55,531 nucleotides of DNA from Paraglaciecola polaris LMG 21857 (GTDB lineage: Bacteria; Pseudomonadota; Gammaproteobacteria; Enterobacterales; Alteromonadaceae), in NCBI RefSeq assembly GCF_000315055.1, contig NZ_BAER01000037.1, positions 1 to 55,531 on the forward strand, read 5' to 3'. Position 1 is the first letter of the stretch. Every line of letters begins with the position of its first letter. Made by a program: the position numbers and the translations under genes. This document shows, in pieces, positions 1 to 55,531 of this stretch. The notes under the pieces are model-generated. The model saw nothing but the letters and a program-made list of their open reading frames with translations, ran no database searches and was not told the DNA's origin.

Positions 1-47
1 GGTCTGTCGCGTTATTCGCTCATCAACTAATTTGCCTCAAAAGCGCA

Positions 48-2336
48 TTAGAATTTGTATGACGCTGTGATACCGAATTCACGGCCTCGGCTCGGCGCAA
101 CAGGAAAAGCACGAGAGCCATAGGCAAAACTTTGCACGTCTATGTATCTGAAGACATACGTAGGTGTGTCATCATCAGTCACGTTGTTCACCCAAGCAGT
201 AACCCGCACGTTTTCAAACTGGACGCCAGTTTTTAGGTGTACCAGTTTACGCGAGCCCGTCTCAATCAAGTTATGGATATGGGCGTAGCGGCTTGAATCG
301 TATGCGAAGTCCAAACGACTAAATAACTCCATGTCATCGCTGATCTGCGTTGAATAATTAAGTGCTAACGTTGCTTCGTTCTTCGGTACTTGTGGCGGTG
401 TATTGCCCTTCACACTGCCGAATTCACGTAAGTTGTCACCCACGCAGAAACTAGACGCACCTCCAGGGGCAAAGAAGCGACACTGATTACTGTCAAATAA
501 TTCTTCAAACTGGGCGTCGGTGCGTGATAAACCAAAGTCTAAATTGAAGTGTTGGTTAATAATCCACTTGCCTTGAATTTCAATACCTTTTATCTCAGTT
601 GACCCCGCATTAGAGGTATAAGAAACAGGCGGCCCTTCTAGTTCATCAAAACTATCGGTGAGCTGTTGTTTGGTCCAGTCCATGGTGTACGCAGCAGCTG
701 ATACATAGAATTTACCATCGAACAAAGTAGACTTAACGCCTAGCTCGTACATCACCATGTCTTCTTCATCCACCACCACCAAGTTGGCCGGTAACAGCGT
801 GCTGGTATTGAATGAGCCTGGGCTATTGCCCTCAGAACGGGTTAAATACACTAAGGTATCGTCATTTAAATCGTACTCACCAATAAAGCGTGTGGTGGTG
901 CTATCAAACTCGTTACTCACATTGGCGAACTGTTCATTTTGAATAAGTGTATCGTAAGCCTCTGTCGTCACTTCATCGCTGGAGCGACGTACTTCAGCAG
1001 ATAAACGGAAGTCATCGGTAAACTCATAGGTCCCCATGGCCATAAATGCCGTGTTGTCTAACTCTTCTGAAAAGTTATCAATCGCAGAGGGATCTCGTTC
1101 TGAATGCCATAAATAGGCACCTACAGACCAATATAGCTTGTCGTCAAAGGCACTTGAGCTGAAACGAAGTTCGTGGCTGTACTCATCTGAACCGGATGAA
1201 TCTAGCGTGTACCAATCAGTTGCTGGGGTTAACAGCGGTCCACCACCAAAGAAACCAAAGCTAAACGACTCTTCAAAACCGTTATAGGTTTGATCAAGCC
1301 CAGTTTCACCGTCATAGGCATTCCAGCCACTGATCAATGAAAGCGTACCAAAATCAAAATGGTGATTCAGCCTAAAGCTCAAGTGCTCACTGGTATTGCG
1401 TAAACCATAGGCATCATTGGGTAAGAACCCACCGCCGCCTATACTAATTGGCTGATTGGTCAGGGCTTCGCCACAATAGTAGGCCTTGGTATCCAAGAAA
1501 CAATTATTGTGCTCAGCGCCTTGAAAACCAAATGGCTGGGCTTCGTCATCATTTTCGTTATATATATAGTTAAGTGAAATATCGGTGTTTTTGCTCGGTG
1601 TAAAATACAGGCCTAACATACCAGATTGGGTTTTTTCACCGCCTATGTCTGGGCCACCTTCTTTAGTATTCTTCCAATCACCGTCATAGCTATCAGCTGA
1701 AATTGACGCTCTAAAGGCGAACATATCGCTTAACTTACTGGATACCCCAGCAGCAAATTTCTGGTTGCCGTGCTGACCCAAGGTAAGATTGACATAACCT
1801 GACAATTCATCATCTGGTTTGCGAGTGATAAAGTTAATCGCGCCAGAAAAGGTACGACGACCATACTGAGCACTTTGTGGCCCTTTGACAATCTCGACTC
1901 GCTCGATTAAATCAAGGGGTAAGCTTTGAATAGAGCCACCAAAATACACACCGTCGATAAAGTAAGACGCTTTCTGCGAACCGAAACCCGGGATCCATGA
2001 CACACCCCGGATAACAGGGATATCAGATTGACGACCGAACGTTTTCTCCATAGACATACCCACAGCGCTTATGGCGATATCGTTAATATTCTGCAAACCG
2101 CCTTTTTCAATGTCATCGGCATCGAACGTGGTCACAGAAATAGGAATTTTATTCAACGTTTCTTTACGATAACGCGAAGTAACCTCAATTAACTCAATCG
2201 CCTCTTTGTCGAATGTTGTTTCAGTGTCTGGCGCGGCCTCTTGGGCAAACGCGCCAAAGGGCGCGGCGACAAATGGTGCCACTAAGGCTAACTTAATCAT
2301 TTGCGCTAACTTGCTACGACTGTATTGCATGTTCAT
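48..2336 (-). CDS. TonB-dependent outer-membrane receptor (first of three)
   Basis: This is a 762-residue TonB-dependent receptor that would import a scarce or bulky ligand across the outer membrane using TonB energy. A signal peptide ends near residue 31 (AFA before Q). An N-terminal plug follows at about residues 55-160 (pieces such as IPISVTTFDADDIE and IERVEIVKGPQSAQYGRR). A long beta-barrel ends in the terminal aromatic motif GITASYKF. I chose the ATG at 2336 because it has an AGAGGGA ribosome site and directly precedes the signal peptide; an upstream in-frame start at 2471 would add 45 unrelated residues. It lies downstream of the CoA-ester operon but has its own control region with an 18-bp operator shared with that operon, so the two are probably co-regulated. 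The ligand cannot be read from sequence. The family call is certain; the substrate is unknown. Confidence 0.95.
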   Translation of the reverse strand: MNMQYSRSKLAQMIKLALVAPFVAAPFGAFAQEAAPDTETTFDKEAIELIEVTSRYRKETLNKIPISVTTFDADDIEKGGLQNINDIAISAVGMSMEKTFGRQSDIPVIRGVSWIPGFGSQKASYFIDGVYFGGSIQSLPLDLIERVEIVKGPQSAQYGRRTFSGAINFITRKPDDELSGYVNLTLGQHGNQKFAAGVSSKLSDMFAFRASISADSYDGDWKNTKEGGPDIGGEKTQSGMLGLYFTPSKNTDISLNYIYNENDDEAQPFGFQGAEHNNCFLDTKAYYCGEALTNQPISIGGGGFLPNDAYGLRNTSEHLSFRLNHHFDFGTLSLISGWNAYDGETGLDQTYNGFEESFSFGFFGGGPLLTPATDWYTLDSSGSDEYSHELRFSSSAFDDKLYWSVGAYLWHSERDPSAIDNFSEELDNTAFMAMGTYEFTDDFRLSAEVRRSSDEVTTEAYDTLIQNEQFANVSNEFDSTTTRFIGEYDLNDDTLVYLTRSEGNSPGSFNTSTLLPANLVVVDEEDMVMYELGVKSTLFDGKFYVSAAAYTMDWTKQQLTDSFDELEGPPVSYTSNAGSTEIKGIEIQGKWIINQHFNLDFGLSRTDAQFEELFDSNQCRFFAPGGASSFCVGDNLREFGSVKGNTPPQVPKNEATLALNYSTQISDDMELFSRLDFAYDSSRYAHIHNLIETGSRKLVHLKTGVQFENVRVTAWVNNVTDDDTPTYVFRYIDVQSFAYGSRAFPVAPSRGREFGITASYKF

Positions 2337-2428
2337 GGGTGGTCCCTCTGACTTTATTGTAATTGTTCGTTTTGGTGTGCATTTCCGATAACACGGATGT
2401 AACGAGTTAACAGGTATCACTTTAGCCA

Positions 2429-2446
2429 AATTTGCACGGACAAATC
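2429..2446 (-). promoter_or_regulatory. Operator copy 1 upstream of the first TonB receptor
   Basis: On the minus strand the site reads GATTTGTCCGTGCAAATT, an imperfect palindrome with arms ATTTGT/CAAAT around a CCGTG centre. It matches 16 of 18 bases with the site at 10843-10860 upstream of the operon beginning at 10824. The shared spacing and the identical ACGG core (plus strand) make it a likely binding site for one repressor of the TetR, LacI or similar dimeric type. No gene for such a regulator lies beside it in this window. Confidence 0.6.
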
Positions 2447-2463
2447 CGCCCAAAATTTCCACG

Positions 2464-2503
2464 ATTGACATTTATCAAAGGAATTCGCTTGATAAATGTC
2501 AAT
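2464..2503. repeat. 40-bp inverted repeat upstream of the TonB receptor
   Basis: Two perfect 15-bp arms (2464-2478 and 2489-2503, one arm ATTGACATTTATCAA) flank a 10-bp spacer that contains a GAATTC palindrome. It sits 128 bp upstream of the receptor start and about 80 bp from the terminator at 2583. Each arm contains TTGACA, so the structure could be an operator that also carries a -35 element, or a cruciform/RNA hairpin. There is no T-tract, so it does not look like a terminator. Confidence 0.7.
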
Positions 2504-2582
2504 GTAAACGAGTGACGAGGGGAGCGTTAAAATAATGTAAACAATCTATTATTGAATGAGACTTAAGTCATTGCTAGTGCAC

Positions 2583-2615
2583 ATAAAAAAGGCGAGTCAT
2601 TAATTGACCCGCCTT
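2583..2615 (-). terminator. Rho-independent terminator of the CoA-ester operon
   Basis: On the minus strand an 11-bp stem (2589-2599 with 2605-2615, one G-T wobble) with a 5-nt loop is followed by six T residues. It starts about 30 bp after the stop of the CpcT/CpeT-like gene, so it ends that operon and separates it from the receptor gene. Confidence 0.85.
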
Positions 2616-2647
2616 ATCCCGAAGTTAACATTCTTATACTACAATGC

Positions 2648-3688
2648 TTAAAATCCGAAGTGCGGACGTGTCGCTTTAATCTTCAGGCCGGCTTGCATCC
2701 AGCGTAGATTCATTCCAGTGGTGGGATTGGTTCTGTCACTCCAAATATACGTGATCGTTTTTCCGCTAGCATCATCAATTAAACCAAATTTAAAAATCGG
2801 GTCTGACGTGTTTTGATAGGTTAGCAAGGCCAACTGGATGGAATAACCTGATTTTTCACCGGTTTTTGCATCTTGCAAAGCAACAATTTGCCCTTCGTTA
2901 TGCATGAGTAAATCACGATTGAAAACCCACTTCGCATCGTCTGGGGCGTCCTTTCCACCGATACGGGTGCCGCCCCAGCCAGTAAAATAAACCACCTTAC
3001 GATTTTTATGCGGGATACCGGCTTTATTACCAAACACATAATTACCCTCTTCATCAGCAGCTTTATCCGCTATCCAAATTTCGTTATCCGTTAAACGTAG
3101 TGTGTCGTTGAAGAATATTTTTTTACCACTGCGTTTAGACACAATACTGCAACTGTTGTGGCCCATAGTGCCGTCGAAGTATTCGCCGTTGTAACGCCAA
3201 TACACTTCGCATCCCGGATAAGTAGTGATCTGGTCTGGTGTTAAGGTTTGATACAACTCTGGATGTAAGTGAGCATCAGCGTATTTGGCTTCATCCTTAA
3301 AACGATAAATATTTAACTGCAATGCACCTTTTTCTTCGTTTTGCACAAATTGATACAAGCGCTGGCGATATACCTTGCTTGGGTCGCCGTCCATATATTG
3401 TTTTACGAAATAGGTTGTGCCTTCAAGGGCCGGTGTTGCCAGCGGCGCGAACACATGATGAATATGCTCATGTACCTGCAACTCAGGATCATTTTCTTTT
3501 GAAATATTGTCTTGCCAATGTTGTTCGTGGTTATCAAATTCAGCCGCAAACCATTGGTGGAAAAGCGCTTCTTGAATGGTATCAACATCTTGTTCTTTTG
3601 CCGAGGCGGCCACCTGTAATGTGCCTTGTTGGCTGGCACATCCTGCCAGACTGGCGGCGACACATAACGCAGCGATAATTTTTTTCAT
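2648..3688 (-). CDS. CpcT/CpeT-like (DUF1001) lipoprotein
   Basis: This is a 346-residue predicted lipoprotein with lipobox LAGC (Cys17), so it should be anchored to a membrane facing the periplasm. The body resembles the chromophore lyase CpcT/CpeT family. A W-x2-E-F-D-N start region comes first, then a central stretch with GCEVYWRYNGEYFDGTMGHN and C-S-I near residues 165-185, then the family-like ending IWIADKAADEEGNYVFGNK followed by a basic and aromatic strand. In cyanobacteria these calycin-fold proteins bind open-chain tetrapyrroles and attach them to phycobiliproteins; here there are no phycobiliproteins. The ATG at 3688 has an AGGGA ribosome site; an earlier in-frame start overlaps the upstream gene. 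It is the last gene of the operon, 16 bp after a CoA-transferase. A bilin-binding role is an inference from the family alone. Confidence 0.75.
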   Translation of the reverse strand: MKKIIAALCVAASLAGCASQQGTLQVAASAKEQDVDTIQEALFHQWFAAEFDNHEQHWQDNISKENDPELQVHEHIHHVFAPLATPALEGTTYFVKQYMDGDPSKVYRQRLYQFVQNEEKGALQLNIYRFKDEAKYADAHLHPELYQTLTPDQITTYPGCEVYWRYNGEYFDGTMGHNSCSIVSKRSGKKIFFNDTLRLTDNEIWIADKAADEEGNYVFGNKAGIPHKNRKVVYFTGWGGTRIGGKDAPDDAKWVFNRDLLMHNEGQIVALQDAKTGEKSGYSIQLALLTYQNTSDPIFKFGLIDDASGKTITYIWSDRTNPTTGMNLRWMQAGLKIKATRPHFGF

Positions 3689-3704
3689 ATCTGTCCCTAA
3701 GTAG

Positions 3705-4865
3705 TTAAATAAACGCATTTTCACTGCGCATGGTTGCTATATCTTGTTCGCTGTAGCCCAGTTCACTTAACAGTGTTTCCGTGTCTTGGCTAAACCCGGG
3801 TAAGGTAAGCTTGGGTTGTGCTGGCTCTTGTTGAAACTTAACCGGCACACCGAGATGTAAGTTGCCATGCTCATCGGTTAACAACATATCGCGCTGGGCT
3901 AAATGTTCGTCACGCACAGCATCGTTTAAACTGCGCACCGGTGACCAACACACGTCAATATCAGCTAAAAACGTCTGCCATTGACTGAGCGTTTTACTGG
4001 CAAAAGTATCTTTAAAAAATTCTTTCACTGGTATTTGTGCGCTGCCTGGCGGCTGCTGACAAAGTGCAATTAAGTCTGCTCTGTCCAAAGCCATCAGTAA
4101 GTTTTTGGCAAACTTAATCTCACTGCCACCTAAGGTAATATGCTGGCCGTCGCTGGTTTGGTAAATATTGTACATGGCTGCCCCGCCCCAACTGCGTTCC
4201 TCTTTGGGATCAGGGGAGCGATTTTCAGCAAACGGTGGGCCCATCACATTGGCATACCAAGCCACCAGTGAGTCTTGCATGGATATATCAATGTAATCCC
4301 CTTGGCCGGTTTGTTGGCAGCGTAACAAGGCCATTAACACCCCGGAGAATGCCATTAAGCTGCCCGCCATATCGGCTACCGGCATGGCGGGCTGAGCGGG
4401 TTTACCGTCTTGCCCCTGATTAATCTGCAATGCCCCTGAGTCGGCTTGAATACTCAGGTCATGAGCTGGATTTAAACGCTTCGGACCCGTTTGGCCGTAG
4501 GCGGAAATTGAGCAATAGACAATTTTTGGATTGATCTTTTTGATAGTCGCAAAATCAATACCTAAGCGTTCAACTACGCCTGGGCGAAATGCTTCAACTA
4601 TCACATCAACGGTTTCACATAATTTGTAAAACGCCTGTTTTCCGGCTTCACTTTTTAAATTCAGGTTAATGCTTTTTTTACCGCGAAATACGTTCCTAAA
4701 CCACACCGACTGACCATTTTGCTGTAGGCCGATTTCCCGCACTGGCTCGCCGGTAGGTGGCTCAAGACTGATCACGTCAGCGCCATGATCGGCCATCATC
4801 ATCGTAAAATGCGGGCCCGGCAAGAACAGGGATAAATCGAGTACTCTAATTCCGTCTAATTTCAC
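3705..4865 (-). CDS. Family III (CaiB/BaiF) CoA-transferase
   Basis: This is a 386-residue class III CoA-transferase. It would move CoA from an acyl-CoA donor to a carboxylic acid through an aspartyl-CoA thioester in the cytoplasm. The N-terminal GIRVLDLSLFLPGP, the ADHGADVISLEPP stretch and the conserved Asp165 in PVADMAG are the family hallmarks, and length is typical. It sits between a second, divergent CoA-transferase (41 bp upstream) and the CpcT/CpeT-like lipoprotein (16 bp downstream), so the operon carries two activating enzymes. That fits either two acids to activate or an intramolecular CoA shift such as that of mesaconyl-CoA C1-C4 transferase. Substrate not determinable; family certain. 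Confidence 0.93.
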   Translation of the reverse strand: MKLDGIRVLDLSLFLPGPHFTMMMADHGADVISLEPPTGEPVREIGLQQNGQSVWFRNVFRGKKSINLNLKSEAGKQAFYKLCETVDVIVEAFRPGVVERLGIDFATIKKINPKIVYCSISAYGQTGPKRLNPAHDLSIQADSGALQINQGQDGKPAQPAMPVADMAGSLMAFSGVLMALLRCQQTGQGDYIDISMQDSLVAWYANVMGPPFAENRSPDPKEERSWGGAAMYNIYQTSDGQHITLGGSEIKFAKNLLMALDRADLIALCQQPPGSAQIPVKEFFKDTFASKTLSQWQTFLADIDVCWSPVRSLNDAVRDEHLAQRDMLLTDEHGNLHLGVPVKFQQEPAQPKLTLPGFSQDTETLLSELGYSEQDIATMRSENAFI

Positions 4866-4906
4866 CTAGCGCCCCTCATTTTGATTGATACAAAGATGCT
4901 GGCACA

Positions 4907-6097
4907 TCACACCGCTTTTCCTGCACTAAGCTCAGCAATTTGTGCTGCGCTGTAGCCAAGTTCCTTCAGCAGAGACTCGGTATCAGTCCCCATAGGTACG
5001 GCAGCTTTTCCGCTTAGACGCTGACCATCAAGTTTGATGGGATTAGCCAGTATTTCCATTTTTTGATTAGCAGGGTGCGGCACACTTTGCACCATACCGA
5101 TATCGCGAATGTATTGGTTGTTTAATGCCTCAGGTACATCATAAACGGGCGCACAAGGAATACGTCCTTTAAGTACTTCAAGCCAATGGGCAGTTGGGTG
5201 AGCAGCTAATACGCGGTCAATCTCTGCGGTTAATACATCGCGGTTTTCCCGCCGTCCTGCAACAGCCGCAAAACGTGACTCTTTCAACACCGCGTCGTCT
5301 AAAATATCCACCAGCACATCCCAAAATTTATCCGTCATGGCCATAAGGAACACGAAGCTGTCTTGGGTTTTATAAAGCTGACATGGCACAGTCGCAGGGT
5401 GTGCTGAACGCGCCACGCGCTGCACCACATGGTTCTCGTTTAAATACCAAGTCGCCGGGTACGACAATTGATGCAAGGCTACGTCGAACAAAGATACGTC
5501 CACATCACGCCCTTGCCCAGTACGGTGGGCTCCGAGCATGGCGGCCGTTAGGCCTAAAGACGCCACCGCCCCGGTCATAAAGTCGACCATAGACACCCCA
5601 AAGCGTGTGGGCGCTTGGTCTGGCTCGCCAGTGAGCGACATCAAACCCGCTTCGGCTTGCATCAAGTAATCATAACCGGGCCAACTTGCCCGGTCGTTAT
5701 CACGGCCGTAGGCAGATAAATGTCCACAGACAATTTTTGGATTAATGTGCTTTAACTGCTCGTAGGTGATACCTAATTTTTGTGGCTGGTCGCCCCGTAA
5801 GTTGTTGGTCACAGCATCGGCTGTTTTCACGAGTTTCTCGAAGACTTTTCGCCCTTCGGGTGACTTTAAATTTAACGTCAGACTCTTTTTATTGACGTTA
5901 AACGTCTGGTAAAAATAGCTGTCGTTTTCACCCAAGAAAAATGGACCGGTTTGGCGAGACACATCTCCGCCAATGGCAGGGTTCTCGATTTTAATCACCT
6001 CGGCGCCCAAGTCCGCTAAATACATGGAGCCATAAGGCCCTGCCCCATATTGTTCAACTGCAATAATACGTACACCATCAAGGGGAAGTTGTGTCAT
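4907..6097 (-). CDS. Family III CoA-transferase, second operon copy
   Basis: This is a 396-residue CaiB/BaiF family CoA-transferase, with the N-terminal GVRIIAVEQYGAGPYGSMYLADLGAEVIKIE block and catalytic Asp172 in VSMVDFMTG. I chose the ATG at 6097 because an AGGA ribosome site precedes it; a longer in-frame start at 6154 lacks one. It differs clearly from its neighbour at 3705-4865, so the pair is not a recent duplication. Its place beside acyl-CoA dehydrogenase, MaoC hydratase and CitE-like lyase genes points to activation of a carboxylic acid, probably a substituted dicarboxylate such as a methylsuccinate or mesaconate-type acid. That substrate class is inferred from the operon. Confidence 0.93.
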   Translation of the reverse strand: MTQLPLDGVRIIAVEQYGAGPYGSMYLADLGAEVIKIENPAIGGDVSRQTGPFFLGENDSYFYQTFNVNKKSLTLNLKSPEGRKVFEKLVKTADAVTNNLRGDQPQKLGITYEQLKHINPKIVCGHLSAYGRDNDRASWPGYDYLMQAEAGLMSLTGEPDQAPTRFGVSMVDFMTGAVASLGLTAAMLGAHRTGQGRDVDVSLFDVALHQLSYPATWYLNENHVVQRVARSAHPATVPCQLYKTQDSFVFLMAMTDKFWDVLVDILDDAVLKESRFAAVAGRRENRDVLTAEIDRVLAAHPTAHWLEVLKGRIPCAPVYDVPEALNNQYIRDIGMVQSVPHPANQKMEILANPIKLDGQRLSGKAAVPMGTDTESLLKELGYSAAQIAELSAGKAV

Positions 6098-6177
6098 GGC
6101 TGTGTCCTGTATTTTAACTGTTTTTTGATGTAGATCTGGGCTTAGCAAATTCATTTACTAAGCCCAGCTGATAAGCG

Positions 6178-7353
6178 TTAAATTTTATTCTTATCGATAA
6201 TTTGCTTAGCAATGATAATCCGCTGCATTTCGTTGGTACCCTCACCAATACACATCAACATGGCATCCCGGTAGAAACGCTCAATGTCGTATTCCACCGA
6301 ATAACTGTAACCGCCAAAAATCCGCATGGCTTCGTTGGCACAAAATACCCCAGCTTCAGAGCCAAAGTATTTCGCCATGCCCGCTTCCAGATCGCAGCGT
6401 TCGTTGGCGTCATATTTAGCCGCGGCTTGCTCTATCAGCAGTCGGGCTGCTTCTACTTGGGTCGCCATTTCCCCTAACTTGAGCTGAATAGCCTGATGCT
6501 GGCAAATCGGCTTGCCAAATGTTTCACGCTCTTGTGCGTAGCGCACAGCAAGTTCAGTTGCGCCTCTGGCAATGCCGGCACCCCGTGCAGCAACATTAAT
6601 GCGCCCCAGCTCTAACCCACCAATGGCGTGTTTGAAACCTGAACCTTCTTTTTCACCGACCAAGTTGGCAGCGGGTACGCGTACGTTTTCAAATACCACT
6701 TCACAGGTATCAATTGAGCGATAACCGAGCTTTTTCATCTTGGAGACAGTGATACCTGCCTTGAATTCACCCTTTTCATCTTTGGTTTCAACAATAAACA
6801 TGCTGGTGCCTTTATGAGCCGGCACGGCATTCAGATCGGTTTTTACCAGCACGGCTAATGAGTTACCGTTTAATGAATTGGTGATCCAGGTTTTCGCCCC
6901 ATTGATGATGTAATCATCGCCGTCTCTTACCGCTGTGCTGCGAATAGCTTGTAAATCTGTGCCCGCATTGGGCTCTGTTAAAGCAACCCCTCCGCGTAAC
7001 TCGCCTGTTGCCATACGCGGCAAAAAGCGCTCTTTTTGCGCCTGAGTGCCGCAACGCTCTATGGCTGAAGCCTGGATCAAATGTGAATTGAATATGCCAC
7101 TGGGTGCCATCCACGCTGACGCGACTTTCATCACTATTTTGGCGTAGATGGAAGCCGGTAAACCCAGCCCGCCAAACTCTTGGCCTATAGTGGCACCAAA
7201 TAAACCCAACTCTTTCATTTGCTCAGCAAGTGCATGGGGATATTTGTCTGCTTGATCATATTCTTTGGCAATGGGGCGAACGTCGTTCTCTACCCACTTG
7301 TCGATCATGTCTATGATCCCTAACTCATCTTCTTTTGACCATGCTTCAGACAT
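6178..7353 (-). CDS. Acyl-CoA dehydrogenase
   Basis: This is a 391-residue FAD acyl-CoA dehydrogenase that introduces a 2,3-double bond into an acyl-CoA and passes electrons to ETF. The three usual domains are present. The middle domain has VALTEPNAGTDLQAIRS and WITN, and the C-terminal domain carries the catalytic glutamate in GEGTNEMQR (Glu371) after YDIERFYRDA. Length is normal. It lies 80 bp upstream of a CoA-transferase and 16 bp downstream of a MaoC-type hydratase gene. Dehydrogenation would therefore precede hydration in the pathway, as in methylsuccinyl-CoA to mesaconyl-CoA chemistry. Family certain; a short branched or dicarboxylic substrate is inferred from neighbours. Confidence 0.95.
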   Translation of the reverse strand: MSEAWSKEDELGIIDMIDKWVENDVRPIAKEYDQADKYPHALAEQMKELGLFGATIGQEFGGLGLPASIYAKIVMKVASAWMAPSGIFNSHLIQASAIERCGTQAQKERFLPRMATGELRGGVALTEPNAGTDLQAIRSTAVRDGDDYIINGAKTWITNSLNGNSLAVLVKTDLNAVPAHKGTSMFIVETKDEKGEFKAGITVSKMKKLGYRSIDTCEVVFENVRVPAANLVGEKEGSGFKHAIGGLELGRINVAARGAGIARGATELAVRYAQERETFGKPICQHQAIQLKLGEMATQVEAARLLIEQAAAKYDANERCDLEAGMAKYFGSEAGVFCANEAMRIFGGYSYSVEYDIERFYRDAMLMCIGEGTNEMQRIIIAKQIIDKNKI

Positions 7354-7369
7354 AGCAAACCTCTACTGA

Positions 7370-7888
7370 TTAATAATTAACTTTTTCTTCAACCGAATGG
7401 CCTTGCTTGGCAATTAACATCTTGCGCACAAAGCTACATATCTGCTTACCGTCTTGGTTAAAACCAAGGGTTTCTACCGTGACTATGCCAGCACCTGGGC
7501 GTGATTTAGACTCACGTTTGTCGAGCACTTTTGACTCGGCGTACAAGGTGTCATCTTCAAATAACGGATAGGTCATTTTGATGTCTTCCCAGCCTAAGTT
7601 TGCAATCGCCTTTTGGCTCACATCCGTAACGCTCATGCCGACCATTAAGGCGACGGTAAAGGGCGAGCACACAATACATTTGCCAAACTCACTGGCCTTG
7701 GCGTACTCATCGTCAAAGTGCATAGGATGCGTATTCATGGTTAACAGGGTGAACCAGGTGTTGTCCGTTTTAGTGATAGTGCGTCCAGGACGATGCTCAT
7801 AGGTATCACCCACAGTAAACTCTTCAAAACATCTACCGAAGGTTTCGCGATAACGGTTTTCGCCGACTTTTTTTACATTCTGTACCAT
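7370..7888 (-). CDS. MaoC-family enoyl-CoA hydratase (mesaconyl/itaconyl-CoA hydratase-like)
   Basis: This is a 172-residue hot-dog-fold hydratase. The catalytic region reads TLLTMNTHPMHFDDEYA, where the usual Asp-x-Asn-Pro-x-His motif of R-specific hydratases appears as Asn-x-x-Pro-x-His; I believe this variant occurs in mesaconyl-CoA and itaconyl-CoA hydratase relatives. It overlaps the upstream lyase gene by one base and is followed 16 bp later by the acyl-CoA dehydrogenase. The combination CoA-transferase, MaoC hydratase and CitE lyase is the known gene set for itaconate and mesaconate breakdown through citramalyl-CoA. Family confident, exact substrate inferred. Confidence 0.9.
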   Translation of the reverse strand: MVQNVKKVGENRYRETFGRCFEEFTVGDTYEHRPGRTITKTDNTWFTLLTMNTHPMHFDDEYAKASEFGKCIVCSPFTVALMVGMSVTDVSQKAIANLGWEDIKMTYPLFEDDTLYAESKVLDKRESKSRPGAGIVTVETLGFNQDGKQICSFVRKMLIAKQGHSVEEKVNY

Positions 7889-8733
7889 TAGTTTTCTCTC
7901 TCGGTTTTGGGTTTTGAAGACGCGTTATTGACTAACGCTAACGTGCGTTGACAGGCTAAAATAATCGGCCTGTCGACCATTTTATTGTTGACCACCACCA
8001 CGCCAGCATCGAGTCCATCGACGGCGGCCATAACGGCTTGGGCATAGGCAACTTGCTGTTCGGTGGGCATAAAAGTGTGATGAATCGCGTCAATCTGACA
8101 AGGATGAATCGCGGCTTTTCCACTAAAGCCCAAGGCTTTAACCTTGGCAGTCTCAGTGCGTAATCCCGAGTCACTTTTTATGTCTACATACGGTACATCG
8201 ATAAGTCCCACATTGGCTTTTGCCGCAGCAAACACCAATTGACTACGTACAAACAACAATGGCTGATAACCAAATTCACAGCGCAGCTCAGCGGCCATAT
8301 CCGCGCCGCCAAACATAATGTGTTCGACTTGCGCGCAGGCGCTGGCTATTTGATAGGCATTTTCAACCCCAGTCAGGGTTTCGATTAACGGAATAAAACG
8401 TGTATTGGGTTGGTTAATGACACGCTGTGCGTGCAGCACATCGTTGGCAGATTCACACTTAGCTAGCATGATCACATCGGGTGCGGTGGCATTCGCAAAA
8501 GCGTGTAAGTCTTTTTCGCCTGTTTCAGTACCAACAGGATTAATGCGCACGCAGAGCTTTTTTTCGTTATCAATGCAGGCCAACACAGCTGCACGAGCTG
8601 CGTCTTTATTCGCTGGCAGAACCGCATCTTCTAAATCAATGCAAACTAGATCAGCCCCTGCTGCTAATGCTTTTTCAAATCGCTCGGGCCGTGACCCAGG
8701 CACAAACAGTAATGAACGCAAAATATTGCTCAT
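7888..8733 (-). CDS. HpcH/HpaI-CitE family lyase (citramalyl/malyl-CoA lyase-like)
   Basis: This is a 281-residue TIM-barrel lyase of the citrate lyase beta/HpcH-HpaI family, which cleaves malyl-CoA-type esters into an acyl-CoA and an oxo acid. Family residues are visible: RSLLFVPGSRPERF at the start, the metal region DLEDAV (about residues 33-38), RINPVGTETG, IETLTGV and GGADMAAEL. Length matches malyl-CoA and citramalyl-CoA lyases. It overlaps the MaoC gene by one base and starts 2 bp after the PuuE-like gene ends, so translation is tightly coupled. It would be the final carbon-carbon cleaving step of this operon's route. Which hydroxyacyl-CoA it cleaves is unknown. Confidence 0.9.
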   Translation of the reverse strand: MSNILRSLLFVPGSRPERFEKALAAGADLVCIDLEDAVLPANKDAARAAVLACIDNEKKLCVRINPVGTETGEKDLHAFANATAPDVIMLAKCESANDVLHAQRVINQPNTRFIPLIETLTGVENAYQIASACAQVEHIMFGGADMAAELRCEFGYQPLLFVRSQLVFAAAKANVGLIDVPYVDIKSDSGLRTETAKVKALGFSGKAAIHPCQIDAIHHTFMPTEQQVAYAQAVMAAVDGLDAGVVVVNNKMVDRPIILACQRTLALVNNASSKPKTEREN

Positions 8734-8735
8734 GG

Positions 8736-9626
8736 TTATTCACCATCACTGTTTTGAGGAATAAAACTGGCTGCAGGTACCTGCTCTTTAAACGTTTCTG
8801 CGATTTCTTGGCGAGTAGCAAACCATACACCCGGCTTGTTACTGACATATTCAAGGAACGCTGCTAATGCACCAATACGACCTGGGCGACCGATAATGCG
8901 CAGGTGTAACCCTAAGCTCATCATTCTGGGTTGCTCAGCACCTTCTTCGTAGAGTACATCGAAGGTATCAATGGCGTATTTAAGCCAATCGTCTGGGGTA
9001 AGTGAGGGCGCAACCCACATTTTCATATCATTTGAATCAAGAGCGTAAGGCACGATAACCATAGGTTCATCAGAGCCAGAAACCGCATCCCAAAATGGTG
9101 CATCAGCGCTGTAATCATCCATGTGGTACAAGAAGCCTTCCTCTTGCAACAAGCGGCGGGTGTTTTCGGTTAATAAATAACGCGACAACCAACCCAGAGG
9201 ACGTTTACCTGTGGTTTTTTCGATACTGGTGACGGCATCTTTAATAAACTGGCGTTCTTCATTTTCGTCCATGCGAAATTGAAATATCCAGCGGTAACCA
9301 TGGGAGCAAGTTTCATCATTTCGACGAGCAATGGCCTCAGCAATCTGCGGTGCACGCTCTAAGCTCAATGCGGCAGCGGTCCACGTTGCTGGCATCTGGT
9401 ATTTATCGAGCAATTTAATGATGCGCGGCGCACCTTCGTTAATACCATATTGGTAGTTCGACTCGTTGCCGTAATTGCGCATAGGCTTTTTCAAATGAAC
9501 TTGTAACTCGTCCACCGGCTCCATGCCTTTATCGCCTTCTTTTACGCTGTACTCTGAGCCTTCTTCGACATTCACCACAATGGACATGGCAAGTCGCGTA
9601 TCGTTTGGCCATTTAAAATCTGACAT
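8736..9626 (-). CDS. PuuE/cyclic-imidase-like polysaccharide-deacetylase-family hydrolase
   Basis: This is a 296-residue NodB-fold protein of the branch that contains PuuE allantoinase and bacterial cyclic-imide hydrolases, not the sugar deacetylases. Motif 1 is VVNVEEGSEYS instead of the TFDDG of sugar enzymes. Motif 2 is CSHGYRW, and a C-terminal GLHLRIIGRPGRI matches the GxHxxxxGRPxR loop of PuuE. Such enzymes open ring amides. No other purine or ureide genes are nearby, so allantoin is unlikely. It is 2 bp from the CitE-like lyase gene and 38 bp after an SDR gene. The start is ATG 9626; a TTG one codon earlier is possible. Two more members lie at 22875-24760. Ring-opening of an imide or lactam is inferred. 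Confidence 0.85.
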   Translation of the reverse strand: MSDFKWPNDTRLAMSIVVNVEEGSEYSVKEGDKGMEPVDELQVHLKKPMRNYGNESNYQYGINEGAPRIIKLLDKYQMPATWTAAALSLERAPQIAEAIARRNDETCSHGYRWIFQFRMDENEERQFIKDAVTSIEKTTGKRPLGWLSRYLLTENTRRLLQEEGFLYHMDDYSADAPFWDAVSGSDEPMVIVPYALDSNDMKMWVAPSLTPDDWLKYAIDTFDVLYEEGAEQPRMMSLGLHLRIIGRPGRIGALAAFLEYVSNKPGVWFATRQEIAETFKEQVPAASFIPQNSDGE

Positions 9627-9664
9627 CAATTTACTCGCTTATGTTCTTTTATGGACGTTCATAA

Positions 9665-10507
9665 TTAATGATATTCTTCGCCGCCGGACACATTCATACA
9701 CTCGCCCGTGATGTAACTGGCTTGCTCTGAACATAAAAATGCACAGGCTTTGGCTGTATCTTCCTGCAACCCCGGTCGCCCTAACGGAATACGATCGCGC
9801 ATGTCTTGCATGTACTGCTCATAGCCTTTGCCGGTCACTTCTGAGAAATGCGCGTTTTGCCATGCGCCTAAACCTGTGGTGACATGATTTGGACAAATTT
9901 CGTTGACGTTAATCTTATGGCTGCCCAGCTCGATAGCCGCAACGCGGGTTAATCCGTTCATGCCGTGTTTAGAGGTGGTATAAGCAGATGCATGTCCAAA
10001 GGCAGACTTAGATGCCTGAGAGCCAATATTGATGATTTTGCCGCCCTTGCCTTGTTTAACCATTTGCGCTGCTGCGTATTTAACCCCAAGGAAGGTACCC
10101 CGCAGATTAACGCCTAACACCGCATCCCATTCATCCACTTGCATGTCTAAAATGGATTTCATCAAATAACCGATACCGGCGTTGTTGATCCAAATATCTA
10201 GCGCACCATAAGTGGCTACCGCAAAATCTACCGCCCCTTGTACGTCTTGTTCATTTAACACGTTGCACACAAACGCACTGGCGTCACCACCTGCTTGTTT
10301 GATGTCTGCGACGATTTGATTCATTTCCTCACTGTGGCCAATGGCGTTGTCCGGAGTATGTTCACTGACAGATTTACCGATGTCGGTGATCACCACTTTG
10401 CAACCCTCTGCCGCTAGCCGTTTGGCCATGGCTTCACCTAACCCAGCTTGTCGCCCTGCTCCGGTAATAACGGCCACTTTGCCTTTTAGTTCTGGATATT
10501 GAGACAT
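9665..10507 (-). CDS. Short-chain dehydrogenase/reductase
   Basis: This is a 280-residue Rossmann-fold SDR oxidoreductase using NAD(P). The cofactor motif is VITGAGRQAGLGEAMAK, with DIWINNAGIG in the middle. The active site has a Ser in NIGSQASKSAFG and the YxxxK motif as YTTSK. It ends in a typical CAFLCSEQASYITGECMNVSGG tail. It is the second gene of the operon, 8 bp after the small REDY-like gene. It would oxidise an alcohol or reduce a ketone on the pathway substrate or an intermediate. Specificity cannot be read from the sequence. Confidence 0.94.
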   Translation of the reverse strand: MSQYPELKGKVAVITGAGRQAGLGEAMAKRLAAEGCKVVITDIGKSVSEHTPDNAIGHSEEMNQIVADIKQAGGDASAFVCNVLNEQDVQGAVDFAVATYGALDIWINNAGIGYLMKSILDMQVDEWDAVLGVNLRGTFLGVKYAAAQMVKQGKGGKIINIGSQASKSAFGHASAYTTSKHGMNGLTRVAAIELGSHKINVNEICPNHVTTGLGAWQNAHFSEVTGKGYEQYMQDMRDRIPLGRPGLQEDTAKACAFLCSEQASYITGECMNVSGGEEYH

Positions 10508-10515
10508 AGCGCCCT

Positions 10516-10824
10516 CTACAGTTTTGACGTCATGATAAAGATAGGATTGTCAGCAAATTGCTGAAATTCACTGGCGACCTTCTGCATAGTCGCTGTTGCG
10601 ACATCTTGTCCGAATTGGTCCATATCATTGATTTTTAGAATTTCGATATACTGATACGGCGGCGTTGTTTCACTCATCAACACGCCTTCTGATTTTAGTA
10701 CTTCGAACGATTCAACGGACGCAAGGCCGCCGGCGGTGGGAATATCAGTTTCTGTGGCCCATTGACGATAAACATTTTCATCAACACCGGCTTGTAGATT
10801 AAATAACACGACTATGGTGGTCAT
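10516..10824 (-). CDS. REDY-like (HapK-type) small dimeric alpha-beta barrel protein
   Basis: This is a 102-residue protein that resembles the REDY-like/HapK family, a ferredoxin-like fold related to the ABM and EthD groups. Recognisable parts are TTIVVLFNLQAGVDENVYRQW, SVESFEVLKS, PYQYIEILKIND and the ending FADNPIFIMTSKL. The namesakes RedY and HapK belong to prodiginine (tripyrrole) biosynthesis, where they assist a late pathway step; other family members occur in catabolic clusters. It is the first gene of the leftward operon. Its promoter (-35 at 10880-10885, -10 at 10857-10862) and operator lie just upstream. A monooxygenase-like or ligand-handling role is possible; no catalytic residues are assignable. 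Confidence 0.7.
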   Translation of the reverse strand: MTTIVVLFNLQAGVDENVYRQWATETDIPTAGGLASVESFEVLKSEGVLMSETTPPYQYIEILKINDMDQFGQDVATATMQKVASEFQQFADNPIFIMTSKL

Positions 10825-10842
10825 TGGCTGCCTCGACTAAAT

Positions 10843-10860
10843 AATTTGTACGGACAAATT
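10843..10860 (-). promoter_or_regulatory. Operator copy 2 overlapping the operon promoter
   Basis: The minus strand reads AATTTGTCCGTACAAATT, a near-perfect palindrome with 7-base arms around a 4-base centre. It overlaps the -10 element and the predicted transcription start of the operon beginning at 10824, the classical position for a repressor. It matches 16 of 18 positions with the site at 2429-2446. Confidence 0.7.
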
Positions 10861-10885
10861 TAGTGTGCGCCACAGGACAAGTCAA
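10857..10885 (-). promoter_or_regulatory. Sigma-70 promoter of the CoA-ester operon
   Basis: On the minus strand TTGACT (10880-10885) and TAAATT (10857-10862) are separated by exactly 17 bp. Transcription would start about 25-30 bp upstream of the ATG at 10824, inside or just past the operator. Confidence 0.65.
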
Positions 10886-11169
10886 TCATTGCTGAAATTA
10901 GCTCTGGAGTATTTGACAAAAAGCAATTGGCGCTGGATTGCGAGGTATCATAAGAGTGGATGGAGAGCGAATGCTAGGTAATGTCGTGGTTGATGGCCGG
11001 ATAGCAGAAAGCGGGGTGGTAGAAAACAGTTTAGTTTAGAATCCAGTGTCCTAGTAAAGAACTTTCCACGGTGACTCTGGCCTCAGCAAAACCATAGGCT
11101 AAATATTGCCAACGTTAGATAAATTACCTAGCGTGTGGTGTAAAAATCAAATATATCCGCTAGTTACAG
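10886..11169. other. Intergenic region between the catabolic operon and an unknown gene
   Basis: Beyond the promoter at 10857-10885 I see no gene, clear hairpin or repeat in this stretch. It is downstream of the unknown gene at 11170-11613 and upstream of the operon. Confidence 0.5.
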
Positions 11170-11613
11170 CTAAGCGTAAGTATCAACGCTTTTGGTCAAT
11201 GCTGGGATCATAGGCTTGCCTTGCAGTTTTTGCAGGTCAGCTAATACGTCGCGAAAGTTCTCTGTCGACTGCCCAGTGCTTTCCCGATAAGAGATTCTGC
11301 TCTTGTAATAGTCAATGAAGTTCATTTTCTCATCCTGCACCGCTTCCATCTGCGCCTTTGTGTCAGACGTGAGATCAATACCATCAGAAGGCAAAACGAT
11401 ATAGCCCAACGGAACCTCCCCCGCCTTTACCAATTGATTATATTCCCGACGCGACATGCTAGTGAAGTCATACGTTTCGTTCTTTGTAGCTGGGTCAGTT
11501 AGGGTTGCCGTTTGCGGCAAGGCATTGCCATTGCTGTGTGGCTCATTGCTCGATTGACTCACACTCGAATGCGCACTTAGTGATGCTAGTGCTGAGTTTG
11601 TTTGTATATACAT
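11170..11613 (-). CDS. Protein of unknown function
   Basis: I do not recognise this 147-residue protein. It has no signal peptide or membrane segment. The first 45 residues are low-complexity and rich in Ser, Asn and Thr, followed by a more structured part with FTSMSRREYNQLVKAGEVPLGYIVLP and a charged helical C-terminal half (MEAVQDEKMNFIDYYKSRI). The ATG at 11613 has an AAGGA ribosome site 7 bases upstream. It stands alone between the catabolic operon and the LpxL-type gene. The layout (a disordered N-terminus with a helical tail) could suit a small secreted or surface-associated protein, but I assign no function. Confidence 0.6.
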   Translation of the reverse strand: MYIQTNSALASLSAHSSVSQSSNEPHSNGNALPQTATLTDPATKNETYDFTSMSRREYNQLVKAGEVPLGYIVLPSDGIDLTSDTKAQMEAVQDEKMNFIDYYKSRISYRESTGQSTENFRDVLADLQKLQGKPMIPALTKSVDTYA

Positions 11614-11911
11614 AGTTTCTGTCCTTGCGCGTTATCTCCACCTTCATAGCGAAGCAAAAGATATTCCAGTTATGCATTACTGTTTTGGTCACTCGCCATA
11701 TGAGCCCATGTCGTCTGGTTACACTTCCTAAGAGCAAAAGACTCGGTAGCGTTAATGGTCATCTGCAGGACCTATCTTGACTGTCCGAAAAGATAAATCG
11801 CCGAAAGATGAAAAATAATGCTTACCGACCCTGCATATAAAAAAGCATTTTTGTTATAGTCGCTGATCTTTAGCAAATACAATTCAAATTTTACGGATGG
11901 CCTAACAATTC

Positions 11912-12811
11912 ATGTCACTTTCTCTTCTTCATCCTAGGCACTGGGCCAGCTGGTTGGCAGTGTTCGTTCTTAGAATAATTGCGCTTCTTCCCTTCAAAGT
12001 AAAAATGTGGGCAGGCAGTGCATTTGGCAAAATAGGCTATCGACTCCTTAAACGTCGTCGGCACATCACCACAACGAATATTGCCCTGTGTTTCCCAGAG
12101 AAGCCCCCTCGCGAGCAAGAGCAATTGGTTAAAGACATATTTGTCGCCAACGGCATTGGTTTTTTTGAAATAGCTTGGGCTTGGTGGGCGAAGCCTGAAT
12201 CTTTGCGTAAGCGATTTACCGTGCAAGGTTTACAGGTACTCAAGGATGCAACGCAAAACGGTCAAGGCGTGCTGCTCATTGGTGGTCATTATACCCATTT
12301 AGACTTGGCAGGTATGATGGTTAACCTAGTGGCTGATATGGACGTTATTTATCGCAAAAATAATGATCCGGTTTTTGAATATGTGATCACCGAGGGCAGA
12401 AAGCGGGTTTTTAAAAACGTCTTTGAGCGCTCTGATATGCGCGCAATCATTCGCACGTTGCGCGAAGGGCGCGTGGTGTGGTTTTCACCTGATCAAGATC
12501 ACGGGATCAAGAACTCAGTGTTTGCACCTTTTTTTGGTATACCCGCCACAACGGTGACCTCGGCCAGTAAACTAATGAGGTTAGGCAAAGCCAAGCCAGT
12601 ATTTGTCTCACACAAACGCGATCTTACAACCAATCAATATCAGGTTACTTTTGCCGTGCCAGAAGCTGAATTCCCCAGTGGCGATGAAGTGATAGATGCA
12701 ACTATCATTAACCAGATGATTGAAAAAGCCATTCGAGAACAACCCGACCAATACATGTGGGTACATAGACGATTTAAAACCCGCCCAGCAGGTGAACCGT
12801 CGGTTTATTAA
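11912..12811 (+). CDS. Lipid A late acyltransferase, LpxL/LpxM family
   Basis: This is a 299-residue inner-membrane acyltransferase that would add a secondary acyl chain to Kdo2-lipid IVA or a related lipid A precursor. An N-terminal hydrophobic anchor (about residues 12-28) is followed by the catalytic HX4D/E motif, here GGHYTHLDLAG, and by a later conserved part FSPDQDHGIKNSVFAPFFG, all typical of the HtrB/LpxL group. Length is normal. It is monocistronic, with two hairpins downstream at 12867-12947. It has no visible link with the catabolic genes. The exact acyl specificity (lauroyl, myristoyl or palmitoleoyl) cannot be deduced. Confidence 0.93.
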   Translation: MSLSLLHPRHWASWLAVFVLRIIALLPFKVKMWAGSAFGKIGYRLLKRRRHITTTNIALCFPEKPPREQEQLVKDIFVANGIGFFEIAWAWWAKPESLRKRFTVQGLQVLKDATQNGQGVLLIGGHYTHLDLAGMMVNLVADMDVIYRKNNDPVFEYVITEGRKRVFKNVFERSDMRAIIRTLREGRVVWFSPDQDHGIKNSVFAPFFGIPATTVTSASKLMRLGKAKPVFVSHKRDLTTNQYQVTFAVPEAEFPSGDEVIDATIINQMIEKAIREQPDQYMWVHRRFKTRPAGEPSVY

Positions 12812-12866
12812 TCAACGAAAATGATCGGCATATTAAGAGGCTCGGCAATTATTTCAACCGCGAAAT

Positions 12867-12900
12867 TTCAGTCGTAAAATGACCCAATTTTACGACTGAA
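12867..12900. repeat. Perfect 14-bp hairpin downstream of the LpxL-type gene
   Basis: Arms 12867-12880 and 12887-12900 are perfectly complementary around a 6-nt loop. It begins 55 bp after the acyltransferase stop. No T-tract follows, so it is a stabilising 3' structure, part of a small RNA or an imprecise terminator. Confidence 0.65.
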
Positions 12901-12912
12901 TCGACAGCATAG

Positions 12913-12947
12913 GATTTCAAAACTCCACGCTAAGTCATTTTGAAATC
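12913..12947. repeat. Second inverted repeat, 10-bp arms
   Basis: Arms GATTTCAAAA (12913-12922) and TTTTGAAATC (12938-12947) are perfect and enclose 15 bases. It follows the hairpin at 12867-12900 by only 12 bases, making a tandem hairpin block between convergent genes. Confidence 0.55.
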
Positions 12948-13076
12948 TAAACATTTGTTACCACAGCTTTTCACTTTTGCTTAATTCCACCATGAAATTA
13001 ATAACGCAACAGAAGTTAAGCGGTAGTTATTCCCATTGGTTATTTCACTCGGTGAGTTAATCGCCACTATGCGCAT

Positions 13077-13481
13077 TTACTCAATTTGCAAAATTACACT
13101 TACCTCAAGTGTTTCATAAGCACACTGGGTTGCTATTGGTAACAGGGATGAAAATTCTTGGCTAACATAACCCGCTTTCTCTATAAGCACGTCATGCTCA
13201 ACCAAATTATACCCGCCCCTCAAACTAAACGTCTCTGCACAATGATTTAACGCCGAGCCATAAACCGTTTCGCTAATCTCTGAATTGCTCACGGTTAAAA
13301 TTGCATCACAAACATTTAAAGGCACTTCATCAACATCGAAGATTTTTATATTCACTGCAGGAATTATGACCGGCACAATGATTTCAGGGCACTTGGCAGC
13401 TTGTTCCTGAGTATCACCACAGGATGAAAGGCAAATTATTGATACAATTGAAATTCCGAAACGATTCACTCTACTCTCCAT
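13077..13481 (-). CDS. Small lipoprotein of unknown function
   Basis: This is a 134-residue predicted lipoprotein. A hydrophobic N-terminus ends in a lipobox LSSC (Cys21), followed by a Cys-containing, beta-rich body (KCPEIIVPVIIPAVNIKIFDV and later FSLRGGYNLVEHDVLIEKAGY). That body resembles a small carboxypeptidase-regulatory-like or transthyretin-like beta sandwich, but I cannot confirm this. No good ribosome site precedes the ATG. It is followed in the same direction by nothing close; upstream is the cold-shock-domain gene. AT-rich surroundings with attC-like repeats suggest it may belong to an accessory or cassette-type stretch. Confidence 0.6.
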   Translation of the reverse strand: MESRVNRFGISIVSIICLSSCGDTQEQAAKCPEIIVPVIIPAVNIKIFDVDEVPLNVCDAILTVSNSEISETVYGSALNHCAETFSLRGGYNLVEHDVLIEKAGYVSQEFSSLLPIATQCAYETLEVSVILQIE

Positions 13482-13551
13482 GTTATATAACGTTTGCGCC
13501 CAACATCATTTCATAAAGTGTGCACTACGACTATCAATGCTGTTTTGTTTA

Positions 13552-14220
13552 TTAAATAACCACTTGTACAAGCCAACTCACTAAGGAGTATCCAGCAAAT
13601 GAAGAAGTACCCACAATCAAGGTAAACGCCACTAGGCAACCCTTACTTTGCTGGGAAGATGAATAGTTATTTTCTTGACTGGGGTTATTTCTTAACCACT
13701 CTACATGACACGTATTACAATACAGTCGTGTAAAACCTCTGTTCCAAGCGCTAATCGTTCGCTTATCAAAATGCTCTACTTTTTTACATTTAGTACAATT
13801 AAATACACGGCTCTTAGGCTTTTTTTGGCGGCCAAGAAAAATCAAAGCGATAACGGCCGGGATCGCAAATACGATGGCGTCTTCGATGCTATTTAATTTA
13901 AAATAGGTGTACGCGGCAAGTAGCGCTAACGTGGACAGAGCAAACATTAATAGGTAATCAAAGCCATTTTTTGTCTTAGGCTCTACTTTATTGTGACGCT
14001 GGTATTGACTCGTTTTAGATAAACCTTCAATCGCAACCTTTGATGCTTTCAATCTATTTTGCTTGTCGGTTTGCGCAGTAAATATCACTAAATCCCCAAT
14101 CTCAGGTCTGCGATCTCGCGTAGTAAGACTAGAAATATGGAAAAATATTTTTTGACCATCGTCCGATGTGATAAAACCAAAACCTTTATCATCTTTCCAC
14201 TGACTAATTTTTCCATTCAT
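13552..14220 (-). CDS. Cold-shock-domain membrane protein with zinc-ribbon-like motif
   Basis: This 222-residue protein has three parts. Residues 1-70 form a cold shock domain with the RNP1-like KGFGFITSD and RNP2-like IFFHIS motifs, which binds single-stranded nucleic acid. Then come two hydrophobic helices (about residues 88-130), a zinc-ribbon-like segment with CTKCKKVEHFDK and CNTCHVEW, and a final membrane helix near the C-terminus. The CSD part resembles the N-terminal module of the CSD-DUF1294 family, but the C-terminal layout is different. The start is uncertain: ATG 14220 begins the domain directly, ATG 14238 adds six residues, and neither has a strong ribosome site. An attC-like repeat lies upstream (14268-14327). 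Function unknown. Confidence 0.75.
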   Translation of the reverse strand: MNGKISQWKDDKGFGFITSDDGQKIFFHISSLTTRDRRPEIGDLVIFTAQTDKQNRLKASKVAIEGLSKTSQYQRHNKVEPKTKNGFDYLLMFALSTLALLAAYTYFKLNSIEDAIVFAIPAVIALIFLGRQKKPKSRVFNCTKCKKVEHFDKRTISAWNRGFTRLYCNTCHVEWLRNNPSQENNYSSSQQSKGCLVAFTLIVGTSSFAGYSLVSWLVQVVI

Positions 14221-14267
14221 ATTACTTACAGACTCCATTCTAGACTGATCTATTTAACGCTTTCTTT

Positions 14268-14327
14268 TAACGAATCCCCTCATAAATTAAAGCGGAAACA
14301 ATGATAGAAACATGCATAGCGTTATTT
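14268..14327. repeat. attC-like 60-bp repeat, copy D
   Basis: This 60-bp element is 80% identical (48 of 60) to 27704-27763. It begins TAAC, contains a GCGGAAACAAT core and ends near GTTA, the layout of integron attC sites. It lies 48 bp upstream of the cold-shock-domain gene, as copy E lies upstream of ynfA. The remaining bases between 14328 and 14674 show no gene; the stretch is AT-rich. Confidence 0.5.
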
Positions 14328-14674
14328 AATTTGGTTTTCATAAAATCGGCATTTCGCCAAAAAACAAACCGATAACAGCACTCTGCATTATATTTATATC
14401 TTACACGATTTTCTCTAAAATTAATTTTTTCTGGTAAAAAAACACTCCTTCATCGAGAATGAAAACCCGCAATTTTCCCTGAGATATCGAAGTATACGAG
14501 CGTAAAGACAATTCCCGTTTTGAGGCCTCGATATAGCAACGAAATACAGACACTGCACATATCTAACCTTTTTAATCTAACTTTTTAATCGAACAAAAGC
14601 TCAATACTTTTACCGTTTTGACAGTGCCTGTGTTAACAAAAATATGTTATCGCAGTTTCTTCGCCATTGAGCCA

Positions 14675-14850
14675 CTACCTTCCGATAAGTGGCTCACCTT
14701 CTGGTTTAAAACGATAAACTAGATAGGGCGCTTTATTGGTGTCTTCTCCTTGATTTAAAGGTGCAGACAACCATATTTGTGTTGCCGCTGTGTACAGGTA
14801 ACCATCGGGACCAAAATTGACGGCATCAGGCCAGACCACATCACTACTTG
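14675..14850 (-). pseudogene. C-terminal remnant of a major-royal-jelly-like (SMP-30-type) protein
   Basis: About 55 C-terminal residues of a royal-jelly/L-dopachrome-tautomerase-like beta-propeller survive: WPDAVNFGPDGYLYTAATQ, then LNQGEDTNKAPYLVYRFKP, then a stop. Full-length relatives have about 350-400 residues, so most of the gene is missing. The homology stops near 14850, exactly where the LysR remnant on the opposite strand begins. The two were probably a divergent pair joined by one deletion. It cannot make a functional propeller. Confidence 0.75.
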
Positions 14851-15629
14851 ACGTCAAGGTGCGCGTTACTCCCACCCATGAAGGTTTGCTTTTTTTGGAA
14901 CACGCAAAACGTATTCTGGATGATGTTGAAGAGACCAGAAATGCTTTTAAGGGGAAAGATAATGATATTCAAGGCCGCATTCGTCTGACCGTTTCCGCAG
15001 CCTACGCACGATTATACATAGTGCCTTTTATTCCTGAACTGCTGCGACGCCACCCCAAATTAGAGATTGAAATCGACTTCACAGATAAAACCGTTGATAT
15101 TGTTGAGCAGGGTTACAACATTGCTTTTCGAATGGGCGAATTACAATCGTCCAGTATATTGGCTAAACGTATTGCGGATAATCCAATGTTCCTTGTCGCT
15201 TCCCCAGAGTATCTTAGTCGCGCTGGAGAACCGCAAACACCAGCAGAACTCGCCGACCATACCTGTATTCCATTTGCAAAACTTAATCATTGGCAATTTA
15301 AAGATAACCATGGTGCTATTCATAATGTAGCGGTAAATGGGCCCATAAAGGTCAACTCGGGAGATGCGATTGACGACCTAGTTCAAGCGGGTGTTGGTAT
15401 TGGCTTAGGCTCATTGTGGCACGTAGGGCCTGCTTTACGAGCTGGCCGTGTAAGGAGAGTGTTGCCGAGTTACAAAGCGTGGCCAGCAACCCGAATTTGG
15501 GCAGTACGTCCTTCGGGAAGACTGACTCCCAAGCGAATCAAAGTCTTTCTAGACTATATAGAAAAGGTTATACACACCACCAATGAAAAAAGGTACGGTG
15601 ATTTGCTGCCATCCCAAGGTGATGAATAA
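14851..15629 (+). pseudogene. LysR-family regulator lacking its DNA-binding domain
   Basis: About 258 residues of a LysR-type regulator remain. They start in the linker helix (KVRVTPTHEGLLFLEHAKRILDDVEE) and continue through the whole effector-binding domain (GRIRLTVSAAYARLYIVPFIPELLRRHP to GIGLGSLWHVGPALRAGR). The roughly 55 N-terminal residues with the winged helix-turn-helix are absent. An in-frame ATG at 14817 exists but its first 13 residues are antisense to the royal-jelly-like remnant. Without the HTH it cannot bind DNA, so I call it a truncated pseudogene. Confidence 0.8.
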
Positions 15630-15748
15630 CCTTGCTTACACGGGATGACTAACCTCTGTGTTTCTAAACCATAATCAAACAGCAATCTTGATTAAACCGG
15701 CGCGATGCAATACTTTAGCGCGCACACAATTTTGCAAAAGAGTCTCGC

Positions 15749-16609
15749 GTGTTTTATTTAGTCGCCGTCACCGTTTTATGGGCATTTTCGTTTTCTTTAA
15801 TAGGTGAGTATTTGGCGGGCGCCGTAGATAGCTACTTTTCTGTTCTTACTCGAGTATTACTCGCGTCTCTCCTGTTCTTACCCTTTCTGAATATTTCGCT
15901 ACTGAGCGCCAAGCAAAAGCTTGCTCTCGCCTGTTTAGGCGCATTACAGCTAGGTATGATGTACATCTTTTTCTACCACTCATTTCTTTATCTATCTGTA
16001 CCGGAAGTACTCCTGTTTACTATTTTCACCCCACTTTATGTGACTATGCTCAACGATGCGCTATTCAAGCGGTTCACCCCTTTTCATATGTTGTGTGCGC
16101 TAATTGCCACTGTTGGCGCGGCAGTCATTCGTTTTGAGGGCATCAGTGAGCACTTCTGGACAGGTTTTTTCATTGTGCAAGGAGCTAACCTTTGCTTCGC
16201 GCTTGGTCAGGTCGGCTACCGAAAACTGGCATCCACATTCCAACCATCCATTTCTAATCATAATATATTCGCGTGGTTCTACCTTGGCGCCCTTGCTGTA
16301 GCCTTGCCCGCCTTCTTTATGTTCGGAAATGCAAGTCAATTACCTCAAACTACAACACAGTGGGGCGTGCTGTTATGGTTAGGCGTGATGGCATCTGGAC
16401 TCGGTTACTACTTTTGGAATCAAGGCGCTCTGAAGGTATCGGCAGGTACGTTGGCCATTATGAATAATGCACTGATACCCGCAGGGCTGATTGTCAATCT
16501 TGTGCTTTGGCAAATAGACACAGATTATAGTCGGCTTGCACTGGGTGGTTTCATTATTGGCATTGCGCTGTGGTTATCACAAAAGCGCAGTACAATAGAT
16601 GCGCTGTAA
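15749..16609 (+). CDS. yigM: Biotin transporter YigM (DMT/EamA family)
   Basis: This is a 286-residue inner-membrane transporter with ten predicted helices of the drug/metabolite superfamily. It closely follows E. coli YigM, the high-affinity biotin importer. Shared landmarks are LWAFSFSLIGEYLAG and VDSYFSVLTRV near the start, FAWFYLGAL in the middle, GLGYYFWNQGALKVSAGTL, and IMNNALIPAGLIVNL. The start codon is GTG at 15749, placed by homology, with an AAGAG ribosome site. It is monocistronic and convergent with the DUF6314 gene at 16668-17141. Function is well supported by family similarity. Confidence 0.88.
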   Translation: MFYLVAVTVLWAFSFSLIGEYLAGAVDSYFSVLTRVLLASLLFLPFLNISLLSAKQKLALACLGALQLGMMYIFFYHSFLYLSVPEVLLFTIFTPLYVTMLNDALFKRFTPFHMLCALIATVGAAVIRFEGISEHFWTGFFIVQGANLCFALGQVGYRKLASTFQPSISNHNIFAWFYLGALAVALPAFFMFGNASQLPQTTTQWGVLLWLGVMASGLGYYFWNQGALKVSAGTLAIMNNALIPAGLIVNLVLWQIDTDYSRLALGGFIIGIALWLSQKRSTIDAL

Positions 16610-16667
16610 ATTGGCAGGTAAGCACGTATTAGCCTGAGAATGCATTTTCAATTAGGCATAAAACACG

Positions 16668-17141
16668 TTATGCCCGTTGATAGAGGCTTATCATCTTATA
16701 GTCTTTTCGTGGGCCTGTTACCTGCCATGTGGACTCCCACCTCGGCCAATGATCAATCACATAATTCACCACATAATGATCGTCGCCACACAGGTGCTCC
16801 GCTCTAGGTTCAGCCGTACTAAAGGTATGAAAATATCGGTTATCATCAAATAACACGTCAATTTTGCCGCTTGCTTGCTGTCGCCACAAATAGGTGCGTT
16901 CAGCTTGCAGTGCCCTTCCATCTGGCGCGGTGACCAAGCCAGATTCATGGTAAAGCAAATGAGAATCTGACCACGTGAAGTTAGCCTGCCCCTTGAATAG
17001 AAACGCTTCACCACTACTTTGCAGGATCTGCCTGTTAAGCTGCCATGCTCCCACAAAGTCTTCAAGGCAAGAAGGTGAACCATTACCTGAAGTCGCTGCA
17101 GTTTCGAGATCTCGACCAGTGCTGTTGTTGCTATTCACCAA
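16668..17141 (-). CDS. DUF6314 family protein
   Basis: This is a 157-residue protein matching the DUF6314 pattern: an opening FVGAWQLNRQI, FKGQANFTW, LLYHESG, ERTYLWR, a DDNRYFHTF strand, HLCGDDHYVVNY, WPRWESTWQVTGPRKDY and a final SLYQR. The pattern suggests a lipocalin-like beta-barrel of unknown ligand. The first 25 residues are low-complexity. It lies 106 bp downstream of the second TonB receptor gene and may be co-transcribed with it. No catalytic residues can be assigned. Confidence 0.85.
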   Translation of the reverse strand: MVNSNNSTGRDLETAATSGNGSPSCLEDFVGAWQLNRQILQSSGEAFLFKGQANFTWSDSHLLYHESGLVTAPDGRALQAERTYLWRQQASGKIDVLFDDNRYFHTFSTAEPRAEHLCGDDHYVVNYVIDHWPRWESTWQVTGPRKDYKMISLYQRA

Positions 17142-17247
17142 AGTTAATCCTTAGCAAAGTTACTTATCATTAAAATTACTTACGCCCAATATAAACACTG
17201 CCGAATTTGCCGAGACGGTAAGGCTCAGCATGTGTTATTCCCTCTTG

Positions 17248-19146
17248 TTACCAGAAATAGGTGGCAGTAGCAGATAGTTGATCTGAACGCCCCGGAGTGC
17301 CGGGAATTTCTTCAAAAGATTCGTCCCACAGATTATCGACAGCAAGCACAACATTTAAGCCTTCAAACTGCGGCGGCGAATAGGTCAGCGTAACATGCGT
17401 GAAAAACGCGGTATCGTGACCCTTTCTCAACGCGTTCTCTTCTTGTTTACGCCATTCATTGTCTACTCTTAATTCAAGCGATTCCACAGGATACCAAATC
17501 ACCCCGAGTGTGAAGCGGTGCGGAGGATAGTTTAACGCGTAGAAGCTCGCATCTATATTCTCATCCCGGTAGTTTTCGGATTTATCAAGATAGGTATAGC
17601 TTGTTACTACATCAGCGTTTTCTAAGCGCTTAATAGCGATAAATTCAACCCCTATGGTTTCGATATCTACCGGATTTGCCACTCGCGCAGATGTAGAGTC
17701 GAAGCTGTAAGTCCAGTCGGTTAGCTCGTTATCCCAGCGGTAAAACACCGCTGAGTCTACGCGCCACGTGGCTTCATCTAATGAAACACCCAATTCCAAG
17801 TTTTTGCTCGTTTCTCGCTCAAGTGTGTCATTACTTCTAAAAAGGCCGCTTGACGTACTTCCGCCAATCGCAGTATACCCTGCCACTTGTGTGGCTTCAG
17901 AATAGGAAAAATTAACCGTGCGTGTAGACTTGTCTGTGTTTACCTTGTGCCAAACAATATCGCTTATCACTGATACGCTTGAATCATCGCGATTGGTATC
18001 GTCGTACGCAGCTCCTAAACGAAGTGTTATGTGCTCATTGTCTTTCAAGGCAATGGCGTATTCGGGCACGACGCTTAACTTATAGTAATCCCGCGAGGTA
18101 AAGTTGTTTTCAAGGGTCGTGGATTCAATATCATCAGCCGTGAACTGTGCAGCGTAGTTCACGGCAAGTTTTGCATCAACGCCATGGCGACCAGACACCG
18201 CGACTGATTTTACCTTGGTTTCGTGAAACGCTTGAAAGCTCTCTGGATTTTCCCGTGAAAAAACGTAGTGATCATTGTTCTTTCGATAATAAGCCGACAC
18301 TTCAAAGGAGCTATCTTGGGCATATTGCTGCTGGTGATTAAACATCAACAAACGGGTTTGTAAGTCCTCGGTCTCGTTCACGTTAAAGGGGGTATATAAG
18401 TTAGGCCACCCAAAGAACTTATCTTGATAGCCGAAAAACACATCCGTTTGCGAGGTGTCACTTATTAGCTGTACCCGCCCAGATGCCCGCTCGAAACTGT
18501 GATCACCATTTTCTATGGTTCCATCGCTTTCAGAGCGCGAGTACTCACCTTCAACGCCTGCGCTCCATTCGGGCGATCCATCAAGAGACCAAGTAATAGC
18601 GTTGTGAACCCTTTGCATATTAAAGCTATTGTTGCCCACACCTAATGAAACACTGCCTGCGGTTTGAATAGGTCGCCATTTATAGGCAACCGAACCCACC
18701 GAGCTATTTGTACCGTAAAGTGAATTATCTACGCCGGTTAAAATAGCGGGTGCACTGAGCATTTCTGGTGCAATAGGAATTTCTGCAAAATAATGCCCTG
18801 TTTGTGGATCGATAAGGGTTGCACTTCCCACGCTAAAGCCTGTGTTTTCGAATATACCACCGCGGATCGTCACGTCGGCCTGGGCTTCAGCCATGTTTCT
18901 AGATTGAAGATCGACTCTGGGATCGTATTCCAAATTAGAAATGGGCGAATTAAAAGTGCCAACAGGTGATTCATTCGCTGTGGCTGCGCCTTCAATGGTA
19001 ATTTTTTCAAGGTTCTTTTCAGCCGCTTTATCAACGCCTTTCCCAACCTCGCTTTCAAGGTTTTTTTCAGCAGGCACTGCACTATAAGAAGATATTGAGA
19101 AGGTAGAGGCCATACATAGAGCAGTCGTGATTACAGCGCGAATCAT
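17248..19146 (-). CDS. TonB-dependent outer-membrane receptor (second)
   Basis: This 632-residue receptor has a signal peptide of about 23 residues (ending near SYSA). The plug domain is present (ADVTIRGGIFENTGFSVGSATLIDPQTG), and a compact barrel ends in LSATATYFW. It is shorter than the other two receptors, in the size range of vitamin and small-cofactor receptors such as BtuB. Plug segment HYFAEIPIAPEMLSAPAILTG followed by NSLYGTNSSVGSVAYKW is also BtuB/vitamin-like in spacing. An AAGGA ribosome site precedes ATG 19146. It is near yigM but in the opposite direction, so a vitamin role is only a guess. No riboswitch was recognised upstream. Confidence 0.9.
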   Translation of the reverse strand: MIRAVITTALCMASTFSISSYSAVPAEKNLESEVGKGVDKAAEKNLEKITIEGAATANESPVGTFNSPISNLEYDPRVDLQSRNMAEAQADVTIRGGIFENTGFSVGSATLIDPQTGHYFAEIPIAPEMLSAPAILTGVDNSLYGTNSSVGSVAYKWRPIQTAGSVSLGVGNNSFNMQRVHNAITWSLDGSPEWSAGVEGEYSRSESDGTIENGDHSFERASGRVQLISDTSQTDVFFGYQDKFFGWPNLYTPFNVNETEDLQTRLLMFNHQQQYAQDSSFEVSAYYRKNNDHYVFSRENPESFQAFHETKVKSVAVSGRHGVDAKLAVNYAAQFTADDIESTTLENNFTSRDYYKLSVVPEYAIALKDNEHITLRLGAAYDDTNRDDSSVSVISDIVWHKVNTDKSTRTVNFSYSEATQVAGYTAIGGSTSSGLFRSNDTLERETSKNLELGVSLDEATWRVDSAVFYRWDNELTDWTYSFDSTSARVANPVDIETIGVEFIAIKRLENADVVTSYTYLDKSENYRDENIDASFYALNYPPHRFTLGVIWYPVESLELRVDNEWRKQEENALRKGHDTAFFTHVTLTYSPPQFEGLNVVLAVDNLWDESFEEIPGTPGRSDQLSATATYFW

Positions 19147-19583
19147 TGTGTATCCTTGGTGCGTATTTTCAAAAAGCTATTACGTGATCAACGAGTCATT
19201 AGTCTAGAACCAGCCGATAAGGTATATTTTTAATCGTTGAGTGTTCTCGTTAACCCGATATTAAACGGGCGAGGATTGTATATGATTAAGAGATACCTAG
19301 GAAGATGACAGGCGATGAAGAAGCGCGCTTAGCGGTAATCGCGCACAGAGCGTCCGTTAGCGATGATAGAATACTCGTTGGCGATATTGGTTTCAGCCAG
19401 CAGTGGCTTAACGGTTCGCCGTGCGCCTATTACCCTGCTGTTGGCATTTTGTGTAGTGTCTTTTTCTGTGACCCTTCGGTGCCTTTTCTGAGCTTCGATA
19501 TATTTTTGAGGCTGAAATGCCGGACAACAAAACCCTGCCAAGTGCGTGTAACAGTGCAGTGCTTTTAGTGCAGCGGTTTTAGT
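19147..19583. other. Intergenic region with no supportable gene
   Basis: Open frames exist on both strands here (for example 19305-19568 plus, 19329-19541 minus), but they overlap each other and lack ribosome sites and recognisable domains. The receptor promoter should lie at 19150-19270; a CCCG-8-CGGG inverted repeat is visible near 19254-19269. Confidence 0.4.
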
Positions 19584-19958
19584 TCACCATTTCGTCAGCT
19601 CATCCTGTACCGTTTGCATATCAGGATCATTATTCTCTAACTCTTCTTTATCTTGCTGCATCATCCGTAACACACGCGCTAGATAGGCTTGAGTTTCGAG
19701 ACTGCGTTTAGCCACCTCTTCTTTGCTTGGTTGGTAGTGATCGAGCTGACCTTTTTCAATCAGGCCTTTATCCACCAGCATGCACTCAAGAGAGGCCAAA
19801 CGCTCTTTGGTCACAGACAATTCCATGGCTAAGGTCATGGCGACTGACAGTGCTTGCTCAGTTTGTTTATCGGCTAAAAAGTAAGGACGCTGACCTTTGG
19901 CTTTGCTGCCTGCTAGATTGATTTTTTCACTTTGTGTCAGTATTTTTTTTTGACTCAC
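19584..19958 (-). CDS. Small protein of unknown function in the methyltransferase operon
   Basis: I do not recognise this 124-residue protein. It is charged and helical, with a Lys/Ser-rich start, a central helix KQTEQALSVAMTLAMELSVTKERLASLE and a C-terminal coiled-coil-like stretch (YLARVLRMMQQDKEELENND). It has no signal or membrane segment. The start is GTG at 19958, immediately after the TGA of the methyltransferase, so translation is coupled. A role as partner or stabiliser of the methyltransferase is suggested by position only. Confidence 0.65.
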   Translation of the reverse strand: MSQKKILTQSEKINLAGSKAKGQRPYFLADKQTEQALSVAMTLAMELSVTKERLASLECMLVDKGLIEKGQLDHYQPSKEEVAKRSLETQAYLARVLRMMQQDKEELENNDPDMQTVQDELTKW

Positions 19959-21179
19959 TCATGCTGCATTCTCACTCTTTTTTGCGTGCTGGCCTTTCCA
20001 TAAACCCAATGCGTTCCACACGGGTGAACGCCCGTAGTCTTCGCCATCTGTTTTTGGTTTTCCAAAAATCTTTTCGTCTACTTTAGATACCACGCCTACA
20101 TCAAACAAATCGTTGGAGTCGAAACCACATTCAGTGAACACTTTCGGCAAATCCAGCTCGTGCATGGGGCCCCAATAAGGTTCGTTATTAAAATAAGTGT
20201 CCCAGTCGCGAATAAACTGCTGATAAACATCCATGCCTGCGTATTGCGGTTGCTCAAGGTGTAAATTCAAGCCGCCATCCGCTAACAAGCGTTGAATGTT
20301 TTTTAATATTTTAGGCATAGATTGATGAGATAATTCATGCAAAAACATCGATGTTGTAATCAAATCGAACGAACCATCATCGTATTGGCTTAAATCTTCG
20401 GCATTCGCTTGCACAAATTGAATATTGTTTACGCCTAACGATTTCGCTCTAGCATGGGCGTAGCGCAAACTGGGGCGCGCCACATCAACGGCTACCACCT
20501 GTGCATCGGGGAAATGCTCCGCTAAGGGCAACGCATTGTGCCCCACTGTGCAACCAATATCTAAAATACGCTTAGGCGAAAAGTCTGGATGCTGAGTTTT
20601 AAGCCAGTTGGCAATCCCCTGCCCGCCTCCGTCACTCAGTGCACCAAGTAAGCCTGCGGTGGTCACAAACAAACCCACATCATAGCTGGCAGCGACGGTT
20701 ACGTCGTCCTCAAAATACTCTTGGTAATAACAACCCGGCTGGCAATGAATGTCGACTGAGCCTACGTTTGGCGGAATGCCCACGCTACTATCAAGTTGTA
20801 TATTTGCATCATTTTCGCAGGCCTTATTAACCTTATCGACTATGTCATCAATTTGACCAAGCACTTGTGCTCGGGCCGCTTGATGGCGCATTTCCATGGT
20901 ATTGCGGCGCAGCGCACTCCACATTTGAAAATAGCCGTTGTTCAGCATGTGTTTACGCACTTCATGGCGCGACGTGGGCGACTTACCCGTTTGCGCGATG
21001 ATCTCAGGTTTGACCTGCTTATCAAAAGCAGTTCTTACTCCAGGCAATATTTGGCTGCTGAGGTGCACATTAAGATGAGTCAAAAAGTTAAGCCGGGCCA
21101 CTTCATCGTGACTCGCCGCCGGAAACACATCGTGTTTGGTGAGCACATCCCACGAGGGTAAAGCGTTAGTATCGCTCAT
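19959..21179 (-). CDS. Class I SAM-dependent methyltransferase with unusual N-terminal domain
   Basis: This 406-residue protein carries a Rossmann methyltransferase domain at about residues 205-330. Motif I is ILDIGCTVGHNALPLAEHF, then VVAVDVARPSLRYA, and a motif IV-like SFDLITTSMFLHEL. The 200-residue N-terminal part is not typical. It is helical and contains DIHCQPGCYYQEYFEDDVTV and YDVGLFVTTAGLLG, perhaps a substrate-binding lid. The ATG at 21179 has a GGAGG ribosome site 7 bases upstream and overlaps the stop of the preceding gene by one base. The methyl acceptor is unknown. Divergence from the hydrolase operon at 22175 suggests a shared small-molecule pathway. Confidence 0.88.
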   Translation of the reverse strand: MSDTNALPSWDVLTKHDVFPAASHDEVARLNFLTHLNVHLSSQILPGVRTAFDKQVKPEIIAQTGKSPTSRHEVRKHMLNNGYFQMWSALRRNTMEMRHQAARAQVLGQIDDIVDKVNKACENDANIQLDSSVGIPPNVGSVDIHCQPGCYYQEYFEDDVTVAASYDVGLFVTTAGLLGALSDGGGQGIANWLKTQHPDFSPKRILDIGCTVGHNALPLAEHFPDAQVVAVDVARPSLRYAHARAKSLGVNNIQFVQANAEDLSQYDDGSFDLITTSMFLHELSHQSMPKILKNIQRLLADGGLNLHLEQPQYAGMDVYQQFIRDWDTYFNNEPYWGPMHELDLPKVFTECGFDSNDLFDVGVVSKVDEKIFGKPKTDGEDYGRSPVWNALGLWKGQHAKKSENAA

Positions 21180-21907
21180 CACTCACCTCCAATAATTTGG
21201 TATTCGGTTAATTCATAATGGGTTTGCATGTAACCGTCGACACCGGCCTTGAGCAACAGATAATCGTCATCAGCCGTCACCCATAAATTATAAGGCGGAT
21301 GTTCTTCCGGTAAGTTACCTGCGGTATCCACGACTTGAAAGTGACGTGCCCTAAACTTACCCGCTTGAATGACAATCTCTTCTTCGCCTACATATTGAAT
21401 ACCTAACCCATTCAGTTTAAATAACATGGGCCCGGTCGCCCCGCGATGATCCGGCGAGGTAAGCATAATATCAGGGAAGAACGTTTTACCCGGCCCTTGG
21501 GATAAATCATACAACTTCATTAAAATGCCATCGCCCACTATGGGGTGCGATTGTAACCACTTTACTGGGCTATCAAGCTCAATTCGCTGGGTAATACGCC
21601 CATCGCGCTGATTGTGGGTTTCACATTCAGCATAGGTATCGGTCACGCGGATCCAGCCGCTGCCTTCGTATTTGTCACCCACAGATAAACGCACACTACA
21701 ATCAATCGGGCTGCAATCCTGACGCATTGATTGCACTACATCACGCACAACATTGGGCTCGTCGTCTATTTCACAGTGGGCATGCATCACTTGTACGCCA
21801 TCAGACTGGGTGGTGAGGGTGAAAAATTCTCGTCCTCGTTCTTGGCCAAATTTTTCGGGCTTTTTGCTGGTATATTGGATCGTCCCGCGAATCGTTCTGT
21901 GCTTCAT
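21179..21907 (-). CDS. Conserved beta-rich protein of unknown function
   Basis: This is a 242-residue cytoplasmic protein without signal peptide. It is beta-strand-rich, beginning RTIRGTIQYTSKK and ending in a strand series like DUF3108 or calycin proteins (IVIQAGKFRARHFQV then YNLWVTADDDYLLLKAGV). A Cys pair (DCSPIDC) lies near residue 65. I cannot name the family. The start ATG 21907 is preferred; a GTG at 21967 would add 20 polar residues and has no ribosome site. It is first in a three-gene operon with the methyltransferase (one-base overlap) and the small helical protein. Confidence 0.65.
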   Translation of the reverse strand: MKHRTIRGTIQYTSKKPEKFGQERGREFFTLTTQSDGVQVMHAHCEIDDEPNVVRDVVQSMRQDCSPIDCSVRLSVGDKYEGSGWIRVTDTYAECETHNQRDGRITQRIELDSPVKWLQSHPIVGDGILMKLYDLSQGPGKTFFPDIMLTSPDHRGATGPMLFKLNGLGIQYVGEEEIVIQAGKFRARHFQVVDTAGNLPEEHPPYNLWVTADDDYLLLKAGVDGYMQTHYELTEYQIIGGE

Positions 21908-22174
21908 GTATGGGTTCGCCTTATCTGTATGGGTAAGTCTGTCAGCTTGTTGATTATCTTTTATCACTTAAAAAGCATTCAGTAATTGGCCGATGTCAAT
22001 TTGGCCAGCAATTATATTTGCAAGCTGTGCTAAAACTAAGTTATAAATACAATTGTTATATCAATAGCACATTCACTATAAAGTGCACCAAAAGCTAACG
22101 CAATTCAAGGTTAAATTGTTGTCAATATCAGCCATAAAACCTATGACAATTATCAAAGATTTGAAGGTAAACCG

Positions 22175-22846
22175 ATGCAAACAACCACTAAGACCGCAAA
22201 AGAAATATACAACGAGGTGAAAAACAACCCAGCGCGTAAGCGTTTTGGCTTTGGCAATAAAGCGGTATTGGTGAATATTGACCCGCAAAAGGCCTATACC
22301 TGCAAAGATGAATTTGCTACTGCTTATGAAACCGATCCGCGTCAAATGGAATATATTAACGAGATGTCAAAAACGTTTCGTGCTTTAGGCTGGCCTGTCG
22401 TGTGGACACACGTTGCCTACATGGAAGGTGCCGAAGACGCCGGTATTTGGGGTACCCGTACCGACACGCCTGATTCATTGCAGAATATCAAGTTCGATTC
22501 TCGGCGCAGTGAGTTTGATGACCGTCTTGAAATCGACTACGTCAAAGACGTGGTGTATTTAAAGAAAATGCCCTCAGCATTTTTTGAAACACAGCTACAG
22601 TCATTGTTGGTTTGGCATCAAGTGGATACGGTCATTCTTACTGGCGGGTCTACTTCAGGTTGTATTCGTGCCACGGCCGTTGATTCCTTGTCTCGTGGTT
22701 ATCGCACCATAGTGCCTGAGGAGTGCGTAGCGGATAAACACGAGAGCTACCATTATGCCAACCTAACGGATTTGTCGTTGAAATACGCAGACGTACTGAC
22801 CCTTGATGAAGTTAATCAATGGTTAACCCAGCAAAGCGCGAAATAG
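22175..22846 (+). CDS. Isochorismatase-family cysteine hydrolase (half-amidase candidate)
   Basis: This is a 223-residue cysteine hydrolase of the isochorismatase/nicotinamidase/N-carbamoylsarcosine amidase fold. The catalytic triad is visible: Asp36 in LVNIDPQKAY, Lys130 in YLKKMPSAFF, and Cys163 in GGSTSGCIRATAVDS. The small loop before the Cys matches amide-cleaving members (carbamoylsarcosine amidase, maleamate amidohydrolase). It is first in an operon with two PuuE-like ring-opening hydrolases. The set recalls imidase plus half-amidase pathways in which a cyclic imide is opened and the resulting half-amide loses ammonia. Amidase activity is likely, substrate inferred. Confidence 0.88.
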   Translation: MQTTTKTAKEIYNEVKNNPARKRFGFGNKAVLVNIDPQKAYTCKDEFATAYETDPRQMEYINEMSKTFRALGWPVVWTHVAYMEGAEDAGIWGTRTDTPDSLQNIKFDSRRSEFDDRLEIDYVKDVVYLKKMPSAFFETQLQSLLVWHQVDTVILTGGSTSGCIRATAVDSLSRGYRTIVPEECVADKHESYHYANLTDLSLKYADVLTLDEVNQWLTQQSAK

Positions 22847-22874
22847 CCACTCAGTAGCAAAGAGGTAACGAAAG

Positions 22875-23831
22875 ATGAAAAGCGATCCCGGATTTTACGA
22901 TTATTGGCCCTACGAAAATCGCCCGAAAATTCGTTGGCCCGGCGGCAAAAAAATGGCGTTTTGGGTTGCTCCCAATATAGAGTTTTATGAACTTAACCCG
23001 CCGGTGAACCCGTCACGAAAGGCTTGGCCTCAGCCGTACCCTGCCACACAAGGTTATAGTATTCGGGACTACGGCAATCGTGTGGGCCATAAAAGACAGA
23101 TGGATTTATTGGACAAATACGGTATTCGCGGCTCAATTTCGTTATCGACTGCCCTGTGCGATCATCACCCTGAAATTATTCAGATGTGCAAAGAACGTGG
23201 CTGGGAATTTTTTAGCCATGGTATTTACAATACTCGCTACACCTACGGCATGTCAGAGCAACAAGAGCGTGACATGATCAAGGATTCCATGGACAGCATT
23301 TATCAGTACACAGGCCAAAAATGTGCCGGTTATTTAGCGCCTGCTTTGTCGCACTCTGAGCTGACCTTGGATTTATTCGCCGAAGTAGGCACTGAGTTAT
23401 TTGGCAATGAAGGGGGTATTTATACCTGCGATCTGTTTCATGACGATCAACCCACACCAATCCACACCCGCAGCAACAAGCCGTTTGTTTCAATCCCTTA
23501 TTCACTAGAAATGAACGACACTATCGCCTTTGTGGTGAATAAAATTGAACCCAGACGCTACGGCCAAATGCTGAAAAACAACTTTGACCGACTTTACGCA
23601 GAGGGTGACGAGTCAGGCACTATCATGTGCATTCCAACCCATAATTATCAGGTATCTTGCCCACATAGAATGAAAGCCTATGAAGAAGCCCTAGATTACA
23701 TCACCAGTCACGATGATGTGTGGATCACCACAGGCAAAGAGATTGCCGATTACTACCTAGAGCATTACTACGAGCAGGCAAAAGCAGATATCGCGCAAAA
23801 AGGGGCTGCACACAAAAGGACGGCAATATAA
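22875..23831 (+). CDS. PuuE-like polysaccharide-deacetylase-family hydrolase A
   Basis: This 318-residue NodB-fold protein belongs to the PuuE/cyclic-imidase branch. It begins with the typical IRWPGGKKMAFWVAPNIEFYE, in which the Asp-Asp of sugar deacetylases is replaced by Asn and Glu. It continues with YGNRVGHKRQMDLLDKYGI, FFSHGIYNTRY as motif 2, and a late PTHNYQVSCPHRM loop in place of GxHxxxxGRPxR. An AGAGGTAACG ribosome region precedes the ATG. It starts 28 bp after the isochorismatase-like gene and overlaps the next gene by one base (TAATG). Hydrolysis of a ring amide is inferred. Confidence 0.85.
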   Translation: MKSDPGFYDYWPYENRPKIRWPGGKKMAFWVAPNIEFYELNPPVNPSRKAWPQPYPATQGYSIRDYGNRVGHKRQMDLLDKYGIRGSISLSTALCDHHPEIIQMCKERGWEFFSHGIYNTRYTYGMSEQQERDMIKDSMDSIYQYTGQKCAGYLAPALSHSELTLDLFAEVGTELFGNEGGIYTCDLFHDDQPTPIHTRSNKPFVSIPYSLEMNDTIAFVVNKIEPRRYGQMLKNNFDRLYAEGDESGTIMCIPTHNYQVSCPHRMKAYEEALDYITSHDDVWITTGKEIADYYLEHYYEQAKADIAQKGAAHKRTAI

Positions 23832-24760
23832 TGGCATTGGATAAAACATACCTTGAATACGCCCATCGCAGTCACGGCATGGATCACGACCGTTATGACT
23901 GGTCAATGCTCAGCGATCGACCTGCCGTTACTTGGCCCGGGGGCAAAAAACTTGCGCTATGGGTAAATGTGCCACTGCAGTTCTTCCCGCTGGATCAAAA
24001 AGGTGAACCGTTTAAAATTCAAGGCGGCATGACCATGCCCTACCCTGATTTACGCCATTTTAGTTTGCGTGATTACGGTAATCGCGTGGGTATTTTTCGT
24101 TTTTTAAAAGCGTTCGACAAATACGGCGTCACGCCGACCTTTGCCATGAACACAGAACTGGCCAAACGTAACCCTTACCTGCTTAATACGATAAAAGAGC
24201 GTGGCAATGAAGTGATGTGCCACGGCATGCACATGGACGCCCTGCACTATGGCGGCCAAGACAAGCAAATAGAAGCCCAATTAGTGCAAGATTCATTGAC
24301 GCAATTGCGCGAGTTGACTGAGCAAAACGTCACCGGCTGGTTAAGCCCTGGGCGCAATGAGAGTGAGAATACCCCAGAACTATTAGCAGCCAACGGTGTG
24401 AGATATTTTTGTGATTGGGTGAACGACGACATGCCTTACACTTTTAACACCCAACAAGGTAATTTATGGGCCATGCCCTTATCTAATGAATTAGACGATA
24501 CCTTTATCATGCTCAACAACCTGCACAGTGAAGAGGCCTACGCTGAGCAAATGATCGATGCCTGTGACTATTTGCTCAAAGAGGCAAACGAGCAAGGTGG
24601 GCGCATTTTAAGTTTGAATATTCATCCTTGGATGTTAGGTCAACCCCATCGCATAGCTGCCCTTGAACGGGTACTGGAATATGTGATGGACCAAGATGTT
24701 TACAGTGCAAGTGCTAGCGACATACTCGATGCATTTACGTCGCAGCTAAAGGCCCCTTAA
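23831..24760 (+). CDS. PuuE-like polysaccharide-deacetylase-family hydrolase B
   Basis: This 309-residue paralogue of the preceding gene has the same framework (VTWPGGKKLALWVNV, YGNRVGIFRFLKAFDKYGV, MCHGMHMD as motif 2, NIHPWMLGQPHRI as the late loop). Its motif 1 is altered: where hydrolase A has NIEFYE this protein has PLQFFPLD, so the acidic residue is missing. The pair could work as a heteromer with one degenerate partner, or B may act on a different ring. The start ATG 23831 overlaps the stop of the upstream gene by one base, so a longer in-frame start at 23720 is rejected. Family confident. Confidence 0.85.
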   Translation: MALDKTYLEYAHRSHGMDHDRYDWSMLSDRPAVTWPGGKKLALWVNVPLQFFPLDQKGEPFKIQGGMTMPYPDLRHFSLRDYGNRVGIFRFLKAFDKYGVTPTFAMNTELAKRNPYLLNTIKERGNEVMCHGMHMDALHYGGQDKQIEAQLVQDSLTQLRELTEQNVTGWLSPGRNESENTPELLAANGVRYFCDWVNDDMPYTFNTQQGNLWAMPLSNELDDTFIMLNNLHSEEAYAEQMIDACDYLLKEANEQGGRILSLNIHPWMLGQPHRIAALERVLEYVMDQDVYSASASDILDAFTSQLKAP

Positions 24761-24783
24761 ACACCTTGAAGAATAAAAGTGCC

Positions 24784-24812
24784 CCGCGAAGCCTGCATGT
24801 TTGGCTTCGCGG
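24784..24812. terminator. GC-rich hairpin between convergent genes
   Basis: A perfect 10-bp stem (CCGCGAAGCC at 24784-24793 with 24803-24812, 9-nt loop) sits 23 bp after the hydrolase operon and 28 bp before the end of the convergent DUF3750 gene. It has no T-tract on either side, so termination may be weak. Confidence 0.5.
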
Positions 24813-24839
24813 ACATTGATCCCCCCAATTAAAAACCTG

Positions 24840-25367
24840 CTAATCGGCGTAACTACTGCCAATCGCCCTAAACGGCATTTCCAGTTCTAGCTCAGGTACT
24901 TGCAAGCCAACCCAAGCTGGAAAGGTATTGCTATTTGGCCCTGGAAATAAGGTGTATTCGTTAGCCCAAGGGTAACGTTTAACCGCCGCAGTGACTTTGG
25001 GTATAAGCTCTGCGGCTTTATCCCCTTGAATCGATAAAACTTTATCCGGCTTTGCCCCGTACCAAAAACGATCCGGCGTTTCAGTTTGGTATTCTCGTAG
25101 TGCAGGTAAACCCTCTTTTACCCGCCAACCAACCACTTCATATACTGTGTATTCAGGATCGTTTTCTTGCTTCACCGCCAGCCAAGTATGCACAGCAAAC
25201 CAACCTCGCCAACTAAACGCATCAGCAGCGTACACCTCGATCGACGCTTGGGTATCAATTGTTGGGTCAAGGGCAAGACCTGCAGGCTCACGAGACGCCG
25301 TGCGCCAATCGCTGGCAGTACAGGCTACCAACAGACTTATCATTGCCATCAAAACTATTGCTTTCAT
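24840..25367 (-). CDS. DUF3750 family lipoprotein
   Basis: This 175-residue protein has a lipoprotein signal (SLLVAC, Cys16) followed by the DUF3750 layout: a WFAVHTWLAVKQ strand, YTVYEVVGW, and the characteristic YPWANEYTLFPGPNSNTFPAW. Relatives are small exported proteins of unknown function; the conserved His, Tyr and PGPNSNTF loop suggest an active site but no reaction is established. It is monocistronic and convergent with the hydrolase operon. Confidence 0.8.
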   Translation of the reverse strand: MKAIVLMAMISLLVACTASDWRTASREPAGLALDPTIDTQASIEVYAADAFSWRGWFAVHTWLAVKQENDPEYTVYEVVGWRVKEGLPALREYQTETPDRFWYGAKPDKVLSIQGDKAAELIPKVTAAVKRYPWANEYTLFPGPNSNTFPAWVGLQVPELELEMPFRAIGSSYAD

Positions 25368-25714
25368 TCATTCACACCTTGGATATCTTTATTATGTGTC
25401 ATTTTTTAACGGGTTAATAAAGCAAATTTACATAGCCAGTGCAACGAAACAACTGTTACCAATTTCGTCATCGCCCAGTGATACCCTGACTTTTGATTGC
25501 TAACGTAATTTGTTATCGAAAAACATCACATGCACCAAACGAGTCTATCCAGACGCTTTAATTGACGAGACGATAACATGAAGGGATAGGTATTAAGCCC
25601 CTACCTCAAAGGTATGGATATGGAGGTAGTGGCTCATGCACAGCGTGGGGAAGTTGCCGTGGGCTAAATAAGTGGCGCAAGATAGTGGCTCAAAGTACTC
25701 ATACTGGCAGCTTG
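25368..25714. other. Intergenic region, inverted repeat only
   Basis: No gene found. A 7-bp inverted repeat CTACCTC/GAGGTAG (25601-25607 and 25623-25629, 15-nt spacer) lies about 85 bp downstream of the serine hydrolase stop and may be a weak 3' structure of that gene. The DUF3750 promoter should lie at 25380-25470. Confidence 0.4.
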
Positions 25715-26935
25715 TTATCTACGCACTGCATCGGGCAATACTTCGGTACGCAATGCCCGCTCAGGGGCACCATAGTCGACGTGTAAATCCCATCCGTTGA
25801 AGACGATGACCAAGTCCAGTGCAGGAATGACTGTGAGCCGCTGCCCCCCAAAACCAAAGGCTGAAAAAGCAACGGTGTCGGCAGTGACCGGATTCGGTAG
25901 CCACCATTGATAGCCATACCCAGCATTGCTTTCATCATCATCTGGTGCTCGATCGATGACATGTCGCTCTGTTGATTGCCGAACCCAGCTCTGACTTACC
26001 ACCCTTTTGTCCTTCCACTTTCCATTGCGTAACATCAAAAGCCCGACTCGCGCTAGGTCATGAGCCGAAAGGTATAGCCCCCCCATGCTGTCGACCTCGC
26101 CATCTGGCGTGATTTTCCAGTAATAAGACTCTATCCCGATTGGATCGAACAGGTGTTCCTCGGCCCATTTATCCAACCTTTGTCCTGTCGCCTCTCGAAC
26201 GATTTTACCGAGAAGCACGCTTACCCCGTCATTGTACTCAAAGAATTTACCCGGCTCCCTTTCCATTGGGTGGTTAAGAATTAATTGTATCCAGTTATCT
26301 GCATTCTCAAGAGCGACAGTGCTATTGAGTGGGTCTTGGTAATCGCCTTCGGTCTGCCATTCAATTCCACTTTGCATTGTCAATAAATCTTTAATCGTCA
26401 TCGAAGCCCGTCGTGAGTCGGACTTGTCGAACTCATAGGCCTCAAAATATGGAGAGACAGGCGCATTTACCCCTTGAATATGCCCAGCATCAATTGCGAT
26501 CCCAAGGGCAATGGAGGTCACGCTTTTTGTTACTGACTGAAGAGAGTGAAGATCGCTTCCCTTATAATATGGGTGATAGTACGCATCTTCATAACCAAAG
26601 ATGGGATTTCGTGTATTTAAGCCTATCGTTTCTTCTGGGCTTACATTGGCAGCGATAGCGGTATAGTCTCGCTTAATTTTCTCGTCTACCACGATGCGTC
26701 CATTTCGAATGAGAATAAAATGATTCACACGTCCGTATTTGTCTGATTTAAGCTGCTCGACAAATCGGTTAAGCATAACCGGATCGATACCTTCAGCTTC
26801 AGGTGATGAAGTGTCCCATTGCTCCTCCGGCCAAGAGTAAGAAGCTGTGTTTTTCTCAGATGATTTTTGCGACTGAGCACATCCAACGTTAAGCAGGGTG
26901 AGCGCGCAAATTGCCACAGCAAAAATTCGATTCAT
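25715..26935 (-). CDS. Serine hydrolase, class C beta-lactamase-like (esterase/DD-peptidase fold)
   Basis: This 406-residue lipoprotein (lipobox LNVGC, Cys17) has the penicillin-binding/serine hydrolase fold. The nucleophile motif SxxK is SVTK in LQSVTKSVTSIAL, the second motif YxN is present as FEYNDGVSVLLG, and a C-terminal GYGYQWW followed by FGFGGQ replaces the KTG region, as in EstB-type esterases. Length fits the family. It stands alone and leftward. Natural substrates of these proteins are mostly unknown; resistance activity should not be assumed. I chose the ATG at 26935 because it begins the lipoprotein signal; an upstream TTG would add five residues. Confidence 0.88.
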   Translation of the reverse strand: MNRIFAVAICALTLLNVGCAQSQKSSEKNTASYSWPEEQWDTSSPEAEGIDPVMLNRFVEQLKSDKYGRVNHFILIRNGRIVVDEKIKRDYTAIAANVSPEETIGLNTRNPIFGYEDAYYHPYYKGSDLHSLQSVTKSVTSIALGIAIDAGHIQGVNAPVSPYFEAYEFDKSDSRRASMTIKDLLTMQSGIEWQTEGDYQDPLNSTVALENADNWIQLILNHPMEREPGKFFEYNDGVSVLLGKIVREATGQRLDKWAEEHLFDPIGIESYYWKITPDGEVDSMGGLYLSAHDLARVGLLMLRNGKWKDKRVVSQSWVRQSTERHVIDRAPDDDESNAGYGYQWWLPNPVTADTVAFSAFGFGGQRLTVIPALDLVIVFNGWDLHVDYGAPERALRTEVLPDAVRR

Positions 26936-27330
26936 TTGTAGAATTCCCAATACAGTGATATTTCAAATTAATTTTTGAGTATAGACGTTCTGTTCATTTA
27001 ACAAAGAATCAGCTAGTTACATGTGTGTAATTACCGTCGGTAAGCGTTTGAGATGATTACCTCGATGCGTTATTTGAAGCAAAGGTATGTGATGCATGGA
27101 TTAAAGAACCGTAACGTTTTATAGGTTGTTAGTGACTTTGTGCTGTGAGCTCAACTGGTGAACACAGGCCAACTCCAAAAGCGGACGGTCAATACGTGTC
27201 ACTGACAAACTCGTTAGGTTAAAAAATTAGTAGCGGGGGGAGTACATAGAGGACGAGCAAGTGCAGGCGCTGTTGCGAGACGTCAGCGACGTAGTTATCT
27301 CAGTGAGTTAGGTACGGCATCATTCATTTT
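26936..27330. other. Intergenic region without recognised content
   Basis: Between the serine hydrolase start and the end of ynfA I see no gene or clear structure. Multiple stops occur in all frames. The promoter of the hydrolase should lie near 26960-27010. Confidence 0.4.
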
Positions 27331-27663
27331 TTATGCGCCCCGTGGAGCAAACGTTATAATTGCCATGCCTAAGAGTGCCACGCCAGAGCCCACAAAATCC
27401 CATGTAGATGGACGAATACCATCGACAGCCCATAACCACAAAATGGCCATAAAAATATAAACACCACCATAAGCAGCATAAACTCTGCCTGCCGCTGTTG
27501 GGTGTAACGACAGTAACCAAGCAAATACAGCAAGACTGACAGCAGCCGGCACCAGTAACCAAACCGTTTTATCCTCGCGTAGCCAAAGATAAGGCAGGTA
27601 ACAACCTATAATTTCTGCCAAAGCAGTAATGATAAAAAGGCCTATTATTTTCAATTCGGGCAA
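27331..27663 (-). CDS. ynfA: YnfA/UPF0060 small membrane protein
   Basis: This 110-residue inner-membrane protein has four hydrophobic helices and matches UPF0060: [44 protein letters not shown] and a final [10 protein letters not shown]. coli YnfA is an SMR-like small multidrug transporter; natural function is unclear. The start is probably TTG at 27663 (no ATG nearby), with an AGAGGAA ribosome site. It lies beside an attC-like repeat (27704-27763), and its stop sits in GCATAA, as in the GFA gene, so it may be a cassette-type gene. Confidence 0.9.
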
Positions 27664-27703
27664 AAGATGGTTCCTCTATAGCGTTGCACATAACAACTCA
27701 TTC

Positions 27704-27763
27704 TAACAAATCCTCTCATAAACTTATGCGGAAACAATAATATAGATATCCATGGCGCTATTT
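27704..27763. repeat. attC-like 60-bp repeat, copy E
   Basis: This element is 80% identical to 14268-14327 over 60 bases. It carries TAAC at one end and the GCGGAAACAAT core. It lies 40 bp upstream of ynfA. The rest of the 27664-27982 gap holds the 27-bp repeat at 27815-27841 and no gene. Confidence 0.5.
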
Positions 27764-27814
27764 GATGCAGTTTATCAAGAAGGGCAACGTTGTCTTTTCC
27801 AAGATTAGGGAAAA

Positions 27815-27841
27815 ATACCACTCGTCATCGGCGCGTGGTAT
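27815..27841. repeat. 27-bp repeat with inverted ends, copy 1
   Basis: The 27 bases are identical to 35338-35364 and begin ATACCAC and end GTGGTAT, so each copy can form a hairpin with 7-bp arms. Similarity continues weakly for about 60 bases on the right (shared GATTACAAG). Confidence 0.75.
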
Positions 27842-27982
27842 CAATAAAAGATTAGAAAGAGATCTCAGGAAAAGAGCGACAGATTACAAGGTGAATTCAA
27901 TCAACGGTTATGCGTCTCGGTTTTGACTTTGATATGGCTAAATGCTCTTCACCTAACGAGACCGTCTATACATCAACATTGC

Positions 27983-29227
27983 TTACGATATTTTTTTATT
28001 TTTCAGCGTCGCTAACTCTCTTGATTTAGTTTTTAACACCTTAATTCTAGCACCGTACCAATTAGCCATAGGCGCCGCCGCAATACCGTGAATTAACGTA
28101 CTCATCCATACGGCATTAATCGCTACTATCAATATTGAGTGACCGTATTCACCTAAAATATCTTTAGAAATAATAAGTGCAAAAAGTGCGGTTGCTAGAC
28201 CTCTTGGACCAAAAAAACCCATGAATACGCGCGTCAGTGTTTTTGCTTTAGTACCTATCAATGAAAAATAAATCGCAAGGGGACGAACAACAAATATACT
28301 GACTAAAATATAACCTACAACCGGGAGCGTTAAATGCCCTATAGCAGAAGGGAGAAGCCCGAGGCCGATAATAACAAACGAAGTCCATATTAATATTTGT
28401 CCTTCACTTTCAGTAAATTGATAGATAAATCGACAATGCCCTTTTACAATATTACCAAACGCTAAACCAGCAACAAACGCTGAAATAAATCCATTTCCAC
28501 CCAGTAACGTCGCCATTAAATATGATGTGCCGGTAAGGGCTAAAACACCTATTCCCTCATATACACTTGATGATACTTTTTTTGACTCTGTGTATAAAAA
28601 TAAACGCCCGCTCGACCAGCCCATAAATACGCCAACCAATATACCGACAAATACTTGGCTGAACCCAAACACTAACCATGATATTTCTTTTTCTTGAGCT
28701 CCAGTTTCCATAGCAACTATACAAGCAAAAAATAGAATAATCGGTAAAGCGAGCCCATCATTTAAGCCGCTTTCAACTGATAAACTTTGTCGCTCGTTTG
28801 TAGGCACACTTTCATTGCTAACAACAGCTTGACCTAAAGCCGCATCGGTTGGTGCTAAAATAGCAGCAATTAAGGCCAACATTAGCCATGGCCATTCAGG
28901 GAAAAACAAGTAAGCAAAGCCAGTTCCAATTAAAATACTTAATGGAAGGCCTATTAATAACATTCTCAGCGGCCAAGTATTTTGCCTTTTTAGCCTACGT
29001 AAGTTTATTTGTGAGGCGTCTAAAAATAACAAGACAACTAGCGATATCTCAGCGATTAAGTACACGGTTTCATGCGCATCACTTACATCAATCAATCCAA
29101 ATTGAGCGACAGTAAAACCAATACCTAAAAACACCATTGGCGCCGTGATAATGGTTGTAGACAGCTTTTTTGCCAGCATAGAGTAAGCGCTAACTGAAAA
29201 AAGAAGAATCAGTAATCCTATTTCCAT
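27983..29227 (-). CDS. Cation:proton antiporter (CPA1/NhaP type)
   Basis: This 414-residue inner-membrane protein has 12 or so helices and CPA-family landmarks: LFLDASQINLRRLKRQNTWPLRM early, ILAPTDAALGQAVV with the ion-binding Asp, and FGPRGLATALFALIIS late. It would exchange Na+ or K+ for protons. I chose the ATG at 29227 because an AGGAG ribosome site precedes it; an earlier in-frame start at 29275 lacks a ribosome site. It follows the terminator of the bufferin operon (29351-29383) and so is a separate unit. Confidence 0.9.
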   Translation of the reverse strand: MEIGLLILLFSVSAYSMLAKKLSTTIITAPMVFLGIGFTVAQFGLIDVSDAHETVYLIAEISLVVLLFLDASQINLRRLKRQNTWPLRMLLIGLPLSILIGTGFAYLFFPEWPWLMLALIAAILAPTDAALGQAVVSNESVPTNERQSLSVESGLNDGLALPIILFFACIVAMETGAQEKEISWLVFGFSQVFVGILVGVFMGWSSGRLFLYTESKKVSSSVYEGIGVLALTGTSYLMATLLGGNGFISAFVAGLAFGNIVKGHCRFIYQFTESEGQILIWTSFVIIGLGLLPSAIGHLTLPVVGYILVSIFVVRPLAIYFSLIGTKAKTLTRVFMGFFGPRGLATALFALIISKDILGEYGHSILIVAINAVWMSTLIHGIAAAPMANWYGARIKVLKTKSRELATLKNKKIS

Positions 29228-29350
29228 TGGGGCTCCTATTAGGCATGACTTGATATTTTGATTAGAAAACATCAAGGATGGAGCACGTTATAGTGACTCA
29301 ACACCATTGATTGAGTTAATTTGCATAAGTTTATTTTTAACGCTTAATCT

Positions 29351-29383
29351 AAAATGTAACCGGCTTTTGGCCGGCTACATTTT
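29351..29383 (-). terminator. Terminator after the bufferin operon
   Basis: A 14-bp stem with one mismatch (29351-29364 with 29370-29383, 5-nt loop) lies 31 bp after the doxX stop. It is GC-rich at the loop end with A/T at the base, and separates the operon from the antiporter gene. Confidence 0.75.
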
Positions 29384-29413
29384 ACCTCTAGCGTACGAAA
29401 GTCTGCATAAAGG

Positions 29414-29962
29414 TTAATGAGCTGCTGCCCGCTTGGCATCTAAACCCAGCAACTTATCAATAGATAAAAAGCCGGGTCCACGAGCAAAAATCACTAATAA
29501 TGAAACAGCCCACCAGGATGCAGGGTTAATCCAATGATCTAATGTGGGGAAAACAGCAAGCTGAATAAACATTGTCATGCCAATAAGGCCTAATGCTGCA
29601 AAGCGAGAAAACAAGCCGATGATTAATAATATTGGCAGTAGTACTTCAACAACACCTGCAACAACAGCGAGTGTTTCTATTACCTTTACAATGAATGAAC
29701 CGTCGACATAATCTAATGTTTCTGGATTACAGAGTTGTAATGCACCCGCCCTAACGGGATCTGGGCAAAAAAATTCGTATTTAAAAAGGTCATATTTATC
29801 AACATTGAATTGTAAAAAGCCATCCCATTTACTTAATCCCGAATCAAGGAATACTTTGCCGACCATAAAGCGCAGAAAAAACAGCGCCAAAGGCTCTAAA
29901 AACCGTGATAGCTGCTCTCCCATCTGCACGTATAGCAGTTGTATTTTTTTTATCATTCCCAT
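29414..29962 (-). CDS. DoxX-family membrane protein of the bufferin operon
   Basis: This 182-residue inner-membrane protein has four to five helices of the DoxX family: LALFFLRFMVGKVFLDSGLSKW at the start, LLPILLIIGLFSRFAALGLIGM, and a final segment LLVIFARGPGFLSIDKLLG. DoxX proteins are the usual fourth gene of bufferin operons; the role may be redox-related but is not established. It starts 31 bp after the bufC stop and its ATG at 29962 follows AAGGAAT. Confidence 0.88.
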   Translation of the reverse strand: MGMIKKIQLLYVQMGEQLSRFLEPLALFFLRFMVGKVFLDSGLSKWDGFLQFNVDKYDLFKYEFFCPDPVRAGALQLCNPETLDYVDGSFIVKVIETLAVVAGVVEVLLPILLIIGLFSRFAALGLIGMTMFIQLAVFPTLDHWINPASWWAVSLLVIFARGPGFLSIDKLLGLDAKRAAAH

Positions 29963-29993
29963 GTGTATTCCTTATTTATTTTTGTAATCTGTG

Positions 29994-30821
29994 CTAAATA
30001 TTTTCGATTTCTAATAATTCATTTTGTAAGCATGCTGTAAAAGCATCACTCACTTCAAAGTTTTCATCTAGCATTAGTGCGGCATCGAAAGCCTCACCGA
30101 GCGACCCACTCTTCCCTTGTAGAGCCTGCATAAGTGCGACCTCTGCGATAGAAAGTGAACGGGCTTGTACTGCACCTTGCAAACGCCATAACATAACGAT
30201 ATTACTAGTAGAAAATTCCGTACTAAGTACGTCATTACTGTTTGTTTTTAGCGAAATCCATTCAGCAAAGGCTTCATCATTCACACGAAGCAATAACACG
30301 CTGGGGTTGAGCTTGACACTAAGCTCGGTAAGCTCATTACCTTGCTCCATGAGTTGAGCAACATACTCTACCGTTAATATTTCACTTGAGTCGGCACTCA
30401 TCAAACTCATTAACCACGCATAATCTAAGTGCGCGATATCAGTTAAATTCACGTATAAATGGGCTGTACTTTGCTTACTTACAGTCAGTTCCAAGGTATC
30501 TTTGTTTTCGAGTGCAGCACCACTCATAAAGTCAGTTACAACATCAGGAAAATTTTCTCCATATCCAACCAAAGTGCCTTGCTCTGGTGGAAAGTGGTCA
30601 ACATAAAGTCGCGCCATTTTTCGAAAACTCTCACGACCCATTTTTTTTTCACACATAGGAAAATTAGCCGTTAATGCATCAACGCAGCCTTTATAAAAAC
30701 CATTGCGATACACAGCCAAACGCTTAATGTGTGATGCGTTTTCGCAAAAATGCGCCATTGCACTTGGATCACCGCTGCGTAAATAGCGTGTAAAAGCATC
30801 AATATATTGATGAGTACTCAT
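29994..30821 (-). CDS. bufC: BufC-type DUF2063 protein (bufferin maturation partner)
   Basis: This 275-residue protein begins with the DUF2063 domain: FTRYLRSGDPSAMAHF and RLAVYRNGFYKGCVDALTANFPMCEKKMG at about residues 11-60, then ARLYVDHFPPEQGTLVGYGENFPDV. The domain was first annotated as DNA-binding but acts as the partner of the multinuclear iron oxygenase in bufferin maturation. It overlaps bufB by one base, so the two are translationally coupled and probably form a complex. Confidence 0.88.
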   Translation of the reverse strand: MSTHQYIDAFTRYLRSGDPSAMAHFCENASHIKRLAVYRNGFYKGCVDALTANFPMCEKKMGRESFRKMARLYVDHFPPEQGTLVGYGENFPDVVTDFMSGAALENKDTLELTVSKQSTAHLYVNLTDIAHLDYAWLMSLMSADSSEILTVEYVAQLMEQGNELTELSVKLNPSVLLLRVNDEAFAEWISLKTNSNDVLSTEFSTSNIVMLWRLQGAVQARSLSIAEVALMQALQGKSGSLGEAFDAALMLDENFEVSDAFTACLQNELLEIENI

Positions 30822-31759
30822 TAGCGAACCAATTCTTTATAAGGCGCATTTAAGCTCTTTTTTAACTCGCATTGATTCAAATAGTCTTGCGCTGTTTGAC
30901 GTTCGCTCATCAGTTCATCAAACGCCGGAATATTAGCATCTCGCTCAACGAGTACAGGTCGATGACCAAATAAGGCTAGAGCTTGCTCCAGTAGCGTCCA
31001 CACAGGAGGTGCTACCGCTGCAGCATGGCTGTCAATTAATAACGACTGACCAAGGGCAGGATCAGGATCGTGTCCTGCAATATGTATTTCTCCGACGAGG
31101 TCGGCTGGGATCTGCGTCAGGTAATTCAACGCATCAATACCCGTGTTTTTACTGCTGATGTATAAATTATTAATATCGATGAGCAAGCCGCAACCTGAGC
31201 GCTTAGCTGCCTCAACTAAAAATTGAGGTTCATCCATATCACTTATAAAATCTAAATAGTTACTTGGATTTTCAATTAAAATAGACCGACCAATACCTGA
31301 CTGGTAACAATCAATACCATTAATTAAAGACTGAAGGGCGTCTTGAGTGCGAGGTAAAGGCATGAGATCCGCAAAGTATTTACCCTCTGATTTAGACCAT
31401 ACAGCATGCTCAGATACCAGTGTCGGTTGAAATTCATCAATCAACGCTTTCACTCGTTTAGTATGTGCAGACATGGCTTGATGATCAGAGCCTAGCGAAC
31501 CACCAACACCATGAAAACTGAGATTATAGTTTTCACGAACCGCTCTCAGATAGTTTAATCGTGGTCCACCTGCAACAAAATAGTTTTCTGTGTGCACTTC
31601 AAACCAAAGATTATGATGTGAAGATGGCTTTTTAACTGGTAAAGCTAATATATCGTCAAGGTGTTCAGGTTTTAAACTTAGACCTGCACCTAATTCCTCC
31701 CCAGCAACAATATGCTGGGGAGAGCACAATTTATTACCCTTCAAGCGAGCCTGTTCCAC
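30821..31759 (-). CDS. bufB: BufB-type DUF692 (MNIO) multinuclear iron oxygenase
   Basis: This 312-residue TIM-barrel enzyme of the MNIO/DUF692 family uses iron to modify cysteines of its precursor peptide. Metal-binding pieces are visible: [51 protein letters not shown] and LVERDANIP. Family homology starts at [13 protein letters not shown] (about residue 24). The ATG at 31759 overlaps bufA by 26 bases and adds an extension; a TTG at 31729 preceded by AAGG is an alternative start. A 10-bp hairpin covers the extension (31697-31722). The position between bufA and bufC fixes the role. Confidence 0.92.
31697..31722 (-). promoter_or_regulatory. Hairpin between bufA and bufB
   Basis: A perfect 10-bp stem (31697-31706 with 31713-31722, 6-nt loop) begins about 11 bases after the bufA stop on the minus strand. 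There is no T-tract. It may protect the bufA mRNA from 3' decay or limit bufB translation, so that precursor is made in excess over enzyme. Confidence 0.6.
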
Positions 31760-32081
31760 TTGGAGTTACAATTGACTCGCATACGCCTTTCGGTGCATAT
31801 GTCCACGCATTAGCTTGAAAGTCTGAAGTTGAAGTACCTTCACAACTAGTACCTGCACCTGCTTTACAATCATTCTCACCCGCTAGAGCAATGCCATAAC
31901 ATTTGTCTTTACGTCCACGAACTTTATCGCCAGCTAACCAGCCTTCAAATTGCTCTTGTACTTTTGCTGAAGCACCTTCTGCAATTTTTAATTGGCTATT
32001 AGGGCCTGCCACTGCACCTGTACTTAAAACGGCTACTGATGCGCCAATTAATAAAGCGGTCGTTAAATTTACTTTTTTCAT
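31734..32081 (-). CDS. bufA: Bufferin-type precursor protein (BufA1, DUF2282)
   Basis: This 115-residue periplasmic precursor has a Sec signal peptide (cleavage near AVA-G, residue 25). The DUF2282 core follows: [21 protein letters not shown] with further cysteines in SCEGTS and GVCESI, four cysteines in all. In characterised bufferins the core cysteines are turned into copper-binding heterocycles by BufB/BufC, and the product protects against copper. An AGGAGCATACAAATG-type ribosome site precedes the start. It is first in an operon with bufB, bufC and doxX. Family and context both agree. Confidence 0.92.
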
Positions 32082-32620
32082 TTGTATGCTCCTGATTTAA
32101 ATATTATTTCTTGTTTTATCTATGGTTGTTAAAAACAAATTAAATAACATCCACATTCTCATAAACAAGTACAATAGGTATAAGCGGTATCGCTGTTTTA
32201 TCAATTTAATAGACCTATTCTTCTTATAAAAAATTTCAGATCATTTGTTATCAATGTGAAACCTTTCTGCAACAACAAAGTAAACGCAATGAATACAACT
32301 TGTTAACGAGAAAACACAAAATAACGGCGAGATCTAAATGAAAAAATGATGAGTGTGGTAAAAATCATGGGAAGTACGATGATTGTTTTGCATATAGCAA
32401 TAATTGCTAGCATACCGCCTAATCCTGCATTTAATCGGGCGGTTTAGCGGTTAGCTGCAGCAGAAAACCGTAAAAAAATAGCAATAGTGGCCTGTATAAG
32501 TAAGATAATTGTCATGGGCTATTCAATGTTCAGAGGTGGACTGCAGAAATGGAGTGCAGAGGTGGAGTGCAGTAGGAGACGACCAAGGCTACAAATTAGC
32601 TATTGCCGCCTAGTTTCATG
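32082..32620. other. Long AT-rich intergenic region upstream of bufA
   Basis: No gene found. It should carry the bufA promoter within 32082-32200. An ACCGCC/GGCGGT inverted repeat lies near 32416-32445, and three imperfect copies of a GTGGASTGCAG-like unit lie at about 32535-32570. I recognise no copper-box or sigma-E-type promoter with confidence. Confidence 0.4.
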
Positions 32621-33034
32621 TTAGTTGCTTTTACTTTCAACATACTGTTTAAAGTTTTCGAGGATCATCAACCAACCTTGTCGCTGCTGTTCACCTGTGT
32701 TTTCACATTCTGCGTCGAATGTTTCAATTAACTTTGTACCGCCTTCAATCTCTGTAAATGAGATTGTCACTTCACGATTATCCGCAAGTTTATAGCTGAT
32801 ACTTTTAAGCGGTTTAATTTCCGTAAACTCACCTTCAAAGTCGAAGCCCGTTGTTCCGTCTTTGGCTTGCATTCGATAATTAAATCCGCCGCCTACCATT
32901 AAATCGACTTGAGCTGATGGGCAAGACCAGTCGCTGGTGGCAAAATTCCAATTTTTAATATCTTCAGGGCTGACCCAAGACAACCAAACCACATTTAATG
33001 GTGCATCAATAATTTTTTCTATCGAGATTTTCAT
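32621..33034 (-). CDS. SRPBCC (AHSA1-like) domain protein
   Basis: This 137-residue protein is a START-like SRPBCC fold of the AHSA1/YndB group: ISIEKIIDAPLNVVWLSWVSPEDIKNW at the start, FNYRMQAKDG and FEGEFTEIKPLKSISYKL in the middle, then WLMILENFKQYVES at the end. Such proteins bind hydrophobic ligands; function unknown. Its stop overlaps CTAAC and it is separated from the GFA gene by an attC-like element, so it looks like a mobile cassette gene. Confidence 0.88.
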   Translation of the reverse strand: MKISIEKIIDAPLNVVWLSWVSPEDIKNWNFATSDWSCPSAQVDLMVGGGFNYRMQAKDGTTGFDFEGEFTEIKPLKSISYKLADNREVTISFTEIEGGTKLIETFDAECENTGEQQRQGWLMILENFKQYVESKSN

Positions 33035-33039
33035 ATGGA

Positions 33040-33108
33040 CTCCAGAGTCTGATTAAACGAACAATTAACGGCTCGGCTCCGCGGTGTACGACAAGCATGA
33101 GCTTGTTA
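33040..33108 (-). repeat. attC-like element A between GFA and SRPBCC genes
   Basis: On the minus strand the GFA stop lies inside GCATAAC. The element then has arms CATAACAAGCTC and GAGCCGTTAA that pair as TAAC-(AA/G)-GCTC with one extra base, the imperfect pairing typical of attC sites. Length is about 45-55 bp. Confidence 0.5.
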
Positions 33109-33603
33109 TGCATTTCGGTCCCTAGTTCCTAATCGCAAATGCCAATCCGCAAGCGACTCTTGCGGATACTCTTTAAAAAATTTGTCGTGTGGTCCACAAT
33201 AAAGTTCAACCCAACTCGCTTTTGAGCCCAACATCATATGAGTGCGCTCAGGTGGTACAGGTAGATCAGTATCAATTGCAGAAGCAAATGGGTGAACAAG
33301 TTCTGGCCATCTCGGGTTCCACTGCCAGAGCGCGCTGCCGCACTTATTACAAAAATGCCGTTGTCCGGGACTCTCCTGAGTTTCTCCGGTTTCGGAGTTT
33401 TTGATAATCGCTTGGTAGACACTGATATATTTCTCACCCTCAACTTTTAGTGTCTCAAAGTTTCCGCCTAGGTTAATAGCAAAACCGCCGCCGCCGGCAG
33501 TTTTCCGACAGATAGAGCAATAACAGTGGTTAAATGGATAGGGATGGTCGGATAAAACGCTGAAGTGGACGCTACCACAATGACATGATCCTTCGAGCTT
33601 CAT
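33106..33603 (-). CDS. GFA-family zinc protein (glutathione-dependent formaldehyde-activating type)
   Basis: This 165-residue protein has the GFA zinc-binding pattern: GSCHCGSVHF (two Cys), CYCSICRKTAGGGGF (three Cys) and RHFCNKCGSALW (two Cys). The family is named for a formaldehyde-glutathione activating enzyme, but most members have no proven activity. Length is normal. It is flanked on both sides by attC-like elements and lies with the SRPBCC and exported unknown genes, all leftward, in a cassette-like arrangement. Confidence 0.92.
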   Translation of the reverse strand: MKLEGSCHCGSVHFSVLSDHPYPFNHCYCSICRKTAGGGGFAINLGGNFETLKVEGEKYISVYQAIIKNSETGETQESPGQRHFCNKCGSALWQWNPRWPELVHPFASAIDTDLPVPPERTHMMLGSKASWVELYCGPHDKFFKEYPQESLADWHLRLGTRDRNA

Positions 33604-33627
33604 TATTTATCCTCTGAGTTTAGTAAA

Positions 33628-33695
33628 TGCATAAGGCTTGGGTAATTGCGGAAAAAGCCGCAGGTTTTTGGCGTCGTATTACCCATTTGTTATGG
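33628..33695 (-). repeat. attC-like element B between the exported unknown and GFA genes
   Basis: On the minus strand arms CATAACAAATGGGTAAT and ATTACCCAAGCCTTATG pair at 13 of 17 positions and enclose about 30 bases with a GCGGAAA-related core (plus strand). It has the layout of an integron attC site, although the expected G of the GTT triplet at one end is C. Confidence 0.5.
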
Positions 33696-33711
33696 CTAGC
33701 CTCACGCTGGC

Positions 33712-34116
33712 TTATTCTAATTTAGCATGCCCTTTCAGCAGCGTTATCGTAATCGCGCCATTCCGTGGATCTCGTTCAGACCAACTCTGGCCAAAGTCAC
33801 GATCTTTTAGAAGAAGACAAAATTCCTTTAGTGGACTCGTTGGCTGGGGTAACGTAGTTGCGCACATACTATCTTTGGTAACCCGCCATGTTCCAGTACT
33901 ACTTGCCCCACCCTTACCTGAGTGTTTGAAGGTACCGCCTGATTCAAAGAAGATAATGCTTGTGCCATATTTATTGATTATTTTGAGTGAATTACCAGAA
34001 ATAAGTTTGTGGGTTTCTGTGACGTCGGTTTCTGAGGAATGTGCATATTGATAGTTACCCACATTCAGAAACACAACCCAAATAAAAAATTTAAAAACCC
34101 TCACGATACGCTCCAT
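33712..34116 (-). CDS. Small exported protein of unknown function
   Basis: This 134-residue protein has an N-terminal hydrophobic signal (about residues 7-25) and a beta-rich body (NSLKIINKYGTSIIFFESGGTF, then STGTWRVTKDSMC) similar in style to small periplasmic lipocalin-like proteins. I cannot name a family. It is flanked by attC-like elements B and C. Confidence 0.6.
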   Translation of the reverse strand: MERIVRVFKFFIWVVFLNVGNYQYAHSSETDVTETHKLISGNSLKIINKYGTSIIFFESGGTFKHSGKGGASSTGTWRVTKDSMCATTLPQPTSPLKEFCLLLKDRDFGQSWSERDPRNGAITITLLKGHAKLE

Positions 34117-34602
34117 GTCACATCCTGTTATTAACGTTATAGCCCCTCATGCATAGGCCAAAATAAGTGACGAAAGAGCAAAAGCCAACTGTTTTTTCGT
34201 CTTTAAACGATGTTTTAACGACGTATTAGCAACCGTTAATAACGCTCAAGTTATCAAAAGAAGCCACAACGAACACAGGAAACAGGAAAGCATCCATCAA
34301 GAATGCAGATTTCCCTGAGGCATATGCTAAAGATAGATAGCGCTTGTAGGTATAAGAAAAGCAAGCCACTCAGGCATGGCACAGAGATACGATAAATTTA
34401 AAGCTGAATTAGAAAGATTAACGGGGAAATGCTTACATAGCTCACCACCAAGTGGTGAAATCAGGTTGGCGCAAAAATAACTTAATCGTCTACTGACCTA
34501 GATAGTTCTATATCTACCCCAATTAAAACAAGTAATAATGGCGTTAAGTGCTTTTTCGGCCATTAAAAAATAACCTTCACCTTACGAATGGGAAACTGAT
34601 TT
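34117..34602. other. Intergenic region with attC-like element C
   Basis: Inverted repeats GTTATTAACG (from 34127) and CGTTAATAAC (near 34235-34245) lie about 100 bp apart, and one end shares the CCCCTCAT block with elements D and E. Together they suggest a larger attC-like site upstream of the exported unknown gene. A 7-bp hairpin sits at 34442-34458. No gene was found; the GST promoter should lie within 34530-34600. Confidence 0.4.
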
Positions 34603-35280
34603 ATGATTACTTTGCACGGCTTTGCTGCTAGCAACTATTACAACCTAGTAAAACATGTACTGCTATATAAACAACTGCCATTTCAAGAAAACCTTCTTTA
34701 CGGCGGTAGTGACGAATTACTAGCAATCAGTCCCGCGGGCAAAGTACCTGCTATCACAACAGCTGACGGCCTTTATCTTTCAGAGTCGAGTGTTATTTGT
34801 GACTTTATCGAAGAGACTTACCCTGCAACGCCACTGTATCCAGAAAATGCTGGTGAACGTGCGGTTGTGCGTCAAATTATGAAAATTGCAGAGCTTTATT
34901 TTGAACTACCAAGCAGGCGCTTTATACCTTATGTATTTTCAGGCGCTGAAATTCCTGAATTAGTTAAAGGGGAGGTACGCCAAGTACTAAACCGTGGCGT
35001 GACGGCCTTAAGTCGCTTGTGTCAGTTTTCACCTTGGATCGCAGGCGAACAACTAACAATGGCTGATATCTACGTTTATTACGTCAACACCATAGTCAGC
35101 ACTTTTGGCTCTAGCCAACTTGAATGGGATATACTTGCAGAGGTACCAGGAATGAAAGAGTGGAACGACGCCATGAGTCAATCTGTCATTAGCCAAAACG
35201 TAGAGGCCGATCGTCTGATCAACAAGACCGAGTTTATGCAAAAAGTGCAAGCTCAGGTTAAAGCTGCGAAGGCTAAATAG
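34603..35280 (+). CDS. Glutathione S-transferase
   Basis: This 225-residue GST has an N-terminal thioredoxin-like domain (MITLHGFAASNYYNLVKHVLLYKQLPF, then SPAGKVPAI and the gamma-loop SESSVICDFIEE) and a C-terminal helical domain with WIAGEQLTMADIYVYY. Typical Tyr/Ser catalytic position is taken by Ser or Asn in AASNYY. It acts in the cytoplasm; substrate unknown. It is monocistronic, with a GGGAAA ribosome site. A 27-bp repeat follows 57 bp after its stop. Confidence 0.92.
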   Translation: MITLHGFAASNYYNLVKHVLLYKQLPFQENLLYGGSDELLAISPAGKVPAITTADGLYLSESSVICDFIEETYPATPLYPENAGERAVVRQIMKIAELYFELPSRRFIPYVFSGAEIPELVKGEVRQVLNRGVTALSRLCQFSPWIAGEQLTMADIYVYYVNTIVSTFGSSQLEWDILAEVPGMKEWNDAMSQSVISQNVEADRLINKTEFMQKVQAQVKAAKAK

Positions 35281-35337
35281 AACTGAATGATAAAAGGACC
35301 CCATACTGACATAATTAGGACGATAACAGCATAGTCA

Positions 35338-35364
35338 ATACCACTCGTCATCGGCGCGTGGTAT
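35338..35364. repeat. 27-bp repeat with inverted ends, copy 2
   Basis: Identical to 27815-27841 over 27 bases. It lies downstream of the GST gene and upstream of the end of a frameshifted gene, that is, in an intergenic gap like copy 1. Confidence 0.75.
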
Positions 35365-35455
35365 CCATTATAAAATGGGGCTGAATGTTCAGTGGCCAGA
35401 AAAAAGCCTCGGATTACAAGATAAAGCCATTGACGCCATAGTCTCTTGTTAGCTC

Positions 35456-36021
35456 TCATTTCTGAAATAGGTTAACAAGCTTAAGCCAATAGTATTTTCT
35501 TCTAGCTTTAAATTTAGAATCAAAGTCATACATTTTTTCTATCCCAAAACATTGTATTTTACCAGTCATGTCGACCGTTATAATGTTACTGCACCACACT
35601 TGATGATAACCATGAGAAGTTTGGATTGTGAACAGTAATTTGGTTATATCTGTATTCAAATGTTGTCCGACGATTCTAATATCTGTATGACCATTAGCAC
35701 CTATTTCAAAAGAGTCATTATTAATAAATAAATTATCCGATAGAGATAATGTATCCATATATTCTGGTTTTTGATTGTTTTTTTCTCTACCTTGTAGGAG
35801 GATTTAGTATAACAAGCGGACGACTTTATATTTACAGGGTACGTTTTACTGTTTTTAATAACAATTATGTATGTGCTTTCAGAAGCTTTATTGTGGACAA
35901 CTAACCTCTCAATTTTTAATGGCATTTGAGAATTCTTAAACCAACTCCATAAAACGGTAATAATTGCAATTAATGCCGCAGTTGAGCTTAATGCATCTAC
36001 GACATATTTGTAATCTGCCAT
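35456..36021 (-). pseudogene. Membrane-anchored unknown protein, frameshifted
   Basis: Two overlapping reading frames appear to be one broken gene. The first part (36021 to about 35785) encodes an N-terminal membrane helix, IAIITVLWSWF, and a soluble beta region VVHNKASESTYIIVIKNSKTYPVNI. The second part (about 35780 to 35456) continues in another frame with a matching style (GHTDIRIVGQHLNTDITKLLFTIQTS) and a basic end. The shift lies at or near a run of seven A on the coding strand (35778-35784). Either an indel has inactivated the gene or the run was misread. Combined product about 185 residues; no family recognised. Confidence 0.6.
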
Positions 36022-36070
36022 TTTTATCCTTGAGAGCTAACAAATTATTAGTGAGACCCTGCAAGCTATA

Positions 36071-36093
36071 CTACCTTGTAAGGTAGGAGGTAG
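36071..36093 (+). promoter_or_regulatory. Hairpin next to the ribosome-binding site of the small basic protein
   Basis: CTACCTT (36071-36077) can pair with AAGGTAG (36080-36086) or, alternatively, with the Shine-Dalgarno block GGAGGTAG (36086-36093). The two options would expose or hide the ribosome site. Confidence 0.4.
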
Positions 36094-36095
36094 TT

Positions 36096-36407
36096 ATGTA
36101 TCGGCGCACTAATAAATATCAAAAAAATGTTAGCGAATCATACACGAACAGATCTAAAAATGAACAACGTCTTAAGCCCAGTGAGAATGTGTTAACCGAG
36201 CAAGTCATTCCTAAATTGAGGCGTGTAATCGAAATCACCGACTATGACACTGGGCAACCCGTAGTTCATCGTATTGAGTTGCGCAAATGTGACCGCATTG
36301 ATTGCTATGAAGCATTTGTGGATGGTGAACTTTGCAAACGACCTGTAGGCTGGCGCAATATTTTGACAGGGGTACGTAAAGCAATGCCCAGATTAGCAAG
36401 GGCGTGA
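36096..36407 (+). CDS. Small basic protein of unknown function
   Basis: This 103-residue basic protein begins MYRRTNKYQKNVSESYTNRSK and has a more ordered half (LRRVIEITDYDTGQPVVHRIELRKCDRIDCYEAFVDG). It has no signal or membrane segment. An ideal AGGAGGT ribosome site precedes the ATG by a few bases and is partly inside a hairpin (36071-36086), which may control translation. A nucleic-acid-binding protein is possible, but I do not recognise it. Confidence 0.6.
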   Translation: MYRRTNKYQKNVSESYTNRSKNEQRLKPSENVLTEQVIPKLRRVIEITDYDTGQPVVHRIELRKCDRIDCYEAFVDGELCKRPVGWRNILTGVRKAMPRLARA

Positions 36408-36534
36408 AGGTTCTTGTTTAGGTTAAAGGTTAAATTTTAGCTCCCCCTGCCAGGGTAAATATTGGGCTATCCGCTCGCTCATATATTACAACCAAGCTAA
36501 AACGCGCTTATTCCCAAGGTAAAAATCAATCAAC

Positions 36535-36562
36535 CAAAAAAGGTTAGCCTCAGGCTAACCTT
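36535..36562 (-). terminator. Terminator of the DUF1838 gene
   Basis: A perfect 10-bp stem AAGGTTAGCC (36540-36549) with 36553-36562 and a 3-nt loop is followed on the minus strand by six T. It is 37 bp after the DUF1838 stop and may serve both strands. Confidence 0.85.
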
Positions 36563-36598
36563 TCTGCACTTCGCTGCTGCTTGTTATATCACGGCGTT

Positions 36599-37510
36599 TT
36601 ATTGTGCTCGCTGGCGTTTAAACTCTTCGCCTTTAACGACTTTTTTATAGCCAGTCCAGCTGGTTTCATTCGGACGGTCATCATCGGTTGGTGGCGGCAT
36701 TTTGTATTTCGGCGCATGTTCGTTGATAAAGGTTTTCATGACTTCCCCCATATCATCGAAACTGTCTACTTTGCGTCCTGCTGTATGTATATAGATAGAG
36801 CCTTCACGTCCGCTCATCATCATAAAGGGTAACCAATCTGAAATACGTACCCAGCCCACATGCACGTCTGCGGTGTCTTTTTCACTGCTGGTTAAGCTTT
36901 CCAAGTCGCCTGAGAAGTTAAATAACTCAGAGGCGTGATACACACCACCTACTTGCTTTTGGTAATCGCCGCCTAAATCATTGTGATAAAAAAGCGGTAC
37001 CGGAAAGGTCATCCACCAGTAATCACCATTGATGTCGCCACCGAATTTTTGTTTCCATGGTGAGGCACTGCCGTCTTCGTTACGCGGAAAGCTCGGCGGC
37101 TGGTTAACGGGATCGTTCAGCACATGGTGTACATCAACGACTTCATTGGTCCACGGGTTTTCCCATGTATCCAGTGGCTGACCCGTTTCTTTGTCTGTGT
37201 AGAGTAAAATTTCACGGGTCACTAAGCGATAAGCTTCGCCTTTTTTGCCACCGTCTACTGTGCCGCAAGTGCGCACGTTCATGCCTTCAACGTTAAAAAT
37301 ATGTTTGTCGACCTCACCTTGGCGGCGAGAAAAAACCTTGCCTTTCCACCAGTAAAAAACCGGCTTATCATCAATGGTTGAACATTGAATTTTACGCATC
37401 GCGGTGTTGGCGCCCTCAGGCGTATTTAAATCAATTTTGGTGGCGGCAAACGCACTGTTAAATGAGGCACTTGCCAGCAAAAGAAGTGATGCCAGTTTGA
37501 GTTTTTTCAT
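36599..37510 (-). CDS. DUF1838 family exported protein
   Basis: This 303-residue protein has a signal peptide (cleavage near AFA-A, residue 20) and the DUF1838 body: LNTPEGANTAMRKIQCST, PVFYWWKGKVFSRRQGE, FNVEGMNVRTCG, then ILLYTDKETGQPLDTWENPW, and a C-terminal GWVRISDWLPFMMM segment. DUF1838 proteins are exported or periplasmic, of unknown function, and occur in clusters with CoA-transferases and TonB receptors in marine and sphingomonad genomes. It is alone and leftward, with a strong terminator. Confidence 0.88.
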   Translation of the reverse strand: MKKLKLASLLLLASASFNSAFAATKIDLNTPEGANTAMRKIQCSTIDDKPVFYWWKGKVFSRRQGEVDKHIFNVEGMNVRTCGTVDGGKKGEAYRLVTREILLYTDKETGQPLDTWENPWTNEVVDVHHVLNDPVNQPPSFPRNEDGSASPWKQKFGGDINGDYWWMTFPVPLFYHNDLGGDYQKQVGGVYHASELFNFSGDLESLTSSEKDTADVHVGWVRISDWLPFMMMSGREGSIYIHTAGRKVDSFDDMGEVMKTFINEHAPKYKMPPPTDDDRPNETSWTGYKKVVKGEEFKRQRAQ

Positions 37511-37578
37511 GTGTTCCATTCTCTTATTTTTGACCTTAGCTAGACTAAGTGATCCCTATTTTGGCGCATTGAGAATTA

Positions 37579-37995
37579 TCAATTTGCGCCTATGATTTTC
37601 CACACACCGGTAGCCTGTAAAATAATGTTTTTATTAGTAAATATTTGCCCTTGTGCAAAAATAACGCTTCTGGTTTTACGCACCACACTGCCCACCCCAA
37701 ACAACACGTCACCCGCTTTACCGGCGGCAATCAAATTGCTGTTTAAGTTGATGGTGGCAAAACGAATATCATGGCCTATTTCGTCGCCAATGGCGCGATA
37801 AATAATATAGTCGGTCAGTGCCAGTGTCACGCCACCGTGTACTACCCCCTCGGGATTCAGGTGATGCGCCTCTATTTTGAGTGCTCGGTGCATAACGCCA
37901 TTGATGCGTTTCTCAAAAAATGGCCCCATGTGCGCCGAAAACCCATCTTGCTTTTCGCATTGAACAAAGCTGCTATCAAAGTGAATATCCGTCAT
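37579..37995 (-). CDS. PaaI-type hot-dog thioesterase
   Basis: This 138-residue thioesterase of the PaaI/4HBT group has the catalytic region HHLNPEGVVHGGVTLALTDYI, with HGG and the acidic residue. It would hydrolyse an acyl-CoA to release CoA. It overlaps the enoyl-CoA hydratase gene by one base (TAATG), indicating coupled expression and action on related CoA esters. Confidence 0.9.
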   Translation of the reverse strand: MTDIHFDSSFVQCEKQDGFSAHMGPFFEKRINGVMHRALKIEAHHLNPEGVVHGGVTLALTDYIIYRAIGDEIGHDIRFATINLNSNLIAAGKAGDVLFGVGSVVRKTRSVIFAQGQIFTNKNIILQATGVWKIIGAN

Positions 37996-38774
37996 TATGT
38001 AAACCTCCCTGGGCGTTTTTCGGTAAAGGCGGCAGCGCCTTCTTTAAAATCATCGCCGTGAAACGCATTATCGAATACCCCCTGAATAGCTACTGCTTCG
38101 GCTTCGCTGGGCCTTTGCGCACAAACGTAAACTAACGTGCGCTTTGTGCCGCTCACAGAATAACCGCTTACGTTTACTATTTGTTGCACCAAAGACTCGG
38201 TGGCTTCACTGAGGTTTTCCCGCTCAACCACTTGTGTGACTAATGCCCAATTTTGGGCCGTATCGGCATCTACTTTTTTACCTAAATACAGCAGCTCTTT
38301 GGCTCTGGGCAAGCCGATTAAGTCCACTAGGCGTTTGGTGTCTGCCACGCTGTATAATAAACCTAGTTTAGACGGCGTAATGGCAAAACTCGCCTCGTTC
38401 ACTGCCACTCTGAAATCACAACACATGGCCAGTCCCATGCCGCCGCCCACACACACACCGTTTATCTTGGCGATGGTGGCAAACGGCAACGCCGCTAATT
38501 TTTGCTGGGCCGATTGAACAATCTCATTACTGGCAGCAAATGCTTGTGGGTTACTTAACATGCCTTGTAATTCAGTGATATCAGCGCCGGCGCAAAAGGC
38601 TTTCTCACCGGCGGCGCTAAGCACTAAAACCCGTATGGCTTTGTTGGCAGCGAGCGAATCACAGGCATCCGCAATGGCTTGCCACATCTCCTGGGTTAAC
38701 GCGTTGTATTTGTCAGGCCTGTTCAGGTTCAAATACGCGACTTTTCCCTTAATATTCAAGGTCACTGTTGACAT
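37995..38774 (-). CDS. Enoyl-CoA hydratase/isomerase
   Basis: This 259-residue crotonase-fold protein has the oxyanion-hole regions AFCAGADITEL and INGVCVGGGMGLAMCCD. It lacks Glu at the first usual hydratase position (VNEASFAITPSKLGLL), so dehydratase, isomerase or other crotonase activity is possible. It overlaps the PaaI-type gene and is divergent from the VOC gene. It would act in the same CoA-ester metabolism as the rest of the region. Confidence 0.9.
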   Translation of the reverse strand: MSTVTLNIKGKVAYLNLNRPDKYNALTQEMWQAIADACDSLAANKAIRVLVLSAAGEKAFCAGADITELQGMLSNPQAFAASNEIVQSAQQKLAALPFATIAKINGVCVGGGMGLAMCCDFRVAVNEASFAITPSKLGLLYSVADTKRLVDLIGLPRAKELLYLGKKVDADTAQNWALVTQVVERENLSEATESLVQQIVNVSGYSVSGTKRTLVYVCAQRPSEAEAVAIQGVFDNAFHGDDFKEGAAAFTEKRPGRFT

Positions 38775-38860
38775 AAATCAATAAGCTCCGGTGTCGGTTT
38801 AGCACAAGGTTGCGTTGTGCGGTGCATTACGCCAAATTATCATGTATTCATCGCGACTTT

Positions 38861-38880
38861 AAATTGCGATTTAGCAATTT
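38861..38880. promoter_or_regulatory. Inverted repeat in the divergent ECH/VOC promoter
   Basis: Perfect 7-bp arms AAATTGC (38861-38867) and GCAATTT (38874-38880) with a 6-bp spacer lie 21 bp upstream of the VOC gene. This is a candidate operator for a dimeric regulator; it differs from the other two motifs in the window. Confidence 0.45.
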
Positions 38881-38901
38881 TCCCTTAACAAAGAGCACAT
38901 T

Positions 38902-39798
38902 ATGAGTGATCCCCTTTTAGGTCCCGTCGTCGGCGCAACACTGTTAGCGCCTCATCTTAAATTTGCCAGCCATTCTTACCAGTCTGGTATGGGGTACACG
39001 TTAGTTCGTGAAGAACGTGTCTCACAAGAAATGTGCGACTTGTGGAACGCCCCTGCTCTGTTGAATAACCCAATGCATATTTTGGCTGCCGCTAACGGCC
39101 ATGCTTGGTTACGCATAGTGGAAGACAGAAATTGCACCACAACTACCCCCTTAAAAACACAAGGCTGGATGGCCCTTGAGGTGAACGTGGCCAACGTGGA
39201 TGTTATCCGCAAAGAGATTGACACCACAGTCTTTAAAATCATCGGCGAACCAGCCTACTTGCAAATCAGTGATGCCATTAAAGCCATGCAAGTCATTGGC
39301 CCCTGTGATGAAGTAAGCTACATCACTCAAATCGATAAGCCCGTGCCACCGTTTAACCTTCCCATGACGCAAGCGCGCACGGGCAGTTTGTTTATCCCTG
39401 TGCTGTGTACGCGAAACCGAGATGCTAGCTTGGCTTTTTACGAAGCGTTAAATCAGGTCACTGGCCTAAAATTTGATACCAAGGTCACTGTATTAAATAA
39501 CGCTTGGGATCATGATATTGAACACCAATACCCTGTTGCCACCCTGCAACTCGCTGGCAATTGTTTATTTGAAATTGATCAGGTAACCCACGCTCACCCC
39601 AGCGCGCTCAACGCGGGCTCCTTGCCCTCAGGTATCGCCATGATCACCTGCATGGTGGACGACATTGAATTTGCAGCCAAGCAACTAAAATTACCTATTT
39701 CCCATATAAGCAATGCGTACTACCCCAGTGTAAAAGTCATATTGGCTACCGGTCCAGCGGGGGAATTAATCGAACTGGTTGAGCGTCCTGTTAGCTAA
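38902..39798 (+). CDS. Two-domain VOC (glyoxalase/bleomycin/dioxygenase) family protein
   Basis: This 298-residue protein has two tandem vicinal-oxygen-chelate halves (residues about 20-140 and 155-295; the second begins PVLCTRNRDASLAFYEALNQVTGLKF and ends GPAGELIELVE). The metal ligands can be only partly seen (His in DHDIEHQYP and Glu in the final ELIELVE). Such proteins can be lyases, isomerases or ring-cleaving dioxygenases. It is divergent from the enoyl-CoA hydratase operon and ends in a strong terminator. Substrate unknown. Confidence 0.85.
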   Translation: MSDPLLGPVVGATLLAPHLKFASHSYQSGMGYTLVREERVSQEMCDLWNAPALLNNPMHILAAANGHAWLRIVEDRNCTTTTPLKTQGWMALEVNVANVDVIRKEIDTTVFKIIGEPAYLQISDAIKAMQVIGPCDEVSYITQIDKPVPPFNLPMTQARTGSLFIPVLCTRNRDASLAFYEALNQVTGLKFDTKVTVLNNAWDHDIEHQYPVATLQLAGNCLFEIDQVTHAHPSALNAGSLPSGIAMITCMVDDIEFAAKQLKLPISHISNAYYPSVKVILATGPAGELIELVERPVS

Positions 39799-39825
39799 GC
39801 CCTTTATTGCTCAAGCCATTAACTA

Positions 39826-39861
39826 AAAGGGCCAAATCACATCGATTGGCCCTTTTTTTGT
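39826..39861 (+). terminator. Terminator after the VOC gene
   Basis: A perfect 10-bp stem (AAAGGGCCAA, 39826-39835, with 39846-39855, 10-nt loop) is followed by T-rich sequence. It lies between convergent genes and could also end the calycin-like gene transcript on the other strand. Confidence 0.85.
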
Positions 39862-39931
39862 GGTGACCTGGTATTGCTCTGTTTTTGGTTTTACCTTGGG
39901 AGATAAACCAAAAACCCGAACTAAGCCGGGT

Positions 39932-40387
39932 TTAGGTATTTATCAGCAAATGCTCATCACACAACGTTCGTTTAAAACACACGCCATCTTTGAACCAATG
40001 CCACGTTCTGGCGCGATGTTTTTTGTCGGCCCCCATCACAATGCTTTCATAGAACCAGGCGCCTGGTTCGTCTTTACGTTCAAGTTCGAGTAAAAAAATA
40101 TTGGGGCTGGCAACCCAACCAAAACCTTTAAAGGTATCTGTGTCCCAATAGATTTTATCGTCTTTTATGATGCCATCAAACGCCACATTAAACACACGGC
40201 CGTCGTCCCAAGTAAATTGGTTTCGCTGTATGTACACTACAGGCCCTTCGACGGGAAACACGCATTCCACCTGACTCCGATGAAAATCCAACGTTTGACC
40301 TTGGCTATCAATATGTCGGTAGGTGCCTTGCCATATGCCAGCATGTTCAAGCACAGCCGGCATGAGTTTATTAAGGGGGTTGCTCAT
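39932..40387 (-). CDS. Calycin-like (DUF3598-type) small protein
   Basis: This 151-residue protein has alternating beta-strands typical of lipocalin-like folds: HAGIWQGTYRHIDSQGQTLDF, VVYIQRNQFTWDDGRVFNVAFDG, IYWDTDTFKGFGW and a final ARTWHWFKDGVCFKRTLCDE. It resembles DUF3598-type proteins but I am not certain of the family. It overlaps the alpha/beta hydrolase gene by four bases (ATGA), so it is third in the TonB receptor operon. A ligand-binding role is suggested by fold. Confidence 0.65.
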   Translation of the reverse strand: MSNPLNKLMPAVLEHAGIWQGTYRHIDSQGQTLDFHRSQVECVFPVEGPVVYIQRNQFTWDDGRVFNVAFDGIIKDDKIYWDTDTFKGFGWVASPNIFLLELERKDEPGAWFYESIVMGADKKHRARTWHWFKDGVCFKRTLCDEHLLINT

Positions 40388-41199
40388 GGGGCATCCTCAA
40401 GAAAAGAAAGAACTTCATTTGCCACATCCACAGGATACGCGTCTAAAAACCCCGCGCCCCAGTGCATGTAATCTTTGCGCAGACCAATTTGTAAATATTC
40501 ATCAACCCGTTTGCTGTGCTCGTGCATATCATCATTTAAATTCATCACCAGTAACGGCTGGGCAAGTTGTTTTATGTTGTCAATATAGCGCTTTGCATGC
40601 TGAAATGCGGCCATGTGACCCCATTCGTAAGCGTCACCGCCACGTAAATTTTCTGCCATGGAATCGGCGCACATCTGCAAGGTCATTCCTGGGCCGCGAT
40701 GTTCGAGAATACGCTGCCACATAATGGTAAATCGCGTGCCTGCTTCATCAATCGGCAAAGGGGCATACATATCGCAAAACGTCTGTATTTCTTCATCACG
40801 GAAAATTGGGGCGGCAATATTAATGACTTTGTTTACCCGTAAAGGAAATTGCCGAGCAGCGCACACAGACACCATGCACCCGGTATGATAACCAAGCAAA
40901 TCAACGTGTTGAATATCGAGATGATCCAGCACTTGCCACATAGCTCGGGCATAGTTTTCAATCGTCGCCTGACGTTCATCAGTGGGTAGACTCGACTCGC
41001 CGTAACCTGGATAGTCAATGGCAATCACCAGTCGGTCTTTGGCTAAAAACGGCATGACATTCTGATATGACCGACTCGATTTAGACACCATATGCAAACA
41101 CACAATAGCAGGCTTGGTCGAAGCCTTACCTGCCATGCGGAAATGGAGCTGACCAAACTGGCCAGCAGTAAAGTGCCGTGTCACGTTAGGAATATGCAT
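40384..41199 (-). CDS. Alpha/beta-hydrolase-fold protein with replaced nucleophile
   Basis: This 271-residue alpha/beta hydrolase has the usual oxyanion and nucleophile-elbow regions (AIDYPGYGESS and VDLLGYHTGCMV). The elbow is G-Y-H-T-G, where a serine is normally central. Acid and His positions are visible near NLNDDM and YMHWGAG. It lies in a TonB receptor operon regulated by the GntR site at 43500-43517, 64 bp after the receptor. A non-hydrolytic reaction or an unusual nucleophile should be considered. Confidence 0.85.
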   Translation of the reverse strand: MHIPNVTRHFTAGQFGQLHFRMAGKASTKPAIVCLHMVSKSSRSYQNVMPFLAKDRLVIAIDYPGYGESSLPTDERQATIENYARAMWQVLDHLDIQHVDLLGYHTGCMVSVCAARQFPLRVNKVINIAAPIFRDEEIQTFCDMYAPLPIDEAGTRFTIMWQRILEHRGPGMTLQMCADSMAENLRGGDAYEWGHMAAFQHAKRYIDNIKQLAQPLLVMNLNDDMHEHSKRVDEYLQIGLRKDYMHWGAGFLDAYPVDVANEVLSFLEDAP

Positions 41200-41263
41200 A
41201 AAAACTCCTGTGGTTCACGTCTTAGTTCGAATTGCTTGGAATAACCTTCCCCTAAGGAGAGTG

Positions 41264-43459
41264 TTAAAAACGGTACTCGAAATCCGCACCCCAAGTCAGT
41301 GGATCAGCAGCGTATTGGGAGAAATCCCCGGCAACCGCCGCTCTTGCATACACTTCATCACTGAGGTTTTTACCCCACAGTGCCACGGCCCATTTTTCAT
41401 CATTAGGCTCATACGCAATACGCGCATTAATAATGGTACCCACTGAGGTAAGTGCATGAGCAGGTGCATTGGCAACGAGACTGTATGAGTCATCCTCAAA
41501 CGAGAAATCAATGCGGCTCGTTAGCTCGCCTTCTCCTACTGGCATTCTGTGGGTAAAACCAATCGTGCCTTTATAATCAGGGGCATTTTTAAGCTCTAAC
41601 TTTTTAGCACATTCAACCGAGACTTCGCCATTACAACCAGGGCTTGAACCGTTGTTGGTTAAGCCGCCAGCTTGGGCCAATGTGAGTTTTTTGTATTCGC
41701 CATCGATTGTGCCCAAGGTCGCATTGATCGTAAGGCTTTCAGATACTTCAAACAGGGCTTCTAACTCAAAGCCACTGATTTTTGTTTCATCTACGTTAAA
41801 GCGCGTAAAACCAAGCCCTGGCACAGTAGAAGCGATTTGCAAATTATCGTAATTGTTGTAGAAATAAGTGGCATTTAAACGTAGACGGTTATCCAATAAA
41901 TCACTGCGCACACCCACTTCAAATGCATCTAGCTCTTCTTCTTCAACGGGCAAAAAACAGGCGACTTCAACCGCAAAGCAATCCGGTGACCATCCACCGC
42001 TCTTAAAGCCTGTCGAGTAAGACACATATCCCATGATCTCTTTACTGAATTGATTGTTTAAGGCGATGTTGTAAGTCGTGTTACTAAAGTCGAGATCCTC
42101 ATTACGATTGCCACCACTGACTAACATCAAGGCGTCAATTTCTTTGCTTTCATCGGTATAACGAATACCCGTTGTTAGCGTTAACGTCTCATTGAATTCA
42201 TAGGTACTTTGCAAAAATGCGGCATAGGCTTCGGTTTCAATACCTAATTCAGAAGGAAACACAAATACCGAGTCCATTTGCACATCCTCGGTAAAGTAGT
42301 ACACACCCGTGACAAAATTAAATGCCCCTTGGTAATTAGAACTTACGGTAATTTCTTGGCTGAATTGGTCTTGGTCAGTCTGCTGGGTATACGGGAAACC
42401 AATTCGGCTGGATAAATCGTCTTCCATTTGGCGATAACCCGTTAAAAAACCAATGTCATACTCACCCATTTGGCCTTGCACGTTTAATGACAAGCCACTG
42501 GTTTCAACTTCGCTACGGTAATCGTTAAAGCAACCAATACTTAAAAACGCAGCAGGTGTTGCCGCTGAGCATGTCACCCCAGGCACAGGCTCCACAGTAA
42601 ACAGGTTGTCGTCCGCATCGTTTGCTTCTGCCACACTGTCTGGTACCGGATCTGAATTATCTTTGGTGTAATCAAAGGCAAGGTTCATATTCCAGTCTTC
42701 GTTGAATTCGTTATACAAGGCGATACGGAATGCTTTGGTCTCTTTTTCGCCCGCTTCAGTACCCGCTTGATCGGCAAAGTCACCATTTGGGTTGACCGTA
42801 TGAAACCCGTCTCTAGACTTACTTAATACTGTGGTACGAATGGCCGCAGTATCTGACAAGCCAAAGTTTCCGGTAAAGCGCCCGTCTAAACGCCCGTCAC
42901 TGCCTACTGTGGCTTTCAGTAAACCATAATTTTCATTTAACTCTGGGGCTTTACTGATAAGTTTAATCGCACCACCGTTCGAGTTACGTCCGTATAGTGT
43001 CCCTTGAGGGCCACGCAGCACTTCCACTCGCTCTAAATCGACTAAGTCGAATAGAGCCCCCACCTGACGACCAACATATACGCCATCGACATAGACACCC
43101 ACAGCTGGGTCAGCTGATACCCGAGATTCATCTTCGCCTACCCCGCGTAGAAATATTCGTGCGCCGCTAGCGGTACCCGTATTCGTTGCCAAGCTGATAT
43201 TCGGAATTGCATATTGTAAGTCCAATACATTGCTGACTTGTTTTAACTCTAAATCGGCCGCACCAATGGCGGTAACCGCTACGGGGACTTCCTGAATGGA
43301 CTGAGCACGTCTTTGTGCGGTAACCACGATTTTCTCTAGCTCTTTACCCTTAGCACCTTCAGTTTCTCCGGCGTCTTGCGCCATAACAGGAGAAATAGTC
43401 GACGCTAATACTGCAGCAATCGTGGTAGCAAGGTACCCCTTCTTTATAAACGTACTCAT
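41264..43459 (-). CDS. TonB-dependent outer-membrane receptor (third)
   Basis: This 731-residue receptor has a signal peptide (cleavage near VMA-Q, residue 28) and a TonB-box-like LEKIVVTAQRRAQSIQEVPVA. The plug carries GARIFLRGVGEDESRV and VEVLRGPQGTLYGRNSNGG, and the barrel ends WGADFEYRF. The plug resembles IutA/FhuA-type and sphingomonad catabolic receptors. An AAGGGGA ribosome site precedes the ATG. It leads an operon with an alpha/beta hydrolase and a calycin-like protein. A GntR-type operator lies 41-58 bp upstream of the start. Confidence 0.95.
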   Translation of the reverse strand: MSTFIKKGYLATTIAAVLASTISPVMAQDAGETEGAKGKELEKIVVTAQRRAQSIQEVPVAVTAIGAADLELKQVSNVLDLQYAIPNISLATNTGTASGARIFLRGVGEDESRVSADPAVGVYVDGVYVGRQVGALFDLVDLERVEVLRGPQGTLYGRNSNGGAIKLISKAPELNENYGLLKATVGSDGRLDGRFTGNFGLSDTAAIRTTVLSKSRDGFHTVNPNGDFADQAGTEAGEKETKAFRIALYNEFNEDWNMNLAFDYTKDNSDPVPDSVAEANDADDNLFTVEPVPGVTCSAATPAAFLSIGCFNDYRSEVETSGLSLNVQGQMGEYDIGFLTGYRQMEDDLSSRIGFPYTQQTDQDQFSQEITVSSNYQGAFNFVTGVYYFTEDVQMDSVFVFPSELGIETEAYAAFLQSTYEFNETLTLTTGIRYTDESKEIDALMLVSGGNRNEDLDFSNTTYNIALNNQFSKEIMGYVSYSTGFKSGGWSPDCFAVEVACFLPVEEEELDAFEVGVRSDLLDNRLRLNATYFYNNYDNLQIASTVPGLGFTRFNVDETKISGFELEALFEVSESLTINATLGTIDGEYKKLTLAQAGGLTNNGSSPGCNGEVSVECAKKLELKNAPDYKGTIGFTHRMPVGEGELTSRIDFSFEDDSYSLVANAPAHALTSVGTIINARIAYEPNDEKWAVALWGKNLSDEVYARAAVAGDFSQYAADPLTWGADFEYRF

Positions 43460-43499
43460 GATGTCCCCTTTATATTATTGTAATGTCAAATGAGCCTAA

Positions 43500-43517
43500 T
43501 GACATATTATTATATCA
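43500..43517. promoter_or_regulatory. GntR operator site 1 (TonB receptor operon)
   Basis: The site TGACATATTATTATATCA is a near-palindrome with TGA/TCA ends and A/T centre. On the minus strand it aligns with sites 47386-47403 and 53598-53615 over 18 positions. The three sites lie only in control regions of the second catabolic region, one of them beside the HutC-type GntR gene, so that protein is the likely binder. Confidence 0.65.
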
Positions 43518-43821
43518 ATGGGCAAAGTCAAGGACCAGAATAACTTGGGTAAAAAACCCAGCTAAATAACGTCTAACTTTATGATTTTTATAAATTAAAT
43601 ATCAAAAAACCGAGTAATACAGAAGGTTTCAGGTAAGTTAACACTCCTGATTTAGGCCAGATTGATTAGACCAAATAACCCATTCAGCTAGAGTTTTAAG
43701 AACATTTAGCAGTAAAGGATGAAACACAACTGAATTCGAATAGGCTGGCACCAATCACTTCACCCGAGATATCAGAGAGATAGAAAAAGATAAGCAGCGT
43801 TTTAGCGAAAAAACACGTAAT

Positions 43822-43848
43822 TAAAAAAACCCGTTTTTTTACGGGTTT
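43822..43848 (-). terminator. Terminator of the HMGL operon
   Basis: An 8-bp stem AAACCCGT (43827-43834) with ACGGGTTT (43841-43848) encloses six T, and the minus strand continues with T-rich sequence. It is 70 bp after the oxidoreductase stop. The rest of the 43460-43917 gap holds the GntR site and no convincing gene. Confidence 0.75.
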
Positions 43849-43917
43849 GATATTTAACAAAGAACAGGTGACGTCTACATTATTGCTGTTTCGCGGGATG
43901 AACACCTGCAGTGTTAT

Positions 43918-44910
43918 TTACACCTTTACCACAGCTTTCCCCATGTTTTCACCGCGCATTAAGCGACAAAAGGCTTCTGGGGCTGCCGCTAAACCCTGAG
44001 CGACATCTTCGCGAACAATAAGCTTTCCTTCATTGATGTAATTAACACAGGCGTCTACAAACTCAGCACGTCGCGGTTCAAAGTCATATACAACCAGTCC
44101 GTAAACGATTGCGCGTGCTTTTATCCACATCGCTGGCGGTGGGCCCATACTGCGGGTGGTTTTATTATAATCAGCCATTAGGCCGCACAAAATCACTCTG
44201 GCTCCCACCGCTAATCGTTCTGAGACGGTGTTGAGCATTTCGCCGCCCACGAGATCGAAGAAGATATCGATACCATTTGGGCAAAGTGCATCGAGCTGTT
44301 CGCCTAAATCGCCTTTTTTACGATTAATGCAGGCGTCGTAACCGAGGTTTTTGACCGCGTAATCGCATTTTTCGTCCGTGCCAGCAATACCAATCACAGT
44401 GCAACCATGTATTTTAGCTAACTGCCCCGCAACTGAGCCCACACCACCTATGGCCGCAGGGATCACCACAACATCACCGGCTTTGGGCTGGGCTTGCCAT
44501 ATCATGCCCGCGTAAGCTGTCAGCCCTGGCATACCTAAAGCAGATAACGCATAGGAAGGGTTGTCTATTTCTTTTTTCACTTTAAAGATGCTGTCGCCGT
44601 CATGTACTGAGTAATTTTGCCAGCCAGCAAAACAACGCACCACATCCCCCACGTTAAAATCAGCATGGTTTGACTCAATGACTTTACTCACGGTTTCACC
44701 GCGCATCACATCACCCGGATTCACCGAGCCTGACATATGACGCCCAGCGATTTGACTGCGCATGTACGGGTCCAATGATAAATACAAGGTTTCACATAAC
44801 ACTTGTTGATCACCGGCTTGTGGCATGACGCCTTTAACCAAGGCGAAATGCTCCGGCTGAGGTTGTGATTCTGGGGTTGATGCGAGCTGCACCTGCATAT
44901 TCTCTTTCAT
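43918..44910 (-). CDS. NADP-dependent medium-chain reductase (curcumin/prostaglandin reductase type)
   Basis: This 330-residue MDR-family enzyme lacks zinc-site residues. It has the substrate-side LSLDPYMRSQIAG, the cofactor motif VVVIPAAIGGVGSVAGQLAKIHG, and FFDLVGGEMLNTV, and matches the double-bond or alkenal reductase group that uses NADPH. I chose the ATG at 44910 because earlier in-frame starts run into the upstream GST gene. It is the last gene of a four-gene operon with GST, AhpD-like and HMGL genes. Likely role: reduction of an alpha,beta-unsaturated carbonyl. Confidence 0.9.
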   Translation of the reverse strand: MKENMQVQLASTPESQPQPEHFALVKGVMPQAGDQQVLCETLYLSLDPYMRSQIAGRHMSGSVNPGDVMRGETVSKVIESNHADFNVGDVVRCFAGWQNYSVHDGDSIFKVKKEIDNPSYALSALGMPGLTAYAGMIWQAQPKAGDVVVIPAAIGGVGSVAGQLAKIHGCTVIGIAGTDEKCDYAVKNLGYDACINRKKGDLGEQLDALCPNGIDIFFDLVGGEMLNTVSERLAVGARVILCGLMADYNKTTRSMGPPPAMWIKARAIVYGLVVYDFEPRRAEFVDACVNYINEGKLIVREDVAQGLAAAPEAFCRLMRGENMGKAVVKV

Positions 44911-44950
44911 CTTTACTCTTCCGATTAAGTTCTGTTTGATAACGGCCGCT

Positions 44951-45601
44951 TTACGACCTTTGACTCTGAAAGGCCGTAAACGCACTGGCCATTTCATTTA
45001 TACCGCGCTGGACATCCGCATCACTGCGGACCCAATCCCACCATTGATTCAGCGCGTCCAGTCCGTCGGTTATGCTGTGATTGCTATATAAGCCCAAGGT
45101 GACATCCACCCACCAAAATGTGGGAGCAAGTACCATATCTCCTAAGGTTACCTGATGATTTTCAAGTGTAATATTGGCGATTAACCATTGATTGAATTTC
45201 TCTAAAGCGGTGCGCACCACGTCATGCTGCGCCTGTTGGTCAAAGGTGAACTCGGGTAACATCATGGCTTTAAAATACGGCAGTAACGCTGGGGCCAAGT
45301 GGGTATCCGTAAAGCTTGCCATCACCCTCGACTGCCCTGCTGCTAAGGGCTCAGATGGCCGATATGGATGCGCTGGAAATGCATCTTCTAGGTATTCCAT
45401 AATGGCAATTGATTCAGGCAAATATTGACCATTGTCCAGTGCCAGCAAAGGGATTTTCCCTAACGGATAGGCCGCTAAAAACTCAGGCGTTTTCAATGTT
45501 AAAGTCGGTGCCACAATGTCGATTGGCAGCTGTTTTTTACGGATCAAGATACGTACCCGCGTGGCGTACGGTGAATGGTCAAGATTTATCAACTGCATCA
45601 T
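44951..45601 (-). CDS. Glutathione S-transferase, second type
   Basis: This GST of about 216 residues has the N-terminal domain MQLINLDHSPYATRVRILIRKKQLPI, GKIPLLALDNG and PESIAIMEYLEDAFP, with the Ser position SPYATRV typical of zeta/beta-like enzymes, and a C-terminal helical half. The double ATG (45601 and 45598) follows a GGGGGG ribosome site. It lies between AhpD-like and reductase genes of the HMGL operon and could isomerise a cis/trans double bond, as maleyl isomerases do; this is inferred. Confidence 0.9.
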   Translation of the reverse strand: MMQLINLDHSPYATRVRILIRKKQLPIDIVAPTLTLKTPEFLAAYPLGKIPLLALDNGQYLPESIAIMEYLEDAFPAHPYRPSEPLAAGQSRVMASFTDTHLAPALLPYFKAMMLPEFTFDQQAQHDVVRTALEKFNQWLIANITLENHQVTLGDMVLAPTFWWVDVTLGLYSNHSITDGLDALNQWWDWVRSDADVQRGINEMASAFTAFQSQRS

Positions 45602-45677
45602 GTGCCCCCCTTTATCTTCAGTGTTTTTATTGCTGCTAAATGCGCTATCCATTTGCTCAAACGCGAAGGTAACCTGC

Positions 45678-46247
45678 CTATTTACCCATACTGCTAAATT
45701 TAGTGCTGGCCATAGCCGGTGCCGCCTCGATATCAGTTATAAACGTGGCATTCCAACGATTTAAAAAACCAAACAAGGATATCACCGCAACAATTTCGAC
45801 TATCTGTACTTCGCTGAAGTGGTTTTTTAAGCGCGTAAACTGCTCATCGGTGACGGCGTTGGGCACCAGTGCCGCATTACGTGCCACATCTAATGCCTCT
45901 CGCTCTGCTGGGCTAAACAACTCACTGCTTTGGTACTCCCAAATCGCCGCTACTTTTTGCTCCGTAATGCCGTGTTTAAGTGCACCGTACTGGGTATGAG
46001 CTTGGCAATATTGACAGCCGCTGGCGCTACTGGTCATCAAGCCTAATAATTTTTTCAAATCATTATCCAGCGCACTTGGCTGATAAATAGACTGCACTAA
46101 TCCCAAAAACGCTTTCAACATCAACGGACTACGCGCCATGATTAAACCATCGTTTGGCGTAAACCCCATGATGTCTTCACCCGCCGTCATAATGGCCTTG
46201 AGATCGCTCGGTAATGCGTCAATAGATAAAGCTGATAAACGTGACAT
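45678..46247 (-). CDS. AhpD/carboxymuconolactone-decarboxylase-like protein
   Basis: This 189-residue protein has the AhpD/CMD helical fold, with the active CxxC pair in SGCQYCQAHTQYGALKHG. It would be a small oxidoreductase or decarboxylase-fold enzyme. It starts 26 bp after the HMGL-like gene and belongs to the same operon. Peroxidase-partner or lactone-related roles both occur in the family; here neither can be chosen. Confidence 0.88.
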   Translation of the reverse strand: MSRLSALSIDALPSDLKAIMTAGEDIMGFTPNDGLIMARSPLMLKAFLGLVQSIYQPSALDNDLKKLLGLMTSSASGCQYCQAHTQYGALKHGITEQKVAAIWEYQSSELFSPAEREALDVARNAALVPNAVTDEQFTRLKNHFSEVQIVEIVAVISLFGFLNRWNATFITDIEAAPAMASTKFSSMGK

Positions 46248-46273
46248 GGTGTTATTCTCCCGTATGAACGTGA

Positions 46274-47206
46274 TTACAGTGCGCGCTGAAACCCTTTGGG
46301 CAAACCAGCATCAGGGGTGAAACCGTATAATGGCTCGTTCGGTAACGCGTTGGCTAAAATGTTACGCGCAGCAAATAAGGCGTCAAAATCAATTCCTGTT
46401 TTTAGTCCCATGGCTTCGAGCATAAAAACGAGATCTTCAGTGACAATATTACCACTTGCGCCCGGTGCAGCCGGGCAACCGCCAATGCCGCCCATAGACG
46501 AGTCAACCGTGGTAATACCGACTTCCACCGCGGCTAGCGCATTCGCTAACCCTTGCCCGCGCGTATTGTGCAAGTGAATACCCGTGAGGTGTTCTTTGCC
46601 CACCGCTGCCCATACTTTTTTAACCAAGCGCTGCACTTGAGCAGGATTCGCGTAGCCTGTGGTATCAGACAGGCCCACTTCGTCGCAGCCAGCTTCCATT
46701 AGCGCAACCGCTAACTCCACCACTTTGTCTTCGCTAACAGCGCCTTCTATGGTGCAACCAAACGCAGTCGATAAACCGCCTTCAAATTTTGGACGCTGAT
46801 CTACAGGCAGGCTTTTCACCAATTGTGCAATACGCTTAACCTCCTCTAACACTTGCTGATGATTACGTTTCACATTACGTAAGCTGTGGGTTTCACTGAC
46901 CGATAGCGGAATACTCATTTTGGTCGGTCTGACAAGGATGGCATTTTGCGCGCCGCGAAAATTAGGCACTAAAACCGCAACGGATAAACCGGCAATCTCT
47001 CTGGCGTAACGGGCCACTTCAGCGGTATCAGCTAATTGCGGTAACACGCTAGCAGGCACAAACGAGCCCACTTCAATTTCAGGCACACCCGCAGCGGCTA
47101 AGGCATCAATCCAAGCTAATTTGTCTGCTGTGGGCATGATAGTACTAATACTTTGCAGGCCATCACGGGGCCCTACTTCGCTTATTTCAATATCAAACTT
47201 TGCCAT
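46274..47206 (-). CDS. HMG-CoA lyase-like (HMGL) enzyme
   Basis: This 310-residue TIM-barrel lyase has the HMGL signature: EVGPRDGLQS at the N-terminus, DTTGYANP, the metal-binding HLHN, and GGCPAAPGASGN with the catalytic Cys. Length is that of 3-hydroxy-3-methylglutaryl-CoA lyase. In this region, beside CoA-transferase and LeuCD-like genes, it may cleave another 3-hydroxy-3-alkyl acyl-CoA. It is the first gene of the operon, divergent from the CoA-transferase; the operator at 47386-47403 lies between them. The intergenic stretch 47207-47488 shows no other gene. Confidence 0.92.
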   Translation of the reverse strand: MAKFDIEISEVGPRDGLQSISTIMPTADKLAWIDALAAAGVPEIEVGSFVPASVLPQLADTAEVARYAREIAGLSVAVLVPNFRGAQNAILVRPTKMSIPLSVSETHSLRNVKRNHQQVLEEVKRIAQLVKSLPVDQRPKFEGGLSTAFGCTIEGAVSEDKVVELAVALMEAGCDEVGLSDTTGYANPAQVQRLVKKVWAAVGKEHLTGIHLHNTRGQGLANALAAVEVGITTVDSSMGGIGGCPAAPGASGNIVTEDLVFMLEAMGLKTGIDFDALFAARNILANALPNEPLYGFTPDAGLPKGFQRAL

Positions 47207-47385
47207 TTCTTTTCCAATGTTAGGCCTTGTTTTCGAACAAGACTGAATAATGAAATCCCCTTACTAATGAGGGATGTGCAACCGTAAAGTACGTTGCTCG
47301 AACCGTGTTACGCAATGGTTATGCGCTCTGGCAGCCCTCTCAAATTGACAAATGTTAATTCGACTCTTTTACATTTAAACTCTAT

Positions 47386-47403
47386 TGTTATAATATTATA
47401 TCA
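47386..47403. promoter_or_regulatory. GntR operator site 2 (divergent HMGL / CoA-transferase promoter)
   Basis: The site TGTTATAATATTATATCA contains a perfect 12-bp palindrome (TATAATATTATA) flanked by TGT and TCA. It is the most symmetric of three related sites and lies 86 bp upstream of the CoA-transferase start and about 180 bp upstream of the HMGL operon. Confidence 0.7.
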
Positions 47404-47488
47404 TACAGACAAAAAGTAGTCTTTTCTAAAAATAACGAGTCGATTAAGAAGACTCCGTGCGTTATCAACAGAACTGGGAATAGCATTT

Positions 47489-48688
47489 ATGACAAATTCG
47501 GTTATGACAAATTCAGCAAGATTGCCGTTAACCGGCATTAAAGTGGTTGAATTCACGCACATGGTAATGGGACCTACCGCTGGGGTTATTTTGGCCGACT
47601 TAGGGGCACAAGTGATCAAAGTTGAGCCCCTTGGTGGCGATAATACCCGGCGCTTAAAAGGCTCAGGTGCAGGTTATTTTTCGATGTACAACCGCAACAA
47701 ACAAAGTGTTTGCTTGGACATTAAATCTCCCGAAGGAAAAGACGTAGCACTATCGTTACTCAAAGAAGCGGATATCTTACTGGAGAATTTTCGCCCAGGT
47801 GCAATGGACAAATTAGGCTTGGGTTACGAACACCTAAAAAGCATTAATCCACGCCTGATCTATTGCTCACTGAAAGGATTTTTAAGCGGCCCTTATGCCC
47901 ATCGCACCGCGCTTGATGAAGTGACCCAAATGATGGGCGGCTTGGCTTACATGACGGGGTTGCCTGACAAGCCCATGCGCGCTGGCTCATCAGTTATCGA
48001 TATAACAGGCGGTATGTTTGGCGTCATCGGTATTTTAGCTGCACTTGAAGAGCGCCATCATACCGACGAGGGCAAAAATGTGACCTGCTCTTTATACGAA
48101 ACTACAGCCTTTATGGTCGGTCAACATATGGCCCAACAAGCGGTTACGGGGGAAGCCCCACCACCTATGTCAGTGCGCCGTTCAGCTTGGGCTATATACG
48201 ATATATTCCACTGTGCTAATAATGAACAAGTATTTATTGGCGTGGTCAGCGATACCCAGTGGCGCATATTCTGTGAAGCATTTGCGCTGAAAGAGTTCGC
48301 CCTGGATCAGACTTTAGCCTTAAACAATGGCCGGGTTGCTCAGCGAGAGCGTATTTTACCCGTGATAAACGCCGTCTTCGCCAAGCACAGTAAAGAGGAA
48401 CTGATGGCCAAATTAGAAAAATCTGGTTTGCCCTTCGCTCCTATTAATAAACCGTCTGATTTGTTTGACGACCCGCATTTAAATGCCGGTGGTTTATTGG
48501 ATGTTACCCTGCCCGATGGGCATAAAACCAAGTTACCTGGTCTCCCCCTTGAGATGAACAATGCACGCATGCCACTAAGGCACGACATACCCACAGAGAA
48601 GGGTAACTCGGTGGCAACCTTAAAAGGGGCTGGTTTTAGTGATGATGATATTAAAAAGCTGTTAGCACTGGGCGTTGTTAAAGCCTAG
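47489..48688 (+). CDS. Family III CoA-transferase, GntR regulon copy
   Basis: This 399-residue CaiB/BaiF CoA-transferase has GIKVVEFTHMVMGPTAGVILADLG, VIKVEPLGGD and the catalytic Asp in SSVIDITGGMFG. The N-terminus carries an 11-bp direct duplication (ATGACAAATTC twice, 47489 and 47504), so the second ATG is an equally good start. A GntR-type operator is upstream. It ends in a 14-bp bidirectional terminator. It would activate the acid made by the LeuCD-like or oxidase genes; inferred. Confidence 0.93.
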   Translation: MTNSVMTNSARLPLTGIKVVEFTHMVMGPTAGVILADLGAQVIKVEPLGGDNTRRLKGSGAGYFSMYNRNKQSVCLDIKSPEGKDVALSLLKEADILLENFRPGAMDKLGLGYEHLKSINPRLIYCSLKGFLSGPYAHRTALDEVTQMMGGLAYMTGLPDKPMRAGSSVIDITGGMFGVIGILAALEERHHTDEGKNVTCSLYETTAFMVGQHMAQQAVTGEAPPPMSVRRSAWAIYDIFHCANNEQVFIGVVSDTQWRIFCEAFALKEFALDQTLALNNGRVAQRERILPVINAVFAKHSKEELMAKLEKSGLPFAPINKPSDLFDDPHLNAGGLLDVTLPDGHKTKLPGLPLEMNNARMPLRHDIPTEKGNSVATLKGAGFSDDDIKKLLALGVVKA

Positions 48689-48743
48689 TTTCAGCCACAC
48701 GACAAACTGGCTTATACCCGGTTACATTGCTCTTTCATGAGCC

Positions 48744-48783
48744 AAAAAGCCGCCGGTTATTATCAGTAACCGGCGGCTTTTTT
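48744..48783. terminator. Bidirectional terminator
   Basis: A perfect 14-bp stem (48746-48759 with 48767-48780, 7-nt loop) has A residues on the left and T residues on the right. It sits between the convergent CoA-transferase and LeuD-like genes. Confidence 0.92.
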
Positions 48784-48891
48784 ATCCATCAATGGTGTTC
48801 AAAGATGGCCCCTTGAACTGAGCAAACTTGACCTATTTCCCCATAAAAAAGAGCTGCTTTGGGCGACGACTTGCTTCAAGTTCTTAACACG

Positions 48892-49542
48892 CTAAGCAAG
48901 CCACGGGTATTGTGCTTGGTAAGTGTGCTTGAAGTTTTCAATTTTGGACTTTGACTTAAGCGTTAACGCGATACCATCTAGGCCTTCAAGTAACATGGCT
49001 TGCTGTGCTGGCAAAATGGAGAATGGAAAGCTCAGGCCTTCATTAGCGTCTTTACCTTTGTCATTTTTGGTATCTAGCACACTGACATAACAGTCAACTA
49101 AGTTGACGTTTAGTTGACACACTTGTGGGTCTCGCTGAACCTGTTTGGCTAATACCAGCACTTGGTCGTTTTGCAACACCACGGGTAAAATGCCATTTCT
49201 AATACAATTATGATAAAAAATAGAGCCAAATCCAGAGGCGAAAATCGCTTTAATACCGTATTCTTTCAGCGCCCATACCGCATGCTCTCGTGATGAGCCG
49301 CAGCCGAAATTGTCACCTGCTAACAAAATACTCGTGCCTTCATACTGCGCTTGATTAAGAACAAAATCTGGGCTGGGCTCACGACCATTGGGCAAAGTAT
49401 AACGCCAGCCAGCAAACAAGCCTTCCCCTAACCCTTGTTTTGACACTAACTTCATTTCCCTAGACGGTATAATGGCATCGGTGTCGATATTAATTTGCAA
49501 CATAGGGGCGGCGACCCCTTGATGAACAGTGAATTTTTCCAT
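48892..49542 (-). CDS. LeuD-type small subunit of an aconitase-family hydratase
   Basis: This 216-residue small subunit has the LeuD swivelling-domain signature: DTDAIIPSREM, then GDNFGCGSSREHAVWALKEYGIKAIF and FYHNCIRNGILP. It would pair with the large subunit encoded next door (one-base overlap at 49542). No leuA, leuB or leuO is present, and the operon contains an FAD oxidase and an alpha/beta hydrolase, so a catabolic hydratase (for example for an alkylmaleate or citraconate-type acid) is more likely than leucine synthesis. Confidence 0.92.
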   Translation of the reverse strand: MEKFTVHQGVAAPMLQINIDTDAIIPSREMKLVSKQGLGEGLFAGWRYTLPNGREPSPDFVLNQAQYEGTSILLAGDNFGCGSSREHAVWALKEYGIKAIFASGFGSIFYHNCIRNGILPVVLQNDQVLVLAKQVQRDPQVCQLNVNLVDCYVSVLDTKNDKGKDANEGLSFPFSILPAQQAMLLEGLDGIALTLKSKSKIENFKHTYQAQYPWLA

Positions 49543-50945
49543 TACAAGTACTCTCTAACATCGGCAATACAGCCCGCAATAGCACAAGCGGCAACCGTAG
49601 CCGGACTCGCTAGATGGGAGCGAGTTTCTGGGCCTTGCCTGCTTTCAAAGTTACGATTGGTACTGGTGACCACACGTTGGCGATAAGCAAAGCTTTCACC
49701 ACCAGCAAAAAAGCACATCGAACAGCCCGCTTCTCGCCATTCAAACCCAGCGTCGATAAATATTTTGTCGAGCCCTTCCGCTTCCGCTTGGCGCTTTACT
49801 GTGGTCGAACCCGGTACACATATGGCGTTCACACCAGGAGCGACCTTGCGTCCTGTTAATACTTTGGCCGCTAAGCGCAAATCCGACAAGCGACTATTGG
49901 TACACGAGCCTATAAACGCCGCCCCGATAGGTAACCCTTTTAACGGTGTTCCAGGTGATAACCCCATATATTCGTAGGCGCGCTGCATCGCTTTACGCTG
50001 ATTCTCGGTAGCGTTTTTATCTATATGTGGGACACTGGCATCCACTGCGCATGCGTGCTGTGGGCTATTGCCCCACGTTATGGTTGGGCCTATGCCCGCG
50101 CAGTCTATATCGATTACTTTATCGAACTGAGCGTGCTCATCAGTGAACAAAGACTGCCAAAACGTGACCGCTTGGGTCCACAACGCACCTTTAGGCGCAT
50201 ATTCACGGCCCTTTAAATATTCAATCGCCTTGTCATCGGGTGCCACTAGACCGGTAAATGCAGAAAACTCAACGGCCATATTACATAGGGTTAACCGAGC
50301 TTCTATATCAAGTCCTGTAACGGCCTCACCGCAAAATTCAATGACATAACCAGCGCCACCAGCTGCACCATATGCAGCGATTAAATACAAAATCATGTCT
50401 TTGGCACTGACGCCAAACCCCAGCTCACCGTTGAAGTTGACCTTCATGGTTTTGGGTTTACTGACTCTTAATGTTTTCGTTGCCAGCGCATGCTCCGCTT
50501 CGCTAGAGCCTATGCCCCACGCTAAAGCGCCTAATGCGCCTTGGGAGCAAGTATGACTGTCGGGGCAGACTAATGTTGCGCCGGGTTGCACTATGCCAAG
50601 TTCCGGCGACACTACGTGCACAATACCTTGCTGGGGATCAGTAACATCGAATAACTTTATCTTGGCGTCGATACACGCTTCACGCGTGGCCAAAATGAAG
50701 TTCTTACCACTGGGAACCTGCGTGTTGTCGCCTCTGCCGACCAAGGTATCAACAATATGATCCATGGTACAAAATACGTGCTCTGGGGAAACGACTGGGC
50801 GCTGATCAGCGGCTAAACTTTTAAGGGCAATCGAACCGGTACGTTCATGTAAAAACACCCGGTCGATGTATATCAATGCTGCGCCATCATCGAGCTTTTC
50901 AACGAGGTGATGTTGCCAAATTTTTTCAAATAATGTTCTGTCCAT
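49542..50945 (-). CDS. LeuC-type large subunit of an aconitase-family hydratase
   Basis: This 467-residue iron-sulfur hydratase large subunit has the [4Fe-4S] cysteines in IGSCTNSRLSDLR and in AGCSMCFFAGG, plus the early VCPDSHTCSQGALGALAWGIG. In leucine-pathway LeuC the second motif normally continues as LGMN; here it continues as FFAGG, which points to a different branch (dimethylmaleate/citraconate-type hydratases). It lies 5 bp after the alpha/beta hydrolase gene, in the operon led by the FAD oxidase. Confidence 0.92.
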   Translation of the reverse strand: MDRTLFEKIWQHHLVEKLDDGAALIYIDRVFLHERTGSIALKSLAADQRPVVSPEHVFCTMDHIVDTLVGRGDNTQVPSGKNFILATREACIDAKIKLFDVTDPQQGIVHVVSPELGIVQPGATLVCPDSHTCSQGALGALAWGIGSSEAEHALATKTLRVSKPKTMKVNFNGELGFGVSAKDMILYLIAAYGAAGGAGYVIEFCGEAVTGLDIEARLTLCNMAVEFSAFTGLVAPDDKAIEYLKGREYAPKGALWTQAVTFWQSLFTDEHAQFDKVIDIDCAGIGPTITWGNSPQHACAVDASVPHIDKNATENQRKAMQRAYEYMGLSPGTPLKGLPIGAAFIGSCTNSRLSDLRLAAKVLTGRKVAPGVNAICVPGSTTVKRQAEAEGLDKIFIDAGFEWREAGCSMCFFAGGESFAYRQRVVTSTNRNFESRQGPETRSHLASPATVAACAIAGCIADVREYL

Positions 50946-50950
50946 GATAT

Positions 50951-51835
50951 TTACTCATCTGATGTTTGGCTAAGGCGGTGCATAGACGCCTTAAGTGCGA
51001 TAAAACGCCCTTCCATGCCAGCCTGTGCAGGGCACATTTTTATATTCGACGGCAAATCAGCGTCGTCTAAGCGATCCACGTATTGCTTTAACAGACTCGA
51101 TTGCCAACGAATAATGTGCGTGGGCACAGTCACAGGTTGCAACTGCTCAGGGCGCTCATTCATAAACGCCGCGCGATAGGCCAAATGGTAATTTTCACCT
51201 GCGGTTAAATACCCCATAACAGTGTCTTGAATTACCTGCGCAGGAATTTCAGCATTGCCGACGCGAGCATGTTCTGAACTATCAAACCATGGGAAATAGT
51301 GAAATAACTGACTCGACATTTTCCACACCAATGCCAGATGCGAACCATCCTCTTGCGCCTTAATATCAGGAAAATACTCGGCTAAAATGGCGTTGCGTTC
51401 GTCGTCTTTAAACCAAGCCGCATTTTCGAGCACCATGCCCTTGATTGTTTCTGGGTATGCTTTGGCATATTCAATGGCTATTTGTGCTCCCGTTGCCGAA
51501 CCATATAACAAGGGTTTCTTCAGCCCCAAAGCGCTTATGAATTCATTCAATGCTTGCACATACGGCCGAAGACTTGGTGCTTGCGCTTCTAGGCCGTTAC
51601 TTTGATTTGACGTCAAGGGATCTGACTGCCCATAGCCTGGTGTATCCATAGCAATTACCCAAAAGGAATCAGATAACGCATGCATAATGGGTAGCATAAC
51701 GGCAGATGACATAGGTGATGCATGGAGCAAGATAATCACAGGTAGAGACGTTTTACCTTGGCTACGATAATGTATTTGCCAGGGTTTATCGTCGCCCAAG
51801 GTAACATAATGTTTAGTGACAGCAGCACTGCTCAT
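50951..51835 (-). CDS. Alpha/beta-hydrolase-fold protein with altered elbow
   Basis: This 294-residue alpha/beta hydrolase has VIILLHASPMSSAVMLP and AMDTPGYGQSD, and a nucleophile elbow LLYGSATGAQIAIEYA. If aligned as G-x-Nu-x-G the nucleophile position is Ala (G-S-A-T-G), although a Ser sits one residue earlier. I chose the ATG at 51835 because a GGAG site precedes it. It follows the restored end of the FAD oxidase by 4 bp and precedes the LeuC-type gene by 5 bp. Together with 40384-41199 it forms a pair of atypical alpha/beta hydrolases in one regulon. Confidence 0.85.
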   Translation of the reverse strand: MSSAAVTKHYVTLGDDKPWQIHYRSQGKTSLPVIILLHASPMSSAVMLPIMHALSDSFWVIAMDTPGYGQSDPLTSNQSNGLEAQAPSLRPYVQALNEFISALGLKKPLLYGSATGAQIAIEYAKAYPETIKGMVLENAAWFKDDERNAILAEYFPDIKAQEDGSHLALVWKMSSQLFHYFPWFDSSEHARVGNAEIPAQVIQDTVMGYLTAGENYHLAYRAAFMNERPEQLQPVTVPTHIIRWQSSLLKQYVDRLDDADLPSNIKMCPAQAGMEGRFIALKASMHRLSQTSDE

Positions 51836-51839
51836 TGCA

Positions 51840-53427
51840 TTACTCCAAACCCAATGTTTCAGGATTAACTCGGCCATTAGGATCGACCATAGCTTTAATG
51901 CCTTGGATCAGTTTATAGGTGTCAGGCTGCAAGCCTTCTTTAAACTGATAGGTTTTACCTATTTGCAAATGCACACCGCCTAATTCTTTAAAAAAACGTG
52001 CTTAACTCGATGCGTATTTCGTGCACTTTTACTCTAGCAGGCAGGTTCTCTTCATGTTTACCGACTTTGGCTAAATAGTCAGCCTCAACGCTTTTCTCAT
52101 GGATTTCGGTGTACGCGTCAGGCCAGAAAAACACAGGCTCTAATACAAAACAGTTATTCGCCACGACCGCAAATAGATAACCCACCCCGATGTCGAATTT
52201 TTCAATATCGGCGGCGTGTTTAGCAAAAATAGCTTCCACGCCATCATGGGCTTGCTTGATTTTTGAATGGGGGAACAAGCCGTGCACTGGCACCCAACGT
52301 TCGCCGTCCGGGCCTAACATATTATTGACCGGCCCAAACGGGTTCGAACGGGTAATTTTAGGAATACTATTTTCGATTTCACTGCCGTTGTATTGCTTAG
52401 CAATGGCACGAATATCGTTCATACGGGCATCCACGGCGGCGTCAATGCGGTCCTCAACAATGATCTGTACCGAGTAACCCACATCTTTCATATAGCCTCG
52501 ACCAGCCATAGCTAACTTAGCGCCATCTTTAAGTGCCCCCAGAAATGTGCCGGACGATTTCATCACGCCAGCCAACGCTTTTACATCTTTAGCCAGACTT
52601 TCACGCTTTAGACGCAAAGCTTGTAAGAAGGGATCAAAGCCAAAGCACTCCATGGCTAACCCTTGGCGAGAAACTTCGCTCATGGCAGCAATACAATCAT
52701 CAGCTTGTTTAAAATCAAACGCCAAGAATCCTTTCGCTGGCAACTCAGGGATTAAACGAAACGTAGCCGTCGCTTTAAAGCCTAGCGCGCCATTGTCACA
52801 GGTAAAAATACCAGTGAGATCAGGCCCATAATGACGGAAAAACGGGGTACCGTTAATTTGTGCACCTGAGCCAGTTGTCACTAAGGTACCGTCAACTAAC
52901 GCGACCTCCAAGCCGATAACCGAATCAACCGCTGTGCCGAATTGGCCTGAGCCCCAAAAAATAGCGTTCTGCGACAAACCACCGCCTACTGTGGCTTTGC
53001 TACCTGATAGAGTGCCCCAATACGGTGTGCGTACCCCTTTTCCTTTAAGTGCTTCGTGGAGCTTTTTCCAGGTACACCCAGATTCAACGGTGACGTACAT
53101 ATCTTGCGTGTTTATTTCTAATACCCGATTCATTCGGCTAAGATCTACCATGACGCTGTGTGCTTTTGCTGGCACATATCCTTTGGTGTATGACATACCG
53201 CCCCCACGAGGCACCACATTCATTTCGAATTCAGCGGCTATTTTTAACACTTCGCTCAACTCATGTTTATCACCTGGGCTAACGACCATCTCGGCTGGGA
53301 TGTCTTTGGTAAATACATCCTGAGCATACAAACTGGTGGAGTAATCATCGACCAATACATTATCTTTGCCTAACACTGAAATCATGGCCGTTAACATATC
53401 TTGCTTAGGTTGAGTATTTGTATTCAA
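51840..53427 (-). pseudogene. FAD-linked oxidase (VAO/4-cresol dehydrogenase family), frameshifted near its end
   Basis: The reading frame encodes a VAO-family FAD oxidase: PRGGGMSYTKGY and GCTWKKLHEALKGKGVRTPYWGT in the FAD-binding domain, then a C-terminal cap domain. The uninterrupted frame stops at 51988. In the next frame 48 more residues complete the family: KELGGVHLQIGKTYQF, then MVDPNGRVNPETLGLE and a stop at 51840, 4 bp before the next gene. The break is at seven T on the coding strand (51990-51996). It is an indel, a sequencing slip or a +1 slippery site. The start is probably TTG 53427, which has GGAG upstream; 53469 lacks a ribosome site. Confidence 0.85.
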
Positions 53428-53597
53428 AGCCTTCTCCTGACAATTTAATTTGTGTGCTACCTGGGGCAATACTACATGCCTCAGCGAATTAAAACCTATT
53501 GTTCTATCATTAGGACATTACAACATTAATTTCAACCTGACAACACATGATTGCATGGGCCTTTGACAAAAGACTTGCCGCGCTATTTATGTTATCT

Positions 53598-53615
53598 TGT
53601 TATATTGATATATCA
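53598..53615. promoter_or_regulatory. GntR operator site 3 (divergent gntR / FAD oxidase promoter)
   Basis: The site TGTTATATTGATATATCA has TGTTATAT and ATATATCA halves. It is located between the GntR gene (starts 53657) and the FAD oxidase operon (starts 53427), so it could regulate both and autoregulate the repressor. Confidence 0.65.
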
Positions 53616-53656
53616 TTTCTTGCACCACGCAGATACTAAATGGAGATGGATAGCCC

Positions 53657-54430
53657 ATGTCATTCGATTCTCAGTTCACTTCGCTAAATCAAACCAAGTT
53701 AAATGAAGAGTCACCTACCCCCCTTTACTACCAGTTATACAGTTTGCTCAAGCAAAATATCTTAAACGGTAGTTTGGAGGACGGTTCACAATTGCCAACC
53801 GAATTGGGCTTGTCTCAAGCGTTCAGCATTTCACGGATAACCGCTAAACGCGCCCTTGACGAGCTTGCCGCTGAGGGATTGGTAGCCAGACGCCGCGCAA
53901 AAGGCACTCATGTGACACACAAATATCAGCCAAAACCCGTGAAAGCACCATTAGTCGGCATGTTGCAAGAACTGGAATTTATGGGCCAACACTCTGAAGC
54001 AAAAGTGATTGAGCTAACAACTGCTCGCCCACCAGGGGATATTGCACAAGAGTTCGCATTACTCGAAGGGGAAACGTTATTGAAAATGACCCGAGTGCGT
54101 AGCCGTTTACATGAAGCCTTCGGCTATTACACCAGCTGGAGTAAAGGCCTGAGCAAGTTCAACGAAAAAGCCAGCTTAGAGTCCACTACTCGACTCGAGA
54201 TATTTCGCAAAAATGGTATTGAAATCAAGCATGTTAAACAAATACTTAGCGCCACTGCAGCAACCCCAGAAGTGGCCAAAGAACTAGATGTTGAGCCAGG
54301 CTTTCCGTTATTGAGCTTGACCCGTCGCTCTTACGATGAAAATGAAAATTTAGTCGATTACTTGCATGCCCAATATCATCCTGAGCGCTTTCAATACCGT
54401 ATGGATTTAACCCCCGATTCATCCAATTAG
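53657..54430 (+). CDS. HutC-type GntR-family transcriptional regulator
   Basis: This 257-residue regulator has an N-terminal winged helix-turn-helix (TPLYYQLYSLLKQNILNGSL, then LSQAFSISRITAKRALDELAAEGLV) and a C-terminal UTRA effector domain from about residue 95. HutC-type proteins bind AT-rich palindromes and lose DNA binding when they meet their ligand. Its own promoter has such a site (53598-53615), and two more are at 43500 and 47386. An AGATGG-type ribosome region precedes the start. The effector is probably the substrate or an early intermediate of this region. Confidence 0.93.
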   Translation: MSFDSQFTSLNQTKLNEESPTPLYYQLYSLLKQNILNGSLEDGSQLPTELGLSQAFSISRITAKRALDELAAEGLVARRRAKGTHVTHKYQPKPVKAPLVGMLQELEFMGQHSEAKVIELTTARPPGDIAQEFALLEGETLLKMTRVRSRLHEAFGYYTSWSKGLSKFNEKASLESTTRLEIFRKNGIEIKHVKQILSATAATPEVAKELDVEPGFPLLSLTRRSYDENENLVDYLHAQYHPERFQYRMDLTPDSSN

Positions 54431-54450
54431 TGTAGTAACAAAACAAATAA

Positions 54451-54479
54451 CAAAAACGCCACTTGAAGTGGCGTTTTTG
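54451..54479. terminator. Terminator between gntR and the membrane protein gene
   Basis: A 12-bp stem (54451-54462 with 54468-54479, 5-nt loop TTGAA) with A residues on the left and T residues on the right follows the gntR stop by 20 bp. It can work on both strands. Confidence 0.9.
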
Positions 54480-54507
54480 CTATCTAACTGAAGTTTATTA
54501 TCACGGA

Positions 54508-55197
54508 TTACATTGGTTTAACCGCACCAAAGAAAGCAACCGTTAGGATCAATATCCAGTACAGATAGGCGAGCTTGCGACCAAAGCGAATTGAACGGTC
54601 TAAGGTGGTTTCGACTTCGGCGTTATCACCCATTGCTAACTGGCGGAATAACTCGGTCCATTCACGCATAATGAAGCGCAGTTTAAGCCCTATAACCAAG
54701 GTACAAGCGTAGAAGAACATCTTAATTGAGAACCATTTCTGTCCCGTCTCAGCCATTAACGGCCCATCGCCAAAGAGTGACCAAAGGCTGACGATCATCA
54801 ATGCAGGGATCACGACAAAACGAATACCTTCGTCAATTTTAGTTAAACGCAGTCCCGTGTCCGTTTCACGGTAATAGTATGCTGACCAACATAAACCTAA
54901 CCAGACCGCGAACGCGATCCACATACCCGTTAACCAGTTTCCGCCCAGCGGCTGAACGCCCCATAAATGCCCCATGTGTAAGCCAAGCGGTAACAACATA
55001 ATGATGCCGGTACGGGCCAAGATATCGATACGATAAGCGGTTTCCATATGACGGCGACGTTCGTCCATCGTCAGTTTACGGTTGATGACATTAAACGATG
55101 TTTGAAATACCCCCCATTCACCGCCCAACCAATACACCATAGCAACTATGTGTAACCATCTTAAAATGGGTAACTGATAGATTTCCAAAAAAGACAT
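54508..55197 (-). CDS. Integral membrane protein, CopD-like
   Basis: This 229-residue inner-membrane protein has about six helices. It opens with LPILRWLHIVAMVYWLGGEWGVFQ, which resembles the first helix of CopD-type proteins, and also carries ILARTGIIMLLPLGLHMGHLW with conserved His. Its exact family is uncertain. Membrane redox or quinone/haem-linked electron transfer is one possibility, which could serve the FAD enzymes of the region, but this is speculative. The ATG at 55197 has an AAGGG ribosome site. Confidence 0.75.
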   Translation of the reverse strand: MSFLEIYQLPILRWLHIVAMVYWLGGEWGVFQTSFNVINRKLTMDERRRHMETAYRIDILARTGIIMLLPLGLHMGHLWGVQPLGGNWLTGMWIAFAVWLGLCWSAYYYRETDTGLRLTKIDEGIRFVVIPALMIVSLWSLFGDGPLMAETGQKWFSIKMFFYACTLVIGLKLRFIMREWTELFRQLAMGDNAEVETTLDRSIRFGRKLAYLYWILILTVAFFGAVKPM

Positions 55198-55531
55198 AAA
55201 TTGACCCTTGTAAAATTTAATTATTCTTAGTCGGGATAATCGCTAATTGATTATTATTTGCTGACCACCTAACCCTGAATAAAACTCTACGCTAGGGGCA
55301 ATTAATGCAGAATGATGAATATCAATTTGTACATATCATCAGCCGCTAAACGCCGAATAATAAGGGCTTAGCGATAAAGAGTTCTGCTGAGAATCACACT
55401 CAAGGCGTAAACGGATAGGTATAAACGAATGAAATCTCACTTTCGAGTCTCGCCCATTAAATGACATTATTGATACTCAGTTTTTTGATTTATGGCATTG
55501 AAGAATTAAAACGGCCAGATATACATAAAAA
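55198..55531. other. End of window, no gene recognised
   Basis: The last 334 bases carry the promoter region of the CopD-like gene and AT-rich sequence. I see no coding frame with a ribosome site and no repeat. Confidence 0.4.

Follow-up and report, generated by a model that had tools for sequence, protein, structure and literature searches.

A three-block gene island in Paraglaciecola polaris with predicted functions in the catabolism of alkyl-substituted cyclic imides

Eubacterium barkeri has a dimethylmaleate hydratase, a two-subunit enzyme of the aconitase family, and a dimethylmalate lyase of the PEP-mutase/isocitrate-lyase family. Hematinic acid is a fragment of heme and chlorophyll, and hematinic tricarboxylate and 2-methylaconitate are homologues that differ by one carbon. 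In the fungal nicotinate pathway, the dehydrogenase HxnW, the cyclic imidase HxnM, and the amidase HxnN act in series, and the closest structural homologue of HxnM is 3qbu (PMC9304392, available sections). The available sections of a second paper state that chlorophyll is made and degraded at a scale of 10^12 kg yearly, that in vitro degradation of chlorophyll a yields hematinic acid, that hematinic acid is found in leaves while maleimides were not detectable there, and, citing others, that maleimides and hematinic acid have been reported from senescent leaves and lake sediments (PMC7318184). None of the literature matches listed described a bacterial gene set for the breakdown of maleimides or hematinic acid.

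The window analyzed here is the whole stretch of 55,531 nucleotides from the marine bacterium P. polaris LMG 21857 (contig NZ_BAER01000037.1). It contains a gene island in three blocks (48-10824, 17248-24760, and 36599-55197) with unrelated genes in between. Pfam and NCBIfam profile searches recovered all of the gene families named in the preliminary description: three PuuE-like proteins, an isochorismatase-fold protein, a LeuD/LeuC pair (48892-50945), three family III CoA-transferases, an acyl-CoA dehydrogenase, MaoC, CitE-like and HMGL-like lyases, a CpeT/CpcT-like lipoprotein, and a REDY-like protein. That description had assigned positions 2648-54430 to one pathway. All three of its TonB receptors exist, the first (48-2471) lying outside that span, and a sizeable portion of the span consists of bystander genes, whereas the rest is linked far beyond chance. 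Comparison with 76 related non-Paraglaciecola loci, using flanks of up to 10 kb and thresholds of 40% identity and 60% coverage, recovered none of the 20 genes tested at 10.9-17.1 kb and 24.8-36.4 kb; these genes are outside the island set. The three blocks together are a single evolutionary unit, and this large gene set stays grouped across many distantly related bacteria. The TonB receptors had no conservation between genera among the related loci compared. Block 1 contains the following genes.

48..2471, minus strand, TonB-dependent receptor TBDT1, at the end of the block (PF00593/PF07715)
2648..3724, minus strand, CpeT/CpcT-like lipoprotein with lipobox-like LAGC (PF06206, 129 bits, cut-off 21)
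3705..4865, minus strand, family III CoA-transferase CaiB1 (PF02515)
4907..6154, minus strand, family III CoA-transferase CaiB2 (PF02515)
6178..7353, minus strand, acyl-CoA dehydrogenase (PF00441)
7370..7888, minus strand, MaoC-type hydratase, RipB/Ich-like (NF038241, 238.9 bits, cut-off 340)
7888..8733, minus strand, CitE-type lyase, RipC-like (NF038242, 229 bits, cut-off 375)
8736..9629, minus strand, PuuE1, candidate cyclic imidase (PF01522; TIGR03212, 254.2 bits, cut-off 424.6)
9665..10507, minus strand, SDR dehydrogenase, candidate for the hydroxylactam-to-imide step, directly before PuuE1 (PF13561)
10516..10824, minus strand, REDY-like HapK protein, first gene of the block (PF11639, 41.7 bits, E 1.7e-10, cut-off 25)

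In the 76 loci outside Paraglaciecola, CaiB1 was present in 36, CaiB2 and the HapK protein in 40 each, the acyl-CoA dehydrogenase in 29, and CpeT in 5, the last confined to some Alteromonadales-type genomes; TBDT1 was found in 4/4 Paraglaciecola loci and in none of the 76. The HapK protein matched PDB entry 2jdj (E 7.9e-6), and two motif patterns of the CitE proteins were matched in 28/31 and 23/31 rows. The CpeT-like protein matched the CpcT structure 4o4o (E 4.5e-11). Its family had the motifs YRxR and PGC in 16/16 rows and a loose lipobox pattern in 13/16, with some genes counted twice in both. CpeT occurred in 12 of the 17 core genomes by any match and in 11 by a strong match, and it tracked block 1 only, with strong matches in 11/13 PuuE1 genomes and 0/4 others. 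The genes of block 2 are given next.

17248..19146, minus strand, TonB-dependent receptor TBDT2 (PF00593)
19584..19958, minus strand, orf19584, small conserved core protein (14/14 clustered island genomes, window included)
19959..21182, minus strand, MT, methyltransferase-domain core protein (PF13649; 17/147 family genomes)
21179..21907, minus strand, orf21179, all-beta protein (ATG at 21907)
22175..22846, plus strand, IsoCh, isochorismatase-fold amidase, candidate half-amidase (PF00857)
22875..23831, plus strand, PuuE2, core candidate imidase (PF01522; 17/147 family genomes)
23831..24760, plus strand, PuuE3, core candidate imidase (PF01522; ATG at 23831; 14/14 clustered genomes)

TBDT2 had matches in Paraglaciecola L008 and in G113, a genome of the same genus, and nowhere else. 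For orf21179, an AlphaFold model (pLDDT 71.6) had the DUF1849 structure 6ntr as its nearest PDB fold (TM 0.44-0.51). IsoCh matched N-carbamoylsarcosine amidohydrolase in the PDB (99 bits); the pattern G.[ST][TS]SGC[IV] was present in 18/18 rows, and [LVI]KK in only 9/18. Some relatives have an Amidase-family enzyme in place of the isochorismatase-fold enzyme.

Co-occurrence was determined in two samples of partly related genomes, which are non-independent observations. MT and PuuE2 occurred in the identical 17 of 147 family genomes (p=1.3e-22, uncorrected for kinship), and all of the genomes with LeuC (12) or a close PuuE1 (13) were among these 17. DUF1838 was found in 16/147, of which 15 were island-positive. 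Presence of the island varied within 8 of the 9 island-bearing genera, by the genus labels among the rows listed. The second sample comprised 36 genomes picked for PuuE1 loci, six of them also among the 147; PuuE2 was present in 35/36, in one at only 39%. Of the CpcT-, PuuE-, and LeuCD-like genes whose association was considered earlier, PuuE2 co-occurred tightly with LeuC/LeuC2, as it did with MT; CpeT was confined to some lineages. The hydratase genes lie in block 3.

36599..37519, minus strand, DUF1838 protein with signal-peptide-like start (PF08894)
37579..37995, minus strand, 4HBT thioesterase (PF03061)
37995..38774, minus strand, enoyl-CoA hydratase (ECH) family protein (PF00378)
38902..39798, plus strand, orf38902, which follows LeuC2-LeuD2(-lyase) in LeuC2-type genomes
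39932..40387, minus strand, orf39932, small conserved protein without a Pfam match up to E 1; L152 and L154, both sphingomonads, have homologues (34%) next to LeuC
40384..41199, minus strand, alpha/beta hydrolase ABH1 (PF00561)
41264..43459, minus strand, TonB-dependent receptor TBDT3 (PF00593/PF07715; 5/14 clustered genomes, window included)
43918..44997, minus strand, ADH_N_2 enone-reductase-like oxidoreductase (PF16884; NF058644, 355.7 of 440 bits)
44951..45652, minus strand, glutathione S-transferase family protein (PF13417)
45678..46247, minus strand, carboxymuconolactone decarboxylase family protein (PF02627)
46274..47206, minus strand, HMGL-type lyase (PF00682; loop GCP.APGA[ST]GN in 10/10 rows)
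47489..48688, plus strand, family III CoA-transferase CaiB3 (PF02515; best NCBIfam match succinate-glutarate CoA-transferase NF052585, 255.5 of 750 bits)
48892..49542, minus strand, LeuD-like small subunit of an aconitase-family hydratase (PF00694)
49542..50945, minus strand, LeuC-like large subunit, distinct from the relatives' other LeuC copies (PF00330)
50951..51877, minus strand, alpha/beta hydrolase ABH2 (PF00561)
51988..53469, minus strand, FAD-linked oxidase FAD4 (PF01565; 10/14 clustered genomes, window included)
53657..54430, plus strand, GntR-family regulator (PF00392/PF07702; 9/14 clustered genomes, window included)
54508..55197, minus strand, DUF2269-like membrane protein, beyond the originally described span (PF10027, 23.1 bits, below cut-off 28; 10/14 clustered genomes, window included)

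Orthologues of the window LeuC had 57-89% identity to it, versus 44-50% for other LeuC copies. The 36 PuuE1-locus genomes had either the window-type LeuC (20) or a second type, LeuC2 (16), with both in one genome and neither in another; thus exactly one type was present in 34/36 (avoidance p=4.4e-8). When the six overlapping genomes were left out (n=30), the numbers were 17, 13, 1, and 1. PuuE2 and the hydratase were on one contig in 28/35 genomes; their distance was at most 66 kb in every one of these and at most 6 kb in 16. LeuC was accompanied by CaiB3 and mostly also by HMGL: in three sphingomonads LeuC-LeuD-HMGL-CaiB3 faces IsoCh-PuuE2, and in a Steroidobacteraceae MAG LeuC, LeuD, HMGL, and CaiB3 are consecutive. 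LeuC2 was often accompanied by a methylisocitrate-lyase-like enzyme, and Psychrosphaera has, within ~10 kb, a glutaryl-CoA dehydrogenase, IsoCh-PuuE2-PuuE3, DUF1838-4HBT-ECH, and LeuC2-LeuD2-lyase-orf38902. The neighbor-gene lyase K26 scored 298.2 bits against PrpB (cut-off 354.4) and had the motif K[KR]CGH in 15/15 rows. It is present in LeuC2-type relatives, had zero matches in the window genome at E 1e-80, and does not adjoin LeuC2 in Paraferrimonas, G111, G106, and Stenotrophomonas.

The glutaryl-CoA dehydrogenase (K36) matched the glutaryl-CoA dehydrogenases 3d6b (617 bits) and 1sir (582 bits), its top PDB match being 4w9u, named acyl-CoA dehydrogenase (647 bits). It was near IsoCh in 5/5 LeuC2-type family genomes and 0/9 LeuC-type stretches, and in five family genomes its start lay 1.8-4.4 kb from the start of PuuE2. 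Among the 13 LeuC2-type genomes with IsoCh stretches fetched, only 7 had it near IsoCh or the imidases; it was absent near IsoCh in six Lysobacter, Stenotrophomonas, and SZAS LIN-99 genomes. It is common overall (117/147 family genomes), and the island genomes G045 and G097 had none genome-wide at E<=1e-140.

On balance, the gene families, linkage, co-occurrence, and module swap suggest that the island is a multi-module catabolic set for alkyl-substituted cyclic imides or hydroxylactams, with tetrapyrrole fragments the likeliest natural substrates; we hold this with slightly more confidence than doubt. The predicted route would run from hydroxylactam to imide, half-amide, alkylmaleate, alkylmalate, and finally pyruvate plus an acid. 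The SDR would oxidize the hydroxylactam to the imide, PuuE-type imidases would open it to the half-amide, and the isochorismatase-fold enzyme (in some relatives the Amidase-family enzyme) would release ammonia. An aconitase-family hydratase, here LeuCD and elsewhere LeuC2/LeuD2, would then hydrate the alkylmaleate. Cleavage of the alkylmalate may proceed here by a CoA ester, through CaiB3 and then HMGL, and in other genomes by the methylisocitrate-lyase-like enzyme. Block 1 (CaiB1/2, acyl-CoA dehydrogenase, MaoC, and CitE) could be a parallel route for reduced rings by way of an alkylsuccinyl-CoA and a citramalyl-type CoA ester. The imide-to-alkylmalate chemistry, predicted by linkage, is well supported.

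The class of pathway proposed in the preliminary description (imidase, half-amidase, LeuCD hydration, and C-C lyase) is strongly supported by co-occurrence, the hydratase swap, and the HxnW-HxnM-HxnN precedent; the origin of the imide rings in tetrapyrroles of decaying chlorophyll or heme is a plausible inference. None of the scanned window proteins was identified as an enzyme known to cleave tetrapyrroles. With hematinic acid as substrate, cleavage would yield pyruvate and glutarate, which would fit the presence of a glutaryl-CoA dehydrogenase close to the imidase genes of some relatives. We offer only tentatively the larger proposal that this island encodes the route, so far missing for bacteria, by which pyrrole rings from bilins, heme, and chlorophyll are mineralized. 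Hematinic acid and similar imide fragments would undergo ring opening, deamidation, hydration, and cleavage through homologues of the end reactions of the methylcitrate cycle, giving pyruvate plus either glutarate or glutaryl-CoA; a second block would handle reduced rings in parallel, and a lipoprotein that binds bilins would serve in uptake. The candidate genes named here, the two versions of one step that can replace each other, and glutarate as predicted product make these ideas testable in marine and soil bacteria, and the island would supply new imidases, half-amidases, and maleate hydratases.

An alternative that we consider unlikely is catabolism of a pyridine-type N-heterocycle, in which a substituted hydroxypyridine would be oxidized and cleaved to an N-formyl-alkylmaleamate, with the PuuE-like proteins as deformylases and IsoCh as maleamate amidase. 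IsoCh is of an amidase type, bacterial nicotinate routes go through N-formylmaleamic acid (PMC9304392, available sections), and an Amdase/maleate-isomerase-like gene and a FAD monooxygenase occur in G045, G097, and G135 and, in weaker form, in G084 and G111; however, neither these genes nor a pyridine-ring dioxygenase was identified among the scanned window proteins, and three PuuE paralogues plus an SDR are better suited to imide formation and opening. A glutarimide-type route, with ring opening of a six-membered imide, deamidation to glutarate, and then CoA activation and oxidation, would leave the hydratase and lyase modules to serve another purpose. The glutaryl-CoA dehydrogenase close to PuuE2 in five family genomes, the best NCBIfam match of CaiB3 (far below cut-off), and the action of fungal HxnM on a six-membered imide (PMC9304392, available sections) would fit such a route, but the LeuC or LeuC2 hydratase of 35/36 genomes, near PuuE2 when the contig is common, would be unexplained, two island genomes have no glutaryl-CoA dehydrogenase at E<=1e-140, and six more have none nearby; we regard it as quite improbable.

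Very unlikely, in our judgment, is a catabolic set for terpenoids, steroids, or other nitrogen-free compounds in which the PuuE-like proteins would be accessory deacetylases: there are many CoA enzymes and TonB receptors, and one host is named Sphingobium estronivorans, but the imidase and amidase genes rank among the most constant island parts. We give almost no credence to ureide or purine catabolism with the PuuE-like proteins as allantoinases. The PuuE allantoinase is their closest named family, but all three were below the equivalog cut-off of TIGR03212 (254.2, 111.4, and 109.6 bits versus 424.6), ten family genomes, nine of them islandless, have other PuuE copies with 39-45% identity to PuuE1, and a ureide route would have no use for the CoA, hydratase, and lyase genes. 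The PuuE/NodB-type polysaccharide-deacetylase domain (PuuE/HpPgdA-related) scored above its PF01522 cut-off. PuuE1 matched 1z7a (241 bits) and 3qbu (62.7 bits), and PuuE1 and PuuE2 both matched 3qbu and 3cl6. The motif patterns were only partly matched (SHG[YF] in 32/81 PuuE1 and [CS]HG in 12/23 PuuE3).

Imide catabolism, the reading we prefer, can be compared with several known systems. Block 1 shares with itaconate RipABC a CoA-transferase, a MaoC hydratase, and a CitE-type lyase, but its RipB-like and RipC-like proteins are below the profile cut-offs (238.9/340 and 229/375 bits), and it adds an acyl-CoA dehydrogenase, an imidase, and an SDR. The CpeT-like protein belongs to the same sequence family as the CpcT/CpeT phycobilin lyases, with the YRxR and PGC motifs, but is lipoprotein-like and longer, and its gene lies in a catabolic operon in a bacterium of the Paraglaciecola type. 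Relatives have a pair resembling PrpD and a lyase resembling PrpB of the methylcitrate cycle, K26 being below the PrpB cut-off. The LeuC2-type relatives have a two-subunit hydratase and an isocitrate-lyase-family lyase of the same kinds as E. barkeri, whereas the window shares with E. barkeri the aconitase-family two-subunit hydratase (PF00330, PF00694), has no isocitrate-lyase-family lyase beside it, and would instead use a CoA-transferase and an HMGL-type lyase, after different upstream chemistry. The HxnW-HxnM-HxnN series differs in its six-membered ring and its product, alpha-hydroxyglutarate, and the available sections of PMC9304392 name no hydratase, CoA-transferase, or lyase; the steps proposed here are otherwise the same, in that a dehydrogenase forms a cyclic imide, an imidase related to PuuE/HpPgdA opens the ring, and an amidase frees ammonia.

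The window is an entire contig of a 5.24-Mb draft genome. The preliminary description had read it as a candidate pathway for a cyclic imide or lactam, and every enzyme class that it listed was borne out by Pfam and NCBIfam. The genes concerned form an island of three blocks, listed below. PuuE1–3 are candidate imidases, IsoCh is an isochorismatase-fold candidate half-amidase, MT is a methyltransferase-domain protein, LeuC and LeuD are a hydratase pair, CaiB1–3 are family III CoA-transferases, TBDT1–3 are TonB receptors, and ECH and CMD belong to the enoyl-CoA hydratase and carboxymuconolactone decarboxylase families.

10824 to 48, minus strand: block 1, with HapK, SDR, PuuE1, CitE, MaoC, acyl-CoA dehydrogenase, CaiB2, CaiB1, CpeT, TBDT1
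within 17248–24760, minus strand: block 2, with TBDT2, orf19584, MT, orf21179
within 17248–24760, plus strand: block 2, with IsoCh, PuuE2, PuuE3 (start codon ATG at 23831)
36599–55197 (whole block): block 3, first half, with DUF1838, 4HBT, ECH, orf38902, orf39932, ABH1, TBDT3, ADH, GST
36599–55197 (whole block): block 3, second half, with CMD, HMGL, CaiB3, LeuD, LeuC, ABH2, FAD4, GntR, DUF2269-like

Because the intergenic gaps from HapK through CpeT were at most 41 bases, block 1 reads as a single operon. The intervening genes are bystanders. Consecutive DoxX, DUF2063, MbnB/TglH/ChrH-family and DUF2282 genes occupy 29414–32081, a row that we take to be similar to a bufferin-type copper RiPP operon. 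Other Paraglaciecola have a flavin amine-oxidase-family gene after TBDT1 (L007:19737–20888, L009:19670–20890); the matching position falls past the end of the window contig.

Conservation was scored at the best 80 of 159 loci around PuuE1 relatives, 76 of them outside Paraglaciecola, by matches at 40% identity and 60% coverage within a fetched flank of up to 10 kb. Among these 80, the closest named relatives of PuuE1 were from Paraglaciecola (91–93% identity). At the 76 outside loci the block 1 genes were the SDR (45), HapK and CaiB2 (40 each), CaiB1 (36), acyl-CoA dehydrogenase (29), MaoC (28), CitE (25) and CpeT (5); at least four of these eight were present at 42/76. Block 2 was represented by MT (16), orf19584 (11), orf21179 (10), and IsoCh, PuuE2 and PuuE3 (9 each), and block 3 by ECH (19), CMD (8), ADH (6), DUF1838 and ABH2 (3 each), LeuC, LeuD, HMGL, CaiB3, FAD4 and orf38902 (2 each) and 4HBT (1). 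The 42 loci rich in block 1 genes included 20 that also had a block 2 gene, 23 with a block 3 gene and 8 with both; genes of all three blocks formed one run in a Burkholderiales MAG (L072) and in Aestuariicella (L030). At the same thresholds, none of 20 bystander genes was found at any of the 76 loci, nor were TBDT1–3, orf39932, ABH1, GST, GntR or DUF2269; the outer-membrane part is therefore not conserved. At five loci of alphaproteobacterial or unplaced proteobacterial MAGs (L036, L046, L050, L053, L056), PuuE1-like genes had different neighbors, named by reading their sequences as ABC-transporter-like, dioxygenase-like and monooxygenase-like; members of the PuuE1 family thus also occur in other gene settings.

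Co-occurrence was examined across 147 genomes from the same family as the window genome, with an identical draw for every query. MT (E ≤ 1e-60) was present in 17, and PuuE2 orthologues (at least 79% identity) were present in exactly the same 17. All 12 genomes with LeuC (E ≤ 1e-150) were among them. PuuE1 (E ≤ 1e-60) matched in 23 genomes: 13 at 72% identity or more, all within the 17, and 10 at 39–45%, one of these in an island genome, which look like other PuuE copies. DUF1838 was found in 16 genomes, 15 within the 17, and CpeT in 18, 12 within the 17, scoring above 100 bits in 11 of those 12. One genome (G135; L110, L112, L113) had four DUF1838 matches, three clustered at C41:204553–207183. 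Fisher p values for co-occurrence, with genomes treated as independent, ranged from 1.3e-7 to 1.3e-22. Among the matches listed, eight of nine island-positive genera also contained negative species, and G004, from the same genus as the window genome, lacked all six markers; both observations count against pure kinship. In a second sample, 36 genomes picked for their PuuE1 loci, PuuE2 was present in 35, at 39% identity in one and 51–55% in sphingomonads. The possibility that the blocks are independent and adjacent by chance is ruled out by this co-occurrence and by the shared loci. Thus the gene set first noticed was confirmed, more strongly than could have been known from the window. The suggested joint occurrence of CpcT-like, PuuE-like and LeuCD-like genes held for PuuE and LeuC (12/12 inside the 17 PuuE2 genomes) and was partial for the CpcT-like gene (12/18 inside, lineage-restricted).

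Window-type LeuC (E ≤ 1e-150) was absent from five of the 17 island genomes (G015, G072, G084, G106, G111), all of which had another aconitase-family pair, LeuC2/LeuD2. A methylisocitrate-lyase-like gene (E ≤ 1e-80) occurred in only six of 147 family genomes, these five and G135. Psychrosphaera, Aestuariibacter, G072, G084 and G015 had LeuC2, LeuD2 and the lyase between ECH and orf38902, two genes that 127 intergenic bases separate in the window; for G106, G111, Paraferrimonas and Stenotrophomonas humi, either the run lacked the lyase or the gene was located elsewhere. The 36 PuuE1-locus genomes were typed by window-type LeuC (at least 57% identity, against 44–50% for the remaining LeuC copies) and LeuC2 (at least 55%): 20 had LeuC, 16 LeuC2, one both and one neither (p = 4.4e-8). 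Without the six genomes shared with the family draw, the numbers were 17, 13, one and one of 30. PuuE2 and a hydratase shared a contig in 28/35 genomes, never more than 66 kb apart and, in 16 of them, at a distance of 6 kb or less. LeuC-LeuD-HMGL-CaiB3 faced IsoCh-PuuE2 in three sphingomonads, and these four genes were consecutive in a Steroidobacteraceae MAG. We read the two modules as apparently interchangeable routes for one obligatory pair of steps, hydration and then C–C cleavage.

Glutaryl-CoA dehydrogenase, identified by PDB matches, lay near IsoCh-PuuE2-PuuE3 in seven of the 13 LeuC2-type genomes with a fetched IsoCh stretch (G015, G072, G084, G106, G111, Psychrosphaera, Paraferrimonas). 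It was not near IsoCh in the fetched stretches of six Lysobacter, Stenotrophomonas and SZAS LIN-99 genomes, in any of 14 LeuC-type stretches, or in the one with both hydratases. Within the family the comparison was 5/5 for LeuC2-type vs. 0/9 for LeuC-type; the enzyme is common (117/147 family genomes), and three of the five (G072, G106, G111) had a second copy elsewhere. Methylisocitrate lyase converts 2-methylisocitrate to pyruvate and succinate. Since the tricarboxylate from hematinic acid is a one-carbon homologue of 2-methylaconitate, the same reactions would yield pyruvate and glutarate; by this analogy we infer, as the most specific prediction, that hematinic acid would give these two products. 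Counting against glutarate, G045 and G097, island genomes with no close PuuE1, had no glutaryl-CoA dehydrogenase at E ≤ 1e-140. Both genomes instead encode a HyuAB pair that is caprolactamase-like, together with an FAD monooxygenase and an Amdase/maleate-isomerase-like protein, and therefore the island probably exists as versions for different rings.

Caprolactamase/hydantoinase-type HyuA-HyuB pairs lay near a second MT-like gene or a second LeuCD set in G097, G135 and G045 (L105–L107, L110, L116), suggesting lactam-opening versions. A second module in G084, G111 and G106 (L146/L147, L148, L150) combined an Amdase/maleate-isomerase-like gene with a PrpB-like lyase (about 50%); in some of these genomes it also included LeuC/LeuD, CaiB3-like, HMGL-like and FAD monooxygenase genes. 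A Rieske oxygenase adjoins island genes in the same three genomes; Pfam matches of the G084 protein were VanA_C, Rieske and, weakly, KshA_C, with no PaO family among the matches listed. VanA_C-type Rieske oxygenases were located in L124, L136 and L150.

The first interpretation was supported in part: linkage, co-occurrence and the module swap favor the imide pathway, and the proposed bilin origin is possible but doubtful. The CpeT-like protein retains two CpcT sequence motifs and accompanies PuuE1 in 11/13 genomes, and many hosts of PuuE1 loci are, judged by genus name, presumably aquatic, all of which favor substrates from tetrapyrrole rings. According to PMC7318184, hematinic acid is an in vitro product of chlorophyll a that is also found in leaves; its scheme contains methyl, methyl-ethyl and methyl-vinyl maleimide, and it cites reports that senescent leaves and lake sediments contain both maleimides and hematinic acid. 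Against this, maleimides were undetectable in leaves there (PMC7318184). CpeT is also restricted to certain lineages, and no known tetrapyrrole-opening enzyme was identified among the scanned window proteins. Other natural imides exist. Models of DUF1838 (pLDDT 76.4) and orf21179 (pLDDT 71.6) were searched for a lipocalin or bilin-lyase fold, which was not found; DUF1838 had no convincing fold match (a single match at E ≤ 0.001, TM 0.25/0.19), and the orf21179 model resembles DUF1849. The MT search returned generic SAM domains and no informative family, and TonB receptor typing gave nothing specific. On balance, a tetrapyrrole source is a tentative suggestion that we consider less likely than not.

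The island is an uncharacterized catabolic unit assembled from known enzyme families; among the papers listed by literature searches on maleimide, phyllobilin, hematinic acid or porphyrin-ring catabolism, none described a matching gene cluster. Conversion of imides to alkylmalates is the moderately probable reading. HapK, MT, orf19584, orf21179 and DUF1838 stand outside the proposed steps, and a role of HapK and FAD4 in cleavage further upstream is speculative. Block 1 may be a parallel route for reduced rings, by CoA transfer, dehydrogenation, MaoC hydration and CitE cleavage. PuuE1–3 scored below the cut-off for allantoinases and were rejected as such. Relatives from Shewanella (L020) and Alkalimonas (L018) have an Amidase-family gene (F10) in the operon-like run of the SDR and PuuE1; in both, HapK-SDR-PuuE1 is almost directly preceded by an amidase, a PaaK-like ligase and a pair of MmgE/PrpD-family genes (L020:2943–8564, L018:1962–7469; Pfam basis for L020 only). 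According to PMC9304392, in Aspergillus the dehydrogenase HxnW makes a cyclic imide, HxnM opens the ring and the amidase HxnN frees the nitrogen; HxnM shares 64.2% identity with a P. putida cyclic imide hydrolase homologue and closely resembles 3qbu in structure. Compared with the fungal HxnW-HxnM pair, the window has the SDR directly before PuuE1. RipB and RipC offer an analogy for the block 1 MaoC and CitE steps; the window proteins score below the RipB and RipC cut-offs, and block 1 was therefore rejected as RipABC itself.
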